Assembly: GCF_000230695.2 (NCBI RefSeq)
Contig: NC_020541.1
Location: 2,480,001-2,544,000, forward strand
Direction: 5' to 3'
Length of the DNA: 64,000 nucleotides
Origin: Rhodanobacter denitrificans
Lineage (GTDB): Bacteria > Pseudomonadota > Gammaproteobacteria > Xanthomonadales > Rhodanobacteraceae
The first letter of the stretch is position 1. Each line of letters begins with the position of its first letter. The notes under the pieces are model-generated. The model worked only from the letters and a program-made list of their open reading frames with translations, was not told the DNA's origin and made no database searches. The position numbers and the translations under genes are program-made. This document shows positions 1 to 64,000 of the stretch, one piece after another.

Positions 1-528
1 GCCAACCGCGCGCACTGGAAATTTGGCCAGCTGTTCGTCGGCTACGCCTTCGCCGAAGGCTGGGCGCACTACGCCGAGGAAATGATGTTCGACGCCGGCC
101 TGGACGGCGCCACGCCGGAGGTCCACATCGGCCAGCTCACCAACGCCCTGCTGCGCGACGTGCGCTACCTCTCCGCCATCGGCCTGCACACCGGCGGCAT
201 GACCGTCGCCCAGTCCGAACAGATGTTCCGCGACAAGGCCTTCCAGGACCCGGGCAACGCGCGCCAGCAGGCGGCCCGCGGCACCTACGACCCGGCCTAC
301 CTGAACTACACGCTGGGCAAGCTGATGATCATGCAGCTGCGCCAGGACTGGATCGCCGCGCACCCGGGCCCGCACGCGCTGAAGGCGTTCCACGACCAGT
401 TCCTCGGCTACGGCGGCCCGCCGATCCCGCTGGTACGCGCGCAGATGCTGGGTGGCAAGCCGGCGGCCAGCCTGTGGACGGCGCCGGCGGCGGCCGCGGC
501 GGAAACGGCCGCGGCCACGTCCAGGTAA
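1..528 (+). CDS. DUF885 family protein, C-terminal part (5' end outside window)
   Basis: The reading frame is open from base 1, so the gene starts upstream of the window and only the last 175 residues are seen. The stretch FAEGWAHYAEEM (about visible residues 17-28) matches the conserved EGWAxYAE block of DUF885 proteins, a family of mostly exported metallopeptidase-like proteins of unknown substrate. The LNYTLGKLMIMQLR segment further on also fits the helical C-terminus of that family. The end is an Ala-rich tail (residues about 155-172) that looks like a disordered extension. The stop at 526-528 is followed 12 bases later by the promoter-like site of the next gene. Confidence is good for the family and low for any activity. 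Confidence 0.8.
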   Translation, partial: ANRAHWKFGQLFVGYAFAEGWAHYAEEMMFDAGLDGATPEVHIGQLTNALLRDVRYLSAIGLHTGGMTVAQSEQMFRDKAFQDPGNARQQAARGTYDPAYLNYTLGKLMIMQLRQDWIAAHPGPHALKAFHDQFLGYGGPPIPLVRAQMLGGKPAASLWTAPAAAAAETAAATSR

Positions 529-539
529 GGCCAGACGCC

Positions 540-566
540 GGTCGATTTCCGCCGCGCCCGTTCGTC
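540..566 (+). promoter_or_regulatory. ECF42-like promoter upstream of SRPBCC gene
   Basis: GGTCGA (540-545), a 17-base spacer, then CGTC (563-566), ending 37 bases before the ATG at 603. The same arrangement with TGTCGA and exactly 17 bases recurs at 1082-1108, 6009-6035 and, on the minus strand, 13989-14015. From memory, characterised ECF42 sigma factors use TGTCGA at -35 and CGTC or a close variant at -10. This copy has one mismatch in the first box. Confidence 0.6.
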
Positions 567-602
567 AGGGAGAGAGCCCCTCCTCCGCCACGGAAAACCG
601 CC

Positions 603-1049
603 ATGACCACCAACACGCTTCGCCTCCACCGCGTGCTGCGCGCCCCGCCCGAGCGAATCTACCGCGCCTTCCTCGACGCCGAGGCGATCGCCAAGTGGCT
701 GCCGCCGCACGGCTTCACCTGCAAGGTGCACGAGCTGGACGCACGGGTCGGCGGCCAGCACCGGATGACCTTCACCCACTTCTCCAGCGGCCACGGACAC
801 GGCTTCGGCGGCACCTACCGCGAACTGGTGCCGAGCGAACGCATCCGCTACAGCGACCGCTTCGACGACCCCAACCTGCCCGGCGAGATGACCACCACCG
901 TCACCCTGCGCGCGGTGTCCTGCGGCACCGACGTGCAGGTGGTGCAGGAAGGCGTGCCCACAGTCATCCCGGTCGAGCAGTGCTACCTGGGCTGGCAGGA
1001 ATCGCTGCTGCTGTTGGCGCAACTGGTGGAGCCGGACATTCCGGGCTGA
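603..1049 (+). CDS. SRPBCC / AHSA1-type protein
   Basis: This is a 148-residue single-domain protein. The start LRLHRVLRAPPERIYRAF, then the KWLPPHGF segment and YRELVPSERIRYSD, are the typical N-terminal strand and helix of the SRPBCC (START-like, activator of Hsp90 ATPase homology 1) fold. Proteins of this group bind small hydrophobic ligands in a central cavity; the ligand here cannot be told from sequence. The ATG at 603 is chosen because the domain begins there and an ECF42-like promoter lies 37 bases upstream. Small SRPBCC proteins are common in ECF-controlled stress gene sets together with DUF1428, VOC and YCII proteins, all present nearby. Confidence 0.85.
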   Translation: MTTNTLRLHRVLRAPPERIYRAFLDAEAIAKWLPPHGFTCKVHELDARVGGQHRMTFTHFSSGHGHGFGGTYRELVPSERIRYSDRFDDPNLPGEMTTTVTLRAVSCGTDVQVVQEGVPTVIPVEQCYLGWQESLLLLAQLVEPDIPG

Positions 1050-1081
1050 CCGGCGCCGCATGCGGAATCGACGCCGACCCG

Positions 1082-1108
1082 TGTCGATTCCGCACGCGCC
1101 CGTTCGTC
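1082..1108 (+). promoter_or_regulatory. ECF42-like promoter upstream of DUF1428 gene
   Basis: TGTCGA (1082-1087), 17 bases, CGTC (1105-1108), 51 bases before the ATG at 1159. The spacer shares the GCGCCCGTT segment with the site at 540-566, so the two sites are related beyond the boxes. Confidence 0.65.
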
Positions 1109-1120
1109 GTCAGCAAAGAA

Positions 1121-1139
1121 GGCGGCCCCGTCGGCCGCC
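1121..1139 (+). terminator. GC-rich hairpin in leader of DUF1428 gene
   Basis: GGCGGCC (1121-1127) pairs with GGCCGCC (1133-1139) around a 5-base loop, followed only by GTTT. It lies between the promoter-like site at 1082-1108 and the ATG at 1159, so it could be a weak terminator or attenuator in the leader, or a chance pairing in GC-rich DNA. Confidence 0.3.
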
Positions 1140-1158
1140 GTTTGCGCAGGAGTCCGCC

Positions 1159-1515
1159 ATGTCCTATGTCGATGGTTTCGTGATCGCCGTGCCCGACGCC
1201 AACCGCGAGCAGTTCATCGCGCATGCCCGCCACTTCGACGCCATGTTCCTGGAGTTCGGCGCCACGCGGGTGGTGGAGTGCTGGGGCGACGACGTGCCCG
1301 ACGGCAAGCTCACCGACTTCCGCCGCGCCGTGCAGGCCGAGCCGGGCGAATCGGTGGTGTTCTCCTGGATCGAATGGCCCGACAAGGCCAGCCGCGACGC
1401 CGGCATGGAGCGGATCATGCAGGACCCGCGCATGCCGGGCGCCGGCGACATGCCGTTCGACGGCAAGCGCATGATCTTCGGCGGCTTCGCGCCGGTGGTC
1501 AGCCTGCCCGCCTAG
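1159..1515 (+). CDS. DUF1428 family protein
   Basis: A 118-residue protein that matches DUF1428 along its whole length: it opens MSYVDGFVIAVP, and the segments VVECWGDDVPDGK and VVFSWIEWPDKASRD are hallmarks of this family of small dimeric alpha/beta-barrel (ferredoxin-like) proteins. The biochemical role of the family is not known. The ATG at 1159 is preceded by AGGAG (1149-1153) at a suitable distance, which decides the start over a longer in-frame ATG at 1060 that would put the promoter inside the gene. It is probably transcribed from the ECF42-like site at 1082-1108. Confidence 0.9.
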   Translation: MSYVDGFVIAVPDANREQFIAHARHFDAMFLEFGATRVVECWGDDVPDGKLTDFRRAVQAEPGESVVFSWIEWPDKASRDAGMERIMQDPRMPGAGDMPFDGKRMIFGGFAPVVSLPA

Positions 1516-1527
1516 CGTGCGGCGCGC

Positions 1528-1821
1528 TCACTCCTCTTCTTCCTCGAACTCCACCAGCGCGTCCAGCTCGAACGCCAGCGCCTCGACCGCCTCGCGCACC
1601 TTGCGCGCGGTGGAGGCGTTCGGCGCCTCGATCTCCAGCTCGTGCGCGTCGGGTCCGTGGGTGTCGCTCAGGCCGGCGGAGCTGGAATCCGCGTCGTCCA
1701 TGCGATCCATCATGTCCGCGACCTCCTCCACGCGTTCGATGCCGTCCAGGCTCTGCAACAGATTCATCACGGCCCGGACGTCATCGTCGCTTCCGGTCAG
1801 GCGCAGGCGTAGTGTCGGCAT
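1528..1821 (-). CDS. small acidic hypothetical protein
   Basis: A 97-residue protein convergent with the DUF1428 gene. The first 35 residues (MPTLRLRLTGSDDDVRAVMN and onward) look like the first strand and helix of an ACT-like or ferredoxin-like domain; the middle is acidic and the protein ends in EFEEEEE. No known family is recognised. The internal ATG at 1821 is preferred to the one at 1860 because the fold-like sequence begins there and the 13 extra residues have no pattern. It might be a small regulatory or structural protein, but nothing in the context supports a specific role. Confidence 0.6.
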   Translation of the reverse strand: MPTLRLRLTGSDDDVRAVMNLLQSLDGIERVEEVADMMDRMDDADSSSAGLSDTHGPDAHELEIEAPNASTARKVREAVEALAFELDALVEFEEEEE

Positions 1822-1920
1822 GGCGGCATCTCGTGGCGGGATGCAAATCAGCCTAGGCACGCCCGGGCCAAGGCGGCGTGACGATGGCCACCCAAGCCGT
1901 CCGCGAAGAAGCTGGCCCCG

Positions 1921-2343
1921 CTAGTGGCCCAGGGCGTCGCCGCAACCCAGTGCCGCCGTCGACGGCAGCGCAGCCGGGCCGCGCGTCCGCTGCAGGTGCG
2001 CCAGCCCCCAGACCCTCGCCTCCTCCACCAGCGGCAAGACCGTTGCTCCGTAATCGCTCAGGCGGTACTGCACCGGCGCCGGTACCGGCCCGGCCACCAG
2101 GCGCTCGACCAGGCCATCGCTTTCGAGCTCGCGCAGCTGCTCGGTCAACACCTTGTGCGAGATCGGCGCGACGCGGCGCAGCAGGGCGGAAAAGTGATGG
2201 GGCTCGCGCGCCAGCCAATACAGGATGGTGAGCTTCCATTTGCCGCCGACCGCGACGAAGGCCGCGTGCAGCGGGCAATCCGCCAGCGGGTGGGCCGTGG
2301 CCGGCGGATACGCACCTGGACGTGCCTTCTTGTCGCTGGACAT
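1921..2343 (-). CDS. HxlR family transcriptional regulator
   Basis: A 140-residue winged helix-turn-helix protein. CPLHAAFVAVGGKWKLTIL (residues about 23-41) is the N-terminal HxlR hallmark, with the Cys used for redox or electrophile sensing in some members. HFSALLRRVAPISHKVLTEQL is the recognition region and YRLSDYGATVLPLV the wing. It is transcribed divergently from the secreted protein at 2388, with only 44 bases between the two starts, so that gene is the likely target. The C-terminal 20 residues run past the usual end of the family. The ATG at 2343 is chosen because upstream in-frame sequence has no homology-like pattern. Confidence 0.9.
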   Translation of the reverse strand: MSSDKKARPGAYPPATAHPLADCPLHAAFVAVGGKWKLTILYWLAREPHHFSALLRRVAPISHKVLTEQLRELESDGLVERLVAGPVPAPVQYRLSDYGATVLPLVEEARVWGLAHLQRTRGPAALPSTAALGCGDALGH

Positions 2344-2387
2344 GGCTGCCTCTAGCTTCAGTCGATCGAACCACGTTGGAGCATGCC

Positions 2388-2975
2388 ATGCCGAGCCGTT
2401 ACCGCGCCTTGCTGCCGTGGCTGGCCATCGCCTGGCTGCCGTTGCTGCCGGCTGCGTCCGCCTGCGCACAAGCGGCGCAGGCCACCAGGGCTGGCGCGGA
2501 AATTCCGCGCGACGGCCAGCACGATTTCGACTTCGAGATCGGCATCTGGCGCACGCACCTGAAACGGCTGGCGCATCCGCTGTCGGGGTCCGGCGAATGG
2601 GCGGAGTACGAGGGCGTCACCACCGTACGCAAGGTGTGGAACGGCCGCGCCAACCTGGTCGAGCTGACGGCCGATGGCCCGGGCGGCCATTTCGAGGGTC
2701 TGAACCTGCGGCTCTACAACCCGCGCTCGCGCCAATGGAGCCTGAACTTCGCCAACAGCAGCAGCGGAACGCTGGGGCAGCCGACGATCGGTCAATTCGT
2801 CGACGGCCGCGGCGAGTTCTACGACCAGGAAGACTTCAACGGGCGCGCCATTCTCGTCCGCTTCGTAATCACGCCGCTCGACGCCGACACGATCCGCTTC
2901 GAGCAGGCCTTCTCGGACGACGGCGGCAAGACCTGGGAGGTCAACTGGGTGGCCACCGATACGCGGATGAAGTAG
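2388..2975 (+). CDS. secreted DUF1579-like (lipocalin-like) protein
   Basis: A 195-residue protein. Residues 1-27 form a signal peptide (a Leu/Ala-rich core ending ASACAQA). The mature part starts with GQHDFDFEIGIWRTH, the usual opening of DUF1579-like beta-barrel proteins, and continues with alternating strands up to FSDDGGKTWEVNWV, a typical closing block. It is probably periplasmic and binds or processes a small ligand, but no catalytic residues can be named. It is divergent from the HxlR regulator, which suggests control by that protein. The second of two close ATGs (2388) is in frame with the signal peptide. Confidence 0.75.
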   Translation: MPSRYRALLPWLAIAWLPLLPAASACAQAAQATRAGAEIPRDGQHDFDFEIGIWRTHLKRLAHPLSGSGEWAEYEGVTTVRKVWNGRANLVELTADGPGGHFEGLNLRLYNPRSRQWSLNFANSSSGTLGQPTIGQFVDGRGEFYDQEDFNGRAILVRFVITPLDADTIRFEQAFSDDGGKTWEVNWVATDTRMK

Positions 2976-3052
2976 CGAGCCGAAGCGAAGGGCCAGGTTT
3001 CCCGGCGCCAAAAACGAACCCGGCGCCGTTTCCGCCTTCGGCGGCCGAACGG

Positions 3053-3419
3053 CTAGAACAGCGTGCAGCCCCGGCGGCCCGAAAGCACCCTGGCCTCGTG
3101 GATGTCCTTGTTGACCCGGCCGGAGTGCCGCAACGGCTCCTTCTTCATGGCGTCGTCGCCCGGGCCTTCTTCAAGCATGGCCCAGAGGCTGCTCGCGCGG
3201 TCGTCCCCCCACGTACTTCTCGAGCGTGGCGCCGTTGTGCAGCCGGCTGAGTTCGGCCGTCCATTCGCCGTCGCTTCCGACGAAGATCGACGGCTTTCCG
3301 TCGTCCTGCCCGGCCCTGCAGAACTGGCCGACGGTGGAATCCACGATCACCGGATGTGCCTCAGCTGATACAGCGCGTCGCCCAGGCACGCAGCTTCTCG
3401 TCGCTCGATCGAGGCATGC
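3053..3419 (-). pseudogene. hypothetical gene broken by frameshift(s)
   Basis: Two open segments on the minus strand appear to belong together. One reads VIVDSTVGQFCRAGQ, then SIFVGSDGEWTAELSRLH and NGATLEKYVG (about 3355 down to 3206). The other reads SLWAMLEEGPGDDAMKKEPL down to GRRGCTLF and a stop at 3053-3055. They join if one base is removed from the run of six C at 3205-3210 (+ strand). A further shift near 3365 would link to a Met-initiated start at 3419 (MPRSSDEKLRAW). I do not recognise the family. Either the gene is decaying or the homopolymer carries a sequencing error. Confidence 0.45.
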
Positions 3420-3561
3420 CGCTCTCCCGCCGCCAGGGAGACGGCATCGTATTCCCGGGCCTGGGGAGGGCGACAAGTGACCTGCCGCGGCCCGTGTGAC
3501 TAAATAAGCCGTCCGCGAAACCGGAATTGCCCGGCACCTTTCCCAAGCGAGGAACCCGCCC

Positions 3562-4026
3562 ATGCCTTATCCGCGCCAGCTTCCCGCCACCGGCACCTGC
3601 CGCTGCGGCCGCGTGCGCCTGCGCGTCACCAAGCCGGCCATGCTCAGCATGGCCTGCCACTGCCACGGCTGCCAGAAGATGACCGGCAGCGCGTTTTCGC
3701 TGTCGCTGGCGATGCCGGCCGATGGCGTGGAAGTACTCGAGGGCGAACTGGTCCGCGGCGGCCTGCAGGGCGAGCACAGCCATCTGTACTGCGCGTTCTG
3801 CAAGTCGTGGGTGATGACCCGCCCGGCCGGGCTCGACTGGCTGGTCAACCTGCGCGCCTCGGTGCTCGACCCGCACGCCGACTTCGTGCCGTTCATCGAA
3901 ACCTGCACCGACGCCCGGCTGCCCTGGGCATCGACCCCGGCGAAGCACAGCTACACCGGTTTCCCGGCGATGGAGGATTACCAGCCGCTGGTCGAGGCCT
4001 ACGCCGCCGAGACCGCGGATGCCTGA
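3562..4026 (+). CDS. GFA family (glutathione-dependent formaldehyde-activating-like) protein
   Basis: A 154-residue zinc-binding protein of the GFA/CENP-V fold. The cysteine pattern is complete: CxC at residues 13-15, CxCxxC at 32-37 (ACHCHGCQK) and CxxC at 77-80 (YCAFC), giving a structural and a catalytic-type zinc site. Family members were named for glutathione-formaldehyde adduct formation, but most are uncharacterised, so the activity is not assigned. The gene stands alone between a broken gene and a metallophosphoesterase on the same strand, 60 bases upstream of the latter, so the two may be co-transcribed. Confidence 0.9.
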   Translation: MPYPRQLPATGTCRCGRVRLRVTKPAMLSMACHCHGCQKMTGSAFSLSLAMPADGVEVLEGELVRGGLQGEHSHLYCAFCKSWVMTRPAGLDWLVNLRASVLDPHADFVPFIETCTDARLPWASTPAKHSYTGFPAMEDYQPLVEAYAAETADA

Positions 4027-4086
4027 TCGATGCGCCCGAGCCAGCCGGCTCCGGGCGCGCCGCGATGGCCGTGAACGGAGTACCGC

Positions 4087-4848
4087 ATGCGACTGCATAT
4101 CCTGTCCGACCTGCACCTGAGCACGCACGGCATGCCGTCGCCGGAAGTGGCGGCGGACCTGACGATCCTCGCCGGCGACATCCGGCGCCCCGCCGCCGAG
4201 GCGATGCAGTGGGCGGCCGGGCTGGGGCGCCCGGTGCTGTACGTGCCCGGCAACCACGAGTTCTACGGCGGCGCGATCCCGCAAGTGCGCCAGGCGCTGG
4301 CCCGCAGCGCTCGCGAGTACGGCATCGGTCTGCTGGACCAGAGCACATGCACGATCGGCGGCGTGCGCTTCGTGGGCACTACCCTATGGACGGATTTCGA
4401 GCTGTTCGGCGCCGGGGGCAAGGACCTTGCGATGACGGCGTCGGCGCAGTTCATGCGCGACTTCGCCGCCATCCGCAACGCCGACGGCAGCGTGTTCACC
4501 CCCGCCGCCGCCGCCGCGCTGTTCGCCGAACAGTACGCATGGCTTGCGGCCGTGCTGGAAGAGCCGTTCGCCGGGTCGACCGTGGTCATCACCCACCATG
4601 CGCCAACCCCGCGCAGCGTCCACCCGCGCTTTGCCGCTTCGCCGGTCAGCGCCGCCTTCGTGTCCGACTGCAGCGCGTTGATGGGCCGCGCCGTGTTGTG
4701 GGTCCACGGCCACACCCACGACAGTTTCGACTACACGGCGAACGGCACCCGGGTGGTGTGCAACCCGCGCGGCTACCGTGCCGGCGGGGTGAACGAGAAC
4801 CCGCAGTTCGATCCATGCCTGTGCATCGAGGTGGCGACCGGCGCGTAA
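4087..4848 (+). CDS. metallophosphoesterase
   Basis: A 253-residue calcineurin-like phosphoesterase. All metal-ligand motifs are visible: D8-L-H10 in ILSDLHL, GD31 in ILAGDI, GNHE at 55-58, TH-H in VVITHHAPTP, and GHTH in WVHGHTHDS near the C-terminus. The protein is cytoplasmic (no signal). The substrate is unknown; similar small proteins act on phosphodiesters or nucleotides. It follows the GFA gene by 60 bases and ends in a strong hairpin that overlaps its stop codon. Confidence 0.9.
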   Translation: MRLHILSDLHLSTHGMPSPEVAADLTILAGDIRRPAAEAMQWAAGLGRPVLYVPGNHEFYGGAIPQVRQALARSAREYGIGLLDQSTCTIGGVRFVGTTLWTDFELFGAGGKDLAMTASAQFMRDFAAIRNADGSVFTPAAAAALFAEQYAWLAAVLEEPFAGSTVVITHHAPTPRSVHPRFAASPVSAAFVSDCSALMGRAVLWVHGHTHDSFDYTANGTRVVCNPRGYRAGGVNENPQFDPCLCIEVATGA

Positions 4849-4876
4849 AAACGCGCCCCGGGGGGGCGCCGTTTTT
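4847..4876 (+). terminator. rho-independent terminator after metallophosphoesterase
   Basis: AAAAACGCGCCCC (4847-4859) pairs with GGGGCGCCGTTTTT (4863-4876) with one bulged base, giving a GC-rich stem ending in five T. It overlaps the stop codon of the phosphoesterase. The flanking A and T runs would let it work in both directions. Confidence 0.75.
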
Positions 4877-5031
4877 CGCGACGGACAAACGCCTCTTCCG
4901 GGCCTCGGCCGCGCAGCCCTACCTTGGGTGACCATGGACCCGACCGGCAACCGCCCCTGGCCTTCCGGCCTATCGACACTGCGGACAGGGGTCGGCACCA
5001 TGCCTGCCGATCCTCGAGGAGACGCGCGAAG

Positions 5032-5946
5032 ATGGCTGTCGGACCGACCTGGATACTCGCCACCGCCGCGCTGACGATCGTCGCCGGCCCGCTGGCGCTC
5101 GGGCTGGCCGGGTTCATCTCCGCCCGCGCCCCACATGCCGCACCCGCGGCACCCGCCCCGGGCTGGCGCCTCACGGCAGCCTCGACCCTGCTCTACGTGC
5201 TGGCCTTCAACCTGACGTTCTTCCTGCAGGAACTGGCCCTGGTGCTGCCGAAGGCGCTCACGCCTGGCCTGCAGCCGACCCTGTACCACAATAACCACAG
5301 CTGGGAAGGCACGAACCCGCTCGCCGCCCTGTTCCAGGGCACCGGTGCGCTGGCGACGCTGGCGGTCGGCCTGTTCTGCCTGTGGCTGCTGCGGCGCCCG
5401 CGGCTATGGTCGAACAGCACCCGGCTGGTGCTGTTCTGGATGGCCTATTGCGGCTGCTTCATGGCGCTGCCGCAGGTCGTCGTCGGGGCGCTCAGCCCGG
5501 GCAGCGACGTCGGCATGGCGATGGGCTATCTGCAGCTCGACGCCGGCGCCCGCCTCGGCGCGGGCCTGCTCGCGCTCGGCCTGATGCCGCTGGTTGCCCT
5601 GCTGCTGCGCCAGCCTGCGCTCGCGATCGCGGATTCGCCGGCAGCCATCGCCAGCCCCGGCGCCCGCACGCGATTCGTGTTCCGGGCCGTGACGCTGCCG
5701 GCCCTTCTCGCGAGCGCGCTGGTCATCCCGTTCCGCATCCCGCGCGAGCTGCTGGAGGTGGTCCTCGTGCCGTTGCTGGTGATCCTGCCCGGCATACCCT
5801 GGATCCAGGCGGCAGCCTGGCGCCTGCCCGGGGTCGCGGCCAGCGGTGCCGCAACCGCCCGGCCGCTCGCCTACCCGTTCGCCGCCGTCGTGGCGTTGCT
5901 GCTGTTTTTCCAGCTCGTGCTCCGGTCGGGCATCCGGTTCTACTGA
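5032..5946 (+). CDS. integral membrane protein of unknown function
   Basis: A 304-residue protein with about eight hydrophobic segments (roughly residues 5-30, 48-70, 98-120, 132-155, 165-192, 215-235, 240-258 and 283-300). A polar loop at about residues 75-95 carries the aromatic and His-rich string LYHNNHSWEGTN, which could be a functional site. No known family is recognised. The ATG at 5032 has GAGGAG just upstream (5015-5020) and begins directly with the first membrane segment; a longer in-frame start at 4924 would add a charged leader with no pattern. The gene stands alone after the terminator at 4847-4876. Confidence 0.75.
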   Translation: MAVGPTWILATAALTIVAGPLALGLAGFISARAPHAAPAAPAPGWRLTAASTLLYVLAFNLTFFLQELALVLPKALTPGLQPTLYHNNHSWEGTNPLAALFQGTGALATLAVGLFCLWLLRRPRLWSNSTRLVLFWMAYCGCFMALPQVVVGALSPGSDVGMAMGYLQLDAGARLGAGLLALGLMPLVALLLRQPALAIADSPAAIASPGARTRFVFRAVTLPALLASALVIPFRIPRELLEVVLVPLLVILPGIPWIQAAAWRLPGVAASGAATARPLAYPFAAVVALLLFFQLVLRSGIRFY

Positions 5947-6008
5947 CCGGACAGCGGGGCCTTCCCGCGCCTCGCACCACCGGAACCCGCCCCGGTCCTG
6001 CGGTGCCG

Positions 6009-6035
6009 TGTCGATCGGCGCGCCCGTCGTTCGTC
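6009..6035 (+). promoter_or_regulatory. ECF42-like promoter upstream of VOC gene
   Basis: TGTCGA (6009-6014), 17 bases, CGTC (6032-6035), 46 bases before the ATG at 6081. Boxes and spacing match the other three sites exactly. Confidence 0.65.
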
Positions 6036-6080
6036 GCAGGCATGAAGGGCACCTCGCCGCCCCGCATCAGGAGAAACGAC

Positions 6081-6560
6081 ATGCTCAGCAAGAACACGAT
6101 CTGCCTTTGGTATGACGGCACCGCCGTGGACGCCGCCACGTTCTATGCCAGGACGTTTCCGGGCAGCGCCGTGGGCGCCGTCCACCGCGCGCCGGGCGAC
6201 TATCCGGCGGGCCAGCAGGGCGATGTGCTGATGGTGGAGTTCACGGTGATGGGCATCCCCTGCCTTGGCATGAACGGCGGCCCCGGCGTCCCGCACACCG
6301 ATGCGTTCTCGTTCCAGGTAGCCACCGACGACCAGGCCGAAACCGACCGCCTGTGGCACGCGATCATCGACCACGGCGGCCAGGCCAGCGCCTGCGGCTG
6401 GTGCAAGGACAAGTGGGGCCTGTCGTGGCAGATCACCCCGCGCGCGCTGATCGCCGCGGTCACCGACCCGGACCCCGCCGTCGCCAAGCGCGCGTTCAAC
6501 GCCATGATGGAGATGACGAAGATCGACATCGCGGCGATCGAGGCGGCACGGCGCGGCTGA
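6081..6560 (+). CDS. VOC superfamily protein (PhnB / 3-demethylubiquinone methyltransferase-like)
   Basis: A 159-residue protein of the vicinal-oxygen-chelate fold, PhnB-like branch. The opening NTICLWYDGTAVDAATFYA, the GIPCLGMNGGP turn, SFQVATDDQAETDRLW and the closing CGWCKDKWGLSWQITPR are conserved in proteins often mis-named 3-demethylubiquinone-9 3-methyltransferase; no methyltransferase motif is present. They are thought to bind small molecules, with no proven reaction here. GGAG lies 10 bases before the ATG at 6081. The gene sits under an ECF42-like promoter, and families like this are frequent partners of ECF41/ECF42 sigma factors. Confidence 0.9.
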   Translation: MLSKNTICLWYDGTAVDAATFYARTFPGSAVGAVHRAPGDYPAGQQGDVLMVEFTVMGIPCLGMNGGPGVPHTDAFSFQVATDDQAETDRLWHAIIDHGGQASACGWCKDKWGLSWQITPRALIAAVTDPDPAVAKRAFNAMMEMTKIDIAAIEAARRG

Positions 6561-6644
6561 CGACGGCCGCGGTCGGCCTCGCCCTCGGGGAGAGCGCACA
6601 AGCCAGCCGGGCGTCGTTGCCCATCAAGCCACCAGGAGCCGCCC

Positions 6645-7289
6645 ATGGTCCCCACCATCACCGCCTTTGAAAGCTCGCCCGATCGCGGCCGCGGCCTCGC
6701 GCGCGACATGCGCGTGCGCTGGGCGCTGGAAGAAACGGGTCAGCCTTACGAGGTTCGCCTCGTCTCGTTCGAGGCGATGAAGAACCCCGCGCACCGCGCG
6801 CTGCACCCGTTCGGGCAGATTCCCACCTACGAGGAAGGCGAGCTGGCGCTGTTCGAGTCCGGTGCCATCGTGTTCCATATCGCCGAACGCCATGCGGGCC
6901 TGCTGCCGGACCAGGCGAATGCGCGGGCGCGCGCCATCATGTGGATGTTCGCCGCGCTCAACACGGTGGAGCCGCCGATCCTCGAACTGCAGACCGCCAA
7001 GTTTGCCGAAGCCGACCAGCCATGGACCACCGAACGCCTGCCGCTCATCAAGGAGCGCATCCGCACCCGGCTGGGCGAGCTTGCCGTTCGCCTGGACGAG
7101 GCCGACTGGCTCGACGGCGGGTTCAGCGCAGGCGATCTCATGATGGTGCACACGCTGCAGCGGCTGAAGCCCTCGGGCCTGCTGGACGGCTACCCGAAGC
7201 TCGCCGCCTACGTCGCCCGCGGCGAAGCGCGGCCGGCCTACCAACGCGCCTTCGCCGCGCAGCTGGCGGTGTTCACCGGGAAGAACTAG
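6645..7289 (+). CDS. glutathione S-transferase family protein
   Basis: A 214-residue protein with the two-domain GST layout. The thioredoxin-like N-terminus (about residues 1-80) includes RVRWALEETGQPYEVRLVSF and the glutathione-contacting block FGQIPTYEEGELALFESGAI with the cis-Pro and Glu-Ser pair. An all-helical C-terminal domain follows, containing LDGGFSAGDLMMVHTL, the N-capping-box region. It probably conjugates or reduces a small electrophile in the cytoplasm. It starts 84 bases after the VOC gene on the same strand with no terminator seen, so it may share the ECF42-like promoter at 6009-6035. Confidence 0.9.
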   Translation: MVPTITAFESSPDRGRGLARDMRVRWALEETGQPYEVRLVSFEAMKNPAHRALHPFGQIPTYEEGELALFESGAIVFHIAERHAGLLPDQANARARAIMWMFAALNTVEPPILELQTAKFAEADQPWTTERLPLIKERIRTRLGELAVRLDEADWLDGGFSAGDLMMVHTLQRLKPSGLLDGYPKLAAYVARGEARPAYQRAFAAQLAVFTGKN

Positions 7290-7426
7290 GGCCTGCGTTC
7301 GGCTACTAGAAAAAATCGACGCTGCTTCCCCGCATTGTCCGGCCCCGGCCTGCCCCGCCTCTGATCAAGCCGGGGGCGCCTCTCTATACTTGCAGCCCCG
7401 CCATCGCCCGGTCCGGTGCCACGCCC

Positions 7427-8815
7427 ATGCCACGCCTACGCCTTGCCGAACCGCTCGTGATGCTGGCGACCGTGGTGCAGTGGCTGGCGCTGTCGATGCT
7501 GACCGGCGCCGTGGTCGGCGTGGGCTGCAGCGTCTTTCTCCACCTGCTGTTCGCCACCGAGGGCCACGTTTACGCCGTGCCGCTGGGGGTGCAGATGAGC
7601 CTGCTGGTCGTGGGTGGCTTCGCCAACGGGCTGTTGCTGCATTACGGCTATCGGCTGAGCCGCAGCGGCTACAGTGATTCGCCGATCGTTGCGGTGAACG
7701 AGCAACGCGGCAGGATGCCGTTCCGGACCCTGTGGGTGAAGCCGGTCGCCGCGCTGATCACCCTGGGCTGCGGCGGCTCGGCCGGCAAGGAAGGGCCGTG
7801 CTCGCACATCGGCGCCAGTCTGGCGGCCGGCATCGGCCGGGTGCTGCACCTGAACCCCGAGCTGCGCAAACGGCTGCTGGCGTGCGGGGTGAGCGCCGGC
7901 TTCGCCAGCGTGTTCGGCACCCCGATCGCCGGCGCCATCTACGGCGTGGAGATGCTGGCGATCGGCCGCATCCGCCACGACTTCCTGTTCCCCGGCATCG
8001 TGGCCGGCGTCACCGCGTTCCAGGTCAGCAAATACCTGGGCGTGCCCTACCCCCATTACCACATCGCCTTCATCAGCGACTTCACCGAGCTGCTGTTCCT
8101 GAAAACCGTGCTGATCGGCATCCTGTGCGGCGCGGCCGCGTGGGTGTTCGTCGAGCTGTTGCAGCAGGCGAGGCGGCTGTTCGGGCGTCTGCGCGATCGC
8201 TACGTGCTGTGGCCGCCGCTGGTGCCGCTGCTGGGTGGCGTGGTGCTGGCCCTGCTGGTCATGGTCGTGCCGTCCGATTACCTCGGGCTGAGCCTGCCGA
8301 TCATGGAACGCGCCCTGCACGGCGAGACGATGCCGTACCTGGGTTTCCTGTGGAAAGCCCTGCTGGTGGCGATCACGCTGGGCTCGGGCTTCTATGGCGG
8401 CATCGTGACCCCGCAGTTCGTGATCGGCGCCGTGCTGGGCGGCGCGTTCGCGCACCTGCTGGGGCTGGCACCGGCGCTGGGCGCGGCGGTGGGGCTGGTG
8501 GCCGTGGTCGCCTCGGCATCCAACGCGCCGATCGCCGCCATCCTGATGGGCATCGAGCTGTTCGGCGCCGATTCGACGCTGTACGTGGCCGGCGCCTGCG
8601 TCGCCGCCTATCTCATCATCGGCCACCGCAGCGTCTACCCCGCCCAGCAGATCGCGTTCAGCAAATCGTCGTGGATCTTCGCCCACACCGATCTGCCGGT
8701 CGGCCAGGAGAAGACCCGCCTGTCGTACGGCTTGCTGCGCTGGTGGAGCAAGCGCCGCCGCGCCCTGCAAGGCCCAGGGCGGCCGGGAGCGGCGAAAGGG
8801 GAACGTGACCGATGA
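7427..8815 (+). CDS. ClC-type chloride channel / transporter family protein
   Basis: A 462-residue membrane protein of the ClC family. GSAGKEGPCSHIGASL (about residues 117-132) contains the GKxGP gating block with the Glu at about 122. FASVFGTPIAGAIYGVEM and GFYGGIVTPQFVIGAVLGG match the second and third conserved regions. The first conserved ion-binding string, GSGIP, is not found; SGYSDSPIVAVN stands in that area. The Glu that feeds protons from the cytoplasm in exchangers appears as Met (VEMLAIG). These differences leave ion selectivity and mechanism (channel or exchanger) open. The Lys/Arg-rich C-terminus has no CBS domain. Confidence 0.85.
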   Translation: MPRLRLAEPLVMLATVVQWLALSMLTGAVVGVGCSVFLHLLFATEGHVYAVPLGVQMSLLVVGGFANGLLLHYGYRLSRSGYSDSPIVAVNEQRGRMPFRTLWVKPVAALITLGCGGSAGKEGPCSHIGASLAAGIGRVLHLNPELRKRLLACGVSAGFASVFGTPIAGAIYGVEMLAIGRIRHDFLFPGIVAGVTAFQVSKYLGVPYPHYHIAFISDFTELLFLKTVLIGILCGAAAWVFVELLQQARRLFGRLRDRYVLWPPLVPLLGGVVLALLVMVVPSDYLGLSLPIMERALHGETMPYLGFLWKALLVAITLGSGFYGGIVTPQFVIGAVLGGAFAHLLGLAPALGAAVGLVAVVASASNAPIAAILMGIELFGADSTLYVAGACVAAYLIIGHRSVYPAQQIAFSKSSWIFAHTDLPVGQEKTRLSYGLLRWWSKRRRALQGPGRPGAAKGERDR

Positions 8816-8862
8816 CACCGCGGACCACAGGCAATCAGCCGCGTCCTTTCTGATCGCTTTTT

Positions 8863-9417
8863 CTATTCCAGGCTCAGGTCGTAGATCACCGTGGCCGGAT
8901 CCCGCGGATCCAGGCGGCGCTGGAATCCGATGTTCGCCGCAAGGCGATCGCCGCCGCCGGATCGGCTCGGGGCATAGGCGCGCATGTGCCGCATGCCGCG
9001 TGCCCTTGCCGCGGCGATCAGGTGGCGCATCAGGAAGGAACCGACACCGCGCTTTCGCCATTCGTCACTCACCGTGAGCGAAGCATCGCAGCTGTCGCCG
9101 GCGGCATTGACATGAAACTGCGCGGCGCCGATCTGATGCTCGCGTCCCCGCTGCGAGACCAGGGCGATGAAGCCCACGGCGCAGGCCGGATCGAGACAGG
9201 TGAGCTCGCGCGCCACCTCCGGCGTCGGGTCGCGGACCAGGCCGAGAAAGCGCGAACTGCGGAACGCGGGCGACAGATGGGTGAGAAATTCAAGCTCGAG
9301 CTCGGCGTCCTGCTCGCCGATCGACCGTATCTGCACGGTCGTGCCGTCCTGCAGCTTCTCGTTCCAGCCCTTGCCCGGGGGTGCGTCGGTCTGTGCCATG
9401 ACATGCTCCGTCATCAA
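8863..9417 (-). CDS. GNAT family N-acetyltransferase
   Basis: A 184-residue acetyltransferase. The acetyl-CoA binding motif A is visible as VSDEWRKRGVGSFLMRHLI (about residues 117-135), followed by AAARARGMRHMRAYA. The N-terminal LQDGTTVQIRSIGEQDAELE is typical of the acetyltransferases found as stand-alone units or fused to acyl-CoA synthetases. It converges with the ClC gene (47 bases apart). A TTGAC-N4-ATCAA box lies at 9464-9477, at the class II distance from a possible -10 (TAGGCT at 9442-9437, minus strand), so oxygen- or cAMP-type control is plausible. The acceptor is unknown. Start codons at 9417, 9414 and 9399 are all possible. Confidence 0.85.
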   Translation of the reverse strand: MMTEHVMAQTDAPPGKGWNEKLQDGTTVQIRSIGEQDAELELEFLTHLSPAFRSSRFLGLVRDPTPEVARELTCLDPACAVGFIALVSQRGREHQIGAAQFHVNAAGDSCDASLTVSDEWRKRGVGSFLMRHLIAAARARGMRHMRAYAPSRSGGGDRLAANIGFQRRLDPRDPATVIYDLSLE

Positions 9418-9463
9418 GCAATCAAGCAGGTGCTTCAGCCTAGCAGTTGCCTCTTGCGGTCAA

Positions 9464-9477
9464 TTGACCAGCATCAA
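9464..9477 (-). promoter_or_regulatory. FNR/CRP-type box upstream of GNAT gene
   Basis: TTGACCAGCATCAA is a near-perfect dyad of the FNR/ANR form (TTGAT-N4-ATCAA, one difference). On the minus strand it lies 21 bases before TAGGCT (9442-9437), a possible -10, placing it near -41.5 of a transcript for the GNAT gene at 9417. A second box of identical TTGAC-N4-ATCAA form occurs at 10236-10249. Confidence 0.5.
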
Positions 9478-10235
9478 TGGAGCGGGCGTTGCCGCGCCGC
9501 TGGCGGAACCGGGCGGGCCAAGTCGAGCTGGCTCCGCTGGTTGCCCTGCACGTGCCGGGCAAAAAAACGCCGCCCCGGCGTCGGCCGTCGCCACCGACCA
9601 GATGGCGGCAACATGGCTCTTCCCGGCCACGGGCACCAAGGTCCTGTCGGCCGAGCCGGCCGCAGCAGAATCGGCACGCCCTTCCCGATGGGAATGGCCT
9701 CGACCCGCTTTCCCGCGCACCACCCACCATGGTCCGTGGTAGCGCCGCAGTTCCTCGGCGTCGCCGACGCCGTCCTTCACGCTGACCGCAACCTCCGGGT
9801 TGCCGCCTCCACGAAGCGCAACCATCGCCATGGCAGACATTCCCCCAACGCCCCACGTAGCGGCCACGACAAACTCGCCACTCGTTGGGAAGCCGAACCT
9901 GACCCTTGTTTCGCCTGACCTGCCGCCATGATGCATGCATAACCGCCTGGCGCGGTACGCACGACGCATACGGCGGCGGCAGCGCACGAAGTGGACCGGA
10001 TTCCCGGATCGCCGGGGCGTGGCTGACGGCCGCCATGGGTCTTGGCCAGCGCACGGGCACGGATCGCATGCCAGCGATACCGGTGACCATCTTTTCATGA
10101 CTTCGCGCCCCTCAATGACGCGGCCGGCTTCGTTCAGGAAAATCGCCAACACTCGTTGCGGGCCGGTGCATGCGTACCGCAAGTGCGGACAGGCCGCAGG
10201 TCGGATGCCGACCTTCGTTTTCGGTATCGCTTTTG
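9478..10235. other. gene-poor stretch, no confident gene
   Basis: About 760 bases between two FNR/CRP-like boxes. Open frames exist on both strands, the longest on the minus strand from 10182 down to 9460. Their products have unusual composition (rich in Cys, Arg and Trp), no family resemblance and no clear ribosome binding site. Two minus-strand frames give patchy, protein-like strings, which would fit a decayed gene. I see no RNA gene or repeat here. Confidence 0.4.
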
Positions 10236-10249
10236 TTGATCCCAGTCAA
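10236..10249 (+). promoter_or_regulatory. FNR/CRP-type box upstream of secreted Gln/Met-rich protein
   Basis: TTGATCCCAGTCAA, read on the other strand as TTGAC-TGGG-ATCAA, one change from the FNR/ANR dyad. It would sit near -41.5 for a transcript starting about 10284, 50 bases before the ATG at 10334. The expected -10 position (about 10272, GAATAT) is a weak match. It could also serve a minus-strand unit in the gene-poor stretch. Confidence 0.45.
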
Positions 10250-10333
10250 CAGCCATCCATGCCGATGAACCGAATATCCGGGTGTTGCCACACTCCCGGC
10301 GACATCCTTGCAACTCGAGGCGAGGCTACTTCC

Positions 10334-10852
10334 ATGCGAATCAGATACGTTTTCATGTCCGGTATCTCTGCGTTTTGCCTGCTCGCCACCCTGCCGGCAT
10401 TTGCCTACCAGAGCGGCGGCGGCCAGCGAGGTGGCCAATCCGCACCTGTCGGACAGCCGGCAGGCGGCATGATGCAGCGGGATCAGCTGCACACACAGGA
10501 CCGAACCACGCAGAAGGATCGCAGCCAGATCTATGGTTCCCAGCTGATGACTCCGGCCGAGCGCAAGGCGTATCGCGACCAGATGCGCAGCCTGAAGACG
10601 GCCCAGGAGCGCGAGGCGCTGCGAAAGCAGCACCATGAGCAGATGCAGAAGCGTGCTGCCGAACGTGGCATGAGGCTGCCCGACATGCCGCCCGGGCAGG
10701 GTGCGGGCATGGGTCCGGGTGCCGGCATGCGGCAAGCTACGCAGCAACAGACTATGCAGCAACAGCAAAACCAGGGCACGGAAAAGCAGGTCGAGCAGAA
10801 GCAGAGCACCGAGCAGCGGACCCGACAGCAGAAGGATGACGGCAATCGCTGA
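10334..10852 (+). CDS. secreted Gln/Met/Arg-rich hypothetical protein
   Basis: A 172-residue protein. Residues 1-25 are a signal peptide (MSGISAFCLLATLPAFA, cleavage after FAYA-like site). The mature protein has a Gly/Gln-rich stretch and then a helical charged block, LMTPAERKAYRDQMRSLKTA, followed by a second basic helix and a Met/Gly/Gln tail ending in repeated Gln and Lys. The central block resembles the short LTPAERAAYRxxMRxAxT motif found in many small periplasmic proteins of unknown function in this group, and suggests metal-binding or chaperone-like behaviour without proof. The second in-frame ATG (10334) is chosen because the signal peptide starts there. Confidence 0.7.
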   Translation: MRIRYVFMSGISAFCLLATLPAFAYQSGGGQRGGQSAPVGQPAGGMMQRDQLHTQDRTTQKDRSQIYGSQLMTPAERKAYRDQMRSLKTAQEREALRKQHHEQMQKRAAERGMRLPDMPPGQGAGMGPGAGMRQATQQQTMQQQQNQGTEKQVEQKQSTEQRTRQQKDDGNR

Positions 10853-11087
10853 CCGCAAGATGTCTCGCACCGTGCCCGGCGCCGGTGGTTGCACCGGCCC
10901 ACGCGCCCTGGCATCGACAGCCGCGGCCGACGACTGCGGTCGAACCAGGACGACAGATGGGGCGACGACCCCGACGACATCGCCGGGGCGTCCGTTCCGC
11001 GCCGCGTTCCCCGCATCTCCATGGTTTCCTTGATACGCCACAGACATTGATGATCTCGATTGACACCCAACTGCGGAGGGTCAGCAC

Positions 11088-12128
11088 ATGCCGTCGATCA
11101 AGCTGGTTTCACTGATGGTTCTCGCCTCCCTGGCAACAGGCCAGGCATGGTCGCAAACCGCATTGATGAAGCAGGCCCAGGGCCTGTTCAAACCGATACC
11201 CGCCAACGCGCCGCCATTGGCGGGCAATGCGGCGACCCCGGCCAAGGTGGAGCTCGGCAAGATGCTGTACTTCGAGCCCCGGCTGTCCGAAAGCCACGCC
11301 ATCAGCTGCAATTCATGCCACATGGTCGGCATGGGCGGGGTCGACCTGCAGGAGACTTCGCTGGGTCATCGCTGGCAGCATGGCGGTCGCAACGCGCCGA
11401 CCGTCTACAACGCGGTGTTCGACGTCGCCCAATTCTGGGATGGGCGTGCCAAGGACCTTGAACAGCAGGCCGGCGGTCCGCTGGTCAACCCGGTCGAGAT
11501 GGACACCACCGAGGCACATGTCGTCGAACAGCTCAAGGGGATTCCCGGCTACGCCGCCGTGTTCGCCAAGGCCTATCCGGCCGTGCCCGATCCGATCACG
11601 TTCGACAACGTGCGCAAGGCCATCGCCCTGTTCGAGGCCACCCTGACCACGCCGAACGCGCCGTTCGATCGCTACCTCAAAGGCGACGAGAAAGCACTCG
11701 ACGCGAACCAGCAGGAAGGCCTGGCGCTGTTCATCAACAAGGGCTGCGCGGCATGCCACAACGGCATCAACGTGGGCGGGGGCATGTACGCCCCGTTCGG
11801 CGTGGTCGAGCGGCCCGGTGCCGACATTCTCCCGCCGGGGGACAAGGGGCGCTTCGCGGTGACCAAGACGGTCAGCGACGAATACGTGTTCCGGGTACCC
11901 TCGCTGCGCAACATCGCGCTGACCGCGCCCTATTTCCACACGGGCAAGGTGTGGGACCTTCGCCAGGCCGTCGCGATCATGGGCAGCAGCCAGCTCGGCG
12001 CTAAGCTGAGCGACGAGGAGGTCGGCAAGATCGAGGTTTTCCTCGGGGCTCTGACCGGCGACCAGCCGAAGGTCGCGCTGCCGATCCTGCCGCCCAGCGT
12101 GGCGACCACCCCGCGGCCCAAGCCGTAA
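11088..12128 (+). CDS. di-haem cytochrome c peroxidase (MauG/CcpA family)
   Basis: A 346-residue periplasmic enzyme. A signal peptide covers residues 1-22. Two CxxCH haem c sites are present: CNSCH at 74-78 and CAACH at 220-224. The strings NAPTVYNAVFDVAQFWDGRA and RVPSLRNIALTAPYFHTGKV are the standard bacterial cytochrome c peroxidase blocks, the second holding the Met-free distal region and a His ligand. It reduces hydrogen peroxide to water with electrons from a cytochrome or quinol route. A good ribosome site (GGAGGG, 11075-11080) precedes the ATG. The cytochrome b561 gene follows 22 bases after and may supply electrons. Confidence 0.92.
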   Translation: MPSIKLVSLMVLASLATGQAWSQTALMKQAQGLFKPIPANAPPLAGNAATPAKVELGKMLYFEPRLSESHAISCNSCHMVGMGGVDLQETSLGHRWQHGGRNAPTVYNAVFDVAQFWDGRAKDLEQQAGGPLVNPVEMDTTEAHVVEQLKGIPGYAAVFAKAYPAVPDPITFDNVRKAIALFEATLTTPNAPFDRYLKGDEKALDANQQEGLALFINKGCAACHNGINVGGGMYAPFGVVERPGADILPPGDKGRFAVTKTVSDEYVFRVPSLRNIALTAPYFHTGKVWDLRQAVAIMGSSQLGAKLSDEEVGKIEVFLGALTGDQPKVALPILPPSVATTPRPKP

Positions 12129-12150
12129 CCTGCACGAAGAGGATGCCCGC

Positions 12151-12690
12151 ATGGTCGTGAAATCGAGCCGCTACCACTGGGTGGTCCGCTACGCACACTG
12201 GCTGACCGTGCTGGCCATCGTGCTGGCCTACGCGCTGGTGGACCTTGTCGATGACGAGGGCTCCGAAGGGAATTCCCCGCCCTCGCTGATGCTGCAGGGC
12301 CATTACCTGGCCGGGCTGGCGGTACTGGCACTTCTGCTGCCGCGGATCCTCGCGCGGCTCGCCACCCCGGTACCGCCGATCGTGCCGGCGCCGAAGACCG
12401 TCATCGCCTTCGCCGCACACGGCCTGCACCTGGCGCTGTATGCGTTTCTGCTGGTGCAGCCGATCCTCGGCATCTTGCAGGTGAACTACGCCGGGCAGCC
12501 GGTCAGCTTGCCGTGGGTGGGCTGGAGCCTCCCTGCGCTGGTCGGCCCCGACCACGCGGCACATGAATTCGTCGCCGAGGTCCACGAGACACTCGGCGAG
12601 GTGTTCTATTGGGTCATCGGTGCCCACATCGCCGCCGCGCTGTGGCATCACTTCCTGGTTCGCGACAACACGTTGCGACGGATGCTTTGA
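12151..12690 (+). CDS. cytochrome b561 family protein
   Basis: A 179-residue membrane protein with four transmembrane helices (about residues 15-33, 48-66, 82-102 and 146-168). Haem ligands are visible as His in the first helix (RYAHWLTV), HYLAGLAVLAL, AAHGLHLALY and the C-terminal helix (VIGAHIAAALWHHFL). This is the cytoplasmic-membrane b561/Ni-hydrogenase b-type fold, which passes electrons from quinol or superoxide to an acceptor. It lies 22 bases downstream of the cytochrome c peroxidase gene, has GAAGAGGA in front of its ATG, and is likely its operon partner. Confidence 0.9.
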   Translation: MVVKSSRYHWVVRYAHWLTVLAIVLAYALVDLVDDEGSEGNSPPSLMLQGHYLAGLAVLALLLPRILARLATPVPPIVPAPKTVIAFAAHGLHLALYAFLLVQPILGILQVNYAGQPVSLPWVGWSLPALVGPDHAAHEFVAEVHETLGEVFYWVIGAHIAAALWHHFLVRDNTLRRML

Positions 12691-12856
12691 GCCGGGGCGG
12701 ATTCGGCAAAGAACTGGCTGCATGGAGTTCGCCGGCAATTTCCCCTTGCCCCGCTCGATGGGCCGTGCCGCTTCCCTGGCGGGCCGTGCGGCAAGCTCGG
12801 TCGCCGCGGCGCTACCGCCGGCGCGCCGGGTTTCGGCGGCGCCGCGGAAACAGGAA

Positions 12857-12895
12857 GGCCCGGCACATGAGGTGGTTTGCCTCATGCACCGGGCC
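12857..12895. terminator. hairpin between convergent b561 and reductase genes
   Basis: GGCCCGGCACATGAGG (12857-12872) pairs with CCTCATGCACCGGGCC (12880-12895): 14 of 16 pairs, two internal mismatches, loop of seven. It lies in the 279-base gap between convergent genes ending at 12690 and 12970. There is no T run, so it may be a bidirectional terminator or RNA-protecting stem. Confidence 0.45.
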
Positions 12896-12969
12896 GCATG
12901 GTGCCGCTGTTGCGTGTCGTGCCGGATCGTCAGAGCGTGGCGGGCGCCGGCTCGGGCGAAGTGGGCGAA

Positions 12970-13551
12970 CTAGGTGGCCTTCAAAGGTCCGGCGACCTTG
13001 TACGTACTGAGGATGATGCCGGACGGAAATGCTTGCGTGCTGACGAGCTCGAAGGAGCGTGGCGGGGTTCCTTCTGCAAAAAAGCGCTTGCCCTTGCCCA
13101 GCAGGACCGGATAGACGACCAGCAGGACTTCATCCGCCAACCCATGTTCGAGCAGCGTCGATGTCAGCGTGGAGCTGCCCGAGAGAACAAGGTTCGGGCC
13201 GTCCTGCGACTTGATGCGGCGAACGCCCGCGACGAGGTCCGGTCCAAAGCCCTCGAACGGGCCCCATGCAAGACTTTCCGGACGATGGGTAGCGACATAT
13301 TTCGTCGCCGCATTGAGGGCGTCCGCCATCGGACTGCCCGGCGCCTTGGGCCAGAAGCCCGACCAGATATCGTAGGTGAGACGGCCAAGCAGCAGATCGA
13401 AGCTCGCGCCATACGCGGCGAGGATCGCATCCCGACCAGCAGGGGTCCGATAGGGCGCGGTCCAGTCGCTATAGGGGAAATCGCCGTCATCATCGGAGTG
13501 CTGGATCACGCCATCCAGCGAGATGTGTTCCATGATCTTGAGCTTTCTCAT
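12970..13551 (-). CDS. dihydrofolate reductase / RibD C-terminal family protein
   Basis: A 193-residue protein of the DHFR-like fold used by the RibD reductase domain. Diagnostic segments are MEHISLDGVIQ at the N-terminus, LLLGRLTYDIWSGFWP, YVATHRPESLAW, NLVLSGSSTLTSTLLEHGLADE and the VVYPVLLGKGKRFF strand. It probably reduces a small substrate with NAD(P)H; the substrate is unknown and a true folate role is unlikely. It starts 30 bases after the YCII gene on the same strand, so both are likely read from the ECF42-like promoter at 13989-14015. Pairs of YCII and RibD-like genes are typical of ECF42-linked sets. Confidence 0.9.
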   Translation of the reverse strand: MRKLKIMEHISLDGVIQHSDDDGDFPYSDWTAPYRTPAGRDAILAAYGASFDLLLGRLTYDIWSGFWPKAPGSPMADALNAATKYVATHRPESLAWGPFEGFGPDLVAGVRRIKSQDGPNLVLSGSSTLTSTLLEHGLADEVLLVVYPVLLGKGKRFFAEGTPPRSFELVSTQAFPSGIILSTYKVAGPLKAT

Positions 13552-13581
13552 TGGAATCTCCGTGTTCCGGGGTTGGCGTTT

Positions 13582-13935
13582 CTATTCCGTTGGCATGACG
13601 AGGAATTCGCGCACCTCGACCGATGCGCGGCAAGCGACGACGGCTTTGCGGCCCCACGCCAGGGCCTCATCCATGCTGGCTGCGTCGAGTATCCAGAAGC
13701 CGCCGATGTATTCCTTGGCCTCGATGTACGGTCCATCGGTGACCACCACCTCTCCGCCGGGCCGCTTGCGCAGCGATTTCGCGAGGGACGCCGATTGCAG
13801 GCCGCCGGCGAAGAACCAGGCACCGGCAGCCGCCATCTCGTCATTGAGCGCCTGGATGTCGCGGACCATCGCATCGTCTTCAAGCGACGGGTCGTAGTTG
13901 TCGGGGTGGTGGATCGCCACCAGATATTGCGGCAT
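13582..13935 (-). CDS. YCII-related (DGPF domain) protein
   Basis: A 117-residue protein. The DGPF hallmark is visible as VVVTDGPYIEAKEYIGGFWI (about residues 64-83), preceded by GLQSASLAKSLR and followed by ALAWGRKA. DGPF proteins are small ferredoxin-like-fold proteins of unknown biochemistry whose genes are the best known neighbours and targets of ECF42 sigma factors. The start at 13935 is followed directly by MPQYLVAIHHPD. A TGTCGA-N17-CGTC promoter lies 53 bases upstream; the sigma gene itself is not adjacent. Confidence 0.92.
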   Translation of the reverse strand: MPQYLVAIHHPDNYDPSLEDDAMVRDIQALNDEMAAAGAWFFAGGLQSASLAKSLRKRPGGEVVVTDGPYIEAKEYIGGFWILDAASMDEALAWGRKAVVACRASVEVREFLVMPTE

Positions 13936-13988
13936 GTCTGTTCCTCGGATGATCTGCAGGCTGACTGGTCACCGGCCTTCACTGCAGC

Positions 13989-14015
13989 GACGAACGGCCG
14001 CAACCGATTTCGACA
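13989..14015 (-). promoter_or_regulatory. ECF42-like promoter upstream of YCII gene
   Basis: On the minus strand: TGTCGA (14015-14010), 17 bases, CGTC (13992-13989), 53 bases before the ATG at 13935. Its occurrence before a DGPF/YCII gene, the classical ECF42 target, is the strongest support for the regulon reading. Confidence 0.7.
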
Positions 14016-14136
14016 ACCGATCGGGATGTTGTTTCCGACCCCGGGCGTTTGCCGGGTAGCAGGCGGCGGACAAGGCGAAGCTCGGGGTGCCGAAAAAGCT
14101 CGGGGCGTGAGGGCCCGCCCCGGTCGCGCGTCATGC

Positions 14137-14430
14137 TCATTCCTCGATGGCTTCGACACCCTGTTGCCTGAGCTCTTCGATGCGATCGAGCATCTGCTTG
14201 AGCCGCCCGGGCGAATGACCCTGCCAATCCGCCACCTCGCCGACGACGCAGAACGGACTTCCGGAGCGATACGATCGGGTGATGTTGCCGGGGAATTTCT
14301 TGTCCGTCAGGTTGGGATCGTCCTCGATCGGCCCGGTGGGCTCCACGATGTCGATCCGCCCCCGCCCTGCCCCCACGGCCAGCTCGGCGCCCCCGGTGGC
14401 GACGTCCAGTGTCGCCCTGGCGTAAAGCAC
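14137..14430 (-). CDS. hypothetical protein downstream of XAC0095-like gene
   Basis: A 97-residue protein starting at a GTG. It has a strand-rich N-terminal half (RIDIVEPTGPIEDDP, a short turn, then GSPFCVVGEVADWQ) and a C-terminal helix RLKQMLDRIEELRQQGVEAIEE-like segment rich in Glu. No family is recognised. It lies in the same frame as the preceding 227-residue protein, just ten codons after that protein's TAG stop, so it could be translationally coupled, a readthrough product, or the end of a longer protein broken by a nonsense change. Confidence 0.55.
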   Translation of the reverse strand: MLYARATLDVATGGAELAVGAGRGRIDIVEPTGPIEDDPNLTDKKFPGNITRSYRSGSPFCVVGEVADWQGHSPGRLKQMLDRIEELRQQGVEAIEE

Positions 14431-14460
14431 GATCTGGCAAGCGATCGCCGCGACTCTCGG

Positions 14461-15144
14461 CTACTGCCAGGTTGGATGCTGCCGCACGACGTGCGACGCG
14501 CTGCCCATGGGCAAACACGCGGGCAGCGCAAGATAGGTGGCCCACTCTTCACGCACACCGGGTTTCGTCCGGTGCGAGGGCTCCAACTCCTGCGCATTCA
14601 CGTCTCTGTTGATGTCTCGCAGCTTCTCCACGTCGCGGACGATGGCATCGCCCATGATCGACAGCGTGACGTCGGATAACTCGGCGTGATCGCTGCAGGT
14701 CACCACATTGCCAAGGGCCCGCAGGCTGCTCAGCAGCAGGTTGATCTCGTCGACCTGATCCAGGGTGACGCCGAAGAGGAAGCGGTTGCCGGCCTCATCC
14801 GTCACCGGCTCGGCGGCATCCGGTTCTGCAGCTTGCGTGCAAGCCTCCGCTTCCGCTTCCGCTTCCTCCTCGGCCTTGGGTGCAGCCACCCGTTCGCCAC
14901 GCTCGGCCGGCCAGGAGAGTTCGTCCAGCACCTGAGCGATCTGCTCCTCCAGCAACTCCATGCAGATCGCCACCTCGCCCGGGCGAATCTCCGAGAACCA
15001 TTCCTGATCCTCGTCCGGCCTGCGCGGTCGCGCCAGGTTGGTCAGGAACCCCACGTACTCGCGTAGCTGCTTCAGCCGCAGTTGGCTGTCCTCCGGCAGG
15101 AAATAGCCCGTCGTTCCCAGATCATCCGAATCGAACGTCGACAT
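14461..15144 (-). CDS. XAC0095-like family protein
   Basis: A 227-residue cytoplasmic protein. The N-terminal LPEDSQLRLKQLREYVGFLT is close to the short conserved block of XAC0095-like proteins, a lineage-restricted family of Xanthomonadales with no known function. A Glu/Ala-rich low-complexity linker (AEEEAEAEAEACTQAAEP) separates it from a second helical half (residues about 125-185). A consensus-like promoter (TTGACA-N17-GATTAT) lies about 130 bases upstream. The gene is divergent from an XRE regulator sharing the AT-rich gap, which hints at control by it. The family call is moderate; the gene itself is convincing. Confidence 0.65.
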   Translation of the reverse strand: MSTFDSDDLGTTGYFLPEDSQLRLKQLREYVGFLTNLARPRRPDEDQEWFSEIRPGEVAICMELLEEQIAQVLDELSWPAERGERVAAPKAEEEAEAEAEACTQAAEPDAAEPVTDEAGNRFLFGVTLDQVDEINLLLSSLRALGNVVTCSDHAELSDVTLSIMGDAIVRDVEKLRDINRDVNAQELEPSHRTKPGVREEWATYLALPACLPMGSASHVVRQHPTWQ

Positions 15145-15273
15145 GGTCGCCTCCTCGTTCCATGAAATGCCGTCGGAAGCAGGAGTCAGGGAAACAGGGG
15201 CAGAGTCGGCTCTACGCCCCTTCCTTCAACAAATGCATTCCGACGCCCGTTATCACCCCCACCATTCATGGCC

Positions 15274-15302
15274 ATAATCCAACTATAAATTGCCCATGTC
15301 AA
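15274..15302 (-). promoter_or_regulatory. sigma70-type promoter for XAC0095-like gene
   Basis: On the minus strand: TTGACA (15302-15297), 17 bases, GATTAT (15279-15274; 4 of 6 matches to TATAAT). It lies in an unusually AT-rich gap between divergent genes starting at 15144 and 15409. Repeated ACCATAAA/CCATAAT strings around it could be operator half-sites for the XRE protein. Confidence 0.55.
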
Positions 15303-15408
15303 CAACCATAAATGGCATATCCGCAAATGCGCGTGCGCAACAATGGACCGCACGTGCCAAGCCTCGCCGCGCGCAAGCGCGGGGACGATGCGACAACCAG
15401 GAATTGGA

Positions 15409-15768
15409 ATGGCAGCACCCTACGAGCACTTCGCGAACCGCCTGCGCAAGGCGCTGGACCGGACCGATTTCGTTCCTGGGCGCGGAAGGACAAGTGCCCT
15501 GGCCGCCCGCTACGCGGTATCGCGGGAGACCGCCCGCAAGTGGCTCACCGGCCTCGCCCTGCCCGAGCTCCCACGCATCATCGAACTGGCCAAGGATTTC
15601 GACGTCAACCTGGAATGGCTCGCCACCGGACGAGGCCCCATCGCGCCGGGCGTGGGTGAAGCCAGCGCCCTCTATCGTCGCCTGAGCGACAACGAGAACC
15701 ACCTGCTCGATGCATTCCGCAAGCTGCCCGAATCGAAGCGGCAGTTGCTGGTGAAGTTCCTTTCCTGA
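15409..15768 (+). CDS. XRE/CI-like helix-turn-helix regulator
   Basis: A 119-residue DNA-binding protein. The helix-turn-helix is TSALAARYAVSRETARKWLT (about residues 27-46), followed by ALPELPRIIELAKDFDVNLEWLATGRGP, the usual fourth and fifth helices of phage CI/C1-like repressors. A short C-terminal helix (LLDAFRKLPESKRQLLVKFL) may dimerise. There is no peptidase domain, so it is not a self-cleaving repressor. The ATG at 15409 is preferred over 15343 because homology-like sequence begins at AAPYEHFANRLRKAL. It is divergent from the XAC0095-like gene and ends 52 bases before the IS30 element. Confidence 0.88.
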   Translation: MAAPYEHFANRLRKALDRTDFVPGRGRTSALAARYAVSRETARKWLTGLALPELPRIIELAKDFDVNLEWLATGRGPIAPGVGEASALYRRLSDNENHLLDAFRKLPESKRQLLVKFLS

Positions 15769-15820
15769 AGACGAGACAAAACAGTGTCGAGGACAATCAA
15801 CGAATAGGGAAGAATGGTGG

Positions 15821-16856
15821 ATTCAACTACGAAGTGCACCACGGTTGAAGGAAGCATCGAAGACTTGCTGTGGTGTACCGAAGCCTAAACGTTTTCGGGG
15901 CCGCCGGTTGATCTTGTCTTCAATCGCCTGGATGTCGGCATCGGTGTAAGCACCGAGATCGCACCGCTTTGGCAGGTACTGCCGCACCAATCCGTTGGTG
16001 TTCTCGTTGCTGCCGCGCTGCCACGAGGAGTACGGGTCGGCGAAAAAGCTCTTCGCGTGGAGGGCGATATCGATCACCGCGTGTTCGGCGAATTCACTGC
16101 CGTTGTCCCAGGTCAGGGTGTGCACGCGAGTCTGTAAGGGATGCAGGGCGTGGACGACGGCGCGCATGACCGTGTCCGCCTCGCCGTTGGGTACGCGACG
16201 CATCCGCAGCAGGCCAGATTTGCGGTCGACCAGGGTCACCACGCGCGAGAGCCCCTTGCCCACGATGGTGTCGCCCTCCCAGTCGTCCACCCGTTTGCGG
16301 CTTTCCACGATGGCCGGTCGCTCAGCAATACGCCGTCCACGGAAGCGCTGCCGCGGTGTGCCGCAACGATGGCGGCGCCGTTGCTTGCGGCAGCGCAGGT
16401 GCCGCCAGAGCTTGCCGCCACGCTGACGATCGGCCGCGATGTGTTGATAGATGCGTTCGTGGCTGATGGATACCTCGTTGGCGATCTGCGCGGGACTCCA
16501 CTGCTCAGCGACCAGGCGTGCCTCCACAGCAACCCACTGATCCGGGTGAATCCGCGCCAGCGTGCTCGCAGCACGCCGCCGTGTTGCGCTCTGGCAATGG
16601 GCGGGTCGTGCTTGATACTTGCCTTCATCGCTTGCGTTACACCGAAGCTCCCGGCTGATCGTGGTCGCCGTGCGCTGCATCTGCGCACCGATCTCGCCGG
16701 CCGAGAAGCCACCGTTGTGAAGGTGCTGAATCTGGTAGCGTTCGTCTTGGCTCAGATGCGCGTAGCTCATGTGCAGTTCCACTTGGCGGTGAAGCTGTGC
16801 AGGCTACCGCGCCTGAGCCGCTCTACCGCATCGGGTGGTGCACTTCAGAATTGAAT
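15821..16856 (-). mobile_element. IS30-family insertion sequence
   Basis: About 1036 bases bounded by imperfect inverted repeats: ATTCAACTACGAAGTGCACCAC (see 15821-15842) and its counterpart at 16835-16856, 19 of 22 positions matching, with the inner 12 (GAAGTGCACCAC) identical. It contains one transposase gene whose stop lies inside the left repeat, as is usual for this compact family. No target duplication could be recognised, so the outer ends are approximate by a few bases. It sits between the XRE regulator and the Sel1/TonB-C gene, 16 bases from the latter's stop. Confidence 0.85.
15823..16782 (-). CDS. IS30-family transposase
   Basis: A 319-residue transposase, full length for the family. 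The N-terminal SYAHLSQDERYQIQHLHNGG and helix-turn-helix FSAGEIGAQMQRTATTISREL are diagnostic. The DDE triad is intact: D in DDWEGDTIVG, D in THTLTWDNGSEF, and E in SNENTNGLVRQYLPK, followed by the usual FDLG-like and RPRKRLGFGTPQQVF end. The protein cuts and joins the element's ends. The Met at 16770 is an equally good start (MSYAHLSQ). With all domains present the element could still be active. Confidence 0.93.
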   Translation of the reverse strand: MELHMSYAHLSQDERYQIQHLHNGGFSAGEIGAQMQRTATTISRELRCNASDEGKYQARPAHCQSATRRRAASTLARIHPDQWVAVEARLVAEQWSPAQIANEVSISHERIYQHIAADRQRGGKLWRHLRCRKQRRRHRCGTPRQRFRGRRIAERPAIVESRKRVDDWEGDTIVGKGLSRVVTLVDRKSGLLRMRRVPNGEADTVMRAVVHALHPLQTRVHTLTWDNGSEFAEHAVIDIALHAKSFFADPYSSWQRGSNENTNGLVRQYLPKRCDLGAYTDADIQAIEDKINRRPRKRLGFGTPQQVFDASFNRGALRS

Positions 16857-16872
16857 TCGCCACTCTTTGTCG

Positions 16873-18462
16873 TCAATTGCCTCCAATAGCGCCACTTTTT
16901 TCCGTTCGTGTTTGTTCCGTACTTACGGGCTCGGGCGGGAAAAATGTAAGTACGATGTTTCGCCGAAAGACGCTTTCGAACCCTTTGTACGGCAAGTTTT
17001 CGGTTCGCAACACGGCATTCACGACCGAACGTCGCCCCTGATCGTCATACGGGCAGCTTATGTCCGCCGTGGCACTCTCGACCTTGCCACCCGGCAACTG
17101 GACAACATTGACCCTGCATGTCGCCTTGGGCAAACCATCGGGTAAAAGCCAGTTCTTTGTCACCGCTGTTTGAATGGCCAATGCATAACCGTCCATGAGG
17201 GAATTTCCCGCCACACCGGGCGACCTGCTTATCGTCGCGGAGGCCTGATCCATCCGCTTCAAAAGCCCAGCCATCCGAGTCAACTCGCACTCTTTTACGG
17301 TCATCTCTGGTCTGCACTTGGATTCGCCACCAGAAGGAACATCGCTTTGCTGACCCGACGTACTCACTGCCAACCCAGCCAAACCGGCCGTCAGTGCAAA
17401 GTTCACCGGTTCCCGTACGTAACAGGCTACGGGCTGGCGATATCGGGTACAGGGCGCATACTTCCAGTTACTCACCGCGGCAAGAGCGCTGGCATCAAGT
17501 TCAGGGTACCCGCTGCTGCTCTCAACCTTCGCATCCTCGACCTCGCCGTTGGACTTCAGGAGGGCCAATACGACAACACGTCCTTGATGGCGTGCGGCAA
17601 CCGCTTCCTTGGGATATTGCGCAGGGTGTGCGCGCTGATAGGTCAGGTCTATGCCTGCCGGCAGGATTCCTGCCGAAGGAGGGGGAGGGGCGCGCGGCCT
17701 GGTCGGATCCAGCATGGTTTGAGGTAGCGCGATCCCGCGCTTGGTCAACGTCGGCAGTATCCCTTCGACCCGCATCTGACTGGCGAGTAACTTGCTTGCT
17801 TCGAGCTGTGTCGGCGTCATCAAGCCGGCAACCACCTTGCGGTTTCTGGCGGATCCGCCGGCGACTCCGCTACTGGCATCAAGGGTGGGTGCGGAGAGCA
17901 CGAGCAATGCATAACCCACCGCCACGTCCCTTGGCACTCCGCGTCCTGAGGCATACATGAGCCCGAGGTCGGTTTGCGCATAGGCGTTTCCGCCGGTGGC
18001 TGATGCGAAAAACCAACCCGCAGCCTTGGCGAAATCTTGTGCTGTGCCCAACCCTCTCAAATACAGCATACCCAGATTGCTCTGCGCAGCGACGTCCCCT
18101 TGCTCTGCGGCCTTGCCCAGCCACTCGAACGCCTTGGCGTAGTCCTGGTCACCGCCCTTACCATCCATGTACAGATGCCCAAGGCGGCTCTGGGCCGGAC
18201 CAAACCCTTGAGTGGCAGCCTTGAAGTACCACTGACGGGCTTGAGTGACGTCCTTTGTTACACCCAATCCCTGTTGGTACATCGAGCCAATATCAGCCTG
18301 CGCGGCAGCAACTCCCTGGGTCGCCAGCGGCCGCAATTCGACGAGCGCGACAGCGTAGTCGCCGCGTCGGATCGCCGCTTCGCCTGCCACCAGATCGGAG
18401 GCATGCGCGGCTCCGACCATCCATAGCAACATGCAACCGAGGATCAGTCCCTTTGCTTTCAT
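16873..18462 (-). CDS. exported Sel1-repeat and TonB C-terminal domain protein
   Basis: A 529-residue protein. Residues 1-21 are a signal peptide ending GAAHA. About four Sel1 repeats follow (residues 40-190; for example AQSRLGHLYMDGKGGDQDYA and AQSNLGMLYLRGLGTAQDFA). Then comes a Gram-negative TonB C-terminal domain (about 270-360: YPKEAVAARHQGRVVVLALL). The last 120 residues contain another alpha/beta segment ending KGFESVFRRNIVLTFFPPEP, which resembles a second TonB/TolA-type C-terminal domain. Unlike TonB it lacks an N-terminal membrane anchor, so it should be periplasmic. The role may be in envelope stress or transport; it is not assigned. The stop is 16 bases from the IS30 end. Confidence 0.8.
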   Translation of the reverse strand: MKAKGLILGCMLLWMVGAAHASDLVAGEAAIRRGDYAVALVELRPLATQGVAAAQADIGSMYQQGLGVTKDVTQARQWYFKAATQGFGPAQSRLGHLYMDGKGGDQDYAKAFEWLGKAAEQGDVAAQSNLGMLYLRGLGTAQDFAKAAGWFFASATGGNAYAQTDLGLMYASGRGVPRDVAVGYALLVLSAPTLDASSGVAGGSARNRKVVAGLMTPTQLEASKLLASQMRVEGILPTLTKRGIALPQTMLDPTRPRAPPPPSAGILPAGIDLTYQRAHPAQYPKEAVAARHQGRVVVLALLKSNGEVEDAKVESSSGYPELDASALAAVSNWKYAPCTRYRQPVACYVREPVNFALTAGLAGLAVSTSGQQSDVPSGGESKCRPEMTVKECELTRMAGLLKRMDQASATISRSPGVAGNSLMDGYALAIQTAVTKNWLLPDGLPKATCRVNVVQLPGGKVESATADISCPYDDQGRRSVVNAVLRTENLPYKGFESVFRRNIVLTFFPPEPVSTEQTRTEKSGAIGGN

Positions 18463-18535
18463 CGAAATACTCCTGCTCGCTTGCACATTGAAAGATGTCT
18501 ACCACGCGTCATTCATCAGCTGCACGCGTCGCCAT

Positions 18536-18596
18536 CCTAAAAAGGGGACTCCTAAAAAGGGGACGGAAGCAATTATCCGAGTTTAATTACCGTCCC
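18536..18596. repeat. REP-like element with direct and inverted repeats
   Basis: CCTAAAAAGGGGAC occurs twice in tandem (18536-18549 and 18551-18564). The second copy opens an imperfect stem: GGGACGG-AAGC-AATTA (18560-18575) against TAATTACCGTCCC (18584-18596). Such AAAAGGGGACGGA...AATTA palindromes are common around REP-associated tyrosine transposase genes in related genomes, but no such gene is present here. Confidence 0.55.
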
Positions 18597-18622
18597 TCAT
18601 CGGCAGCTCGCCTTCTTGTCCT

Positions 18623-19168
18623 TCAGCAGCCACCATTGGCAGGCACGATCTTGAGATAGTCGACATCGATGTCTTTCGGAAGGTTGGGGTACGCCCGGGA
18701 GAGATATGCCCGGGCATCGTCAACGGTGATCGACGGATCGCGGGTGATGCCGAAGCGGCCGTCTCGCTGAAAAATGCCGATCGAACCGACGAAGGTGACC
18801 CTGCCCGGGTGCGCATGAAAGGCTGGAACACTGACGCCTTTTGTGACCACGAAGCTTTCGCCGCCGATACCGTCGGGCAGGATCTGGCCGATGCCATAGT
18901 CCTCCGTTCCAACGCGCGGCTTCAACTTGAGTACGATGAACTTGTTTTCCGACCACACGTTGGCGACATTGATGAGCCCCGTGCAATTCCACGACGAGTC
19001 GTCAAGCTCACCCTTGAACACCGACAATCTGACCCGCTCGGAAACTCCAAGAACGATGAACGTATCACCTTGTAAGTAGGGCAGCGTGGGTCGCGCCTGG
19101 CTATTTTGAATGCAGCCACTCAGTCCCGTCGTCATTGCCAGAAGCACGCACATCCAACTTGGTTTCAC
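18623..19168 (-). CDS. putative lipoprotein of unknown function
   Basis: A 181-residue protein. The N-terminus has a lipoprotein signal with lipobox LSGC (Cys at about 19). The mature part is strand-rich (TFIVLGVSERVRLSVFKGEL, NKFIVLKLKPRVG, RVTFVGSIGIFQRDGRFGIT) and ends DIDVDYLKIVPANGGC. No family is recognised. GC content is lower than in the core genes around it. It is isolated between two REP-like elements, which together with the nearby IS30 marks this as accessory DNA. Confidence 0.7.
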   Translation of the reverse strand: MKPSWMCVLLAMTTGLSGCIQNSQARPTLPYLQGDTFIVLGVSERVRLSVFKGELDDSSWNCTGLINVANVWSENKFIVLKLKPRVGTEDYGIGQILPDGIGGESFVVTKGVSVPAFHAHPGRVTFVGSIGIFQRDGRFGITRDPSITVDDARAYLSRAYPNLPKDIDVDYLKIVPANGGC

Positions 19169-19280
19169 GTCAGGTCCTTGTGGCTAGTGGCCTATCCGGA
19201 AGAGCATCGAGCAGGGACAGAGCCACTTGATGGAACAAAAAAGGGGCTGAAACCTGGGCCAGAGTCGACTTCCAAGGGAT

Positions 19281-19375
19281 CGAAGAACGGTGTCCGAAGA
19301 ACGGTGTCAGGGACAATTTGACGACTCCTGTTGCCGCCCCGAAATTGTCCCTGACACCTTTTCGACACCTTTTCG
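19281..19375. repeat. REP-like palindrome flanked by short tandem repeats
   Basis: A perfect 17-bp stem, GGTGTCAGGGACAATTT (19303-19319) and AAATTGTCCCTGACACC (19342-19358), with a 22-base loop. Left of it CGAAGAACGGTGTC is repeated in tandem (19281-19294, 19295-19308); right of it ACACCTTTTCG is repeated (19354-19364, 19365-19375). A run of T follows. It sits 9 bases past the 3' end of the methyltransferase gene and could act as its terminator (T-rich and A-rich on either strand). Confidence 0.65.
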
Positions 19376-19383
19376 GATTTTTT

Positions 19384-20256
19384 TTAGGCGGCTCGCGAGC
19401 GTTCTTCGTCCAGATTGATGGTCTTCAAACGCTCGCTGAAGAACATGACCTCATCTCCGACGTAGCGCCGCTGCGCCGTATAGTTCAAGCCGTAAGTGAA
19501 GGATGAGGAGAATGCATACATTTCCTGAATTTCATTCACGTTGTCGTAGGAAACTATCCAAGGCCTACGGAACCGGTTGCTAGCCATAAGCCGAGCTATT
19601 CTTGCGTGGTCCTCGTGTTTGTAGAAGTTGCGATACAAGCCTGCACCTTTGACGTAGTAGGGCGGATCTAGATAGACCAGGGACTTACTAGGAAGGAAAT
19701 GATGGCAAGTCAGTAGAAGTGCATGCGCATCTTCTTCGTATACGTGCACACGTGTTGCTTGCTCCCCGATGCGCGTCAACCTTTGGCAAAGATCATCTCG
19801 CATGAACCGCGCGTCCAACTTGTATGCGCCGCTCTGCGCTTTTCCGCCAATCACTCCACCCTTGAGGATTCCTGAGCGATTAGTGCGATTCATGAACAAT
19901 GTGGCGAAACCACGTTCCAGTTCGCTGGCTTGCGTGATGCCTAACATCACCGACCGCCAATGATGCCAAGCATCCATATTGACAGGCTGAGTTGCCACCA
20001 TAGAAACGAGTTTCTTGTTCTGGTGTATGACTGATCGCCAAAAGACAGCAACCGCTGGGTCTACGTCATTGATGTGGATTGCATCGACCACGTTGTCCAA
20101 CAAAAGGATGAGTGCAAGACCCGCCCCGCCGGCATAGGGCTCAAAGTAGTGCCCACCATCAAGCCCGTTGTCACGCATCAGGAGCTCGATCAAGGAGGCG
20201 AATCGGGCTTTGCCTCCCGGATACCGCAATGGTGTGTAAAGCTTGTTTGAGTACAT
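19384..20256 (-). CDS. D12-class DNA adenine N6-methyltransferase
   Basis: A 290-residue Dam-like enzyme. Motif order fits the D12 (alpha) class: PLRYPGGKAR at residues 9-18, the AdoMet loop FEPYAGGAG at 38-46, FMNRTNRSGILKGGVIGG at 121-138 and the catalytic DPPY at 197-200. It should transfer a methyl group to adenine in DNA; the target site cannot be read from the sequence. It follows the AAA ATPase gene by 37 bases on the same strand and both have lower GC than their surroundings. It could be the self-protecting partner of that ATPase, or an independent methylase. Confidence 0.9.
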   Translation of the reverse strand: MYSNKLYTPLRYPGGKARFASLIELLMRDNGLDGGHYFEPYAGGAGLALILLLDNVVDAIHINDVDPAVAVFWRSVIHQNKKLVSMVATQPVNMDAWHHWRSVMLGITQASELERGFATLFMNRTNRSGILKGGVIGGKAQSGAYKLDARFMRDDLCQRLTRIGEQATRVHVYEEDAHALLLTCHHFLPSKSLVYLDPPYYVKGAGLYRNFYKHEDHARIARLMASNRFRRPWIVSYDNVNEIQEMYAFSSSFTYGLNYTAQRRYVGDEVMFFSERLKTINLDEERSRAA

Positions 20257-20293
20257 AAAGATAGAAAGACCGAGTTAGGGAGAGCCTATTGGG

Positions 20294-21964
20294 CTACTTG
20301 AGGCGGCGCGATGTTGCCGCTACAGCTTTCTCGAACTCGTCAAGAAAGTGATCAACTACTACGGAATGATGAGCAATCCACGTATTGAGTATTCCCCACC
20401 GTTTCAACTTCTCCCAGTGGCCTGTCCACCAACTTTTGCTGGAATCCCGATCGTTACTTTGTCCGGTATTGTCCGGAAAGAACGCCGCCAAGAGCTTGTC
20501 GCTAGACGGGTTAGGCGGGCTTAGCTGGAGAAGTGCTTGTCGGAGGTGGCCGTCAGTTGCCGTTATCATTGAACGAATGAAGTTCTTGATGACGTTCTCA
20601 GGCGAGCGATCGGTACCGGAGGCTCCCGCCGGGCACGGTAGCTTCAACGTGTTCTTTCGTCTCGCTGCCCTTTCTGGTATCGAAGTATCGGCGTCAACGA
20701 TCAATACCCGGTCTTTGAAAATGGGATCGTGATCCGGAAGCTTGATCAGGTTCGATCCGCCTACACCCAAGCCAATTGGCCGAATCCTTACGCCGTATTT
20801 GTTGCCAAGAGCGGCCTTCCTAGCGGCCGGAACCAAAGCATCGAAGAACTGCTTACCTTCTTCGTCTTCAAAGTACACACCGAGAACTGGCTTCGAAGCT
20901 TTGACGGGCATGTCCTCTCGAAGAGACATATCGTCGATGATGGCTTGGAGTGATTGATCTTCTGCGATGCGAGGAGTGGTTGTGTCCAGCAAATACACCA
21001 CTGTATCCGGAGCGCGCCGATCCCCAGCCCCATCCGGATGAATTGCCTCAATCAGGCGCGGAGAATGCGTAGTAGCAATGATCTGCAAGTTAAGCTTCTT
21101 TGCATATGCCTTTAGATTTTTTGCGAGGCGATCAATTGCATGCGGGTGAAACCCGACGTCCAACTCATCGATGACCAAGAGGCCACCTCTATAACCTGCA
21201 TCCTGCTCACGCTTAAGTTTGCTGAATGATGCGAGAGCTGTAGCGATACTCCCAAGGCTATCCTGACCCATCGACACGGCAAGGGCATCGTGATGCTTGT
21301 AGCCAGGTTGGCTGGTTCGCTTATTCGCGCCTTTAATACTTTGCTCGGTGACGTCAGTCGTGACCTCGACTCCAAGAATCACGGCATTCATGAAGTCAAC
21401 CATGACTTTGCGATCATCAACATGCATAGTTGACTCACTGACTGCCACGTCGCGGTCATTAGCTTCGCCAATCGACGCAAGCCGACGAATGCCGAGGTAA
21501 AGCGTGGGAAGAGGGATCTTGGCATCTTGTCCGACCGGATCATTATCCGCTCGGTCGACGGTTCTCGGAACGACGCGCGCGCGCTTCTCTTTCACACGCT
21601 TTGTCATCGCGCATCGCTTCCTGACAATAACTCCTTCAACATCGGAGACAACTATTGGCTGAGAGGATAATTGTTTTTGCGAAGGCTCTACTTCGTCCAG
21701 GGCCAGATATACGATCTTCTCGATGTTCGCGTAGAAGTGATCGCCGAAGTAGCTCTTGGGCCCCTCCGTTAATCCAAAAGTGTTCGTGAGAAGTCCAAGA
21801 ATCGTGGACTTCCCGATGCCATTGTGGCCTGCTATCAATGTCAACCTTTCGGCAATCGAAAGCTTCAGATTGGATAGCTTACGAAATGGGGGATGACCGA
21901 ACTCGATCGACCGCACCAAGATCCTTGAATCGTTATTTGTTGCCACGATTTGGGTTTTTGCCAT
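20294..21964 (-). CDS. AAA/SMC-like ATPase with TOPRIM-like C-terminus (OLD-like)
   Basis: A 556-residue protein. Walker A is GHNGIGKST (46-54), an ABC-type signature SMGQDSLGS lies at 231-239, Walker B is LLVIDELD (262-269) and a switch His occurs in ATTHSPRL (298-304), so the ATPase is SMC/RecF-like with a long insert. The C-terminal part has YFEDEEGKQFF (364-374) and VLIVDADTS (420-428), which fit the acidic residues of a TOPRIM nuclease as in OLD-family proteins, then TDRSPENVIKNFI. OLD-like proteins act in phage defence (for example GajA of Gabija). Pairing with an adjacent adenine methyltransferase suggests a two-gene defence module; this is inference. Average GC looks near one half. 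Confidence 0.8.
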   Translation of the reverse strand: MAKTQIVATNNDSRILVRSIEFGHPPFRKLSNLKLSIAERLTLIAGHNGIGKSTILGLLTNTFGLTEGPKSYFGDHFYANIEKIVYLALDEVEPSQKQLSSQPIVVSDVEGVIVRKRCAMTKRVKEKRARVVPRTVDRADNDPVGQDAKIPLPTLYLGIRRLASIGEANDRDVAVSESTMHVDDRKVMVDFMNAVILGVEVTTDVTEQSIKGANKRTSQPGYKHHDALAVSMGQDSLGSIATALASFSKLKREQDAGYRGGLLVIDELDVGFHPHAIDRLAKNLKAYAKKLNLQIIATTHSPRLIEAIHPDGAGDRRAPDTVVYLLDTTTPRIAEDQSLQAIIDDMSLREDMPVKASKPVLGVYFEDEEGKQFFDALVPAARKAALGNKYGVRIRPIGLGVGGSNLIKLPDHDPIFKDRVLIVDADTSIPERAARRKNTLKLPCPAGASGTDRSPENVIKNFIRSMITATDGHLRQALLQLSPPNPSSDKLLAAFFPDNTGQSNDRDSSKSWWTGHWEKLKRWGILNTWIAHHSVVVDHFLDEFEKAVAATSRRLK

Positions 21965-22167
21965 GATTCGAGCTCCCCTGCAGCTTCGTTGGCGTCCAGC
22001 TTGTCTTTCAGGATTCTAAGGCTTGTTACCCGTTCTTCCTCGACCAGCCCCACTCGCACTAACACTCATCAGTCAAACCAGCACCCCGCCTCATCATCTC
22101 GCGCTTTCTCGCTTTCTTACGCGCGTATAGAAGAGAGCGGGTTCATTCCGCGACCGTTTTCACCGGG
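21965..22167. other. leader region of ATPase-methyltransferase pair and hutU 3' flank
   Basis: This 203-base gap holds the upstream region of the ATPase gene and the 3' flank of hutU (hutU reads toward it, same strand). A short minus-strand frame from 22065 (VEEERVTSLRILKDKLDANE) looks protein-like and runs into the ATPase start in another frame; it may be a leader peptide or chance. No clear terminator or promoter was identified. Confidence 0.35.
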
Positions 22168-23838
<1,671 letters not shown>

Positions 23839-23905
23839 GGACGAAGGCTCCGTTAAGACAGACCCCGAAGTATAGGCCAGCTGCCACGGCGACCCGGAGC
23901 CATGC

Positions 23906-25522
23906 TCATGGCGCGCTCGTCCGCGCATCGATGCCGGCATGCTTGCGCAGGGCCACCGCCGCGCGCATGCGCACGATGATTTTCGCGATCTGCGGGTCCT
24001 TGCCGAACTGCGCCTGCAGATGGTTGGCGGTGGCGTCCAGTCCCGGCCGTGGTTGTTGTTCCTGGATGGTCGCGCGCAGGATCCAGCCGTACGGGTTCTG
24101 CGGCTGCTCGCGGATCAGCTGGTCGGCCACGGCCCAGCCCTTGGCCCAGTCATGCGCCAGGTTCACGAACATGTCGCCGAGCTGGGGCAGCACATGCATG
24201 TCGTCCGGATCGATCGCCAGCAGCGCGCGGAAATCCTGTTCCGCATGCGCATAGTCGGCCTGCATTTCGTAGGCGTAGGCCCGTGCCCTGAGCGCGTCCG
24301 CATGGCGTGGCGACGCGGCCAGCAGGCGGCTCATGTCGGCGACGGCCCAGGCGGCCTCGTCGAAATCCACCAGCGCGGAGACGCGGTGGGTGCGCACGTC
24401 ATCTTTTTCCGAGCCGAAACGCAGCGCCTCGGACAGGTAGATTCCCGGCACGGCCATGTTCCGGTTGCCGTCCGCCGCGAGGCCGGCCCGTTCGAGGTAA
24501 GTGATGCTGGCCAACTGGTCCAGCGCGGCCGGATACGCCGCCAGCTCGGCGTCCTGCGTGCAATCGCAGTTGTCCACCTGGTAGTACGGCCGCTCCGACA
24601 ACATCAGCCGCATCAGCGGATTCGTGCGCGTATACGCCTGCGCTTGTGCGGCGAACCGGTCCATCGCGTCCAGCGAGCCGCCCCACTTCGGCTCCAGCGT
24701 CCACATCGCCATGCTGCGGATCGCGTAATCGTCCGGCGCCACGACCAGCGCGCTGCGGATCGCCGCGTCGGTGTACGCGCGACCGAAGCCGAGGCCACCG
24801 GCGTTGATCAGGGCGATATAGGCCGGTGTGAGCCTGGGGTTCAGCGCAATCGCCTGGCGCAGGTCGCTGTCGGCCTGGGCCAGCAGCTTGTGCATGGAGT
24901 CGACGCTGTCCTGCGGCGTGTCCTTCATGTATTGGGCTCCCCGCGCATCGCCGGCCATGGCCACGTAGGCCATGCCGCTGGCGGCGAGCGCGAAGGCGCT
25001 GTTCGGCGAATCGCGTTTCCAGGCATCGAGGGTCGGGCGAATGTCGAACGAGCCGTTTCGGAACGCTTCCTGGTAGATGCGGTCGAGCAGGCCGTGCGAA
25101 TCCGGTTGGGTCTGCTGCGCCTGCAAGGCGGCGGCGAGACGGCGATCGAGCTCGGCGGCATGGCCCTGCTGGATCAGCGACTGCGCCTCGGCAAACGTGA
25201 GCAACGGTTGCATGCGGTAATGGCAGTACGCGGCCACCGCATCGTGCGACCAGTGACTGTCCGGTGGATCGGGGTAGGCCAGGCAGCGCTGCAGCGGATC
25301 GGCGATCGCCTCGGCTTTCTTCGCGGCAGCGAGGAACGCGTAGCCCTCGTCGCGGGTGAACTCGCGGGCGGCCGGCAGCGACGGAGGTGTGGGCTGTCGC
25401 GCCATCAGGAGTTGCTCCTGATGGCCGATCTGCGCATACACCGAATGGGCGATCCACACGCCTTCGCCGACGCCCAGCAGGACGATGGCCGCGATCAGCA
25501 CACCGCGTTGCTTCGAGTTCAT
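23906..25522 (-). CDS. DUF4034 / TPR-containing membrane-anchored protein
   Basis: A 538-residue protein. One N-terminal transmembrane segment or uncleaved signal (residues 8-30, [20 protein letters not shown]) is followed by a long helical body. The middle fits DUF4034: [20 protein letters not shown], then [23 protein letters not shown]-like helices occur near residues 215-260 and 420-490 ([33 protein letters not shown]). Such proteins are likely scaffolds for protein contacts in the periplasm; no enzyme motif is visible. The start at 25522 gives a membrane segment at the very N-terminus. It lies 67 bases upstream of hutU on the same strand, so co-transcription is possible. Confidence 0.8.
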
Positions 25523-25684
25523 GCGCGCCTCCCCCAGGCCACCCGAACCTTGCCGATCATACTGCGCCACCGGCGGTTGTCGGGCAGCGCCGGCGTTCGC
25601 CTTGAGTAACGCCACGCTGCGGCACTGGCGACCCGGCGACGTTCGCAGGATGCTGCGATATCGCCACGAACGAGGAGCACGCCG

Positions 25685-26233
25685 ATGCCACGCCGAACCG
25701 GGTTGCTGCTGTTGCCGTGGTCGATCGCCTGCACGTCCGCCGCGTTCGCGGCCACGCCGCCACCGGCCATGGACCAGCCGGCGTGCCAGGTCTGGCAGCG
25801 CGAGTTGTCGTTCGCGCAGAGCGTGCAGCGGCATGACGCGGCGGCATTCGCCGAGCACGTCATGGCGGACGCGGTGTTCGACGCTAACACGCCGCAGCCG
25901 ACGCGCGGACTGGCCGCGGTGCGCCGGCACTGGGCCGCGTTCATCGCGGGCAGGACGCAGCGGGTGGACTGGTACCCGCAGCAGGTCGTGGCGTCGGGCG
26001 ACGGCACGCTCGCGTACTCCAGCGGCGCGTACCTGTTCGAGAACCCGGCGCCGGGCGCGCAGCCGCGTTACGTGACCGGCCGGTTCGCGACGGTATGGCG
26101 CCGCGCCGGCGACGGCGCCTGGCGCGTCGCGTTCGACGGCGGCGACGCCGGCAAGCCGGCGGGCGACGCGGATGTCGCCGCGTTCCACGCCGGCCGCCAG
26201 CCCCGTTGCCCGGCCGCCGCCGGCACGAACTGA
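25685..26233 (+). CDS. secreted SnoaL/DUF4440-like (NTF2-fold) protein
   Basis: A 182-residue protein with a signal peptide (residues 1-22, ending AAFA). The mature part has the NTF2-like layout used by DUF4440/SnoaL proteins: a first helix RELSFAQSVQRHDAAAFAEH, then MADAVFDANTPQPTRGLAAV, paired strands WYPQQVVASGDGTLAYSSGAY and the closing RFATVWRRAGDGAWRVAFDGG. It is probably a small-molecule binding or enzymatic protein in the periplasm, substrate unknown. The C-terminal 30 residues are low complexity. Alanine codons here are mostly GCG, as in the following genes up to 29.1 kb. Confidence 0.8.
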   Translation: MPRRTGLLLLPWSIACTSAAFAATPPPAMDQPACQVWQRELSFAQSVQRHDAAAFAEHVMADAVFDANTPQPTRGLAAVRRHWAAFIAGRTQRVDWYPQQVVASGDGTLAYSSGAYLFENPAPGAQPRYVTGRFATVWRRAGDGAWRVAFDGGDAGKPAGDADVAAFHAGRQPRCPAAAGTN

Positions 26234-26351
26234 TCCGCGCCGGCCGCTCGCCCGGCCCGTCATCGCGCCGATTGACCGCGCCATGGCGGCGGCACAGACT
26301 TCTCGCGGGAACCCCGGAGTGACCGTCACCAGTCACCGTGAGGAGGTTGTC

Positions 26352-26933
26352 ATGCGTACCACAGGCTGGAAAAGACCGAGCTGGAAAAGCGGAGCCCTCG
26401 TCGCCGCTGCGCTGTTCGCCGGCGGCGGCGGCGTGCTGGCGGTGGAACACCCGGCAATGAGCGATGCGCAAATGATCGCGAGCGCGATGCACGCGGCACC
26501 GGCACGCGTCGCGAAGGGTGCCACGATCGTGGCGATGGGCGCGGATGGCACGCTGCGCACGCTGCGCAAGGGCACGAACGGGTTCACCTGCATGCCGGAC
26601 AACCCGTCGACGCCGGGGCCGGACCCGATGTGCATGGACCAGAACGCGATGGAATGGATCAGTGCGTACATGGCGAAGAAAACGCCACCGGCCGGCAAGC
26701 TCGGCCTGATGTACATGCTGGCCGGCGGCACGGACGCGAGCAACACGGACCCGTACGCGCAAAAACCGGCCAGCGGCAACCACTGGATCAAGACCGGACC
26801 GCACGTGATGATCGTCGGCGCGGATCCGGCGTTCTATGCGAACTATCCGAAGAGCGCAGACCCGGATACGGGGGCACCGTACGTGATGTGGGCCGACACG
26901 CCGTACGAGCACCTGATGGCGCCGATCAAGTGA
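26352..26933 (+). CDS. secreted hypothetical protein
   Basis: A 193-residue exported protein. The N-terminus is a signal sequence (SGALVAAALFAGGGGVLAVE). The mature part contains GATIVAMGADGTLRTLRKGT, NGFTCMPDNPSTPGPDPMCM, an EWISAYMAKKTPPAGKLGLM helix and HWIKTGPHVMIVGADPAFYA. This is a conserved hypothetical type seen in proteobacteria with no known role; two Cys may form a disulfide. GTGAGGAGG (26338-26346) is a strong ribosome site before the ATG at 26352. It ends before a terminator at 26993-27029 and is apparently a single-gene unit. Confidence 0.75.
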   Translation: MRTTGWKRPSWKSGALVAAALFAGGGGVLAVEHPAMSDAQMIASAMHAAPARVAKGATIVAMGADGTLRTLRKGTNGFTCMPDNPSTPGPDPMCMDQNAMEWISAYMAKKTPPAGKLGLMYMLAGGTDASNTDPYAQKPASGNHWIKTGPHVMIVGADPAFYANYPKSADPDTGAPYVMWADTPYEHLMAPIK

Positions 26934-26992
26934 AGTACTGGAGCGAAGCATGCGCGATGCCGGCGTGGATCGTTCCCGCGCCCTGATCGTCT

Positions 26993-27029
26993 GGCCGGTT
27001 GAATCTGCCGCCCCGACCGGCCCGTTTTT
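26993..27029 (+). terminator. rho-independent terminator
   Basis: GGCCGGT (26993-26999) and ACCGGCC (27016-27022) with a 16-base loop, followed after two bases by GTTTTT. It lies 59 bases after the secreted protein gene and before the alkylation-repair operon. Confidence 0.6.
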
Positions 27030-27091
27030 CCCGTGCCATTGATGTCCGAAAACGGCGAGTCAGGCCATCGTGACGGTGCTAGCCTGCACCC

Positions 27092-28597
27092 ATGAACGAA
27101 CTGCCCACCCTGCCCGCACCGCATGTCTGCGAACAGGCCCGACTCAGCCGCGACGCGCGCTTCGACGGGCTGTTCTTCACCGCGGTCAGCAGCACCGGCA
27201 TCTACTGCCGGCCGGTATGCCCGGCGCCGACGCCGAAGCGCGAGAACGTGCGTTACTACGCGAACGCGGCCGCCGCGGAAGCGGCCGGGTTCCGGCCGTG
27301 CCTGCGTTGCCGGCCGGAACTGGCGCCGGGCAACGAGCAGTGGCAGCGCGGCGATCACGTCGTCGCGCGCGCGTTGAAGCTGATCGAGGCCGGCGCGCTG
27401 GCGGAGCAGTCGCTGGACGACCTGGCGCTGCGCGTCGGCATCGGCGCGCGGCAGTTGCGCCGCCTGTTCGTCGAGCGCATCGGCGCGCCGCCGGTCAGCG
27501 TGCACACGACGCGCCGGCTGCTGTTCGCGAAACAGCTGCTGACCGAGACCGCGCTGCCGGTGACGGAAGTCGCGCTCGCATCCGGCTTCCGCAGCCTGCG
27601 CCGGTTCAACGCGGCGTTTGCGCAGGCGAACCGCATCGCGCCGCGCGAACTGCGCCGGCACCCGCGCGCGGCGGCCGGCGCGGCGCTGGTGCTGCGGCTC
27701 GGCTACCGGCCGCCGTATGCGTTCGATGCGCTGCTCGCGTTCCTGCGCACGCGCGCGCTGCCAGGCGTGGAACAGGTCGACGAACACAGTTATGCGCGCG
27801 TGTTCGGCCCGGCGAACGCGCCGGGCTGGCTGCGCCTGAGCGCGTGGCCGGGCGGCGAGCATGCGTTGCAGCTGCAACTGCACTGCCCGCAACCGACGCA
27901 GTTGCTCGGCGTGGTGACGACGCTGCGGCGGATGTTCGACCTGGACGCGAACCCGCAGGCGATCGCGGACACGTTCCGCCGCGACGCCGTGCTCGGTCCG
28001 CTGCTCGCGCGCCATCCCGGCCTGCGCCTGCCCGGCGGCTGGGACGGTTTCGAGATCGCGGTGCGCGCGATCCTCGGCCAGCAGATCAGCGTGGCCGCGG
28101 CGCGCACGCTGGCGACGCGCATCGTGCAGCGCTGGGGCGAACCGCTGCCGGCGGCGCCGCTGCCGGGGCTGGAACGGTCGTTCCCGACGCCGGCCGCGCT
28201 GGCGCAGGCAGACCTGCGCGAGATCGGCCTGACCACGACGCGCGCCGCGACGATCAGCGGCATGGCGCAGGCGCTGCTGGACGGCCGCGTGGATTTCCGC
28301 GCGGAGCAATCGCTGGATGCGTTCGTGGCGCGCTGGGTCGCGCTGCCCGGCATCGGCGAGTGGACGGCGCATTACATCGCGATGCGCGCGCTGAGCGACC
28401 CGGACGCGTTCCCGGCGGCGGACCTGATCCTGCGCCGCGAGGCGGCGCCGGATGCCGCGCCGCTGAGTACGAAGGCACTGACCGGACGCGCGGACGCGTG
28501 GCGGCCGTGGCGCGCGTACGCCGTCATCCACTTGTGGCGCGGCGCATCGGAAGCACCGTCGCCGGCACGCCGAAAAAAGCCGGAGGCGACCGCATGA
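27092..28597 (+). CDS. Ada N-domain / AraC / AlkA fusion: DNA-3-methyladenine glycosylase II with regulatory domain
   Basis: A 501-residue three-part protein. Residues 1-80 are the Ada zinc domain with Cys 39, 43, 70 and 73 (IYCRPVCP and [10 protein letters not shown]), where the first Cys would accept methyl from DNA phosphotriesters. Residues about 85-190 are an AraC-type DNA-binding domain ([19 protein letters not shown]). Residues about 195-490 are AlkA: an N-terminal TBP-like part, then the helix-hairpin-helix glycosylase with [13 protein letters not shown] and [20 protein letters not shown]; the catalytic Asp is at about 444 (FPAADLILR). It can thus sense methylation, activate its own operon and excise 3-methyladenine. 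It overlaps the ogt-like gene by four bases. Confidence 0.93.
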
Positions 28598-29106
28598 CGA
28601 ACGAACCCGACACCGTTTACTACGACGAGATGGACAGCCCGGTCGGCACGCTGCGCCTGGTCGCGGACGGCCGCGGCCTGCGCGAGGTCTGGTTCGAGCG
28701 CGAACGCCATCCGAAAAAGGCGCACCCGGGCTGGGTCCGCGCAGCCGCGCCGCTGAAGTTCGCGCGCGTGCAGCTGGAGGAATACTTCGCCGGCGAGCGC
28801 CAGCACTTCGAGCTGCCGCTGCACCCCGTCGGCACGCCGTTCCAGCTGGAGGTGTGGCACGCGCTGGGGCGGATTCCGTACGGCGTCACGATCAGCTACG
28901 GCGAACTGGCCCGGCGCATCGACAAGCCGCTGGCGGTGCGCGCGGTCGGCGCCGCGAACGGGCGCAACCCGCTGCCGATCGTGCTGCCGTGCCACCGGGT
29001 GATCGGCGCGGACGGCAGCCTCACCGGCTTCGGCGGCGGCCTGCCGACGAAGCGTTACCTGCTGGATCTGGAAGACCGCATCGCGCGCGGCGACCTGTTC
29101 GGCTGA
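28594..29106 (+). CDS. ogt: methylated-DNA-[protein]-cysteine S-methyltransferase
   Basis: A 170-residue suicide repair protein. The acceptor Cys 133 lies in [11 protein letters not shown], preceded by [18 protein letters not shown] (the helix-turn-helix entry) and [17 protein letters not shown]. It removes methyl from O6-methylguanine and O4-methylthymine irreversibly. ATGA overlap with the preceding gene shows translational coupling. With the Ada-AlkA fusion it supplies the three activities of an adaptive response in two proteins. The symbol ogt is used by family; ada C-domain equivalent would be another name. Confidence 0.95.
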
Positions 29107-29132
29107 AACCGAAGCCCCGTGGGAGCGCCCGA

Positions 29133-29549
29133 TCAGCCGCCGCTGCGTCCGGATGCCGGCAACGGCTGCGGCAGCACCCGCGGCAGCTCGCTCGCATCAC
29201 GCGCGCGGTCGAGCAGATCCTGTTCCCGGGCCCGGTCGCGATCGCGTTGCGCCTGCTCGGCCTGGTCGAGCTGCCGCTGGGCGCGTGCATCCTTCGCCGC
29301 CGGAAGCTTCGCGTTGTCCGACACGCTCTGGCGGAGCTGCTGCTGCAGCTGGCTCTTCTGCAACTCGTCGCGTACCTGCTGCTGTTGGGCATCCTGCTGG
29401 AAGCGCACGCTCGGCGGCACCGGACGGATCACTGGCTGCGCGCCGGACTGCTGCCAGGCGCAGGCGGCGCCGAACGGGGCCAGCGCCAGCGCGCCGACGA
29501 GCAACGTGCGCCGCAGCGGGAAATATCCAACGATACGTGTAATGGTCAT
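29133..29549 (-). CDS. secreted coiled-coil hypothetical protein
   Basis: A 138-residue protein with a signal peptide (residues 11-31, LLVGALALAPFGAACA). The mature part is almost entirely helical and charged, rich in Gln, Arg, Asp and Leu (QQQVRDELQKSQLQQQLRQ, then AQRQLDQAEQAQRDRDRARE), which predicts a coiled coil. No family is recognised. It converges with the ogt gene (26 bases apart) and diverges from the phosphodiesterase gene at 29599. Its periplasmic location is inferred from the signal only. Confidence 0.7.
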   Translation of the reverse strand: MTITRIVGYFPLRRTLLVGALALAPFGAACAWQQSGAQPVIRPVPPSVRFQQDAQQQQVRDELQKSQLQQQLRQSVSDNAKLPAAKDARAQRQLDQAEQAQRDRDRAREQDLLDRARDASELPRVLPQPLPASGRSGG

Positions 29550-29598
29550 GGCGGTGCGCGATCATGCGATGGCTTGAATCCATCGTAAGGTCCCCTGC

Positions 29599-30885
29599 AT
29601 GAAAATCCTGTTTCGCCTGCTGCTGTGTTCGCTGGCAGCATTCAGCTTCGGCTGCGCCACGCAGCGCCCGGCCCTGCCCGCCACTGCCTACGCGACGCCG
29701 ACCGGCCAACCCGTCCCGCTGCTGCTGATCTCGATCGATGGCTACCGCCCCGACTACCTGCAGCGCGGGCTCAGCCCGACCCTGGCGATGCTGGCGCAAG
29801 GCGGCGTGCAGGCCACCTCGATGCAGCCGGCGTTTCCGTCGCTGACGTTCCCGAACCACTACACCCTGATCACCGGCCTCACCCCGGACCATCACGGCGT
29901 GGTCAACAACACGATGTTCGACCCGCAGCTGGGCAAGTTCTCGCTGAGCAGCCGCCACGCAATCAGCGACGGCCGCTGGTGGGCCGGTGGCACGCCGATC
30001 TGGGAGACCGCGGACCAGCACGGTCTGCGCACCGGCATCATGTTCTGGCCCGGCTCGGAGGCGGACATCCACGGCCATCGGCCGGACTACTGGAAGCCGT
30101 TCGACGGCAACGTCACACCCGACCAGCGGGTGGACCAGGTGCTGGCCTGGCTGGACCTTCCGGCCGCCGAGCGCCCCGGCTTCCTCACCCTGTACTTCGA
30201 CGCGGTCGATCACGCCGGCCATCTCTACGGACCGGACACGGCGCAGGTGAACGCGGCGCTGCGCGAGACCGACACCGCGCTGGCGCGGCTGGTCGCGGGA
30301 CTGCAACAGCGCGGCCTGTTCGACCGGATCAACCTGATCGTGCTGTCCGACCACGGCATGGCCGGCGTGCCGGAGGCGAACAGCGTGCTGATCGACCAGC
30401 TGGTCCCGCTCGACCGGGTGCACACGGTCAGCCTGGGCATCCTGGCCGGTTTCAACCCGGCGTCGGACAGCGCCGCGGCGCGCGCCGATTTCGCGCAGGT
30501 CGAACGGACCCTGGAGCAGCCACAGCCGCACATGCAGTGCTGGGACAAGACCCGCGTGCCGGCGCGGCTGGCCTACGGCAGCAACCCGCGCGTGCCGCAG
30601 CTGCTGTGCCTGGCGAACGTGCACTGGCGCATCACCACCAGCGAGCACGCGGCGAAACGCAAGGGCCGGCTGAGCCTGGGCGAGCACGGCTACGACAACG
30701 CCGAGCCGCTGATGCAGGCGCTGTTCGTGGCGCACGGCCCGGCGTTCCGCGTCGGCGCGCAGCTGCCGGCGTTCCCGAACGTGGACGTCTACCCGCTGAT
30801 GACCCACCTGCTCGGCCTGCCCGCCGCCGCGAACGACGGCGACTACGACGCGGTGAAAGGCATGCTGAAGGCCGCCGCGCAATAA
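29599..30885 (+). CDS. alkaline phosphatase superfamily nucleotide pyrophosphatase/phosphodiesterase
   Basis: A 428-residue exported enzyme of the NPP (type I phosphodiesterase) family. The N-terminus is a signal with a possible lipobox at FGC. Metal and nucleophile motifs are complete: LLISIDGYRPDYL (first metal Asp), FPNHYTLITGLTPDHHG with the nucleophile Thr, YFDAVDHAGHLYGP, LSDHGMAGVP and LGEHGYDN (second metal site). Such enzymes hydrolyse pyrophosphate or phosphodiester bonds of nucleotides and their derivatives in the periplasm. It stands alone and is followed by a strong palindrome at 30903-30958. Confidence 0.93.
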   Translation: MKILFRLLLCSLAAFSFGCATQRPALPATAYATPTGQPVPLLLISIDGYRPDYLQRGLSPTLAMLAQGGVQATSMQPAFPSLTFPNHYTLITGLTPDHHGVVNNTMFDPQLGKFSLSSRHAISDGRWWAGGTPIWETADQHGLRTGIMFWPGSEADIHGHRPDYWKPFDGNVTPDQRVDQVLAWLDLPAAERPGFLTLYFDAVDHAGHLYGPDTAQVNAALRETDTALARLVAGLQQRGLFDRINLIVLSDHGMAGVPEANSVLIDQLVPLDRVHTVSLGILAGFNPASDSAAARADFAQVERTLEQPQPHMQCWDKTRVPARLAYGSNPRVPQLLCLANVHWRITTSEHAAKRKGRLSLGEHGYDNAEPLMQALFVAHGPAFRVGAQLPAFPNVDVYPLMTHLLGLPAAANDGDYDAVKGMLKAAAQ

Positions 30886-30902
30886 ATCCCTGCAGGAACG
30901 CA

Positions 30903-30958
30903 CCCTGTGCGCGATGGCTCGGGGGCTTGATCAAAGCCAGCAGCATTCGCGCACAGGG
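30903..30958. terminator. bidirectional hairpin between convergent genes
   Basis: CCCTGTGCGCGA (30903-30914) and TCGCGCACAGGG (30947-30958) form a perfect 12-bp stem around 32 bases that contain a smaller GGCTT/AAGCC pairing. It fills the gap between convergent genes ending at 30885 and 30965. The CTGTGCGCGA unit resembles the arms of the palindromic element at 42018-42163, so it may be a related repeat used as a terminator. Confidence 0.55.
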
Positions 30959-30964
30959 GCGCGC

Positions 30965-32212
30965 TTACCCCATCGCGCCCTTGCTCATCGGCGTCGGCGG
31001 CGTGGCCACGTCGGCCAGCGGCGGCAGGCGGAACAGTGCCAGCGCGATCGCGAGGCCGGCCAGCACCAGTAGGCCGACGAACAGCGCCACCCCGCTCCAG
31101 CCGAACGACGCGTAGAACAGCCCGCCGCTGGCGCCGGCGATGCTCGAACCCATGTAGTAGCAGAACAGGTACACCGACGCGGCCTGCGCCTTCGCCGCAC
31201 CGGCGCGGCGGCCGACCCAGCTGCTGACGATGGAGTGGCCGCCGAAGAAGCCGAACGTGATCGCCACGATGCCGAGCATGACCAGCGGCAGCGGCCGCGC
31301 CATGCTCAACGCCACGCCGACCAGCATCAGCGCGAACGCCGTCCACAACACCTTGCGCCGGCCGCGCTTGCCGGCCAGGTGGCCCATCCACGCCGAGCTG
31401 AACGTGCCGATCAGGTAGATCGCGAAGATCGACCCGACCACCGCCTGGCTCAGCTTGTACGGCGGCGCCATCAGCCGGTAGCCGAGGTAGTTGTAGACGG
31501 TGACGAACGCGCCGAGCAGCAGGAAGCCCTCGACGAACAGCCACGGCAGGCCGCGGTCGCGGAACATGCCGGCGAAGCGCCCCGCCAGCGTGCGCCAGCG
31601 CAGCGGCTGCGCCATGAAATGCCGCGACGGCGGCAGCGCGCGCCAGAATACCAGCCCGGCCAGCACGCCGATCACGCCGACCACCGCCACGCCGATGCGC
31701 CAGCCGAAGAAGTCCGCCAGCACGCCGGAAATCAGCCGCCCGCCCATGCCGCCGACCGCGCTGCCACTGATGTACAGGCCCATGCCCAGGCCGATCGAGT
31801 CGGCGTCCATCTCCTCGCCGAGATAGGTCATCGCCACTGCCGGCAGCCCGCTCAGGGTCAGCCCGAGCAGCGTGCGCACCACCAGCAGCGCGGTCCAGTC
31901 CGGCATCGCCGCGGTCACCAGCACCAGCAGCGCCGAAGCCAGCAGCGAGGCCACCATCACCGGCTTGCGCCCCCACGCGTCGGAGACGCCGCCGGCGAAC
32001 AGCATCGCGAACGCGAGCACGCCGGTGGTCAGCGACAGCGACAAGGCCGCCGCCGCCTCGCTCACCGCGTAGTGGCGACTGAACTCCGGCATCAGCGGCT
32101 GCACGCAGTACAGCAGCCCGAAGGTGGCGAAGCCGGCGGCGAACAGCGCGAGGTTGGTGCGCCGGAACGCGGGCGTGCCGTGGTGGACAAGCCCGTCTGC
32201 AGAATCGGTCAT
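30965..32212 (-). CDS. MFS transporter (YnfM-like drug efflux type)
   Basis: A 415-residue protein with twelve predicted transmembrane helices. It has the MFS loop signature in GVSDAWGRKPVMVASLL (between helices 2 and 3) and the matching GHLAGKRGRRKVLW in the second half. The start NLALFAAGFATFGLLYCVQPLMPEFSRHYAVSEAAAAL-like region is typical of the YnfM/arabinose-efflux subgroup. The substrate is unknown; sugars or drugs are candidates. It stands alone, convergent with the phosphodiesterase gene. Confidence 0.88.
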   Translation of the reverse strand: MTDSADGLVHHGTPAFRRTNLALFAAGFATFGLLYCVQPLMPEFSRHYAVSEAAAALSLSLTTGVLAFAMLFAGGVSDAWGRKPVMVASLLASALLVLVTAAMPDWTALLVVRTLLGLTLSGLPAVAMTYLGEEMDADSIGLGMGLYISGSAVGGMGGRLISGVLADFFGWRIGVAVVGVIGVLAGLVFWRALPPSRHFMAQPLRWRTLAGRFAGMFRDRGLPWLFVEGFLLLGAFVTVYNYLGYRLMAPPYKLSQAVVGSIFAIYLIGTFSSAWMGHLAGKRGRRKVLWTAFALMLVGVALSMARPLPLVMLGIVAITFGFFGGHSIVSSWVGRRAGAAKAQAASVYLFCYYMGSSIAGASGGLFYASFGWSGVALFVGLLVLAGLAIALALFRLPPLADVATPPTPMSKGAMG

Positions 32213-32303
32213 CGGCTCGCATCAATCCGGGGGAGCAGAGGCGCTCCCGTCCGCGGCGAGTGTAGCTCGCGCCGAAATGCCTGCCATCCGTGACCGGCGC
32301 CGC

Positions 32304-32789
32304 TCAGAGCCTGCCCCGGACTTGATCCGGGGGCGAGCGGGGCCGGATGCCGCGGGCGAAGAACGCCACAATCAGGCCGAACAGCAGCATCGCCAGCAGG
32401 TTCTCGACGAGGGAGAGTGCGCTGAAATGCGGCTTCGCCGCCGCGGACAGCGGCACCACCACGTACTCCATCACCACGAACACCGGCATGCCATAAAGCA
32501 GGCCGGCCGCGATCCAGCGCCGGCCCAGCCAGGCCATCCGCCCGGCGGCGAACACGAAGATCGCCGCAATCAGCAGCGACATCGCCCACTGCAGCAGCAA
32601 GCCCAGCGCCGCGACCGGCAAGCCGCCCTGGAACGCGGCACGACCGAGCAGGCCGCTGGCGATCGCGCGCAGGATGATGAGCGGATCGACCCGGTTGATC
32701 AGCGCCGCGGCAAGAATGTCGAGCGAGCCGGCGACGAAACCGCCGTAAAGGACGGCAAGCCTTGGCGAAGGACGGATGTCTGTCGGCAT
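32304..32789 (-). CDS. conserved four-helix membrane protein of unknown function
   Basis: A 161-residue integral membrane protein with four hydrophobic segments (about residues 12-32, 58-84, 94-112 and 130-150). The pattern LAVLYGGFVAGSLDILAAAL followed by ILRAIASGLLGRAAF and FVVMEYVVVPLSAA recurs in a group of small uncharacterised proteobacterial membrane proteins. No catalytic residues are evident. The ATG at 32789 fits the N-terminus of that group; an in-frame ATG at 32924 would add a Cys-rich soluble leader that looks spurious. The gene is alone between two transporters on the same strand. Confidence 0.7.
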   Translation of the reverse strand: MPTDIRPSPRLAVLYGGFVAGSLDILAAALINRVDPLIILRAIASGLLGRAAFQGGLPVAALGLLLQWAMSLLIAAIFVFAAGRMAWLGRRWIAAGLLYGMPVFVVMEYVVVPLSAAAKPHFSALSLVENLLAMLLFGLIVAFFARGIRPRSPPDQVRGRL

Positions 32790-32868
32790 GGGTTTCTCTG
32801 CGGGCGGTCCGGAATGTTCCGGGATACGCCGTCGCCACGATGCCTGCACGTGCCAGCAGTCATGTCCT

Positions 32869-33855
32869 TCAGGCGCTGCGGTCGCCGCGCAACGCGCGCA
32901 CTTCCTCGTCGTGCCCGGCCGCACCGCGCCCGCTGACCCAGCCGAACAGCGCGATGCCGACGATGATCGCCAGCGCGCCGAACGCGGCGTAGCCGTGCGG
33001 CCAGGCCTCGCCGAGGAACAGCACGCCGAGCAGCGTGGCGAACAGCAGCTCGGCCGCCTGCATCGCCTCCACCGCGGCCAGCGCGGTCGGCTCGCGGCGC
33101 ACCATGTCGGTGGCGCGGAAGAACAGGATGGTGGCGATGGTGCCGGAGGACAGCGCCACGCCGCCGGCCAGCAGCGCCTCGCGCAGCGTCGGCGGGCCGA
33201 CCGCGAACCACGCGACCAGCGCGAACGCCAGCCACAGCGGCCAGCTGCACAGCGTCATGCCGAACACCCGCTGCACCGCGTTGAGCCGGCTGTCGCAATG
33301 CTCCAGGTGCAGCAGCAGCCGACGGTTGCCCAGCGGATAGGCGAACGCGGACAGCACCACCGCGCCGATCGCCAGCCAGTCGCCGGCGTGCAATTGCCCC
33401 TGCGCATGGCCCCATTGCAGCGCGAACACGCCGGCCACGATCAGCGCGCCGAGCGCCAGCGTGTGCCACGCCAGCCGGCGCCGTTCGTCGCGATAGATCA
33501 GCGGCGCCAGCAGCGGCCCGGCCAGCACGGTGGTCTGGAAACTGCCGGCGACCAGCCACGACGGCCCGCTGCTCGCCGCCCAGGTCAGCGGCACGCCGAA
33601 CAGCACGAAGCCCACGCTGCTCCACAGCAGCCACGGCCGCGCATGCCGGCGCAATTCGCGCGGCAATTCGCCCAGCCCACCTTGCAGCGGCAGCACCACG
33701 ACCAGCAGCGGCAACGTGATCAGGTAGCGCAGGATCACCGCCCACGCCCAATGCCTGCCGCCAGCGACCAGGCTGCGGTTGAGCACGTAGGTGAGCGTGA
33801 AGAACAGCGCCGAGCACAGCGCCAGTCCCACCGCGGCAAGGGCATTCGTACGCAT
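32869..33855 (-). CDS. EamA family (drug/metabolite) transporter
   Basis: A 328-residue protein with about ten transmembrane segments formed by two EamA halves, the second ending GVLFLGEAWPHGYAAFGALAIIVGIALFGW, shown here only in part: GEAWPHGYAAFGAL and IIVGIALFGW are the typical close. The multidrug-resistance-like half begins at LALCSALFFTLTYVLNRSLV. It probably exports a small metabolite. The ATG at 33855 is chosen over 33912 because the first membrane helix follows directly and the extra residues are Arg-rich. Substrate and regulation are unknown. Confidence 0.85.
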   Translation of the reverse strand: MRTNALAAVGLALCSALFFTLTYVLNRSLVAGGRHWAWAVILRYLITLPLLVVVLPLQGGLGELPRELRRHARPWLLWSSVGFVLFGVPLTWAASSGPSWLVAGSFQTTVLAGPLLAPLIYRDERRRLAWHTLALGALIVAGVFALQWGHAQGQLHAGDWLAIGAVVLSAFAYPLGNRRLLLHLEHCDSRLNAVQRVFGMTLCSWPLWLAFALVAWFAVGPPTLREALLAGGVALSSGTIATILFFRATDMVRREPTALAAVEAMQAAELLFATLLGVLFLGEAWPHGYAAFGALAIIVGIALFGWVSGRGAAGHDEEVRALRGDRSA

Positions 33856-33942
33856 GCGGTGCCATCGGGCCAAACGTCGAGTGTGGCAAATCGCGCCGCG
33901 CCTGCGAAGCACCCGGGCACGGCAACGGTGGAGTGCATGCGA

Positions 33943-33968
33943 AACGCCCGCCGTTGCAGGCGGGCGTT
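33943..33968 (-). terminator. hairpin downstream of DoxX gene
   Basis: AACGCCCGCC (33943-33952) and GGCGGGCGTT (33959-33968) form a perfect 10-bp stem with a 6-base loop, 30 bases past the stop of the DoxX gene on the minus strand. The T run on that strand is short (TTT). Confidence 0.55.
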
Positions 33969-33998
33969 CCGGTCAACCGATAGCGGACGAAAGGCCGC

Positions 33999-34403
33999 TC
34001 AGTTCCAGCGGCCGTTGCTGCCGCCGAGGCTGTAGCGGCCGGCGCCGAGCAGCATGATCGCCAATGCGGTGCCGAGGAACATGCCCTGCAGTTCCAGCGC
34101 CCAGCCGCCGGTGTCGGCCAGCGTGGCGAGCTGGCCCATGTGCACCAGCCCGATCGCCACCAGCATGTTGATCACGATGATCAGCCCGCCGACCCGGCTC
34201 CACCACCCGGCCAGCAGCAGCAGCGGTGCCAGCACCTCGCCGACATACACGCCGTAGGCCAGCATCGACGGCAGGCCGGCGCCGGTGACCACGCCGATGA
34301 TGTAACCCGGCCCGTGGATCAGCTTGGACACGCCATGGAACAGGATCAACCCACCCAGCACGACACGAAGCACCAACTTGCCCAGATCCGCAGAACTTTG
34401 CAT
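33999..34403 (-). CDS. DoxX family membrane protein
   Basis: A 134-residue protein with four transmembrane helices. LGKLVLRVVLGGLILFHGVSKL is the standard first helix of DoxX proteins (shown in parts: LRVVLGGLILFHG), then YGVYVGEVLAPLLLLAGWWS and INMLVAIGLVHMGQL. DoxX-type proteins are linked to redox or thiosulfate-quinone chemistry in a few organisms and are otherwise uncharacterised. The ATG at 34403 starts the domain; a longer in-frame start at 34634 is an artefact of GC-rich sequence. It follows the ABC export system on the same strand after 118 bases. Confidence 0.88.
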   Translation of the reverse strand: MQSSADLGKLVLRVVLGGLILFHGVSKLIHGPGYIIGVVTGAGLPSMLAYGVYVGEVLAPLLLLAGWWSRVGGLIIVINMLVAIGLVHMGQLATLADTGGWALELQGMFLGTALAIMLLGAGRYSLGGSNGRWN

Positions 34404-34521
34404 GGGACTCTCCCCCGGTGGTTTTCGGAAAACCGTCGTCGACGGCACGCAACGCGCACACAGGCTAAACCGATTGCCCGACCGCCGCACGGGCCGATCT
34501 CCGCGAGCGGCGCCCGCGCCT

Positions 34522-35721
34522 TCACGGCGAGGCGGCCAGCGGGCGCACGCGCAAGCCGTCGGCGATGCGGTCGTCCGGATAGGCGACCACCCGTTCGCCC
34601 TGGCGCAGACCCGCCACGATCTCCGTCGCGCCATCGCCCTGCATCCCCGGGGTGACCGCCGTCAGCCGCGCGCGGCCACCGGCCACGCGGTACACCGCCC
34701 AGCGCCGGCCATCGCGGAACAGCGCGCTGGACGGCACCTGCAGCACGTCGGGGCGACGCCCCACCTCGAACTCCACCTCGACGCGGTAGCCGTCGCCCAG
34801 CGACTCCCACTGCGCGCGCGGCGCGGTGATGTCCAGCCACACCAGGGTGCGCTGTTCCTCCACACCCAGCGCCGAGACCTTGGTGAAACCGCCCGGCTCG
34901 ATCCGCGTCACCCGCGCCGGCAGCGCACCTTCGCCGCCCCAGCGCAGGATCCGCGCCGACGAACCCGGCCGCAGCGCGATCGCCTGCTGCGACAGCGCCT
35001 GCACCATCACCTCGAGCTGGCGCAGGTCGCCCAGTTCCAGCAGCGACTGCCCGGCCTGCACCGGCGCCGCGCTTTCCTGGAAACGATGCAGGACCACGCC
35101 GTCGATCGGCGCACGCAGCTCGACCACCTGCCCGCCGCTGCGGCCCTGGCCGAGCAGCAGCGCCGCCAGTGCCGCGCGCTGCTGCCCGGCGGCGCGGCGC
35201 TCGGCCTGCGCCGCCGCGGCCGCCGCGCGCGCGCGGGCCAGCCGTGCCTCGACTTCGTCGAGCGCGGCCACGCTCACCACGCCGGACGCGCCGAGCGCGC
35301 GCATGCGGCGCGCGTCGCGCGCGGCCAGCTCGGCATCGGCCTGGGCGGCCGCCAACCGTTGCTGCGCGGCCTGCATCGAGGCCTGCGCAGCCTGCTCCTC
35401 GGCCAGCAGGCGGGTGCGGTTGGCCGGGTCCAGCAGGGCACCCTGCAGCGGCTCGATCACCGCCACCAGCTGCCCGGCCTTCACCGCGTCGCCTTGCAGC
35501 AGGTCGATCCGCCGCAGCGTGCCGGCGATCGGCGCCGTCAGCACCCAGCGCCGCGGCAACTGCGTGCGGCCCTCTTCCTCGAACCGCTGCACCAGCGGGC
35601 CGCGCGTGACCGCCACCACGTCGAGTGGCCGCGGCGCGGACTGCAGCGCCCACCACGCCACGGCAACGACGGCGGCGACCGCGACGGCGGCAACGATCCA
35701 GCGGCGGTGCTTCACACTCAT
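34522..35721 (-). CDS. periplasmic adaptor subunit (HlyD/MacA-like) of ABC export system
   Basis: A 399-residue membrane-fusion protein. One N-terminal membrane anchor (residues 8-27) is followed by the first half of a lipoyl-like domain (WVLTAPIAGTLRRIDLLQGD, then AVKAGQLVAVIEPLQ), a long Ala/Arg/Gln-rich helical hairpin (about 95-185), the second lipoyl half (ELRAPIDGVVLHRFQESAAP) and a beta-barrel and membrane-proximal part. It would link the inner-membrane ABC permease encoded just upstream (10 bases between genes) to an outer-membrane channel. It is the last gene of a three-gene unit with ATPase and permease. Confidence 0.88.
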   Translation of the reverse strand: MSVKHRRWIVAAVAVAAVVAVAWWALQSAPRPLDVVAVTRGPLVQRFEEEGRTQLPRRWVLTAPIAGTLRRIDLLQGDAVKAGQLVAVIEPLQGALLDPANRTRLLAEEQAAQASMQAAQQRLAAAQADAELAARDARRMRALGASGVVSVAALDEVEARLARARAAAAAAQAERRAAGQQRAALAALLLGQGRSGGQVVELRAPIDGVVLHRFQESAAPVQAGQSLLELGDLRQLEVMVQALSQQAIALRPGSSARILRWGGEGALPARVTRIEPGGFTKVSALGVEEQRTLVWLDITAPRAQWESLGDGYRVEVEFEVGRRPDVLQVPSSALFRDGRRWAVYRVAGGRARLTAVTPGMQGDGATEIVAGLRQGERVVAYPDDRIADGLRVRPLAASP

Positions 35722-35731
35722 CAGGCAGTCC

Positions 35732-38094
35732 TCACTCGCGGGTCTTCAATACGGCGATCAGGTCCAGCCACGCGATGCGCCGGTGCACCAGCAGCGCTGA
35801 TACCACGCTGGCGCCGAGCACCATCAGCCCGGCGAACGCGTAGGTGGCGGTGGTCAGCCGGATCGGGATGCGGAACAGCTCGGACTGGAAGCCCTGCACC
35901 ATCACCCAGCACAGGCCCCAGCCCGCGGCGAAGCCGAACGGCAGCGAGATCGCCACCAGCAGGCCCAGCTGCCCCAGCAGCAGCGCGCTCACCTCACCCT
36001 CGGTCATGCCCAGCACGCGCAGGCTGGCCAGCTCGCGGCCGCGTTCGGACAGGCTGATCCGCGCGGCGTTGTAGACCAGCCCGAAATTGATCACCCCGCC
36101 GAGCAAGGCCGCCACCCAGGTGAACACCAGCAGGCTCTCGCCCATGGTGGCGTAGAAGCTGCGCACCGACGCCAGCCGCGAGCTGATGCCGGCCACCCAC
36201 GGGCGGCGATCCAGGTGCGCATAGACGTCCGCTTCGGCACCGGGCAGCACGCCGAGCAGCACGCCGGAAACCACGTCGCCGTCGCCGAGCAGCCGGTTCA
36301 GCGCGTCCAGATCCATGTAGCCCTGCGCCCCGATCGTCTCGTGCACGAAGCCGGCCACGCGCACCTCGCGCACGTGGCGGTGCCCCTGCAGGGCCTGCAC
36401 CTCGATCGTGTCGCCAGGCTCAAGCGCCAGCATGCGCTGCAGGTAGTCGGTCAGCAGCACGCCATCGGCCGGCGGCGTCACCGCGCCCAGCCGGGCATCC
36501 AGCGGCCGGCGCAGGCGCGCCGCCGGCGGCAGCCCCTCGATCACCGTGCGATAGCTGCGCAGGCCATGGACCAGCCGCACCGGCGCCGTCCGGATCGGCT
36601 CGGCCTCGCGCACGCCGGGCAGCGCGGCCAGCTCGAACAGCACCCGCCGCGGCGCCGCTTCGATGAAGGTCACCGCCAGGTCATGGTGCTGCGCGAGGCT
36701 GAGCTGGGTGTCGACCATGTAGCCGACCGCATCGCCCTGGAAGCGGCCGACCATGATCACCGCACAGGCCAGCGCCAGCCCGAGCACGGTGAACGCGGCG
36801 CGGCCGGGGCGGCGCTCCAGGTCGCGCAGGATCATCCGCGCCGGCTGCGACAACCAGCGCTGCAGGCCCAGCCGCTCGACCAGCGTGGGGCCGAAGCGCG
36901 GCGGCGCCGGGGCGCGCATCGCCTCGGCCGGCGGCAGGCTGGCAGCCGCACGCAGCGCCATCAGCGCACCGGCCGCGGCGGCGGCCAGGCTGACCGCGGC
37001 ACCGGTGGCGATCGCCCCGGCGCTGAGCCGATAGGCGAGGAACGGAAACCGGTAGATGCCCTGGTAGACGTGCGCCAGCCAGCTGCCCAGGGCGGCGCCC
37101 AGCGCGATGCCCAGGCCCGCGCCCAGCAGCGCGATCACCGCGGCCATGCCGAGGTAGTGCGCCGCCAGCGCGCGATGCCCGTAGCCGAACGCCTTGAGCA
37201 CGCCGATCTGCTCGCGCTGCGTGCCGATCAGGCGCATCAGCACCACGTGCAGCAGGAACGCGGCCACGCCCAGGAAGATCGCCGGGAACAGCCGCGCCAT
37301 GGTCCGCAGCTGGCGCATCTCCTCTTCCAGGTAGCGTGCCGAGGTCTGTTCGTGGCGGCCGTAGGCGCCGACGCCGCCGTAGCGCGCCAGCGCGGCGTCC
37401 AGCCCGGCGATCACCGCGGCGGGCCGTGCCGCCGGCAGCAGGCGCAGCACCACGTTGTTGAACGCGCCATCCATGTCCAGCGCCCTTTCCATCGCGTGGC
37501 GGTTCATCCACAGCACGGCATAGCGCTTGAAGTCGGGAAAGACCGCACCCGGCGGACTCTGGTAGACGTACTCCGGCGAGGTGCCCACGCCGACCACGCG
37601 CAGCCAGCGCTGGCGACCGCGCAGGGTCAGCCGCAGGCGGTCGCCGACACGCAAGGCGTGCGCCGCGGCGAACGCCTCGCCCACCACCACCTCGTTGTCG
37701 AGCTCCGGGGCCGGCAGGCGGCCGCTGCGCAGCTGCACCCGGTTGAGCAGCGGCTGGCCACCCTGCAGCGGCAACGACACCACCTCGGCGCGCACCGGCT
37801 CGTCGAAACCGGGCACACCCAGCGTGCCCAGTGCCAGCAGCCGCGCCTGCACGGTCTGCACGCCGGGCAGCGCCGCCAGGTGCGCCAGCAGGGTGTCCGG
37901 CGCACGCGCCAGCGGCGCCCACAGGTCGGCCAGCGCGCCTTGCCGGTAGAACTGCTCGCGCGTCGCGGTGAGCGATTCGTAGGTGGACTGCGACATCACC
38001 AGCGTGGCGACGCCGCTGGCGATCACCAGCGCGATCGCCAGCGCCTGCCCGCGCAGGTGCCACAGGTCGCGCCATGCCTTGCGCGTCAGCGCGC

Positions 38095-38098
<4 letters not shown>
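35732..38098 (-). CDS. ABC transporter permease with two FtsX domains
   Basis: A 788-residue membrane protein. An N-terminal helix ([20 protein letters not shown]), a MacB-like periplasmic domain (about 45-250), a first FtsX block of three helices (about 260-375, [19 protein letters not shown]), a second helix and periplasmic domain (about 420-660), and a final FtsX block ([20 protein letters not shown] to the C-terminus). Double-FtsX permeases work with MacB/LolD-type ATPases to move lipids, lipoproteins or peptides mechanically. The start is GTG at 38098, inside the ATPase stop (TGGTGAGC), so translation is coupled. Confidence 0.88.
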
Positions 38099-38826
<728 letters not shown>

Positions 38827-38905
38827 GCATGCACTCCGCCCGGCAACCGCCCGAAGGTGGCGATGGCGTTCAGGCTAACCGCAGCGCGCGGGCCGGTTCA
38901 TGACT

Positions 38906-40276
38906 TCAGGCAACTTCGAGCGAGTCGACCACGCGCCGATAGCGCTGCGCGATGCGCTCCTCGTCGCGGTGACGGAAATCGCGCACCTGCCAGCGCCCGC
39001 CGACCATCACGTCGCGCACCAGCGGCGTGTTGCCGGCGAACAGGAAGCTGTCCAGCAGCGAGCGGGCGTCGCGCGCGGCGAGCAGCGGCGAGGCGTCGTC
39101 CAGCACGATCAGGTCGGCGCGCGCGCCGTCGCGCAGTTCACCCACCGGCCGACCCGCGGCCTGGGCACCACCACGCAGCGCGGCGCGCCACAGCGTCTCG
39201 CCCACGCTGTCGCCCGGCTGCCGCGCGCCGATGTTGCGGTGGCGGGTGGCCAGGCGCTGGCCGTATTCCAGCCAGCGCAGTTCCTCCACCGGCGAGATCG
39301 AGATGTGCGAGTCCGAGCCGATGCCGAGCGTACCGCCGGCATCGAGGTAGTCGGCCAGTGGGAACAGGCCGTCGCCCAGGTTCGCCTCGGTGGTCGGGCA
39401 CAGCCCGGCCACCGCGCCGCTGCGCGCCAGCTGCGCGGTTTCCGCCGCCGTGAGGTGGGTGGCATGCACCAGGCACCAGCGCGCGTCGACCGCGGCGTGC
39501 TCGAACAGCCATTCCACCGGCCGCGCGCCGCGGGTGGCCAGGCAGTCCTGCACTTCGCCGACCTGCTCGGCGATGTGCAGGTGGATCGGCCCGCTGGCCG
39601 CCAGCTCGCTTGCCAGCACTTCGCGCAGCGCGGACTCCGGCACCGCGCGCAGCGAATGCAGCGCGATGCCCACGCACACCTCGTCGTTCTGCTGCCGGCG
39701 CAGCGTCTCCAGCAGGCGCAGCCAGGCATCAACGGCATGGCCGAAACGGCGCTGGCGCGCACTCAGCGCACGGCCGTCGAAGCCGCCGCTGAGGTACAGC
39801 ACCGGCAGCAGGGTCAGGCCAATGCCGGCTTCGCGTGCCGCCTCGATCAGCGCCAGCGACATCGCCTCGGGGCGGGCATACGGCGTGCCGTCCGGCTGGT
39901 GATGCAGGTAGTGGAACTCGCAGACACTGGTGTAGCCGGCCTTGAGCATCTCCACGTAGAGCTGCGCGGCGATCGCCTGCAGTTCATCCGGGCCGATCGT
40001 GGCGGCGAACGCGTACATCGTTTCGCGCCAGCTCCAGAAGCTGTCTTCGGCCTTGCCGCGCCGCTCGGCCAACCCCGCCATCGCGCGCTGGAACGCGTGC
40101 GAATGCAGGTTCGGCATGCCCGGCAGCACCCAGCGGCCGAGCGCTTCGGCGGCCGCGCCGGTCGGTGCCAGCAGGCGTCCATCGGCGGACACGCCCAGCG
40201 CCGCATCGGCCTGCCAGCCATGCGCGCGCCATAGCTGGCCGGCCTTGAAGTGGGCAACGGCAGTGCTGTCATTCAT
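38906..40276 (-). CDS. hutF: formimidoylglutamate deiminase
   Basis: A 456-residue amidohydrolase. It hydrolyses N-formimidoyl-L-glutamate to N-formyl-L-glutamate and ammonia, the step after HutI in the five-step histidine pathway. Zinc ligands are visible in MPNLHSHAF, IHLHIAEQVGEV, LVHATHLTAAE and LGIGSDSHISISP, and RWVLPGMPNLHSHAFQRAM with EDSFWSWRETMY are signatures of HutF over other amidohydrolases. The ATG at 40276 begins MNDSTAVAHFKAGQLWRAHG. It is divergent from the GNAT-nitrilase gene, 93 bases apart. A partner N-formylglutamate hydrolase (hutG) is not in the window. Confidence 0.95.
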   Translation of the reverse strand: MNDSTAVAHFKAGQLWRAHGWQADAALGVSADGRLLAPTGAAAEALGRWVLPGMPNLHSHAFQRAMAGLAERRGKAEDSFWSWRETMYAFAATIGPDELQAIAAQLYVEMLKAGYTSVCEFHYLHHQPDGTPYARPEAMSLALIEAAREAGIGLTLLPVLYLSGGFDGRALSARQRRFGHAVDAWLRLLETLRRQQNDEVCVGIALHSLRAVPESALREVLASELAASGPIHLHIAEQVGEVQDCLATRGARPVEWLFEHAAVDARWCLVHATHLTAAETAQLARSGAVAGLCPTTEANLGDGLFPLADYLDAGGTLGIGSDSHISISPVEELRWLEYGQRLATRHRNIGARQPGDSVGETLWRAALRGGAQAAGRPVGELRDGARADLIVLDDASPLLAARDARSLLDSFLFAGNTPLVRDVMVGGRWQVRDFRHRDEERIAQRYRRVVDSLEVA

Positions 40277-40369
40277 GGATCGGCTCCGGTACGCGATGCT
40301 GCGCAGTGTAACCGCCTCCGTGAAATCCCCTTCACCCGCGTTTGCCGCCGGCCTGGGCATGATCGGGCG

Positions 40370-41929
40370 ATGATCCGCAAGACCAGCGAGAACGCCCCAA
40401 AACTGCAGCTGCGCCTGGCCACCCCGGCCGACGTGCCGGCCCTGGTCCTGCTGACCGCGCGCATCTACACGCCCGAGTGGGGCCACTCCGCCGAGATGCT
40501 GCGCTCGCAGCAGACGCACTTCCCGGAAGGCCAGTTCGTGGTCGAGTACGAAGGCGTGATCGTGGGCTACTGCGCGACCTTCCGCATCGACGAGGCCACC
40601 GCGCTCAGCGCCCACACCTGGATGCAGATCACCGGCGGCGGCATGGGCTCGCGCCACAAGCCGGACGGCAACTGGCTGTACGGCATGGAAGTGGTGGTGC
40701 ACCCGGACTACCGCGGCATGCGCATCGGCCAGCGGCTGTACCAGGCGCGCAAGCGCCTGTGCATGGACCTCAAGCTGCGCGGCATCGTGTTCGGCGGGCG
40801 CATCCCGGGGCTGGCGCGGAACATCCAGCGCTACGGCAGCGCCGAGGCCTACGTGCAGGCCGTGGTGGAAGGCAGGCGCCGCGACCAGACGCTGAGCTTC
40901 CAGCTGTCCAACGATTTCGAAGTAATCGGTGTGTTGCGCGCCTACGTGCCGTCCGACCACGAGTCGCTGGGCTATGCCGTGCATCTGGTCTGGCGCAACC
41001 CGCAACTGCTCGACCAGCCCGACATCCCGCCGATCACCTCGGCCCGGCTGCTGCCCGATTCGGTGCGGGTGGCCTCGGTGCAATACCAGCAGCGGCGAAT
41101 CGCTTCGTTCGAGGAGTTCGCCACCCAGGTCGAATACTTCACCGACATCGCCGCCGACTACAGCGCCGACTTCGTCACCTTCCCCGAGCTGATCACGCTG
41201 CAGCTGCTGTCGATCGAGAACACCGAGCTGTCGCCGGTGGAATCGATCCGCAAGCTCAGCCACTACACGCCACAGGTGAAGGAACTGTTCGGCCGGCTGG
41301 CGGTGCACTACAACATCAACATCATCGCCGGCACCCACCCCACCGAGCAGGCCAACGGCGACATCCACAACGTCTGCTACGTGTGCCTGCGCGACGGTTC
41401 GATCCACGAGCGCGAGAAGCTGCACCCCACGCCGAGCGAACGCAACGTGTGGAACATCGTCGGCGGCGACAGCGCAGCCACGGTGCAAACCGACTGCGGC
41501 CCGATCGGCGTGATGATCTGCTACGACGCGGAGTTCCCCGAGGTGGCGCGCTACCTGGTCGACCAGGGCGCGCTGATCCTGTTCGTGCCGTTCTGCACCG
41601 ACGTGCGCGAGGGCTACCTGCGCGTGCGCTACTGCGCGCAGGCGCGCGCGATCGAGAACCAGTGCTATGTGGTGCTGTCCGGCAACGTGGGCAACCTGCC
41701 GGGGGTGAACAACTTCGACATCCAGTATGGCCAGAGCTGCATCCTCACGCCGAGCGACTTCCCGTTCGCGCGCGACGGCATCGCCGCCGATTCCACCCCG
41801 AACATCGAGACCGTGCTGTTCGCCGACCTGCGCCTGGAAAGCCTGGCTCGCGCGCGCAACGCCGGCGCGGTGACCAACCTCAAGGACCGCCGCTTCGACC
41901 TGTACGAGACACGCTGGCGGCCGCGCTGA
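40370..41929 (+). CDS. bifunctional GNAT acetyltransferase / carbon-nitrogen hydrolase
   Basis: A 519-residue fusion. Residues about 12-215 are a GNAT domain with VHPDYRGMRIGQRLYQARKR as acetyl-CoA motif A. Residues about 225-515 are a nitrilase-superfamily amidohydrolase: catalytic Glu in FVTFPELITL, Lys in REKLHPTPSE and Cys in IGVMICYDAEFPE. Such fusions are widespread, and the hydrolase half cleaves an amide of an unknown substrate; acetylation of the same or a related compound is a reasonable guess. It is divergent from hutF, so a link to amino-acid nitrogen metabolism is possible. The 3' side is a long palindromic repeat. Confidence 0.92.
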   Translation: MIRKTSENAPKLQLRLATPADVPALVLLTARIYTPEWGHSAEMLRSQQTHFPEGQFVVEYEGVIVGYCATFRIDEATALSAHTWMQITGGGMGSRHKPDGNWLYGMEVVVHPDYRGMRIGQRLYQARKRLCMDLKLRGIVFGGRIPGLARNIQRYGSAEAYVQAVVEGRRRDQTLSFQLSNDFEVIGVLRAYVPSDHESLGYAVHLVWRNPQLLDQPDIPPITSARLLPDSVRVASVQYQQRRIASFEEFATQVEYFTDIAADYSADFVTFPELITLQLLSIENTELSPVESIRKLSHYTPQVKELFGRLAVHYNINIIAGTHPTEQANGDIHNVCYVCLRDGSIHEREKLHPTPSERNVWNIVGGDSAATVQTDCGPIGVMICYDAEFPEVARYLVDQGALILFVPFCTDVREGYLRVRYCAQARAIENQCYVVLSGNVGNLPGVNNFDIQYGQSCILTPSDFPFARDGIAADSTPNIETVLFADLRLESLARARNAGAVTNLKDRRFDLYETRWRPR

Positions 41930-42017
41930 TGGGGCGGTGGTGGCTGCAGGGACATACCCTGCGCGCGATGCTCTTGCTCTTGTCGCATTCAAAGCGACGA
42001 GCTTTCGTTCACGAGCA

Positions 42018-42163
42018 CCTGTAGGAGCGCGCTTGTGCGCGATGCTTTTGCTGCATTCATGGCGATGAGTTTTAGAGCGAAGAGCTTTCGTCTGCCTGCG
42101 GCGCCCGAAAGCTCTTCGCTCTGAATGCAGCAAGAGCATCGCCCGCGAGCGGGCTCCTACAGG
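42018..42163. repeat. 146-bp nested palindromic (REP-like) element
   Basis: Outer arms CCTGTAGGAGC (42018-42028) and GCTCCTACAGG (42153-42163) are exact inverted copies. Nested inside are GCTGCATTC (42050-42058) with GAATGCAGC (42123-42131), and a perfect 17-bp stem AGAGCGAAGAGCTTTCG (42074-42090) with CGAAAGCTCTTCGCTCT (42106-42122), loop 15. Degenerate copies of the left half lie at about 41960-42010. The gap 41930-42244 holds no gene. Confidence 0.75.
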
Positions 42164-42244
42164 TGGATACGCGGTCTGCGATAATCGCGCCATGGCCGCA
42201 GGCCTCTTGCGATCATCCCACCATCCACGCGGAACCGGCACCCC

Positions 42245-43507
42245 ATGAATGACCCTCGCTGGGATCGACTGCTGCTCAACGCCACCCTGGCCACGTTCGC
42301 CGACGACACGCCCTACGGCCTGATCCGGCACGGCGCGATCGCGCTGCATCACGGCCGCATCACCTGGGTCGGTCGGCAGGACGAGCTGCCGGATGCGCCG
42401 GATGCCCTCGCCGCCACGGTGGAATCGCTGGACGGCGCGCTGGTCACGCCGGGATTGATCGACTGCCACACCCATCTGGTGTTCGGCGGCAACCGTGCGC
42501 ACGAGTTCGAGCTGCGCCTGAACGGCGCCAGCTACGAGGACATCGCCCGCGCCGGCGGCGGCATCGCCTCCAGCGTCAACGCCACTCGCGCCGCCAGCGA
42601 GCAGCAGCTGTTCGAGCAATCGCTGCCGCGCGCCCGTGCGCTGCTGGCCGATGGCGTGACCACGCTGGAGATCAAGTCCGGCTACGGGCTGGAGCTGGAC
42701 AGCGAACGCCGCATGCTGCGCGTGGCGCGCCGCCTCGGCCGCGAACTGAGCATCACGGTCCGCACCAGCTTCCTGGGCCTGCACGCGCTGCCGCCGGAAT
42801 ACAAGGACCGGCGGGACGAATACGTGGCGCTGGTCTGCGACGACATGCTGCCCACGCTCGCCGCCGAGGGCCTGGTCGACGCGGTCGACGCGTTCTGCGA
42901 GGGCATCGGCTTCAGCCGCGAGGAGACCCGCCGCGTGTTCGAGCGCGCAAGGCAGCTCGGCCTGCCGGTGAAGCTGCACGCGGAGCAGTTGTCCGATCTG
43001 GGCGGCGCCGCCCTGGTCGCCGAGTACGGCGGCTTGTCGGCCGATCACCTGGAGCACCTGAGCGAGGCCGGCATCGCGGCGATGGCGCAGGCCGGCACCG
43101 TCGCGGTGCTGCTGCCCGGCGCGTTCTACGCGCTGCGCGAAACGCAACTGCCGCCGGTCGCGGCACTGCGCGAACAGCGCGTGCCGATCGCGATCGCCAC
43201 CGACTGCAACCCCGGCACCTCGCCGCTGCTGTCGCTGCGGCTGGCCGCCGGCATGGCCTGCACGCTGTTCCGGCTCAGCCCGGAAGAAGCGCTGCGCGGG
43301 GTCACCGTCAATGCGGCCCGCGCGCTGGGACAGCGCGATCGCGGCACGCTCGCCGCGGGCCAGCGCGCCGATCTGGTGGTGTGGAACGCGCGCCAGCCCG
43401 CCGAACTGTGCTACTGGATCGGCGGCGGCCTGGCGCGTCGGGTCTACGTGGCCGGCGAACCCGTTTCGCGGCGCAAACCGCCCAACCGTTCGACCAGCGC
43501 CGCGTAG
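42245..43507 (+). CDS. hutI: imidazolonepropionase
   Basis: A 420-residue amidohydrolase that opens the ring of imidazolone-5-propionate to give formimidoylglutamate, third step of histidine degradation. Diagnostic segments are [20 protein letters not shown] (metal-binding HxH), [56 protein letters not shown] and [15 protein letters not shown]. The length is normal. GGAACC precedes the ATG at a modest distance. Its last 64 bases overlap, tail to tail, the 3' end of lpxK on the other strand. It is separated from hutF by the GNAT-nitrilase gene. Confidence 0.97.
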
Positions 43508-44445
43508 AACGCGTCCGGCAGCTGCGCCTGCACCGGCACCCGCCACCAGTTCGGCCGGGCGAAGCGGCGGCACTTGACCGCATCCTTGTCGGTCATCAGC
43601 AGCGGCAAGCCGTCGCCGAATTCCAGCTCGGTCGCGACGAAATCGTGATGGTCGGCGAACGCATGCTCGATCGGTTCGATGCCGTACCCGCGCAGGCTGT
43701 CGAAGAAGCGCCGCGGGTTGCCGATCGCGGCCACCGCGTGTACGCGCTGGCCGGCAAAGTTCGCCAGCGCCTGCATGCGGCCGCCATCCAGTGCCACCGC
43801 CTCGCCGCCGCGCAGCTGCATCGGATACTCGCCGGCTTCGGCCGCACCGCCGTTGCACACGCGCAGGTCGACGCGGCGCAGCCGATCCAGCGGTTCGCGC
43901 AACGGCCCGGCCGGCAGCAGCCGCCGATTGCCGAAACGGCGCACGCCATCGATCACGCAGACCTCCACGTCACGCGCCAAGCGGTAGTGCTGCAAGCCGT
44001 CGTCGGCGATCAGCACGTCGCAGCCGGCATCCAGCAGCAGCCGCGCCGCCGCCGGGCGGTCGCGCCCGACCGCCACCGGCACGCCGCCGGCACGGATCAG
44101 GCAGGGCTCGTCGCCGACCTGCGCCGGCTCAGGCGCGTCGCCGAGCAGCAGCGGTTCGCGCTGGCGGCCGCCGTAGCCGCGGCTGACCACGCCCGGCCGG
44201 TAGCCGCGCTCGCGCAAGGCGCGCGCCAGCGCGATGGTCAGCGGCGTCTTGCCGGTGCCGCCCGCCGTGACATTGCCGACCACCACCACCGGCACCGGCA
44301 GGCGCACGCTGCGCAACCAGCCGCGCCGGTAAAGCGCGCCGCGCAGGCTAACCGCGCCGCCGTACAGCGCCGCCAGCGGCGCCGTCCACCACGGTGCGCG
44401 ACCGCTGCCGTACCAAGCCGATTCGAGCGTGTCGATCAGCGCCAC
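43444..44445 (-). CDS. lpxK: tetraacyldisaccharide 4'-kinase
   Basis: A 333-residue inner-membrane-associated kinase of lipid A synthesis; it phosphorylates the 4' position of the tetraacyl disaccharide 1-phosphate. The P-loop is [13 protein letters not shown] (about residues 55-67); the N-terminal amphipathic segment, the VVSRGYGG block and [18 protein letters not shown] are characteristic. The start is a GTG at 44445, eight bases after the msbA stop; no ATG is available, and the sequence [12 protein letters not shown] fits the family's N-terminus. It is the last gene of the exbB-exbD-msbA-lpxK unit and overlaps hutI by 64 bases. Confidence 0.94.
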
Positions 44446-44453
44446 GGGCGTCC

Positions 44454-46238
44454 TCAATCGCTGCCGAGGTTCACGGCATGGTCGTGGAACTGCATCCGGT
44501 GCAGCGCGGCGTACTGGCCGTTCAGCGCAATCAGCTCGGCGTGGGTGCCGCGCTCGATGATGCGGCCCTGCTCCATCACTGCGATCTGGTCGGCACCCTC
44601 GATGGTGGACAGGCGATGCGCGATCACCAGCGTGGTGCGGTCGCGCATCAGGCGCTGCAGCGCCTGCTGGATCAGCTGCTCGGACTCGGTGTCGAGCGCG
44701 CTGGTGGCCTCGTCCAGCACCAGGATCGGCGCGTTCTTGAGGATCGCGCGGGCGATCGCGATGCGCTGGCGCTGGCCGCCGGACAGCGTGTTGCCGCTCT
44801 GCCCGATCGGCGTGTGGATACCCTGCGGCAGGCGCGCGATGAACTCCATCGCGTTGGCCGCCTCGGCGGCGGCGACGATGTCCGCCTCGCCGGCGCCGGC
44901 CAGTTCGCCGTAGGCGATGTTGTTGGCCACGGTGTCGTCGAACAGCACCACGCTTTGCCCGACCCAGGCGATCTGCCGGCGCAGCGAGGCCAGCGTGTAG
45001 TTCCGGTAGTCCTCGCTGTCCAGCACGATGCGCCCGCCACTGGGCTCGTAGAAGCGCGGCAGCAGGCTGGCCAGGCTGCTCTTGCCGCTGCCGGAACGGC
45101 CGACCAGGGCGGTCACCGTGCCGGGCGCGCAATGCAGGTCGACGCCGCGCAGGGCCTCGAAGTCGTTGCGCGGGTAGGTCAGCCGCACGTCCTCGAAGCG
45201 CAGGTCGCCACGCGTGCGCGCCAGCTCGCGGGTGCCCTGGTCGATCTCCGGCGGCATGTCGATCACTTCGAACAGGTCGGTGGCCGCGGACAGGCCGCGC
45301 TGGATGTTCGCCTGCACCGTGGTGAGCCGTTTCAGCGACGGCATCATGGTGCCCATTGCAGTCAGCACCGCCACGAACACGCCCGGCGAGATGTTGTCGA
45401 TCACCCCCGGCCGCGTGCCCAGGTAGACCAGCGCGGCGAGCGCACATGCCGCCACCGTCTGGATCGCCGTGCTGGAGAGAGCGTTGGTGGCCGCGATCTT
45501 CAGGTTGAACCGCTTGGTGCGCTGCGTGACCACGTCGAAGCGATCCGACTCGTGCCGCTGGCCGCCGTAGATGCGCACCTCGCGATGCGCGCCCACCGAT
45601 TCCTCCACGGTGCCGGTGACCGAGCCCATGCTGCCCTGGATGCGCCAGCTGATCTGCCGGTAGCGCCGGCTGACCACGGTGGCGATCAGCGCGATCGCCG
45701 GCACCATCACCAGCAGGGCCAGGGTCAGGTAGGCGCTGTAGTACAGCATCACGTACAGGCAGCCGATCACGGTGACGCCTTCGGTCACCACGATCTTCAC
45801 CGCATCGGTGGAGGCCGAGGCCACCTGTTCGCTGGTGTAGGTGATGCGCGACACCTGGTGGCCCGAGGCCTCGGCGCCGAAGAACGTCGCCGGCAGGCGC
45901 AGGTAGGCGCCGAACACGTCATGCTGCATCACCTGCACCACGTTGCGCCCGATGTAGGACACGCCGTAGCTGCTGACGAAGGTGCCGACGCCGCGCACCG
46001 CGAAGATCGCGATGATCCAGATCGGCATCCAGAAGATCAGGTACGGATCCTTCTGGGCGAACAGCTTGTCGATCAGCGGCTGCAGCAGCTTGGTGAACAC
46101 CACCAGGCCGCCGCCGTCCACCGCCATGCCGGCCAGGGTGACCAGCCCGATCAGCCAGTAGCGGCCGGTATAGCCCAGCAGGCGCCGGTAGATGCGCAGG
46201 CTTTCGGCATCCCATACACCAGTCCCGCCGGTGCTCAC
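44454..46238 (-). CDS. msbA: lipid A export ATP-binding/permease protein
   Basis: A 594-residue ABC half-transporter that flips lipid A-core across the inner membrane as a dimer. Six transmembrane helices occupy about residues 1-330. The nucleotide-binding domain has Walker A GRSGSGKSS, Q-loop VGQSVVLFDDTVANNIAYGE, signature LSGGQRQR, Walker B ILVLDEATS and switch His in LVIAHRLSTIEGAD. The start at 46238 overlaps the exbD stop by four bases. Its position before lpxK matches the common msbA-lpxK pair. Confidence 0.95.
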   Translation of the reverse strand: MSTGGTGVWDAESLRIYRRLLGYTGRYWLIGLVTLAGMAVDGGGLVVFTKLLQPLIDKLFAQKDPYLIFWMPIWIIAIFAVRGVGTFVSSYGVSYIGRNVVQVMQHDVFGAYLRLPATFFGAEASGHQVSRITYTSEQVASASTDAVKIVVTEGVTVIGCLYVMLYYSAYLTLALLVMVPAIALIATVVSRRYRQISWRIQGSMGSVTGTVEESVGAHREVRIYGGQRHESDRFDVVTQRTKRFNLKIAATNALSSTAIQTVAACALAALVYLGTRPGVIDNISPGVFVAVLTAMGTMMPSLKRLTTVQANIQRGLSAATDLFEVIDMPPEIDQGTRELARTRGDLRFEDVRLTYPRNDFEALRGVDLHCAPGTVTALVGRSGSGKSSLASLLPRFYEPSGGRIVLDSEDYRNYTLASLRRQIAWVGQSVVLFDDTVANNIAYGELAGAGEADIVAAAEAANAMEFIARLPQGIHTPIGQSGNTLSGGQRQRIAIARAILKNAPILVLDEATSALDTESEQLIQQALQRLMRDRTTLVIAHRLSTIEGADQIAVMEQGRIIERGTHAELIALNGQYAALHRMQFHDHAVNLGSD

Positions 46239-46666
46239 TGGCTGCTACCCGGCTTGGTTGGCGTGGTGGCGATCGACAGCCGGGTGAAGCCGAGCTGGCC
46301 CAGCGCATCCATCGCGGTGACCACATTCTGGTTCGGCGTCAGCGCGTCGGCGCGGATCGTCACCTGGCGTGCGCGATCGTCACCTGCATTGCGGGCGATG
46401 GTCTGCTTCAACGCCTCGATGCCTTCGCCCATCACCTCGTCGCTGCCGACGTAGAAACGGCCGTCGCGGTCGATCATGATGGTCAGCGCCGGCGTATCCA
46501 TGTCGCGGTCCTGCGTGCTCGCCTGCGGCAAGGTCACCTGCAGGCGCGAGTGCTGGATGAACGTGCTGGTCAGCACGAAGAACATCAGCAGGGTCAGCAG
46601 CACGTCGATCAACGGGATCACGTTGATCTCGAAGTCGTCGCCGCGGCGGTCGTTGCCGATACGCAT
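46235..46666 (-). CDS. exbD: ExbD/TolR-type biopolymer transport protein
   Basis: A 143-residue protein with one N-terminal transmembrane helix containing the essential Asp (INVIPLIDVLLTLLMFFVLT, about residues 14-33) and a periplasmic ferredoxin-like domain (VTIRADALTPNQNVVTAMDAL). With ExbB it forms a proton-driven motor in the inner membrane. It lies nine bases after exbB and overlaps msbA by four, so in this lineage the motor genes are part of the lipid A operon. The gene name follows that arrangement; tolR is the alternative family name. Confidence 0.92.
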   Translation of the reverse strand: MRIGNDRRGDDFEINVIPLIDVLLTLLMFFVLTSTFIQHSRLQVTLPQASTQDRDMDTPALTIMIDRDGRFYVGSDEVMGEGIEALKQTIARNAGDDRARQVTIRADALTPNQNVVTAMDALGQLGFTRLSIATTPTKPGSSQ

Positions 46667-46675
46667 CGGTGCGCC

Positions 46676-47344
46676 TCAGCCCGCGCTCGGCGCGGTCGGC
46701 GCCGGCGCGCGGCGCGGCCGTACGGGTGCCGCCGCCGGAGCAGTGGCCAGGGTCAGGTCATCGAGCAGCGCCGTGGCCTGCTTCTCCATCTCCACGCGGT
46801 AGCCGGCTATGCGCGAGCGGAAATAGCGGTGCAGCACGTAGGCAGGAATCGCCACGGTCAGGCCCGAGGCAGTGCAGATCAGCGCCTCACCGATGCCGCC
46901 GGCCATCCTGGCCGGATCGCCGATGCCGCCGGCCATCACCTCCATGAACATGCGGATCAGGCCGATCACGGTGCCGAACAGACCCAGCAGCGGGCCGATC
47001 AGCGCGATCGTGCCGAGCGTGTTGAGGTAGCGCTCCATGCGGTGGACGACGTGGCGGCCGGTATCCTCGATGCGCTCCTTGATCAGCTCGCGCGGCTGCC
47101 GGCGCACCACCAGCGCCGAGGCCAGCAGTTCGCCAAGCGGCGAGCCGTTGGCCAGTGCCTCCAGATGGCCCGGATCGAGCTGACCGGAGCGCGCCCACTG
47201 GCGCACTTCCTCGCCCAACCCGGGCGGCAGCACCGACCTGCGACGCAACGTCCAGCAACGCTCCAGCACGATCGCCAGGGCAATCGCCGAGCAGATCAGG
47301 ATGGGCACCATCGCCCAGCCGCCAGCCATCAGAATTTCCAGCAC
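46676..47344 (-). CDS. exbB: MotA/TolQ/ExbB proton channel family protein
   Basis: A 222-residue inner-membrane protein with three helices: residues 9-27, then about 115-140 and 155-178 (NTLGTIALIGPLLGLFGTVIGLI and GEALICTASGLTVAIPAYVLH, each given here in the form seen). The second and third helices line the proton path with ExbD. The start is taken as GTG at 47344 (MLEILMAGGWAM), with GGGG seven bases upstream, because related proteins begin this way; an in-frame ATG at 47362 would add six residues. It is first in the exbB-exbD-msbA-lpxK unit, 95 bases from comEC. Confidence 0.92.
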   Translation of the reverse strand: MLEILMAGGWAMVPILICSAIALAIVLERCWTLRRRSVLPPGLGEEVRQWARSGQLDPGHLEALANGSPLGELLASALVVRRQPRELIKERIEDTGRHVVHRMERYLNTLGTIALIGPLLGLFGTVIGLIRMFMEVMAGGIGDPARMAGGIGEALICTASGLTVAIPAYVLHRYFRSRIAGYRVEMEKQATALLDDLTLATAPAAAPVRPRRAPAPTAPSAG

Positions 47345-47439
47345 TTTTCGACCCCGACGCATGACCTGACAGGAAGCGCGCATGATAGCAGTCTCGCCCC
47401 GATGTACTGCGGCATGCGTGGCATTCCCCGCCGGCCCGC

Positions 47440-49740
47440 TCACTCGCGCCAGTAACGCGCCTGCCGCTGGCGCCAGCCCGGTTCGCGCCGCGGCGGCGCG
47501 TCGGCGGGGAAATCCAGCGCCATCGCACCCTGCCCGGCGGTATCGAACACCGGCACGCGGGCCGCGGCGTAGCGCGCCAGCACCTCTGGCCGGGGGTGGC
47601 CGAAACGGTTGCGCCAGCCCGCCGACACCAGCGCCAGCCGTGGCCGCACGGCGGCGATGAAGGCGGCGCCGGACGAGGTCCGGCTGCCGTGGTGCGGCAC
47701 CAGCAGCACCGGCGCCGGGCCGGGGCCGAGTGCCGCCGCCACCAGCGGTTCCGCCGCGGAGCTGATGTCGCCGGGCAGCAGCAGGCGCCCGCCGCGGCCC
47801 TCGACCAGCAGCACGCAGGAGCTGTCGTTGTCGCGGTCGCCCGCGCCGCGGGGTGGGTTCAGCACGCGAAAACGCACGCCATCCCATTGCCATGCCTGAC
47901 CCGCCACGCACTGCCGCATCGGCACTCGCACCCGCGACGGCTCGCCGGCGTAGCGCTGCGCCTGCGGAAACGCGTTCGCCACCGCTTCGGCGCCACCGGC
48001 ATGATCATTGTCGCCATGGCTGATCACCAGCATGTCCAGGTGGTCGATGCCCAGCGCATGCATCGACGGCAACACCACCGCTTCGCCCACATCGAAACCG
48101 GACGGATAGCGCGCGCCGGCGTCATACACCAGCACGTGGTCGCGGGTGCGCAGCACTACCGACAGGCCCTGCCCCACGTCGAGCACCCATACCTGGAAGG
48201 CACCCTCCACCGGCCGCGGCAACGGCGGCCACAGCAGCGGCAGGAACAGCAGCAGGCCGAGCCAGCGCAGCGGCACGCCGCGCGGCAGGAACAGCCACAG
48301 TGCGCCGAGCACGGCCAGCAGCAGCGCAGGCGCCTGCACCGCGGGCAGGTACCAGTGCGCGCCGGGCCACGTCGCCATCTGTTCCAGCAGCCACCATTGC
48401 GCATGTGCGATCCGCGCGGCCAGCCACAGCACCGGCGCGGCCAGCGGCGGGCACAGGCCCAGCAGCAGCATGCCGAGCAAGGCGCATGGCACGATCACGA
48501 AGCTGACCACGGGCACCGCGATCAGGTTCGACAACGCGCCCACCAGCGAAGCCTGGCCGAAGAACCACAAGGTCAGCGGCAGCAACGCCACCGTCATCAG
48601 CAGCTGCCCGGCCGACAGCTCGTGCAGGAACGCGCGTACGCCGCGGCCACGCGACTGCAGGCACAGCATCAGGAACGCCACACCGACGAACGACAGCCAG
48701 AACCCCGCCGCCAGCACCGCCAGCGGATCGGCCAGCAGGATCGCGATCAGCGCCAGCGCCAGCGATTGCGCACCACTGCTGCCGCGACGGCTGCAGCGCG
48801 CCAGCGCCACCACCGCGATCATCAGCAGGGTGCGCACCGTGGGCAGGCCGAAACCGGCCAGCGCGCTGTACATCGCGGCCACCAGCAGTGCCGCCGCGGC
48901 CTGCGCCTGCGGCCGCGGCAACCACAGTCCCAGCCGCGGCCACAGCGCGTAGACCAGCCATGCCAGCCACACGCCGAACACCGCCGCCACGCCGACGTGG
49001 AAGCCGGAGATCGCGATCAGGTGCGAGACCCCGTTCGCACGCGCCACCGCCCAGTCGCGCTGCTGCAACCCGCGCGTGTCGCCGACCGTGAACGCCTGCA
49101 GCAAGGCCGCGTCATGTCGGTCGTGCACGCGTACCGCGATGCCGCGGGCCACTGCATCGCGCACCCCGTCGACGCACCAGGGCGTGCCGGCCAGTGGCGC
49201 GTTGTCGGCAACGTCGCGCACGTAACCGGTGGCGACGATACCCCGCTGCAGCGCCGAGCGTTCGCTGTCGGCGCCGCCGGGATCGAGCAGCCCGCGCGGC
49301 CGCCTCAGGCGCAGCGACAGCCGCCAGCGTGAACACGGCCGCAGCGGCGGCGCATCCTCGTACCAGGCCACCGTGATGCGCCCGTGCAACGCGATCGGCT
49401 GGCCGTCCAGCGTGACCTGTTCCGCCTGCAGCGTGAAGCGGCTGGCGTCCGGCTGCGCCAGCGGCAGGTCGGCGATCGTGCCGACGACCACGAAATCGTG
49501 CCCTTCCAGTGCCCGCGGCAGCCGCGCGTCCATCGCCACGCCGCCGCGCCACGCCGCCCACGCGATGCCGAACAGCAGCCAGGCCAGCCAGCGCCAGCGC
49601 GGGCAACGCCAGGCCAGCCACGCGGCCGCCAGCAGCACCAGGACCAGGCTCCAGTAAGGCGGCAACTGCGGCAGCCACTGCACCAGCAGCACGCCGGCGA
49701 GCAAGGCCGACGCCGCCGTGATCGCCCCGAGTCGCGCCAT
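47440..49740 (-). CDS. comEC: DNA internalization-related competence protein ComEC/Rec2
   Basis: A 766-residue membrane protein that carries single-stranded DNA across the inner membrane during natural transformation. An N-terminal membrane and DUF4131 part (residues 1-170), the competence domain with many helices (about 210-490, GVSHLIAISGFHVGVAAVFG) and a C-terminal metallo-beta-lactamase-like domain (about 505-750) with LVISHGDNDHAGGAEAV and LLVPHHGSRTSS are all present. The strict HxHxDH motif is SHGDNDH here, as usual for ComEC. The length is normal, so the gene looks intact. Confidence 0.94.
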   Translation of the reverse strand: MARLGAITAASALLAGVLLVQWLPQLPPYWSLVLVLLAAAWLAWRCPRWRWLAWLLFGIAWAAWRGGVAMDARLPRALEGHDFVVVGTIADLPLAQPDASRFTLQAEQVTLDGQPIALHGRITVAWYEDAPPLRPCSRWRLSLRLRRPRGLLDPGGADSERSALQRGIVATGYVRDVADNAPLAGTPWCVDGVRDAVARGIAVRVHDRHDAALLQAFTVGDTRGLQQRDWAVARANGVSHLIAISGFHVGVAAVFGVWLAWLVYALWPRLGLWLPRPQAQAAAALLVAAMYSALAGFGLPTVRTLLMIAVVALARCSRRGSSGAQSLALALIAILLADPLAVLAAGFWLSFVGVAFLMLCLQSRGRGVRAFLHELSAGQLLMTVALLPLTLWFFGQASLVGALSNLIAVPVVSFVIVPCALLGMLLLGLCPPLAAPVLWLAARIAHAQWWLLEQMATWPGAHWYLPAVQAPALLLAVLGALWLFLPRGVPLRWLGLLLFLPLLWPPLPRPVEGAFQVWVLDVGQGLSVVLRTRDHVLVYDAGARYPSGFDVGEAVVLPSMHALGIDHLDMLVISHGDNDHAGGAEAVANAFPQAQRYAGEPSRVRVPMRQCVAGQAWQWDGVRFRVLNPPRGAGDRDNDSSCVLLVEGRGGRLLLPGDISSAAEPLVAAALGPGPAPVLLVPHHGSRTSSGAAFIAAVRPRLALVSAGWRNRFGHPRPEVLARYAAARVPVFDTAGQGAMALDFPADAPPRREPGWRQRQARYWRE

Positions 49741-49880
49741 GTCGCGTGCCTCATTCCATCCTGGAAGAGTCCGAGCCTAGCGCGGTGGCGGCAGCGACGA
49801 AGACGAAAAACGTGTAGGCGCCCGCCTGAAAGCACGAAGTCGGCTCTCTTCCCGGTGCCACGGGGAAACAAGCCAGAGCG

Positions 49881-50579
49881 TCAGGCTTTCGGGCTTTCCT
49901 GCAGCACGCCGTTGTGCAGCACCAGGGTGCGGTCCATCTTCGCCGCCAGCTGCGGATCGTGGGTGACCAGCACGAAGCTGGTGCCGATCTCGCGGTTGAG
50001 CTCCAGCATCAGCGCGTAGACCTGCGCGGCATTGCCCTCGTCGAGGTTGCCGGTGGGCTCGTCGCCGAGCACGCAGGCCGGGCGCGTGACCAGCGCGCGC
50101 GCCACCGCGCAGCGCTGGCGCTCGCCGCCGGACAGCTCGGACGGCTTGTGCTGCGTGCGTCCGCCCAGCCCCACCCGCTCCAGCAGGGCAACGGCTTGCT
50201 TCTGCGCCTCGGCGATCGCCGTGCCGCGGATCAGCAGCGGCATGCACACGTTCTCCAGCGCGGTGAACTCGGGCAGCAGGTGGTGGAACTGGTAGATGAA
50301 GCCGAGCGAGCGGTTGCGCACGCGGCCGCGCTCGGCGTCGGACAGCTTCGACAGCACGCGGCCGTCCACTTCCACCTCGCCGGCGGTCAGCGTGTCGAGT
50401 CCGCCGATGATGTGCAGCAGGGTGCTCTTGCCCGAGCCGGAGGCGCCGACGATCGCCATCGTCTCGCCGCGCTTCAGGGTGAAGCTGACGTCGCTCAGCA
50501 CCTCGGTGCGCAGGCCGCCCTCGTCGTAGGTCTTGGCGACGTGGCTGGCACGCAGCACGTTTTCGGTCGTGGAATTCAT
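49881..50579 (-). CDS. lolD: lipoprotein-releasing ABC transporter ATP-binding protein
   Basis: A 232-residue ATPase of the Lol system, which extracts outer-membrane lipoproteins from the inner membrane for transfer to LolA. Walker A is GASGSGKST, the LolD-type Q-loop region is [20 protein letters not shown], the signature LSGGERQR and Walker [14 protein letters not shown]. The start at 50579 has AAGG six bases upstream and gives the usual N-terminal length; an in-frame ATG at 50594 overlaps the stop of the permease gene and would add five residues. Confidence 0.93.
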
Positions 50580-50586
50580 GGCGGCC

Positions 50587-51828
50587 TTATTCATAGCGCA
50601 ACGCCTGCGCCGGCTGCGTGCGCGAAGCGCGCCACGCGGGATAGAGCGTGGCCAGCAGCGAGAACGCGAAGGTGAGCAGCGCGGTCCAGCCCACGTCCTG
50701 CCAGTCGAGCCGGCTCGGCACCTCGCTGATGTAGTAGACGTCCGGCGACAGGAAGGTGACGTGGAAGGTGTGCTCGATCCACTTGATGATGCCCGGCAGC
50801 TTCCACGACAGCAGCGAGCCGAAGCCCACGCCGAAGCCGATGCCGACGAAGCCCACCAGCACGCCCTGCACCATGAACATGCCCATGATGCTGCGCGGGG
50901 TGGCGCCGAGCGTGCGCAGGATCGCGATGTCGGCCTGCTTGTCGGTGACCAGCATCATCAGCATCGAGATCAGGTTGATCACCGCGACCAGGATGATCAG
51001 CGACAGGATGATGAACATCACCATCTTTTCCATCGACAGCGCGGCGAACAGGTTCGCGTTGGTGTCCATCCAGGTCTGCACCCGGTAGACCTGGCCCAGC
51101 TGGTCAGCCAGCTCGCGGGCGACCGGACGGGCGTTGAACAGGTCGTCGAGCTTCAGGCGGATGCCGGTCGGGCCGCTGAGATCATTGAGCTTCTCGGCGT
51201 CGCTCATGTTGACCAGGGCCAGGCCGGAGTCGAACTGCTCCATGCCCAGCTCGAACGTGCCCACCACGTGGAAGCTGCGCAACCGCGGCACGCTGCCCAT
51301 CGGCGTGGCGCGGAGCTGCTGCACGAACATGGTGACGCGGTCGCCCACGGTGACGCCGAGCGTCATCGCCAGCTCGCGGCCCAGCACGATGTTCCAGCTG
51401 CCCGGGGTCAGCTCGGCGAGCTTTCCCTCCAGCATGTGCTTGTCGATGTCGACGACCCTCGGTTCCTGCGCCGGCTCGACGCCGCGCACCAGCGCGCCGC
51501 TGGAGCGACGGGCATTCAGATAGGCCTCGGTCTCCACGTACGGCGCGGCGCCCAGCACGTGCGGGTTGGCCTCGGCGATCTGCAATGCACGCGGCCAGTC
51601 CTGCACGCTCTCGCCGATGCCGGACACGGTGGCGTGCGAGATCGCGCCGAGGATGCGCGAGCGCATCTGGTAGTCGAAGCCGTTCATCACCGACATCACC
51701 GTGATCAGCGCGACCACGCTGATCGCGATGCACACGATCGACACGGTGGAGATGAAGGAGATGAACTGGTTGCGCCGCTTGGCGCGGGTGTAGCGCAGGC
51801 CGATGAAGAGTTCGAGCGGTCGGAACAT
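50587..51828 (-). CDS. lolC: lipoprotein-releasing ABC transporter permease (LolC/LolE family)
   Basis: A 413-residue permease with one N-terminal and three C-terminal transmembrane helices around a large periplasmic domain (about residues 50-270). [20 protein letters not shown] and [20 protein letters not shown] sequence open the protein; [20 protein letters not shown] and [18 protein letters not shown] are the conserved FtsX-family block. Only one LolC/E gene is present beside lolD, so it may act as a homodimer (LolF-like). It precedes lolD directly and both are read as one unit. Confidence 0.92.
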
Positions 51829-51926
51829 GGGCGGGTCGCTTGTGGGAATCGCAGGGCGGGCCGCCCGGTCGCCCATTATCGGGCATTCGCTCGGACCGCG
51901 CTGCAGCGTCGAAGTTGCCGCCACGC

Positions 51927-52364
51927 TCAAAGGTGCGGCACGGCCTCGTCGGGCTGCATGGCCGCCAGCCGCATGCGCAGGCGCCGGCGGATGTCCGCAT
52001 CGCTGTTGTCCGGCGCCAGCAGCAGCATCTGCACGCCCTGCTCCGCCGTATGCAGGCGCAGCAGCACGAACACGCCGAGCACGCGGAACGAGGCCAGCGT
52101 GGCTGGCATGTCCTGGTGATCGGCCAGGTGCAGCGTCCAGGCATCGTCGGCGCTCCAGCCGGCCGCCGTGACCGGGGCGGCGGCCAGGCGTCGAAGCGTG
52201 TGCCAGGTCGCCATTGCCACGGCTGCCGCCAGCAGCAGCTTCAGCCATGCGGGCAGCGCGCTCAACGCCACGGCGAGCCACGCCAGGGCGGCAACCAGTA
52301 CCAGGGCTTGCCGCAGCCGTCGCGACGGCCGGTACTCAAAGCCGATGGCGGGCGCGGATGTCAT
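51927..52364 (-). CDS. YgfX/CptA-like membrane protein
   Basis: A 145-residue protein. Two adjacent transmembrane helices (about residues 20-60, ALVLVAALAWLAVALSALPA and WLKLLLAAAVAMATWHTLRR) are followed by a soluble C-terminal half. The opening IGFEYRPSRRLRQALVLV and the size and position fit YgfX (CptA), which pairs with SdhE (CptB) as a membrane protein once described as a toxin of cell division. Its start overlaps the end of sdhE by 29 bases, supporting the assignment. Function in this organism is inferred from the pairing only. Confidence 0.8.
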   Translation of the reverse strand: MTSAPAIGFEYRPSRRLRQALVLVAALAWLAVALSALPAWLKLLLAAAVAMATWHTLRRLAAAPVTAAGWSADDAWTLHLADHQDMPATLASFRVLGVFVLLRLHTAEQGVQMLLLAPDNSDADIRRRLRMRLAAMQPDEAVPHL

Positions 52365-52587
52365 CGACGATCGCCTGCCAGTCTGCCCGCTCGGGGCGCG
52401 CGTGACCCATCACCCAGTCCCACAGGTCCGGGTCCTGCACGTCGAGCAGTTGGTCGAAGGCCTGGCGTCGCGCCTCGTCCGCATCGGCGAAACATTCGTC
52501 CAGCCAGCCGCCGAACAGCGCGTCCAGTTCGCGCGTGCCGCGGCGGGTGCGCCAGCGCAGACGCTTGATGCGTGCTTCATCCATCAC
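52336..52587 (-). CDS. sdhE: FAD assembly factor SdhE
   Basis: An 83-residue protein that helps attach FAD covalently to SdhA. The RGxxE motif is seen as RRGTRELD (about residues 14-21), with KRLRWRTRRG before it and LDVQDPDLWDWVMG after it, as in other SdhE proteins. It lies downstream of sdhB on the same strand, separated by 100 bases that hold a perfect hairpin, and overlaps ygfX by 29 bases. Confidence 0.92.
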   Translation of the reverse strand: MMDEARIKRLRWRTRRGTRELDALFGGWLDECFADADEARRQAFDQLLDVQDPDLWDWVMGHARPERADWQAIVDDIRARHRL

Positions 52588-52636
52588 GAGGCTCGGTCGT
52601 TGTCCATGAAGGCGGAGTGTAGCCGTTGCACCGGAA

Positions 52637-52667
52637 CGCTACAGGCCGCGCATGGCGGCCTGTAGCG
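52637..52667 (-). terminator. perfect hairpin between sdhB and sdhE
   Basis: CGCTACAGGCCGC (52637-52649) and GCGGCCTGTAGCG (52655-52667) make a perfect 13-bp stem with a 5-base loop. No T run follows on the minus strand, so it is more likely an RNA-processing or attenuating stem setting the ratio of sdhE/ygfX to sdh, or a small palindromic repeat. Confidence 0.5.
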
Positions 52668-52687
52668 TACGAAACCCGGTAGCGCGC

Positions 52688-53470
52688 TCAGGCCGAGCGC
52701 CGCTCCACCATCAGCTTCTTGATCTCCGCGATCGCCTTGGCCGGGTTCAGGCCTTTCGGGCAGGTGCGCGTGCAGTTCATGATGGTGTGGCAGCGGTACA
52801 GCTTGAACGGGTCTTCCAGATCATCCAGGCGCTCGCCGGTGGTTTCATCGCGCGAGTCGACGATCCAGCGGTAGGCCTGCAGCAGGATCGCCGGGCCGAG
52901 GTACTTGTCGCCGTTCCACCAGTAGCTGGGGCAGCTGGTGGAGCAGCAGGCGCACAGGATGCATTCGTACAGGCCGTCGAGCTTCTTGCGGTCTTCCGGC
53001 GACTGCAGGCGCTCCTTGTCGGGCACCGCGCTCTGCGTGCGGACCCACGGCTTGATCGATGCGTACTGGGCGTAGAAATGGGTGAGGTCGGGCACCAGGT
53101 CCTTCACCACCGGCATGTGCGGCAACGGGTAGATCTTCACGTCGCCGGCGGCGACGCTGTCGATCGCGCAGATGCAGGCCAACGTGTTGGTGCCGTCGAT
53201 GTTCATGGCGCACGAGCCGCAGATGCCTTCGCGGCAGGAGCGACGCAGCGTGAGCGTGGGGTCGATCTCGTTCTTGATCTTCAGCAGCGCGTCCAGAACC
53301 ATCGGGCCGCAGGCGGCCAGGTCGACCTCGTAGGTGTCGATGCGCGGGTTCTGGTCGTCGTCCGGACTCCAGCGATAGATCCGGAAGGTACGCGGCTTCT
53401 TCGCGTTCTTCGCCGGGTAGTGCTTGCCCGGCTGGATCTTGGAGTTTTTCGGCAGTGAGAATTCAGCCAT
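52688..53470 (-). CDS. sdhB: succinate dehydrogenase iron-sulfur subunit
   Basis: A 260-residue subunit of complex II carrying three Fe-S clusters. The [2Fe-2S] ligands are in [15 protein letters not shown] and the following LAC; [4Fe-4S] in [12 protein letters not shown]; [3Fe-4S] in [17 protein letters not shown], whose last Cys again serves the second cluster. It passes electrons from FADH2 in SdhA to quinone. It follows sdhA after 90 bases on the same strand, a slightly longer gap than the others in the operon. Confidence 0.97.
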
Positions 53471-53560
53471 TGGTATGCATCCGCAGTAGACAGAAAGGAC
53501 CGGGACGGATCAGGTTCGCACGCAACACGATGCCCTGTTCCCCATTCCCCACTCCCGCAC

Positions 53561-55348
53561 TCAATACACGCGCTTCTTCGGCGGCACCACTTCGACCTCG
53601 TCGGAGAGGGTGAACATGTGCACCGGGCGATAGTCGAAGCTGGTCTTGCCGTTCTCGTCCACCTTGACCAGGGTGTGCTTCATCCATTCGGCGTCGTTAC
53701 GCTCGGGGAAGTCCTCGCGCGCATGGGCGCCGCGGCTCTCCGGGCGCTGCTCGGCCGAGTGCATGGTGCCCACCGCCTGGTCGAGCAGGTTGGCCAGCTC
53801 CAGCGTCTCGATCAGGTCGGAGTTCCACACCAGCGAGCGGTCGGTGACCTTCACCTGCTTGAACGAGTCGCGCACCTTGTCGATCTTGGTGCAGCCTTCC
53901 TTCAGCGTCTCGCCGGTGCGGAACACCGCGGCGTCGACCTGCATGGTGCGCTGCATGTCGAGGCGGATCTGCGCCGTTGGCAATTCGCCGCCGGCGTGGC
54001 GCAGGCCGTCGAAACGGGCCAGCGCCTTGTCCAGTGCGCTGGCCGGCAGATCCTTGTGCGCGGCGCCGGGCTGGATGAGCTCGGCGCAGCGGTGCGCCAC
54101 CGCGCGACCGAATACCACCAGATCGAGCAGCGAGTTGGAGCCCAGGCGGTTGCCGCCGTGCACCGACACGCAGGCCGCTTCGCCGATGGCGAACAGGCCC
54201 GGTACCACGGCGTCGACGTCGTCGCCCTTCTTCTGCACCACTTCGCCGTGATAGTTGGTGGGGATGCCGCCCATGTTGTAGTGCACGGTGGGCAGGATCG
54301 GGATCGGTTCCTTGGTCACGTCCACGCCGGCGAAGATGCGCGCCGACTCGGCGATGCCCGGCAGGCGCTCGTGGATAACTTCCGGACCGAGATGCATGAG
54401 GTTGAGGAAGGCATGGTCCTGGTGCTCGCCCACGCCGCGGCCTTCGCGGATCTCGATGGTGATGGCGCGGCTGACCACGTCGCGCGAGGCCAGATCCTTC
54501 GCACTGGGCGCATAGCGCTCCATGAAGCGCTCGCCCTTGGAATTGGTGAGGTAGCCGCCCTCGCCGCGCACGCCCTCGGTGATCAGGCAGCCGGCGCCGT
54601 AGATGCCGGTGGGGTGGAACTGCACGAACTCCAGATCCTGCAGCGCCAAGCCCGCACGCAACACCATGCCGCCGCCGTCGCCGGTGCAGGTGTGCGCAGA
54701 AGTGGCGCTGAAGTAGGCGCGGCCGTAACCGCCGGTAGCCAGCACCACCGCCTGGCCGCGGAAGACGTGCAGCGTGCCCTCGTTCATGTCCAGCGCCAGC
54801 ACGCCGCGGCAGACGCCTTCCTCGTCGAAGATCAGGTCGGTGGCGAAATACTCGACGAAAAAGGTGGCGTCGTGCGCCAGCGCCTGCTGGTACAGCGTGT
54901 GCAGGATCGCGTGGCCGGTGCGGTCGGCGGCGGCGCAGGTGCGCTGCGCGGTGCCCTTGCCGTAGTGCGTGGTCATGCCGCCGAACGGGCGCTGATAGAT
55001 GTGGCCGTCCTCGGTACGCGAGAACGGCACGCCGTAGTGCTCCAGCTCGATCACCGACTGCGGCGCGTTCTTGCACATGTACTCGATCGCGTCCTGATCG
55101 CCCAGCCAGTCGCCACCCTTCACCGTGTCATAGAAGTGGAAGCGCCAGTCGTCCTCGCCCATGTTGCCGAGCGCGGCGGCGATGCCGCCTTGCGCCGCCA
55201 CGGTATGCGAACGGGTGGGAAACACCTTGGTGACGCAGGCCGCCTTGAGGCCCTTCTCGGCGAGGCCGAAGGTGGCACGCAGGCCGGCGCCGCCGGCGCC
55301 GACCACCACCACGTCGTACTTGTGCTGCTGGATCTTGTAGCTTTCCAC
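53561..55348 (-). CDS. sdhA: succinate dehydrogenase flavoprotein subunit
   Basis: A 595-residue flavoprotein that oxidises succinate to fumarate. The FAD site is [14 protein letters not shown] near residues 13-26. The covalent flavin His lies in [17 protein letters not shown]. Active-site blocks include [32 protein letters not shown], and [13 protein letters not shown]; the C-terminal part ends with the [11 protein letters not shown] block. It starts four bases after sdhD, so translation is coupled. Confidence 0.97.
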
Positions 55349-55352
55349 GGTC

Positions 55353-55766
55353 TCAGACTCCCAATGCGATGCGCAGCACGGCCAGCACGCCCGCGAGCGC
55401 GCCCAGCACCGCGAGGAACTTGATCGCCACCAGCAGCACCACTTCCTTCCAGCGGGTGTGCACGTAATCCTCGATCACCACCTGCAAGCCAAGCACGGCG
55501 TGCCAGAACGCGGTGACCACGAACAGCATCAGCAGCAGCGCATTCCACGGCCTGGCCACCATGGCCTTTGCCGTGGCGTAGTCGGCGTGCAGCAGGGAGA
55601 GCACGGTGACCACGAACCACAGACCGAGCGCGATCAGTGCAGCGGCGGTGACGCGCTGCACCCACCAGTGGTCCACGCCATGCTGCGCCGAGCCCAGGCC
55701 ACGCGCATGTTTCATCGGGTGGCGCAGCTGGCTGCGCACATCATCGGTACCCACGCGCAGGTTCAT
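55353..55766 (-). CDS. sdhD: succinate dehydrogenase membrane anchor subunit
   Basis: A 137-residue membrane anchor with three helices (about residues 38-60, 74-98 and 108-132). [20 protein letters not shown] opens the first helix, and [20 protein letters not shown] carries the His ligand of haem b and the quinone-near Asp-Tyr pair. ATG at 55766 overlaps the sdhC stop by four bases; the preceding basic segment [20 protein letters not shown] is typical of SdhD in this group. Confidence 0.93.
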
Positions 55767-56158
55767 GCCGCACCTCCTTGAGCGAGCACGCAGGCCCAGA
55801 TAAGTACCGTGAGCACGAAGCTGCCGATCACCGACAGCCAGCTTGAACGCACGAACTGGGGAATCTTGTAACCCGCGCCGGTGTCCTGCACCAGGTGGCG
55901 GATGCCGTTGCACAGGTGATAGCCGAGCGCCCAAGTCCAGCCCACCAGCAGGATGAGGCCGATCGGGCTGCCGGTGCAGGTCTTGAATTGCTCGAAGGCC
56001 GCCTCGCCGGAGGCCAGCGCCAGAATCCCCCACACCACCAGCAGCGTGCCAACGGCCAGGGCGATGCCGGTGGCACGATGCAGGATGGAAGTCACCATCT
56101 GTATCTGCCACCTGTAAACCTGCAGGTGCGGGGAGAGCGGTCGTTGCTTGTCTGCCAT
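55763..56158 (-). CDS. sdhC: succinate dehydrogenase cytochrome b556 subunit
   Basis: A 131-residue membrane subunit with three helices. The family signature SPHLQVYRWQIQMVTSILHR (residues 9-28) and RATGIALAVGTLLVV are present, with the haem His in ALGYHLCNGIRHLVQDTG. The ATG at 56158 is followed by MADKQRPLSPHL, the usual N-terminus. It is the first gene of sdhCDAB; a small SDHAF4-like gene lies 87 bases upstream on the same strand. Confidence 0.94.
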   Translation of the reverse strand: MADKQRPLSPHLQVYRWQIQMVTSILHRATGIALAVGTLLVVWGILALASGEAAFEQFKTCTGSPIGLILLVGWTWALGYHLCNGIRHLVQDTGAGYKIPQFVRSSWLSVIGSFVLTVLIWACVLAQGGAA

Positions 56159-56245
56159 GGCGGCTATCCTGTGTGGAATCGCTGGTGCCCATGCCGCACC
56201 TTCCCCTGTCCTGATGCGCAACGACGACGAGCGCCGCGCGGTCGT

Positions 56246-56413
56246 TCAGAAGTCGATACAGCGTCCGTTCTTTTCCCAATCGCCATAACGCGTGGGATCG
56301 GGAGCCGGCTTCTCCCCCGATACCTTGTCCACCGCCGGCCTGACAGGCACGACAGTCGTTTCCGCCGGAACGGAAACGGGTGTGGATTCGGCTGGAGAGG
56401 AGGTAGTGGACAT
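56246..56413 (-). CDS. SDHAF4-like (DUF1674) assembly factor
   Basis: A 55-residue protein ending DPTRYGDWEKNGRCIDF, the strongly conserved C-terminal block of DUF1674, the bacterial counterpart of mitochondrial SDHAF4, which binds flavinylated SdhA before it joins SdhB. The N-terminal half is Pro/Val/Ser-rich and disordered, as usual. The ATG at 56413 is chosen over an in-frame one at 56491 because no pattern exists upstream. Its position directly before sdhC supports the role. Confidence 0.88.
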   Translation of the reverse strand: MSTTSSPAESTPVSVPAETTVVPVRPAVDKVSGEKPAPDPTRYGDWEKNGRCIDF

Positions 56414-56543
56414 GGTTTTTTGTAAGCCGCCAAAGGTTAATACTTGCGGCAATGCAGTACAACCATGCATCACGCACCGGTGTACTCGCATCGCGCGCCG
56501 TCACTTGTGTCTCGCGCCATGCACCCCCAACTCCAGCAGCCTC

Positions 56544-57347
56544 ATGCCGACACACCACTCCGCCGAAACCCTGCTGATCGAAGGCCCCGACGCGAGAGCT
56601 TTCGCGCACGCGCAGTTCAGCAGCCCCGTCAGCTCGCTCGCCATCGGCCAGTGGCAATTCAGCGCATGGCTCGATCCGCAGGGACGCGTGCGCGCACTGT
56701 TCCAACTGGCCCGACTCGCCGACGAGCGCTACCTGCTGCTGCTGCGCGGAGGCGACGCCGCGGCGATGGCCGATGCACTGCACCGCTTCGTGTTCCGTTC
56801 GAAACTCAGCGTGACGGCATGGCCGCCGCGCCGCCTCGCCACCGGCGCGGTGCTGCCGCTGCACGCGGTCGCCGACGACGGCGAGAACGTGTCGCTCGGC
56901 TGCGGCACGCACAGCCTTCGCCTCATCGCCACCGGCGCGGGCGACGACGCGTGGCGCCTGCCGCAGTTGCGCGCAGGCTGGCCGTGGCTGCCGGCATGCT
57001 TGCTGGGCGAATTGCTGCCGCCGGCCTTGTCGCTGCAGCGCCTGCATGCCGTCGCCATCGACAAGGGCTGCTACCCCGGCCAGGAAATCGTCGCACGGCT
57101 GCATTTCCGCGGCGGGCACAAGCGACATCTGCATCGCGTCACTTTGTCGCAAGCAGCGGTCGCCGGCGACACGCTGCGGCGAGATGGGCGCGAGGCTGGT
57201 TGCGTGCTCGATGTCGTCGGCACGGATGACGGCATCGAGGCACTCGTCGTGTTGAGCGATGACATCGCCGCAACGGTTGGCGCCGGGCATCCGCATGCAT
57301 TCGACGACAACCTCGCGCTCGACATCATCGCGTCGTGGCCGGCGTGA
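56544..57347 (+). CDS. YgfZ/GcvT-like folate-binding protein
   Basis: A 267-residue protein of the aminomethyltransferase fold. The YgfZ signature KGCYPGQE is seen (IDKGCYPGQEIVARLHFRG, about residues 171-189), including the Cys. YgfZ uses tetrahydrofolate to help maintain or make certain Fe-S enzymes. It is divergent from the SDHAF4-like gene and sdh operon, a sensible place for an Fe-S maintenance factor. The ATG at 56544 starts the domain; an in-frame start at 56292 would lie within the antisense of the small gene. Confidence 0.92.
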   Translation: MPTHHSAETLLIEGPDARAFAHAQFSSPVSSLAIGQWQFSAWLDPQGRVRALFQLARLADERYLLLLRGGDAAAMADALHRFVFRSKLSVTAWPPRRLATGAVLPLHAVADDGENVSLGCGTHSLRLIATGAGDDAWRLPQLRAGWPWLPACLLGELLPPALSLQRLHAVAIDKGCYPGQEIVARLHFRGGHKRHLHRVTLSQAAVAGDTLRRDGREAGCVLDVVGTDDGIEALVVLSDDIAATVGAGHPHAFDDNLALDIIASWPA

Positions 57348-57822
57348 GCGACGACCGGCGACGCAGATGAATTTCGCGTGCAATGCGCATCAAGGGATCG
57401 TGAGCGTCAACTGAACTTCGGCATCCCGGCACTTGCCAGCTACGAAATCCGCCACTAGGCTCCGCCGATCGAATATCGCGGCAGCCGGAACACGGGGTGC
57501 CGATACACGCGACGAACCGGAAGAATCCGAATCGGCGCGACCCGGCAGCAACAACGCCGGATGGAACACCGCCTCGCAGCCAACGAGTGCGTAGTAGTCG
57601 AAGGCAACACGGCCGACGCGGCCGCGCAACGCCCGACAACAGCCAAATCCCCCGACCGGCCTGAACCGCCGTTCGACCCGCCACAATCCCGTGGCAAAGC
57701 GTCTTGGCCACAAGTTTCGGCCACGACGATTGATCCAGGTGGAACGGCCTGCCCGCCCGTCCACCGCAACGGCGCTCGAAGCTGCAACTGCTTCGCGCGT
57801 ACAGCACGTTGGAGGCAGAACC
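57348..57822. other. 475-base region without a recognised gene
   Basis: Frames are open on both strands but no product resembles a known family, and the longest (minus strand, 57899 to 57390) mostly covers the antisense of the hydrolase start. Base composition is patchier than in the genes. A single small gene cannot be excluded; no hairpin with a T run or other signal was found. Confidence 0.4.
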
Positions 57823-58257
57823 ATGAAACTTTCCATGCTGTTGTGGCTGACGACCCTGATGCCGCAGCCCGTCGCTGACCAGGCTTGCCTGGCCACCACC
57901 GTCTACCTCGAAGCACGCAGTGAACCGACCAATGGTCAGCTCGCCGTGGCGGAAGTGGCGCTGCGTCGCCGCGACCGCGGGCGCTGGGGCGACACCGTCT
58001 GCAAGGTGGTGACCTCGCCCCACCAGTTCGCCACCACGACCACGCCCGGCTCGTTCGAAATCACCAACCTCGAAGCCTTCAACAAGGCATGGCAGATCGC
58101 CGGCATGTCGATCCGGAACTGGCAGCTGCCGGTGGCGCAGCGTCGCATGCTGGTGCCGCGCGCCGACCACTTCGCCACCACCGCGATCTCGCCCGCATGG
58201 TCGCGCAACCGCCCAAGCGTGACGATCGGCGAGCACGCGTTCTACGCAGTGAACTGA
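57823..58257 (+). CDS. SleB-type cell wall hydrolase
   Basis: A 144-residue exported protein. Residues 1-18 act as a signal (MLLWLTTLMPQPVADQA). The Hydrolase_2 (SleB) domain follows: CLATTVYLEARSEPTNGQLA with the catalytic Glu of YLEAR, VAEVALRRRDRGRWGDTVC-type helix, VVTSPHQFA and the closing HFATTAISPAWSRN. It should cleave peptidoglycan glycan strands (lytic transglycosylase or amidase type). The start is set by the signal peptide. It ends in a strong terminator. Confidence 0.88.
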   Translation: MKLSMLLWLTTLMPQPVADQACLATTVYLEARSEPTNGQLAVAEVALRRRDRGRWGDTVCKVVTSPHQFATTTTPGSFEITNLEAFNKAWQIAGMSIRNWQLPVAQRRMLVPRADHFATTAISPAWSRNRPSVTIGEHAFYAVN

Positions 58258-58278
58258 CCGCTCATCGGCGACCAAACA

Positions 58279-58310
58279 AAAAGGCCCTCTTTCGAGGGCC
58301 TTTTCTTTTT
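58279..58310 (+). terminator. rho-independent terminator after SleB-type gene
   Basis: AAAAGGCCCTC (58279-58289) pairs with GAGGGCCTTTT (58294-58304) around a TTTC loop, followed by CTTTTTT. A textbook terminator 22 bases past the stop; its A-rich left flank would also let it end the convergent gene at 58340. Confidence 0.85.
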
Positions 58311-58339
58311 TGGACGTCCAGACGTCCATATGTCATTAC

Positions 58340-58834
58340 TCAACGCGCATAGACGTGATCGCCACGAACCTCGACGTAGTCGCCGCTGCGGACACCGGGG
58401 TTCTCGCGCTGGGTCACCGTGGCGTACTGGCCATTGTCCAGTCGAACCACGATGCGCCAGGCGACGTCGCTGCCGCTGTTGCGCTTGCCGATCTGGTTGC
58501 CGACGACGCCGCCGGCGACCGCGCCGGCCACGGTGGCGGCCTTGCGGCCGTCACCCTTGCCAACCTGGTTACCGAGCACGCCACCGGCCACAGCGCCGAT
58601 GATCGCGCCCAGCGTACCGCCGTTGCCGCTGCTGCCATCGATGTAGACCTGCTGCACCTCCTGCACCACGCCGCACGTCTGGCAGCGCACGCTGCGGTCG
58701 CCGTAACCGTTCTGTCCCTGATAACCGCGGTTGTAGGTGCCGTCGTTGCCGTACGGCGAGGTCGCGCAGCCGGCGAGGGCCAGTCCGGCGCTCATCGCGG
58801 CGGCCATGGCGAATTTGCTGGTCAGTGCATTCAT
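58340..58834 (-). CDS. glycine-zipper 2TM outer-membrane lipoprotein
   Basis: A 164-residue lipoprotein with lipobox LAGC (Cys at about 23). Two glycine-rich helices of the SlyB/RcnB-like glycine zipper are visible: GTLGAIIGAVAGGVLGNQVG and ATVAGAVAGGVVGNQIGKRN (about residues 75-115). The C-terminal part IVVRLDNGQYATVTQRENPG is the usual strand-rich end. It is probably anchored in the outer membrane, stabilising the envelope. A second protein of the same type is encoded just upstream (26 bases). Confidence 0.88.
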   Translation of the reverse strand: MNALTSKFAMAAAMSAGLALAGCATSPYGNDGTYNRGYQGQNGYGDRSVRCQTCGVVQEVQQVYIDGSSGNGGTLGAIIGAVAGGVLGNQVGKGDGRKAATVAGAVAGGVVGNQIGKRNSGSDVAWRIVVRLDNGQYATVTQRENPGVRSGDYVEVRGDHVYAR

Positions 58835-58860
58835 GGGCTCGTTCCTTTTCCGGGGTTGCT

Positions 58861-59442
58861 TCAGTGGGCGTCGGACACCGCCGTCACGCCTTCCTGCACC
58901 TGCACCCGGTCGCCCGGGTCATGATCCATCCGCACCGTGCGGGTGACGCCGTTGTATTCGTAACGAACGTCGTAACCGACGATCTTGCTGCTGGTGTTGT
59001 TGACGGTTTCGCACTTGCGCTCCACCGTCGAGCTCACCTGGGCATGCTGCCGGCTGGCCTGGATGCGGTTGCCGGCATAGCCGCCACCGACCGCACCGGC
59101 CACCGTGGCCAGCGTCTTGCCCTTGCCGCCGCCGACCTGATTGCCGACCAGGCCGCCGACCACCGCGCCGATCGCGGTACCGGCGATGCGGTGCTCATCC
59201 TTCGGCGGCTCGGTATGCGTGACCGTCTCGTCATGGCAAACCTGCTTCGGATTGTTCACCGTCGAACGCACCGGGTCGACGCTGACCACCTTGGCGTACT
59301 TGACCCCGGCGTCCGCGCTGGTGCCCGCGTCGGCGGAGGCATTGGAAGCGCCGGCGTCCGCATTGCGGTTGCAGGCCGAGAGGCCAGTCGCGAGTACCGC
59401 CGCAATGGCGACATTGAGTACATTGGCTGTCAATCTGTTCAT
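58861..59442 (-). CDS. glycine-zipper 2TM domain lipoprotein
   Basis: A 193-residue lipoprotein with lipobox LSAC (Cys at about 24), then an Ala/Asp/Ser-rich linker. The glycine zipper GTAIGAVVGGLVGNQVGGGK and [20 protein letters not shown] occupies about residues 87-130, and VGYDVRYEYNGVTRTVRMDH with DPGDRVQV closes the protein, a block common in this family. It is homologous in layout to the following gene, so the two arose by duplication or were recruited together. They are probably co-transcribed. Confidence 0.88.
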   Translation of the reverse strand: MNRLTANVLNVAIAAVLATGLSACNRNADAGASNASADAGTSADAGVKYAKVVSVDPVRSTVNNPKQVCHDETVTHTEPPKDEHRIAGTAIGAVVGGLVGNQVGGGKGKTLATVAGAVGGGYAGNRIQASRQHAQVSSTVERKCETVNNTSSKIVGYDVRYEYNGVTRTVRMDHDPGDRVQVQEGVTAVSDAH

Positions 59443-59599
59443 TACGATCCTCTCCTCTGTTTTTTGTTTGGCGGCATGGCGGGATGCCCCCGGCATCGCG
59501 CAATTACCTGCGTGGCCATTGAACCGTTGTTCAACTGAATCGCAGCTAGCTCACGCTCGTTACATTATCTTCACGCCACCGACGTAGGACTCTCTGCCA

Positions 59600-60385
59600 G
59601 TGCACGAAAAACGAACCCGGGTACCGCTCGTCGACAGCCACGTGCATCTCGACGACCAGGCGTTCGCTGGTGATCTCGAGGCGGTCATCGAACGCGCCCG
59701 CCAGAGCGGCGTCGACACGCTGGTCGTTCCTGCCGTCGATGCCCGGAGCTGGCCGGAAATCCGCCAGCTCTGCGCCCGTCATGCCGGGGTGCACCCCGCC
59801 TATGGGCTGCACCCGCTGTTCCTGTTGCAACATGCGCCGGAGCATGTCGACGCCCTGTCTTCCTGGCTGAACGAGAACCGTCCAGTGGCGGTCGGCGAGA
59901 TCGGGCTGGACTTCCACCGGGACGACCTCGACCGGGAACTGCAGCGGCACTGCTTCTGGCGTCAGCTGCAGCTGGCCGGCGAGCACGACCTGCCGGTGAT
60001 CGTGCATGCGCGCGGCGCGCTGGAGGAAGTCACCCTGACCTTGCGCCGCAACGGCAGGTTGCGCGGCGTGGTGCACAGCTTCTCCGGTAGCGAGCAGCAG
60101 GCGCGCCAGCTGTGGGATCTGGGTTTCCACCTCGGCATCGGCGGCCCGGTGACCTACGAACGCGCGCAGCGCCTGCGCCGGATCGTGGCGCAGATGCCGA
60201 TCGAGTTCCTGTTGCTGGAAAGCGACGCGCCGGACCAGCCCGGCGCCGCCCATCGCGGCGAGCGCAACGAGCCGGCCCATGTCGTCGAAGTCCTGCGCTG
60301 CATCGCTGCGCTGCGCAACGCGCCGGAAGCGGACATCGCCGCCGCCACCAGCGCCAACGCCCGCCGCCTGTTCAGGCTCAACTGA
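59600..60385 (+). CDS. tatD: TatD family metal-dependent hydrolase
   Basis: A 261-residue TIM-barrel hydrolase. Metal ligands are visible: DSHVHLDD (two His), the Glu in VGEIGLDFHRDD, His in PVIVHARGA, VHSFSGSEQQAR and the final Asp in LLESDAPDQPG. TatD proteins are 3'-5' exonucleases and act in DNA repair or turnover. The start is GTG at 59600. The family name is certain; whether it is TatD or the paralogues YcfH/YjjV is not, and the sequence looks closest to the YjjV-like branch. Confidence 0.9.
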   Translation: MHEKRTRVPLVDSHVHLDDQAFAGDLEAVIERARQSGVDTLVVPAVDARSWPEIRQLCARHAGVHPAYGLHPLFLLQHAPEHVDALSSWLNENRPVAVGEIGLDFHRDDLDRELQRHCFWRQLQLAGEHDLPVIVHARGALEEVTLTLRRNGRLRGVVHSFSGSEQQARQLWDLGFHLGIGGPVTYERAQRLRRIVAQMPIEFLLLESDAPDQPGAAHRGERNEPAHVVEVLRCIAALRNAPEADIAAATSANARRLFRLN

Positions 60386-60424
60386 CGCCCAGGCCATCCG
60401 TCACTTGCCAACGGTGACCCCGGT

Positions 60425-60466
60425 TTGCTATTTTTTATTTCACTGGTGAAATATGAGTCAGTGAAA
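60425..60466 (+). promoter_or_regulatory. promoter and autoregulatory operator of emr operon
   Basis: TTGCTA (60425-60430), 16 bases, TGAAAT (60447-60452). A perfect dyad TTTCAC-TG-GTGAAA (60438-60451) overlaps the -10, and a further GTGAAA half-site lies at 60461-60466, so a dimeric MarR protein could block polymerase. The predicted transcript would begin about 7 bases before the ATG at 60466, i.e. nearly leaderless. Confidence 0.6.
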
Positions 60467-60990
60467 TGGCACGCCTGGCAAACTGCATCACGATGATGGA
60501 CGAAGGCGTCGGCCGGGTCAGCCAGATCATCCCGCAGGTACCTGCGCTCGAAGCGCGGCTGTGCCGGTTGATGCTGATGCTCGGCGACGACATCGAGGAA
60601 GAGCTCGAATTCAAGCTGAAGGCGCACAAACTCAACCACAGCGAATTCCTGACCCTGATGATCCTGTACAGCCGCCCGGACGGCAGCTCGACCCCGGGCG
60701 AGCTGTGCGAGTACACCTCGCAGGGCGCCACCAACATGACCCGCATCGCCAACGCGCTGGTCAAGCGTGGGCTGATCACCCGCGGCGGCAGCGAAGCGGA
60801 CCGCCGCCGCGTGCTGATCCGCATCACCGCAGCCGGGCGGCGCTTCGTGCAGAAGATGCTGCCGCCGATGTTCCCCCGCGTCGCCACCATGTTTGCCGGC
60901 TTCAGCGACACCGACAAACGCCATTTCGATCGCCTGCTGCGCAAGCTGGCGGGCAACCTCGACCAGTTGGGCGAAAGCCGCCTCCCATGA
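60466..60990 (+). CDS. MarR family transcriptional regulator of the efflux operon
   Basis: A 174-residue winged helix-turn-helix protein. LNHSEFLTLMILYSRPDGSS leads into the recognition part GELCEYTSQGATNMTRIANAL and the wing RGGSEADRRRVLIRITAAGR. EmrR/MprA-like regulators repress an efflux operon until a drug binds. The start could be 60466 or the downstream Met pair at 60493/60496, which would leave room for a normal leader after the operator. Its stop overlaps the next ATG (ATGA), so it heads a four-gene operon with NodT, EmrA and EmrB. Confidence 0.9.
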   Translation: MARLANCITMMDEGVGRVSQIIPQVPALEARLCRLMLMLGDDIEEELEFKLKAHKLNHSEFLTLMILYSRPDGSSTPGELCEYTSQGATNMTRIANALVKRGLITRGGSEADRRRVLIRITAAGRRFVQKMLPPMFPRVATMFAGFSDTDKRHFDRLLRKLAGNLDQLGESRLP

Positions 60991-62480
60991 AGGACACCCC
61001 GATGAAACATGCCCCGCTCCGCGGTCGCACGGTGCTGGTCGCCGCGATGGTGCTGGCGCTGGCCGGCTGTGCCGCTGCACCGGCCAGGCTCGGCACACCG
61101 GCGCTGCGCGACGATGTGCCGCTGGCCGGCCTGCAGGCCCCGGTCCGTGCCGGCTGGCCAACCGCCCAATGGTGGCGCCAGTACGACGACCCGCAACTGG
61201 ACGGCCTGATGGATCGTGCCATGCAGCAATCACCGGACCTGGCGCTGGCGCAGAGCCGCGTGCGCAACGCCGAGCAGTCGGCGAAGCTGGCCGCGGCGCA
61301 GCTCGGGTTGTCGGTCAACGGCAGCGCCCAGGTGACGCGCGAGCGGCTGAGCGACCACGGCCTGATCCCCAGCCAGTTCCTCGGCTTCAGCTGGTACAAC
61401 CAGGCCGACCTCGGCGTGCAGTTGCAGTACGACTTCGACTGGTGGGGCAAGAAACGCGCGACGATGGAAGCCGCACTGGACCAGGCGCACGCGGCCGAGG
61501 CGCAGCGCAGCGCCGCCGCGCTGGCAATCCAGTACGCCGTCGCCGACACCTACTTCGGCTGGCAGGCCGACCAGGCGCGGCTGCAGCTGGCCGACCGCTT
61601 GCTGGCCACGCAACAACAGTTCGCCGATATCGCCGAGTTGCGCGTGCGCCAGGGCGTGGACCTGCCCGACGAGGCGCAGAAGGCCCGGGCCCAGCTGGCT
61701 GCGGTGCGCGAGATGCGCGTGGCGCTCGACGGCTCGGCGCAGATCCGCCGCGCCGCGCTGGCCTCGCTGCTCGGCGTCGCACCGACCGAGCTGCCCGAGC
61801 TTCGGGCGCGGCCGCTGCCGGCGATCGAACGCGGCGTGCCGGCGAACGGCGGGCTGGACCTGATTGCGCGCCGCCCCGACATCGCCGCCAGCCGCTGGCA
61901 GGTCGAGGCCGCGCTGAAGCAGACCGACGCTGCGCGCGCCGAGTTCTTCCCCGACATCAGCCTCACCGCCCTGGCCGGCCTGTCCAGCATCGACATGGGC
62001 AAGCTGCTCACTGCCGGCAGCCGCACGTTCGCGCTGACCCCGGCGCTGCACCTGCCGATCTTCAACGGCGGCGCGCTCGAGGCGAATTACGGCGTCAGCA
62101 AGGCCCAGCTCGACGCGGCCGTGGCGCAGTACGATAGCGCCGTGCTGGCCGCCGCGCGTGAAGTGGCCACGCAGGCCCTGAGCGCCGAGCAGGTCGCCGC
62201 CCGCCGGCACGAGCAGCAGGCCCAGCTCGACGCCGACCAGCGCCTGCTGGCGAACGCGCAGGCGCGGGCCCGCCAGGGCGTGCGCGACCTGCGCGAAAGC
62301 CTGGGCGCGCAAGCCGCGTTGCTGCAGCAACGCGACGCCGCCACCCAGCTGCAGGCGCAGGCGGTAAGCACCGACCTGGCCCTGATCAAGGCCCTCGGCG
62401 GCGGCTACCGCGCCACCGACGCCGCCACCTCCCCTTCCTCTTCCGTTACCGCCGGAGCCGCCCCGCATGAGCGCCATTGA
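60987..62480 (+). CDS. outer membrane efflux lipoprotein (NodT/OprM family)
   Basis: A 497-residue TolC-like channel. Lipobox LAGC (Cys at about 29) marks an outer-membrane lipoprotein. The two OEP repeats are visible: PDLALAQSRVRNAEQSAKLA with YDFDWWGKKRATMEAALDQA, and RRPDIAASRWQVEAALKQTD with LPIFNGGALEANYGVSKAQL. It forms the exit duct for the EmrAB pump. It overlaps the regulator by four bases and emrA by fourteen, so the whole operon is translationally linked. Confidence 0.92.
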   Translation: MKDTPMKHAPLRGRTVLVAAMVLALAGCAAAPARLGTPALRDDVPLAGLQAPVRAGWPTAQWWRQYDDPQLDGLMDRAMQQSPDLALAQSRVRNAEQSAKLAAAQLGLSVNGSAQVTRERLSDHGLIPSQFLGFSWYNQADLGVQLQYDFDWWGKKRATMEAALDQAHAAEAQRSAAALAIQYAVADTYFGWQADQARLQLADRLLATQQQFADIAELRVRQGVDLPDEAQKARAQLAAVREMRVALDGSAQIRRAALASLLGVAPTELPELRARPLPAIERGVPANGGLDLIARRPDIAASRWQVEAALKQTDAARAEFFPDISLTALAGLSSIDMGKLLTAGSRTFALTPALHLPIFNGGALEANYGVSKAQLDAAVAQYDSAVLAAAREVATQALSAEQVAARRHEQQAQLDADQRLLANAQARARQGVRDLRESLGAQAALLQQRDAATQLQAQAVSTDLALIKALGGGYRATDAATSPSSSVTAGAAPHERH

Positions 62481-63675
62481 ATCCGCCAAGACCTCCGCCG
62501 ACGCCAACGACAGCGGCATGGCCGCGAAGGATCCGGCCAAGCGCCGGCGCACGCTGCTGATCGTGGCCAGCGTGTTCATCCTCGCCGCGCTGCTGTGGTT
62601 CCTGCTGTGGTTCTTCGTGCTGTCGACCCGGGTGAAGACCGACAACGCCTACGTCGGCGGCAACCAGGTGGCGATCTCGGCACAGGTACCGGGTACCGTG
62701 GTGGCGATCCTCGCCGACGACACCCAGCACGTCGAGGCCGGCCAGGTGCTGGTGAAACTGGACAGCACCGACGCCGACACCCGCCTGGCGCAGGCGCGCA
62801 GCGCGCTGGCCCAGGCCGTGCGCGGCGTGCGCCAGCAGACCAGTTCGGCGACCAGCGCCGATGCGCAGGTGGTCGCCGCGAAGCTGGACCTGAAGAAGGC
62901 CGAGGCGGACCTCAAGCGGCGCCTGCCGCTGATCGCCGCCCAGGCCGAATCGCCGGAGATCGTGCAGCACCTGCGCGACGGCGTGGAGCAGGCGCGTGCC
63001 GCGGTGAATGCCGCCGAGGCGCAGGCCGCCGCCGCGCATGCCGCGATCGAAGGCACCGACGTGGCGCAGAACCCGGTGGTGCTGCAGGCCCGCGCGAACT
63101 TCCGCGCCGCCTGGGTCGCCGCGCAGCGCAACGCGATCTACGCGCCGGTGTCCGGCTACGTGGCCGAGCGCAGCGTGCAGTTGGGCAACAGCGTGCAGCC
63201 GGGCCAGCAGCTGATGACCGTGGTGCCGCTGCACGACCTGTGGATCGACGCGAACTTCAAGGAGAGCCAGCTGCGCCACATCCGCATCGGCCAGCCGGCG
63301 AAGATCGTCTCCGACCTCTATGGCAGCGATGCCGTCTACCACGGCAAGGTGGTCGGCCTGGGCGCCGGCACCGGCAGCGTGTTCTCGCTGCTGCCGGCGC
63401 AGAACGCCACCGGCAACTGGATCAAGGTGGTGCAGCGCGTGCCGGTGCGCATCGCGCTGGACAACCAGGAGCTGGACCGGCATCCGCTGCGCATCGGCCT
63501 GTCCACCGACGTCACCGTCGACATCCGCCATGACCAGGGCAGCGTGCTGGCCAACGCGCCGACGCAACAGCCGGTGGCGCAGACTGGCGTCTACGACCAG
63601 ATGGCCAGCCAAGCCGACGCGGAGGCCGACCGCATCATCCGCGCCAACCTGTCCCACGCCACCGCCGCGAACTGA
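62467..63675 (+). CDS. emrA: EmrA-type membrane fusion protein
   Basis: A 402-residue HlyD-family adaptor. One transmembrane helix (about residues 33-55, LLIVASVFILAALLWFLLW) is followed by VKTDNAYVGGNQVAISAQVP, the EmrA-type barrel-sandwich first half, then a long helical hairpin and PVSGYVAERSVQLGNSVQPG as the second half. WIDANFKESQLRHIRIGQPA is the EmrA/EmrK consensus. It connects EmrB to the outer-membrane channel. It lies 11 bases before emrB. Confidence 0.94.
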   Translation: MSAIESAKTSADANDSGMAAKDPAKRRRTLLIVASVFILAALLWFLLWFFVLSTRVKTDNAYVGGNQVAISAQVPGTVVAILADDTQHVEAGQVLVKLDSTDADTRLAQARSALAQAVRGVRQQTSSATSADAQVVAAKLDLKKAEADLKRRLPLIAAQAESPEIVQHLRDGVEQARAAVNAAEAQAAAAHAAIEGTDVAQNPVVLQARANFRAAWVAAQRNAIYAPVSGYVAERSVQLGNSVQPGQQLMTVVPLHDLWIDANFKESQLRHIRIGQPAKIVSDLYGSDAVYHGKVVGLGAGTGSVFSLLPAQNATGNWIKVVQRVPVRIALDNQELDRHPLRIGLSTDVTVDIRHDQGSVLANAPTQQPVAQTGVYDQMASQADAEADRIIRANLSHATAAN

Positions 63676-63686
63676 GCCGGACCATC

Positions 63687-64000
63687 ATGGCCGCCACGCC
63701 GAACGACGCCACACCCGACGCTCCGTTGAAGCCGCTGCACGGCGGCCCGCTGGCGTTGCTCACCATCGCCGTCGCGTTCAGCACCTTCATGGAGGTGCTG
63801 GACATGACGATCGTCAACGTCGCGGTGCCGCACATCGCCGGCAGCCTCGGCGTGAGCCCCAGCGAAGGCACCTGGACGATCAGCTCCTACGCGCTGGCCA
63901 GCGCGATCATGCAGCCGCTCACCGGCTGGCTGGCGCGCCGCTTCGGCGAGGTGAAGACCTTCGTCGGCTCGGTGCTGCTGTTCGTGATCTTCTCGATGCT
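63687..64000 (+). CDS. emrB: EmrB-type DHA2 family MFS efflux transporter, N-terminal part
   Basis: The first 104 residues are seen before the window ends. PLALLTIAVAFSTFMEVLDM is the first helix, followed by TIVNVAVPHIAGSLGVSPSE (DHA2 motif D region) and the MFS loop LARRFGEVKTFVG. This matches the 14-helix DHA2 proton-driven drug exporters that work with EmrA. The rest of the gene is outside the window. Confidence 0.93.
   Translation, partial: MAATPNDATPDAPLKPLHGGPLALLTIAVAFSTFMEVLDMTIVNVAVPHIAGSLGVSPSEGTWTISSYALASAIMQPLTGWLARRFGEVKTFVGSVLLFVIFSM

Follow-up and report, generated by a model that had tools for sequence, protein, structure and literature searches.

Four probable ECF42-type promoters in Rhodanobacter denitrificans and the distant sigma factor that probably reads them

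The window, a 64,000-nucleotide stretch of the Rhodanobacter denitrificans chromosome, holds four promoter-like sites with the same boxes and the same spacing, and no ECF42 sigma factor gene. We asked whether these sites are ECF42 promoters and, if so, which sigma factor reads them. Our analysis makes it very probable that they serve as promoters for an ECF42 sigma factor that acts in trans, and that ECF42-A, encoded about 1.1 Mb away, is their reader.

Predicted promoter sites and genes in the window

The four sites and the genes behind them are as follows.

540..566, + strand: predicted ECF42-type promoter, GGTCGA-N15-TTCGTC, exact match, 36 nt to the ATG of the SRPBCC gene
603..1049, + strand: AHSA1/SRPBCC-family protein (Pfam PF08327)
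1082..1108, + strand: predicted ECF42-type promoter, TGTCGA-N15-TTCGTC, exact match, 50 nt to the ATG of the DUF1428 gene
1159..1515, + strand: DUF1428 protein (Pfam PF07237)
6009..6035, + strand: predicted ECF42-type promoter, TGTCGA-N15-TTCGTC, exact match, 45 nt to the ATG of the VOC-like gene
6081..6560, + strand: VOC-like protein, 3-dmu-9_3-mt family (Pfam PF06983)
6645..7289, + strand: glutathione S-transferase, GST (Pfam PF02798), after a gap of 84 nt
13989..14015, - strand: predicted ECF42-type promoter, TGTCGA-N15-TTCGTC, exact match, 53 nt to the ATG of the YCII gene
13582..13935, - strand: YCII-family protein (Pfam PF03795)
12970..13551, - strand: RibD_C-domain protein (Pfam PF01872), after a gap of 30 nt

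An earlier, sequence-only reading had placed the four sites at these positions, and its coordinates, boxes and 17-base spacer were all reproduced. It gave the distance to the start codon as 37-53 nt; the upper end agrees with our measurement, and the lower end is 36 nt. The protein families that it had guessed were recovered by Pfam in every case. Judging from the short gaps, the VOC-like and GST genes are probably co-transcribed, and the YCII and RibD_C genes probably form one operon.

The literal motif, [TG]GTCGA-N17-CGTC, had five exact matches in the window against 0.55 expected, and none of 100 shuffles reached five. The fifth match (3910-3936, - strand), which the sequence-only reading had left out, lies antisense within a GFA-family gene (3562-4026, + strand) and lacks the TT before CGTC.

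The motif across the genome and the family

Identical spacing at four loci had been called unlikely by chance. This is true inside the window, but genome-wide the literal motif showed no enrichment, with 44 matches against 42 for the reversed control. The genome scan had been proposed as a test of the regulon, and in this literal form its result came close to speaking against it. All four window sites share two further bases, giving TTCGTC, and KGTCGA-N15-TTCGTC had 13 exact matches in the 4.2 Mb genome against 0 for the reversed control. The motif as first written is too loose and needs the extra TT. Matches of the literal motif with T at the first base that do not end in TTCGTC were found at 2197347, 2440625, 2777748, 3404926 and 4046857. 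The genome scan was confined to the 17-base spacing.

Eleven of the 13 sites precede a gene, ten of them at 32-80 nt from motif end to start; the site before the HlyD gene lies outside this range, at 108 nt. No convincing gene was found downstream of the other two. The families behind the eleven sites are YCII (3), VOC-like (2), GST, DUF1428, DUF899, SRPBCC, YceI and HlyD, and the encoded proteins resemble enzymes for small-molecule handling or detoxification. The regulon had been described as dispersed; its promoters are indeed dispersed, but they are also clustered, with 8/11 within 195 kb.

Site conservation differed among the four loci. The sites before the DUF1428 gene and the VOC-like gene are each kept before the orthologue in 8/9 Rhodanobacter genomes. 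At the YCII site, the full motif stands before 4/6 orthologues in 40 genomes, with this genome's own counted. The GGTCGA site of the SRPBCC gene is present before four Rhodanobacter orthologues, and is missing or altered in many others. Recurrence alone proves little, because an antisense site at 689259, which was taken as background, also recurs in 3/9 other Rhodanobacter genomes.

The association with the sigma gene was analysed in 147 genomes of the family, using TGTCGA-N15-TTCGTC as the motif and the ECF42-specific domain PF20239 as the mark of an ECF42 gene. The 115 ECF42-bearing genomes held 636 sites against 14 for the control, although eight of them had no exact site. The 32 genomes without ECF42 held 6 sites against 4, one each in six genomes. 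The literal motif alone would fit chance matches in a GC-rich genome, since it was as frequent as its control; the longer motif, in this genome (13 vs 0) and in the 115 ECF42-bearing genomes, rules this out, and we give chance almost no weight.

Thirteen genera include genomes with and without ECF42, and in 11 of them the sites followed PF20239; genera g17 and g25 showed no contrast. This also bears on the possibility that the reader belongs to a different ECF group whose -10 box is likewise CGTC, such as ECF41. ECF41 promoters typically carry TGTCACA as the -35 box. The promoter of the Sinorhizobium meliloti ECF41 factor RpoE9 shares the CGTC -10 box, but its -35 box is TGTCACA (PMC6180224), against [TG]GTCGA at all four window sites. 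With the sites tracking an ECF42-specific domain as well, we consider an ECF41-type reader very improbable. The assignment to ECF42 made by the sequence-only reading holds, as the site tracks PF20239 and resembles the promoters of S. meliloti RpoE10 (PMC6180224).

Two ECF42 genes and the -35 base

A search with PF20239 found two ECF42 genes in the genome.

C1:1372707-1374020: ECF42-A, open frame, about 1.1 Mb from the window on the same chromosome
C1:2663148-2664536: ECF42-B, open frame, 169-183 kb from the four window sites

Both lie outside the window, so absence of the sigma factor from the genome is ruled out. The description of a regulon without its sigma factor is correct for the window and not for the genome, and control from elsewhere is supported. 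The lack of an ECF42 gene beside the window YCII gene is not unusual, because relatives of this gene were found at 64 loci and only 23 of these had ECF42 within the fetched stretch (at most 4 kb on each side). In this genome a YCII gene is immediately upstream of both ECF42 genes.

ECF42-A showed PF04542, PF08281 and PF20239 above cut-off, that is, sigma regions 2 and 4 plus a C-terminal DUF6596 extension; the extension had one TPR_2 match (E 0.00086), below its cut-off. Its YCII-ECF42 operon stands behind a KGTCGA-N15-TTCGTC motif, as in 8/9 other Rhodanobacter genomes. RNA polymerase with ECF42-A would recognise a TGTCGA -35 box and a TTCGTC -10 box and would transcribe about eleven units, including its own operon and the SRPBCC, DUF1428, VOC-GST and YCII-RibD_C units of the window. 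We infer that ECF42-A drives these promoters in the cell and may also regulate itself. Its activity may be controlled by the DUF6596/TPR-like tail, perhaps together with a YCII protein.

ECF42-B might replace ECF42-A as reader of the window promoters or share them with it: ECF42-B belongs to the same genome, and two TGTCGA-N15-TTCGTC sites (2660052 and 2661352) lie less than 5 kb from it. However, its own operon carries TGTCCA-N17-CGTCAT, which occurs only there in this genome, and the window motif was found upstream of 0/20 B-like operons. Moreover, 337 sites occur across the 71 genomes that have just one ECF42, and in the two of these that belong to the same genus and had the helix read (G018 L059 and G116 L079), this one ECF42 belongs to the Gln type described below. 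A role of ECF42-B as main reader is thus unlikely, and any share in reading the window sites has a small probability. The Pfam search found PF04542 and PF20239 in ECF42-B and did not call region 4. Where the B promoter was present at the operon (19 genomes), TGTCCR-N17-CGTCAT had 18 further matches against 8 for the control, so ECF42-B may have targets beyond its own operon in other genomes.

The difference between ECF42-A and ECF42-B may lie in the recognition helix. Across 111 ECF42 operons whose promoter could be read, the fifth base of the -35 box tracks one helix residue: Lys occurred with C in 21/21, and Gln with G in 86/89 and never with C. Exceptions in the later locus set were L417 (Glu-Gln, TGTCTG), L436 (Gly-Gln, TGTCTG), L448 (Gly-Gln, TGTCAA) and L407 (Ala instead of Gln, TGTCGA). 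Because families and some genomes occur in both sets, the later one is not a fully independent hold-out. Loci without a promoter by scan (55/102 in the first set, 31/100 in the later) or with an unreadable helix (1 and 4) were left out, and 4 duplicates had been dropped before the first set. Lys-type loci without a scored promoter were L328, L331, L332 and L336, where no YCII start was found upstream, L121 (TGTCCG), and L416 and L443 (TGTCC seen only by eye).

When the two helix residues were masked, the trees showed two changes of Gln/Lys and two of G/C, occurring together, and one change of the Glu just before this position; the tree labels of L121 and L126 came from separate readings. With just two independent paired changes, significance is out of reach (p 0.5). 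We lean towards a code in which two residues of the region 4.2 recognition helix determine how the -35 box is read: Gln would specify TGTCG and Lys TGTCC, and a preceding Glu TGTCGG, otherwise mostly TGTCGA or TGTCGT. The Gln/Lys switch would then separate the paralogues of this genome, ECF42-A with about eleven promoters and ECF42-B chiefly with its own operon. No statement of this rule was found in the literature searched, which lay outside the main ECF42 paper and the ECF classification paper; promoter logos of subgroups may already have been published there.

Significance and comparison with known ECF42 systems

For Rhodanobacter, the analysis predicts an ECF42 regulon that is defined by sequence, comprises about eleven promoters and has a named sigma factor; sigma-less relatives offer a natural comparison. 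A defined regulon should make it easier to study what signal ECF42 factors respond to and what YCII proteins do. If the Gln/Lys rule is true, paralogous ECF42 regulons could be separated from sequence, and separate promoter-sigma pairs would be on offer.

A TGTCGA / CG[AT]C promoter consensus is known for ECF42 factors such as those of Streptomyces venezuelae and Pseudomonas putida. TGTCG[AG] with CGTC at 17 bases describes the four window sites and the 13 genomic sites with TTCGTC. S. venezuelae Sven_0747, Sven_7131 and Sven_4377 and P. putida ECF-10 are described in PMC8999054 as ECF42 factors whose C-terminal extension is rich in TPR repeats and whose genes have YCII as a conserved neighbour. 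The ECF42 of Xanthomonas campestris, a related gammaproteobacterium, is named in PMC8103513 and is reported to work as a switch when placed in S. meliloti (PMC10880074); the passages of these two papers that mention it describe no regulon.

A further comparison is with S. meliloti RpoE10: over-expressing it raised operons that lie behind mapped TGTCGG-N17-CGTC promoters (PMC6180224; the N17 spacer was counted by us from its Table 1). Its -35 box ends in G, whereas that of Rhodanobacter ends in A, and six genes were raised, compared with about eleven units predicted here (PMC6180224). In S. meliloti the sigma factor did not raise its own YCII-sigma operon (PMC6180224), so autoregulation of ECF42-A is uncertain. 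Both systems have a long ECF42 sigma factor behind a YCII gene and a CGTC -10 box at 17 bases, and the RpoE10 targets include predicted glyoxalase-domain proteins (PMC6180224), similar to the Rhodanobacter set.

Motif, sigma genes and predicted regulon

The window lies at C1:2480001-2544000 of a genome of one contig (C1, 4,225,490 bases). All four ECF42-like promoter sites proposed in the sequence-only reading matched KGTCGA-N17-CGTC (K = T or G) exactly. A further exact match at window 3910-3936 (−) was antisense within a GFA-family gene (3562-4026) and lacked the TT ahead of CGTC. These five matches compare with 0.55 expected by chance, and none of 100 shuffles gave five. Over the whole genome this shorter motif is unremarkable, with 44 matches versus 42 with the pattern reversed. 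The longer element common to the four sites, KGTCGA-N15-TTCGTC, had 13 exact matches in the whole genome, versus none for the reversed control. Behind 11 of the 13 we observed a correctly oriented gene.

Predicted ECF42-A promoters: site (C1 unless marked), Pfam family of the gene behind it, nucleotides between the end of the motif and the start codon, and number of nine Rhodanobacter genomes with a site-bearing orthologue
703629; YceI; 42 nt; 4
1372112; YCII-ECF42-A operon; 58 nt; 8
2466135; VOC-like; 57 nt; 3
window 540-566 (+); SRPBCC; 36 nt; 1
window 1082-1108 (+); DUF1428; 50 nt; 8
window 6009-6035 (+); VOC-like, then GST; 45 nt; 8
window 13989-14015 (−); YCII, then RibD_C; 53 nt; 1
2648463; GST; 33 nt; 9
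2660052; DUF899; 32 nt; 3
2661352; YCII; 80 nt; 2
3513665; HlyD-type membrane-fusion protein (weakest of the eleven); 108 nt; 2

The other two sites look like background, 689259 being antisense within a gene and 1660580 having no convincing gene behind it. Eight of the eleven fall in 195 kb (2466135-2661378), which none of 200,000 random placements equalled, though this may mean no more than that related genes have remained neighbours. This cluster is far from the ECF42-A gene and adjoins ECF42-B. Between two of the window's promoters, genes for a di-haem cytochrome c peroxidase (MauG-type) and then cytochrome b561 (11088-12690, +) have no site of their own. A transposase-like gene with HTH_38 and rve domains (15823-16782, −) lies near the YCII-RibD_C operon.

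Control from outside the window, as had been proposed, agrees with the PF20239 (DUF6596) search, in which two genes passed the cut-off (C1:1373304, +, and C1:2663544, −), both beyond the window and each preceded by a YCII gene.

ECF42 sigma genes (Pfam)
ECF42-A (protein P0001); frame C1:1372707-1374020 (+); sigma regions 2 and 4, DUF6596
ECF42-B (protein P0002); frame C1:2663148-2664536 (−); region 2 and DUF6596, region 4 not called

Association and conservation across genomes

PF20239 was present in 115 of 147 genomes of the family and absent from 32; sites matching TGTCGA-N15-TTCGTC were tallied over this whole set. ECF42-bearing genomes had 636 sites (mean 5.53; control 14) and the others 6 (mean 0.19; control 4), giving a Mann-Whitney p of 6e-15 with kinship ignored. 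In the 71 genomes that carry a single ECF42 there were 337 sites altogether, with none in 6 of these genomes. Thirteen genera included genomes of both kinds. For example, site counts with ECF42 were 9-14, 5-9, 3-9 and 0-8 in genera g18, g14, g22 and g9, respectively, and all were 0 without it. Counting against the association, 8 of the 115 had zero exact sites and 6 of the 32 had one each. The contrast was absent in g17 (1 site with, 1 without) and g25 (0, 0, 0 and 1 with, 0 without).

All 79 KGTCGA-N15-TTCGTC sites from the nine Rhodanobacter genomes were sampled; 71 began with T and 8 with G, and three had no reading frame behind them. At a threshold of at least 55% identity to the first gene behind any of the eleven sites in this genome, 48 of 71 T-sites and 1 of 8 G-sites stood ahead of an orthologue. 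Recurrence counts need caution, as background site 689259 was found again in 3 of 9 genomes because it sits within a conserved gene.

For SRPBCC and YCII (13989), the window genes lowest in this tally, orthologue upstreams were read in 40 genomes. SRPBCC had an orthologue in 23, with GGTCGA sites at L348, L351, L352 and L353, TGTCGA or CGTCGA forms at L356, L360, L366 and L367, and sites one base off (by eye) at L349, L363 and L365. The L364 match was judged spurious. Upstream of the remaining ten orthologues in this set the site was not found. In six genomes (G158, G161, G093, G105, G170, G116; SRPBCC loci L354, L355, L357, L358, L359 and L361), SRPBCC without its own site lies directly behind DUF1428 and its site, so SRPBCC could be under operon control there. 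The order is reversed in window 540-1515, with a site for each gene.

YCII (13989) had an orthologue in 6 of the 40 genomes. The full motif stood before four of these, counting this genome's own; a fifth had CTCGTC and the sixth a changed -35. Beyond the genus, upstreams were read at 57 of 64 loci with a relative of this YCII gene, and 18 carried TGTCGA-N15-TTCGTC in full; by their names, the records belong to Gammaproteobacteria, Alpha- and Betaproteobacteria, Acidobacteria and, in one case, an actinobacterium. ECF42 lay within the fetched stretch at 23 of the 64. At L213 (G018:C105:26521-26547) the full motif precedes an apparently decayed GST gene (72-residue frame). The YCII gene at L228, whose record title is Edaphobacter sp. 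(MAG), shares 84% identity with that of the window, reflecting either movement across phyla or misbinning of the contig.

ECF42-B promoter and recognition helix

The genome contains two ECF42 SPECIFICITIES; the YCII operon of ECF42-B follows TGTCCA-N17-CGTCAT, not the window's motif.

C1:2664798-2664826 (−); ECF42-B operon promoter, upstream of L052 10401-10784; single match in the genome

Among 20 B-like operons of the family, 17 had TGTCC[AG]-N17-CGTC and L123, L126 (by eye) and L127 had TGTCGA-N17-CGAC; none of the 20 had the window's motif upstream. The recognition helix differs at one position, Gln in ECF42-A (...TIAQRIVRAK...) and in L123, L126 and L127, and Lys in the 17 (...AM[GSC]KRL...). 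L321, the closest ECF42-B relative outside the family in our search, combines Gln with TGTCGA and shares the CGTCAT of the ECF42-B promoter.

We then scanned the DNA ahead of YCII with TGTCNN-N16-18-CG[AT]C, in which -35 bases 5 and 6 are free. In the first set of YCII-ECF42 loci, 46 of 102 had a promoter, pairing Gln with G (27/27) and Lys with C (19/19) at the fifth base. In the later set it was found at 65 of 100, with Gln-G in 59 of 62 (others two T, one A), Lys-C in 2 of 2 and one Ala with G. Over both sets (111 operons), Lys paired with C in 21 of 21 and Gln with G in 86 of 89, never with C. Glu preceding Gln paired with G at the sixth base (8/8 and 24/24 in the first and later sets, respectively); where Glu was lacking, sixth-base G occurred four times in 38, each time with a Lys-type sigma, and once in 41. 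In trees with the two helix residues removed, only two changes were seen, residue and base together each time; kinship leaves just these two, fewer than a test requires. This helix aligns with the corresponding one in ECF sigmas of solved structure, and the matches include sigma-E region 4 chain 2h27, a complex with -35 DNA. L257, a named YCII locus without sigma data, has TGTCCA with TTCGTC.

Proposed mechanism and published ECF42 systems

Most likely, a signal would activate ECF42-A via its C-terminal extension, a YCII protein perhaps taking part, and its holoenzyme would open the TGTCGA/TTCGTC promoters, probably including that of its own operon. The output would be enzymes of glutathione-transferase, glyoxalase-fold and related families. 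What the sequences show directly is the sites, the genes behind them and the association across genomes; the signal, the regulation in living cells and the autoregulation are inferred from these. The regulon finding is sound and ordinary in kind, and its sigma is now identified. Judged from sequence, the more unusual part would be that a single -35 base and a single helix residue set the two ECF42 paralogues apart.

As described in PMC8999054, the TPR-rich extension of ECF42 is essential for activity, YCII is a conserved neighbour, and ECF42 is thought to act by protein interaction. In PMC6180224, over-expression of RpoE10, the ECF42 of S. meliloti, increased expression of six genes, four by at least 2-fold, in two operons with mapped promoters TGTCGG-N17-CGTC (spacer counted here from that source). 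A glyoxalase-like domain is predicted in two of the four products. At SMc01151-rpoE10, a motif almost the same as this one overlaps the start site, and SMc01151 is described there as not raised.
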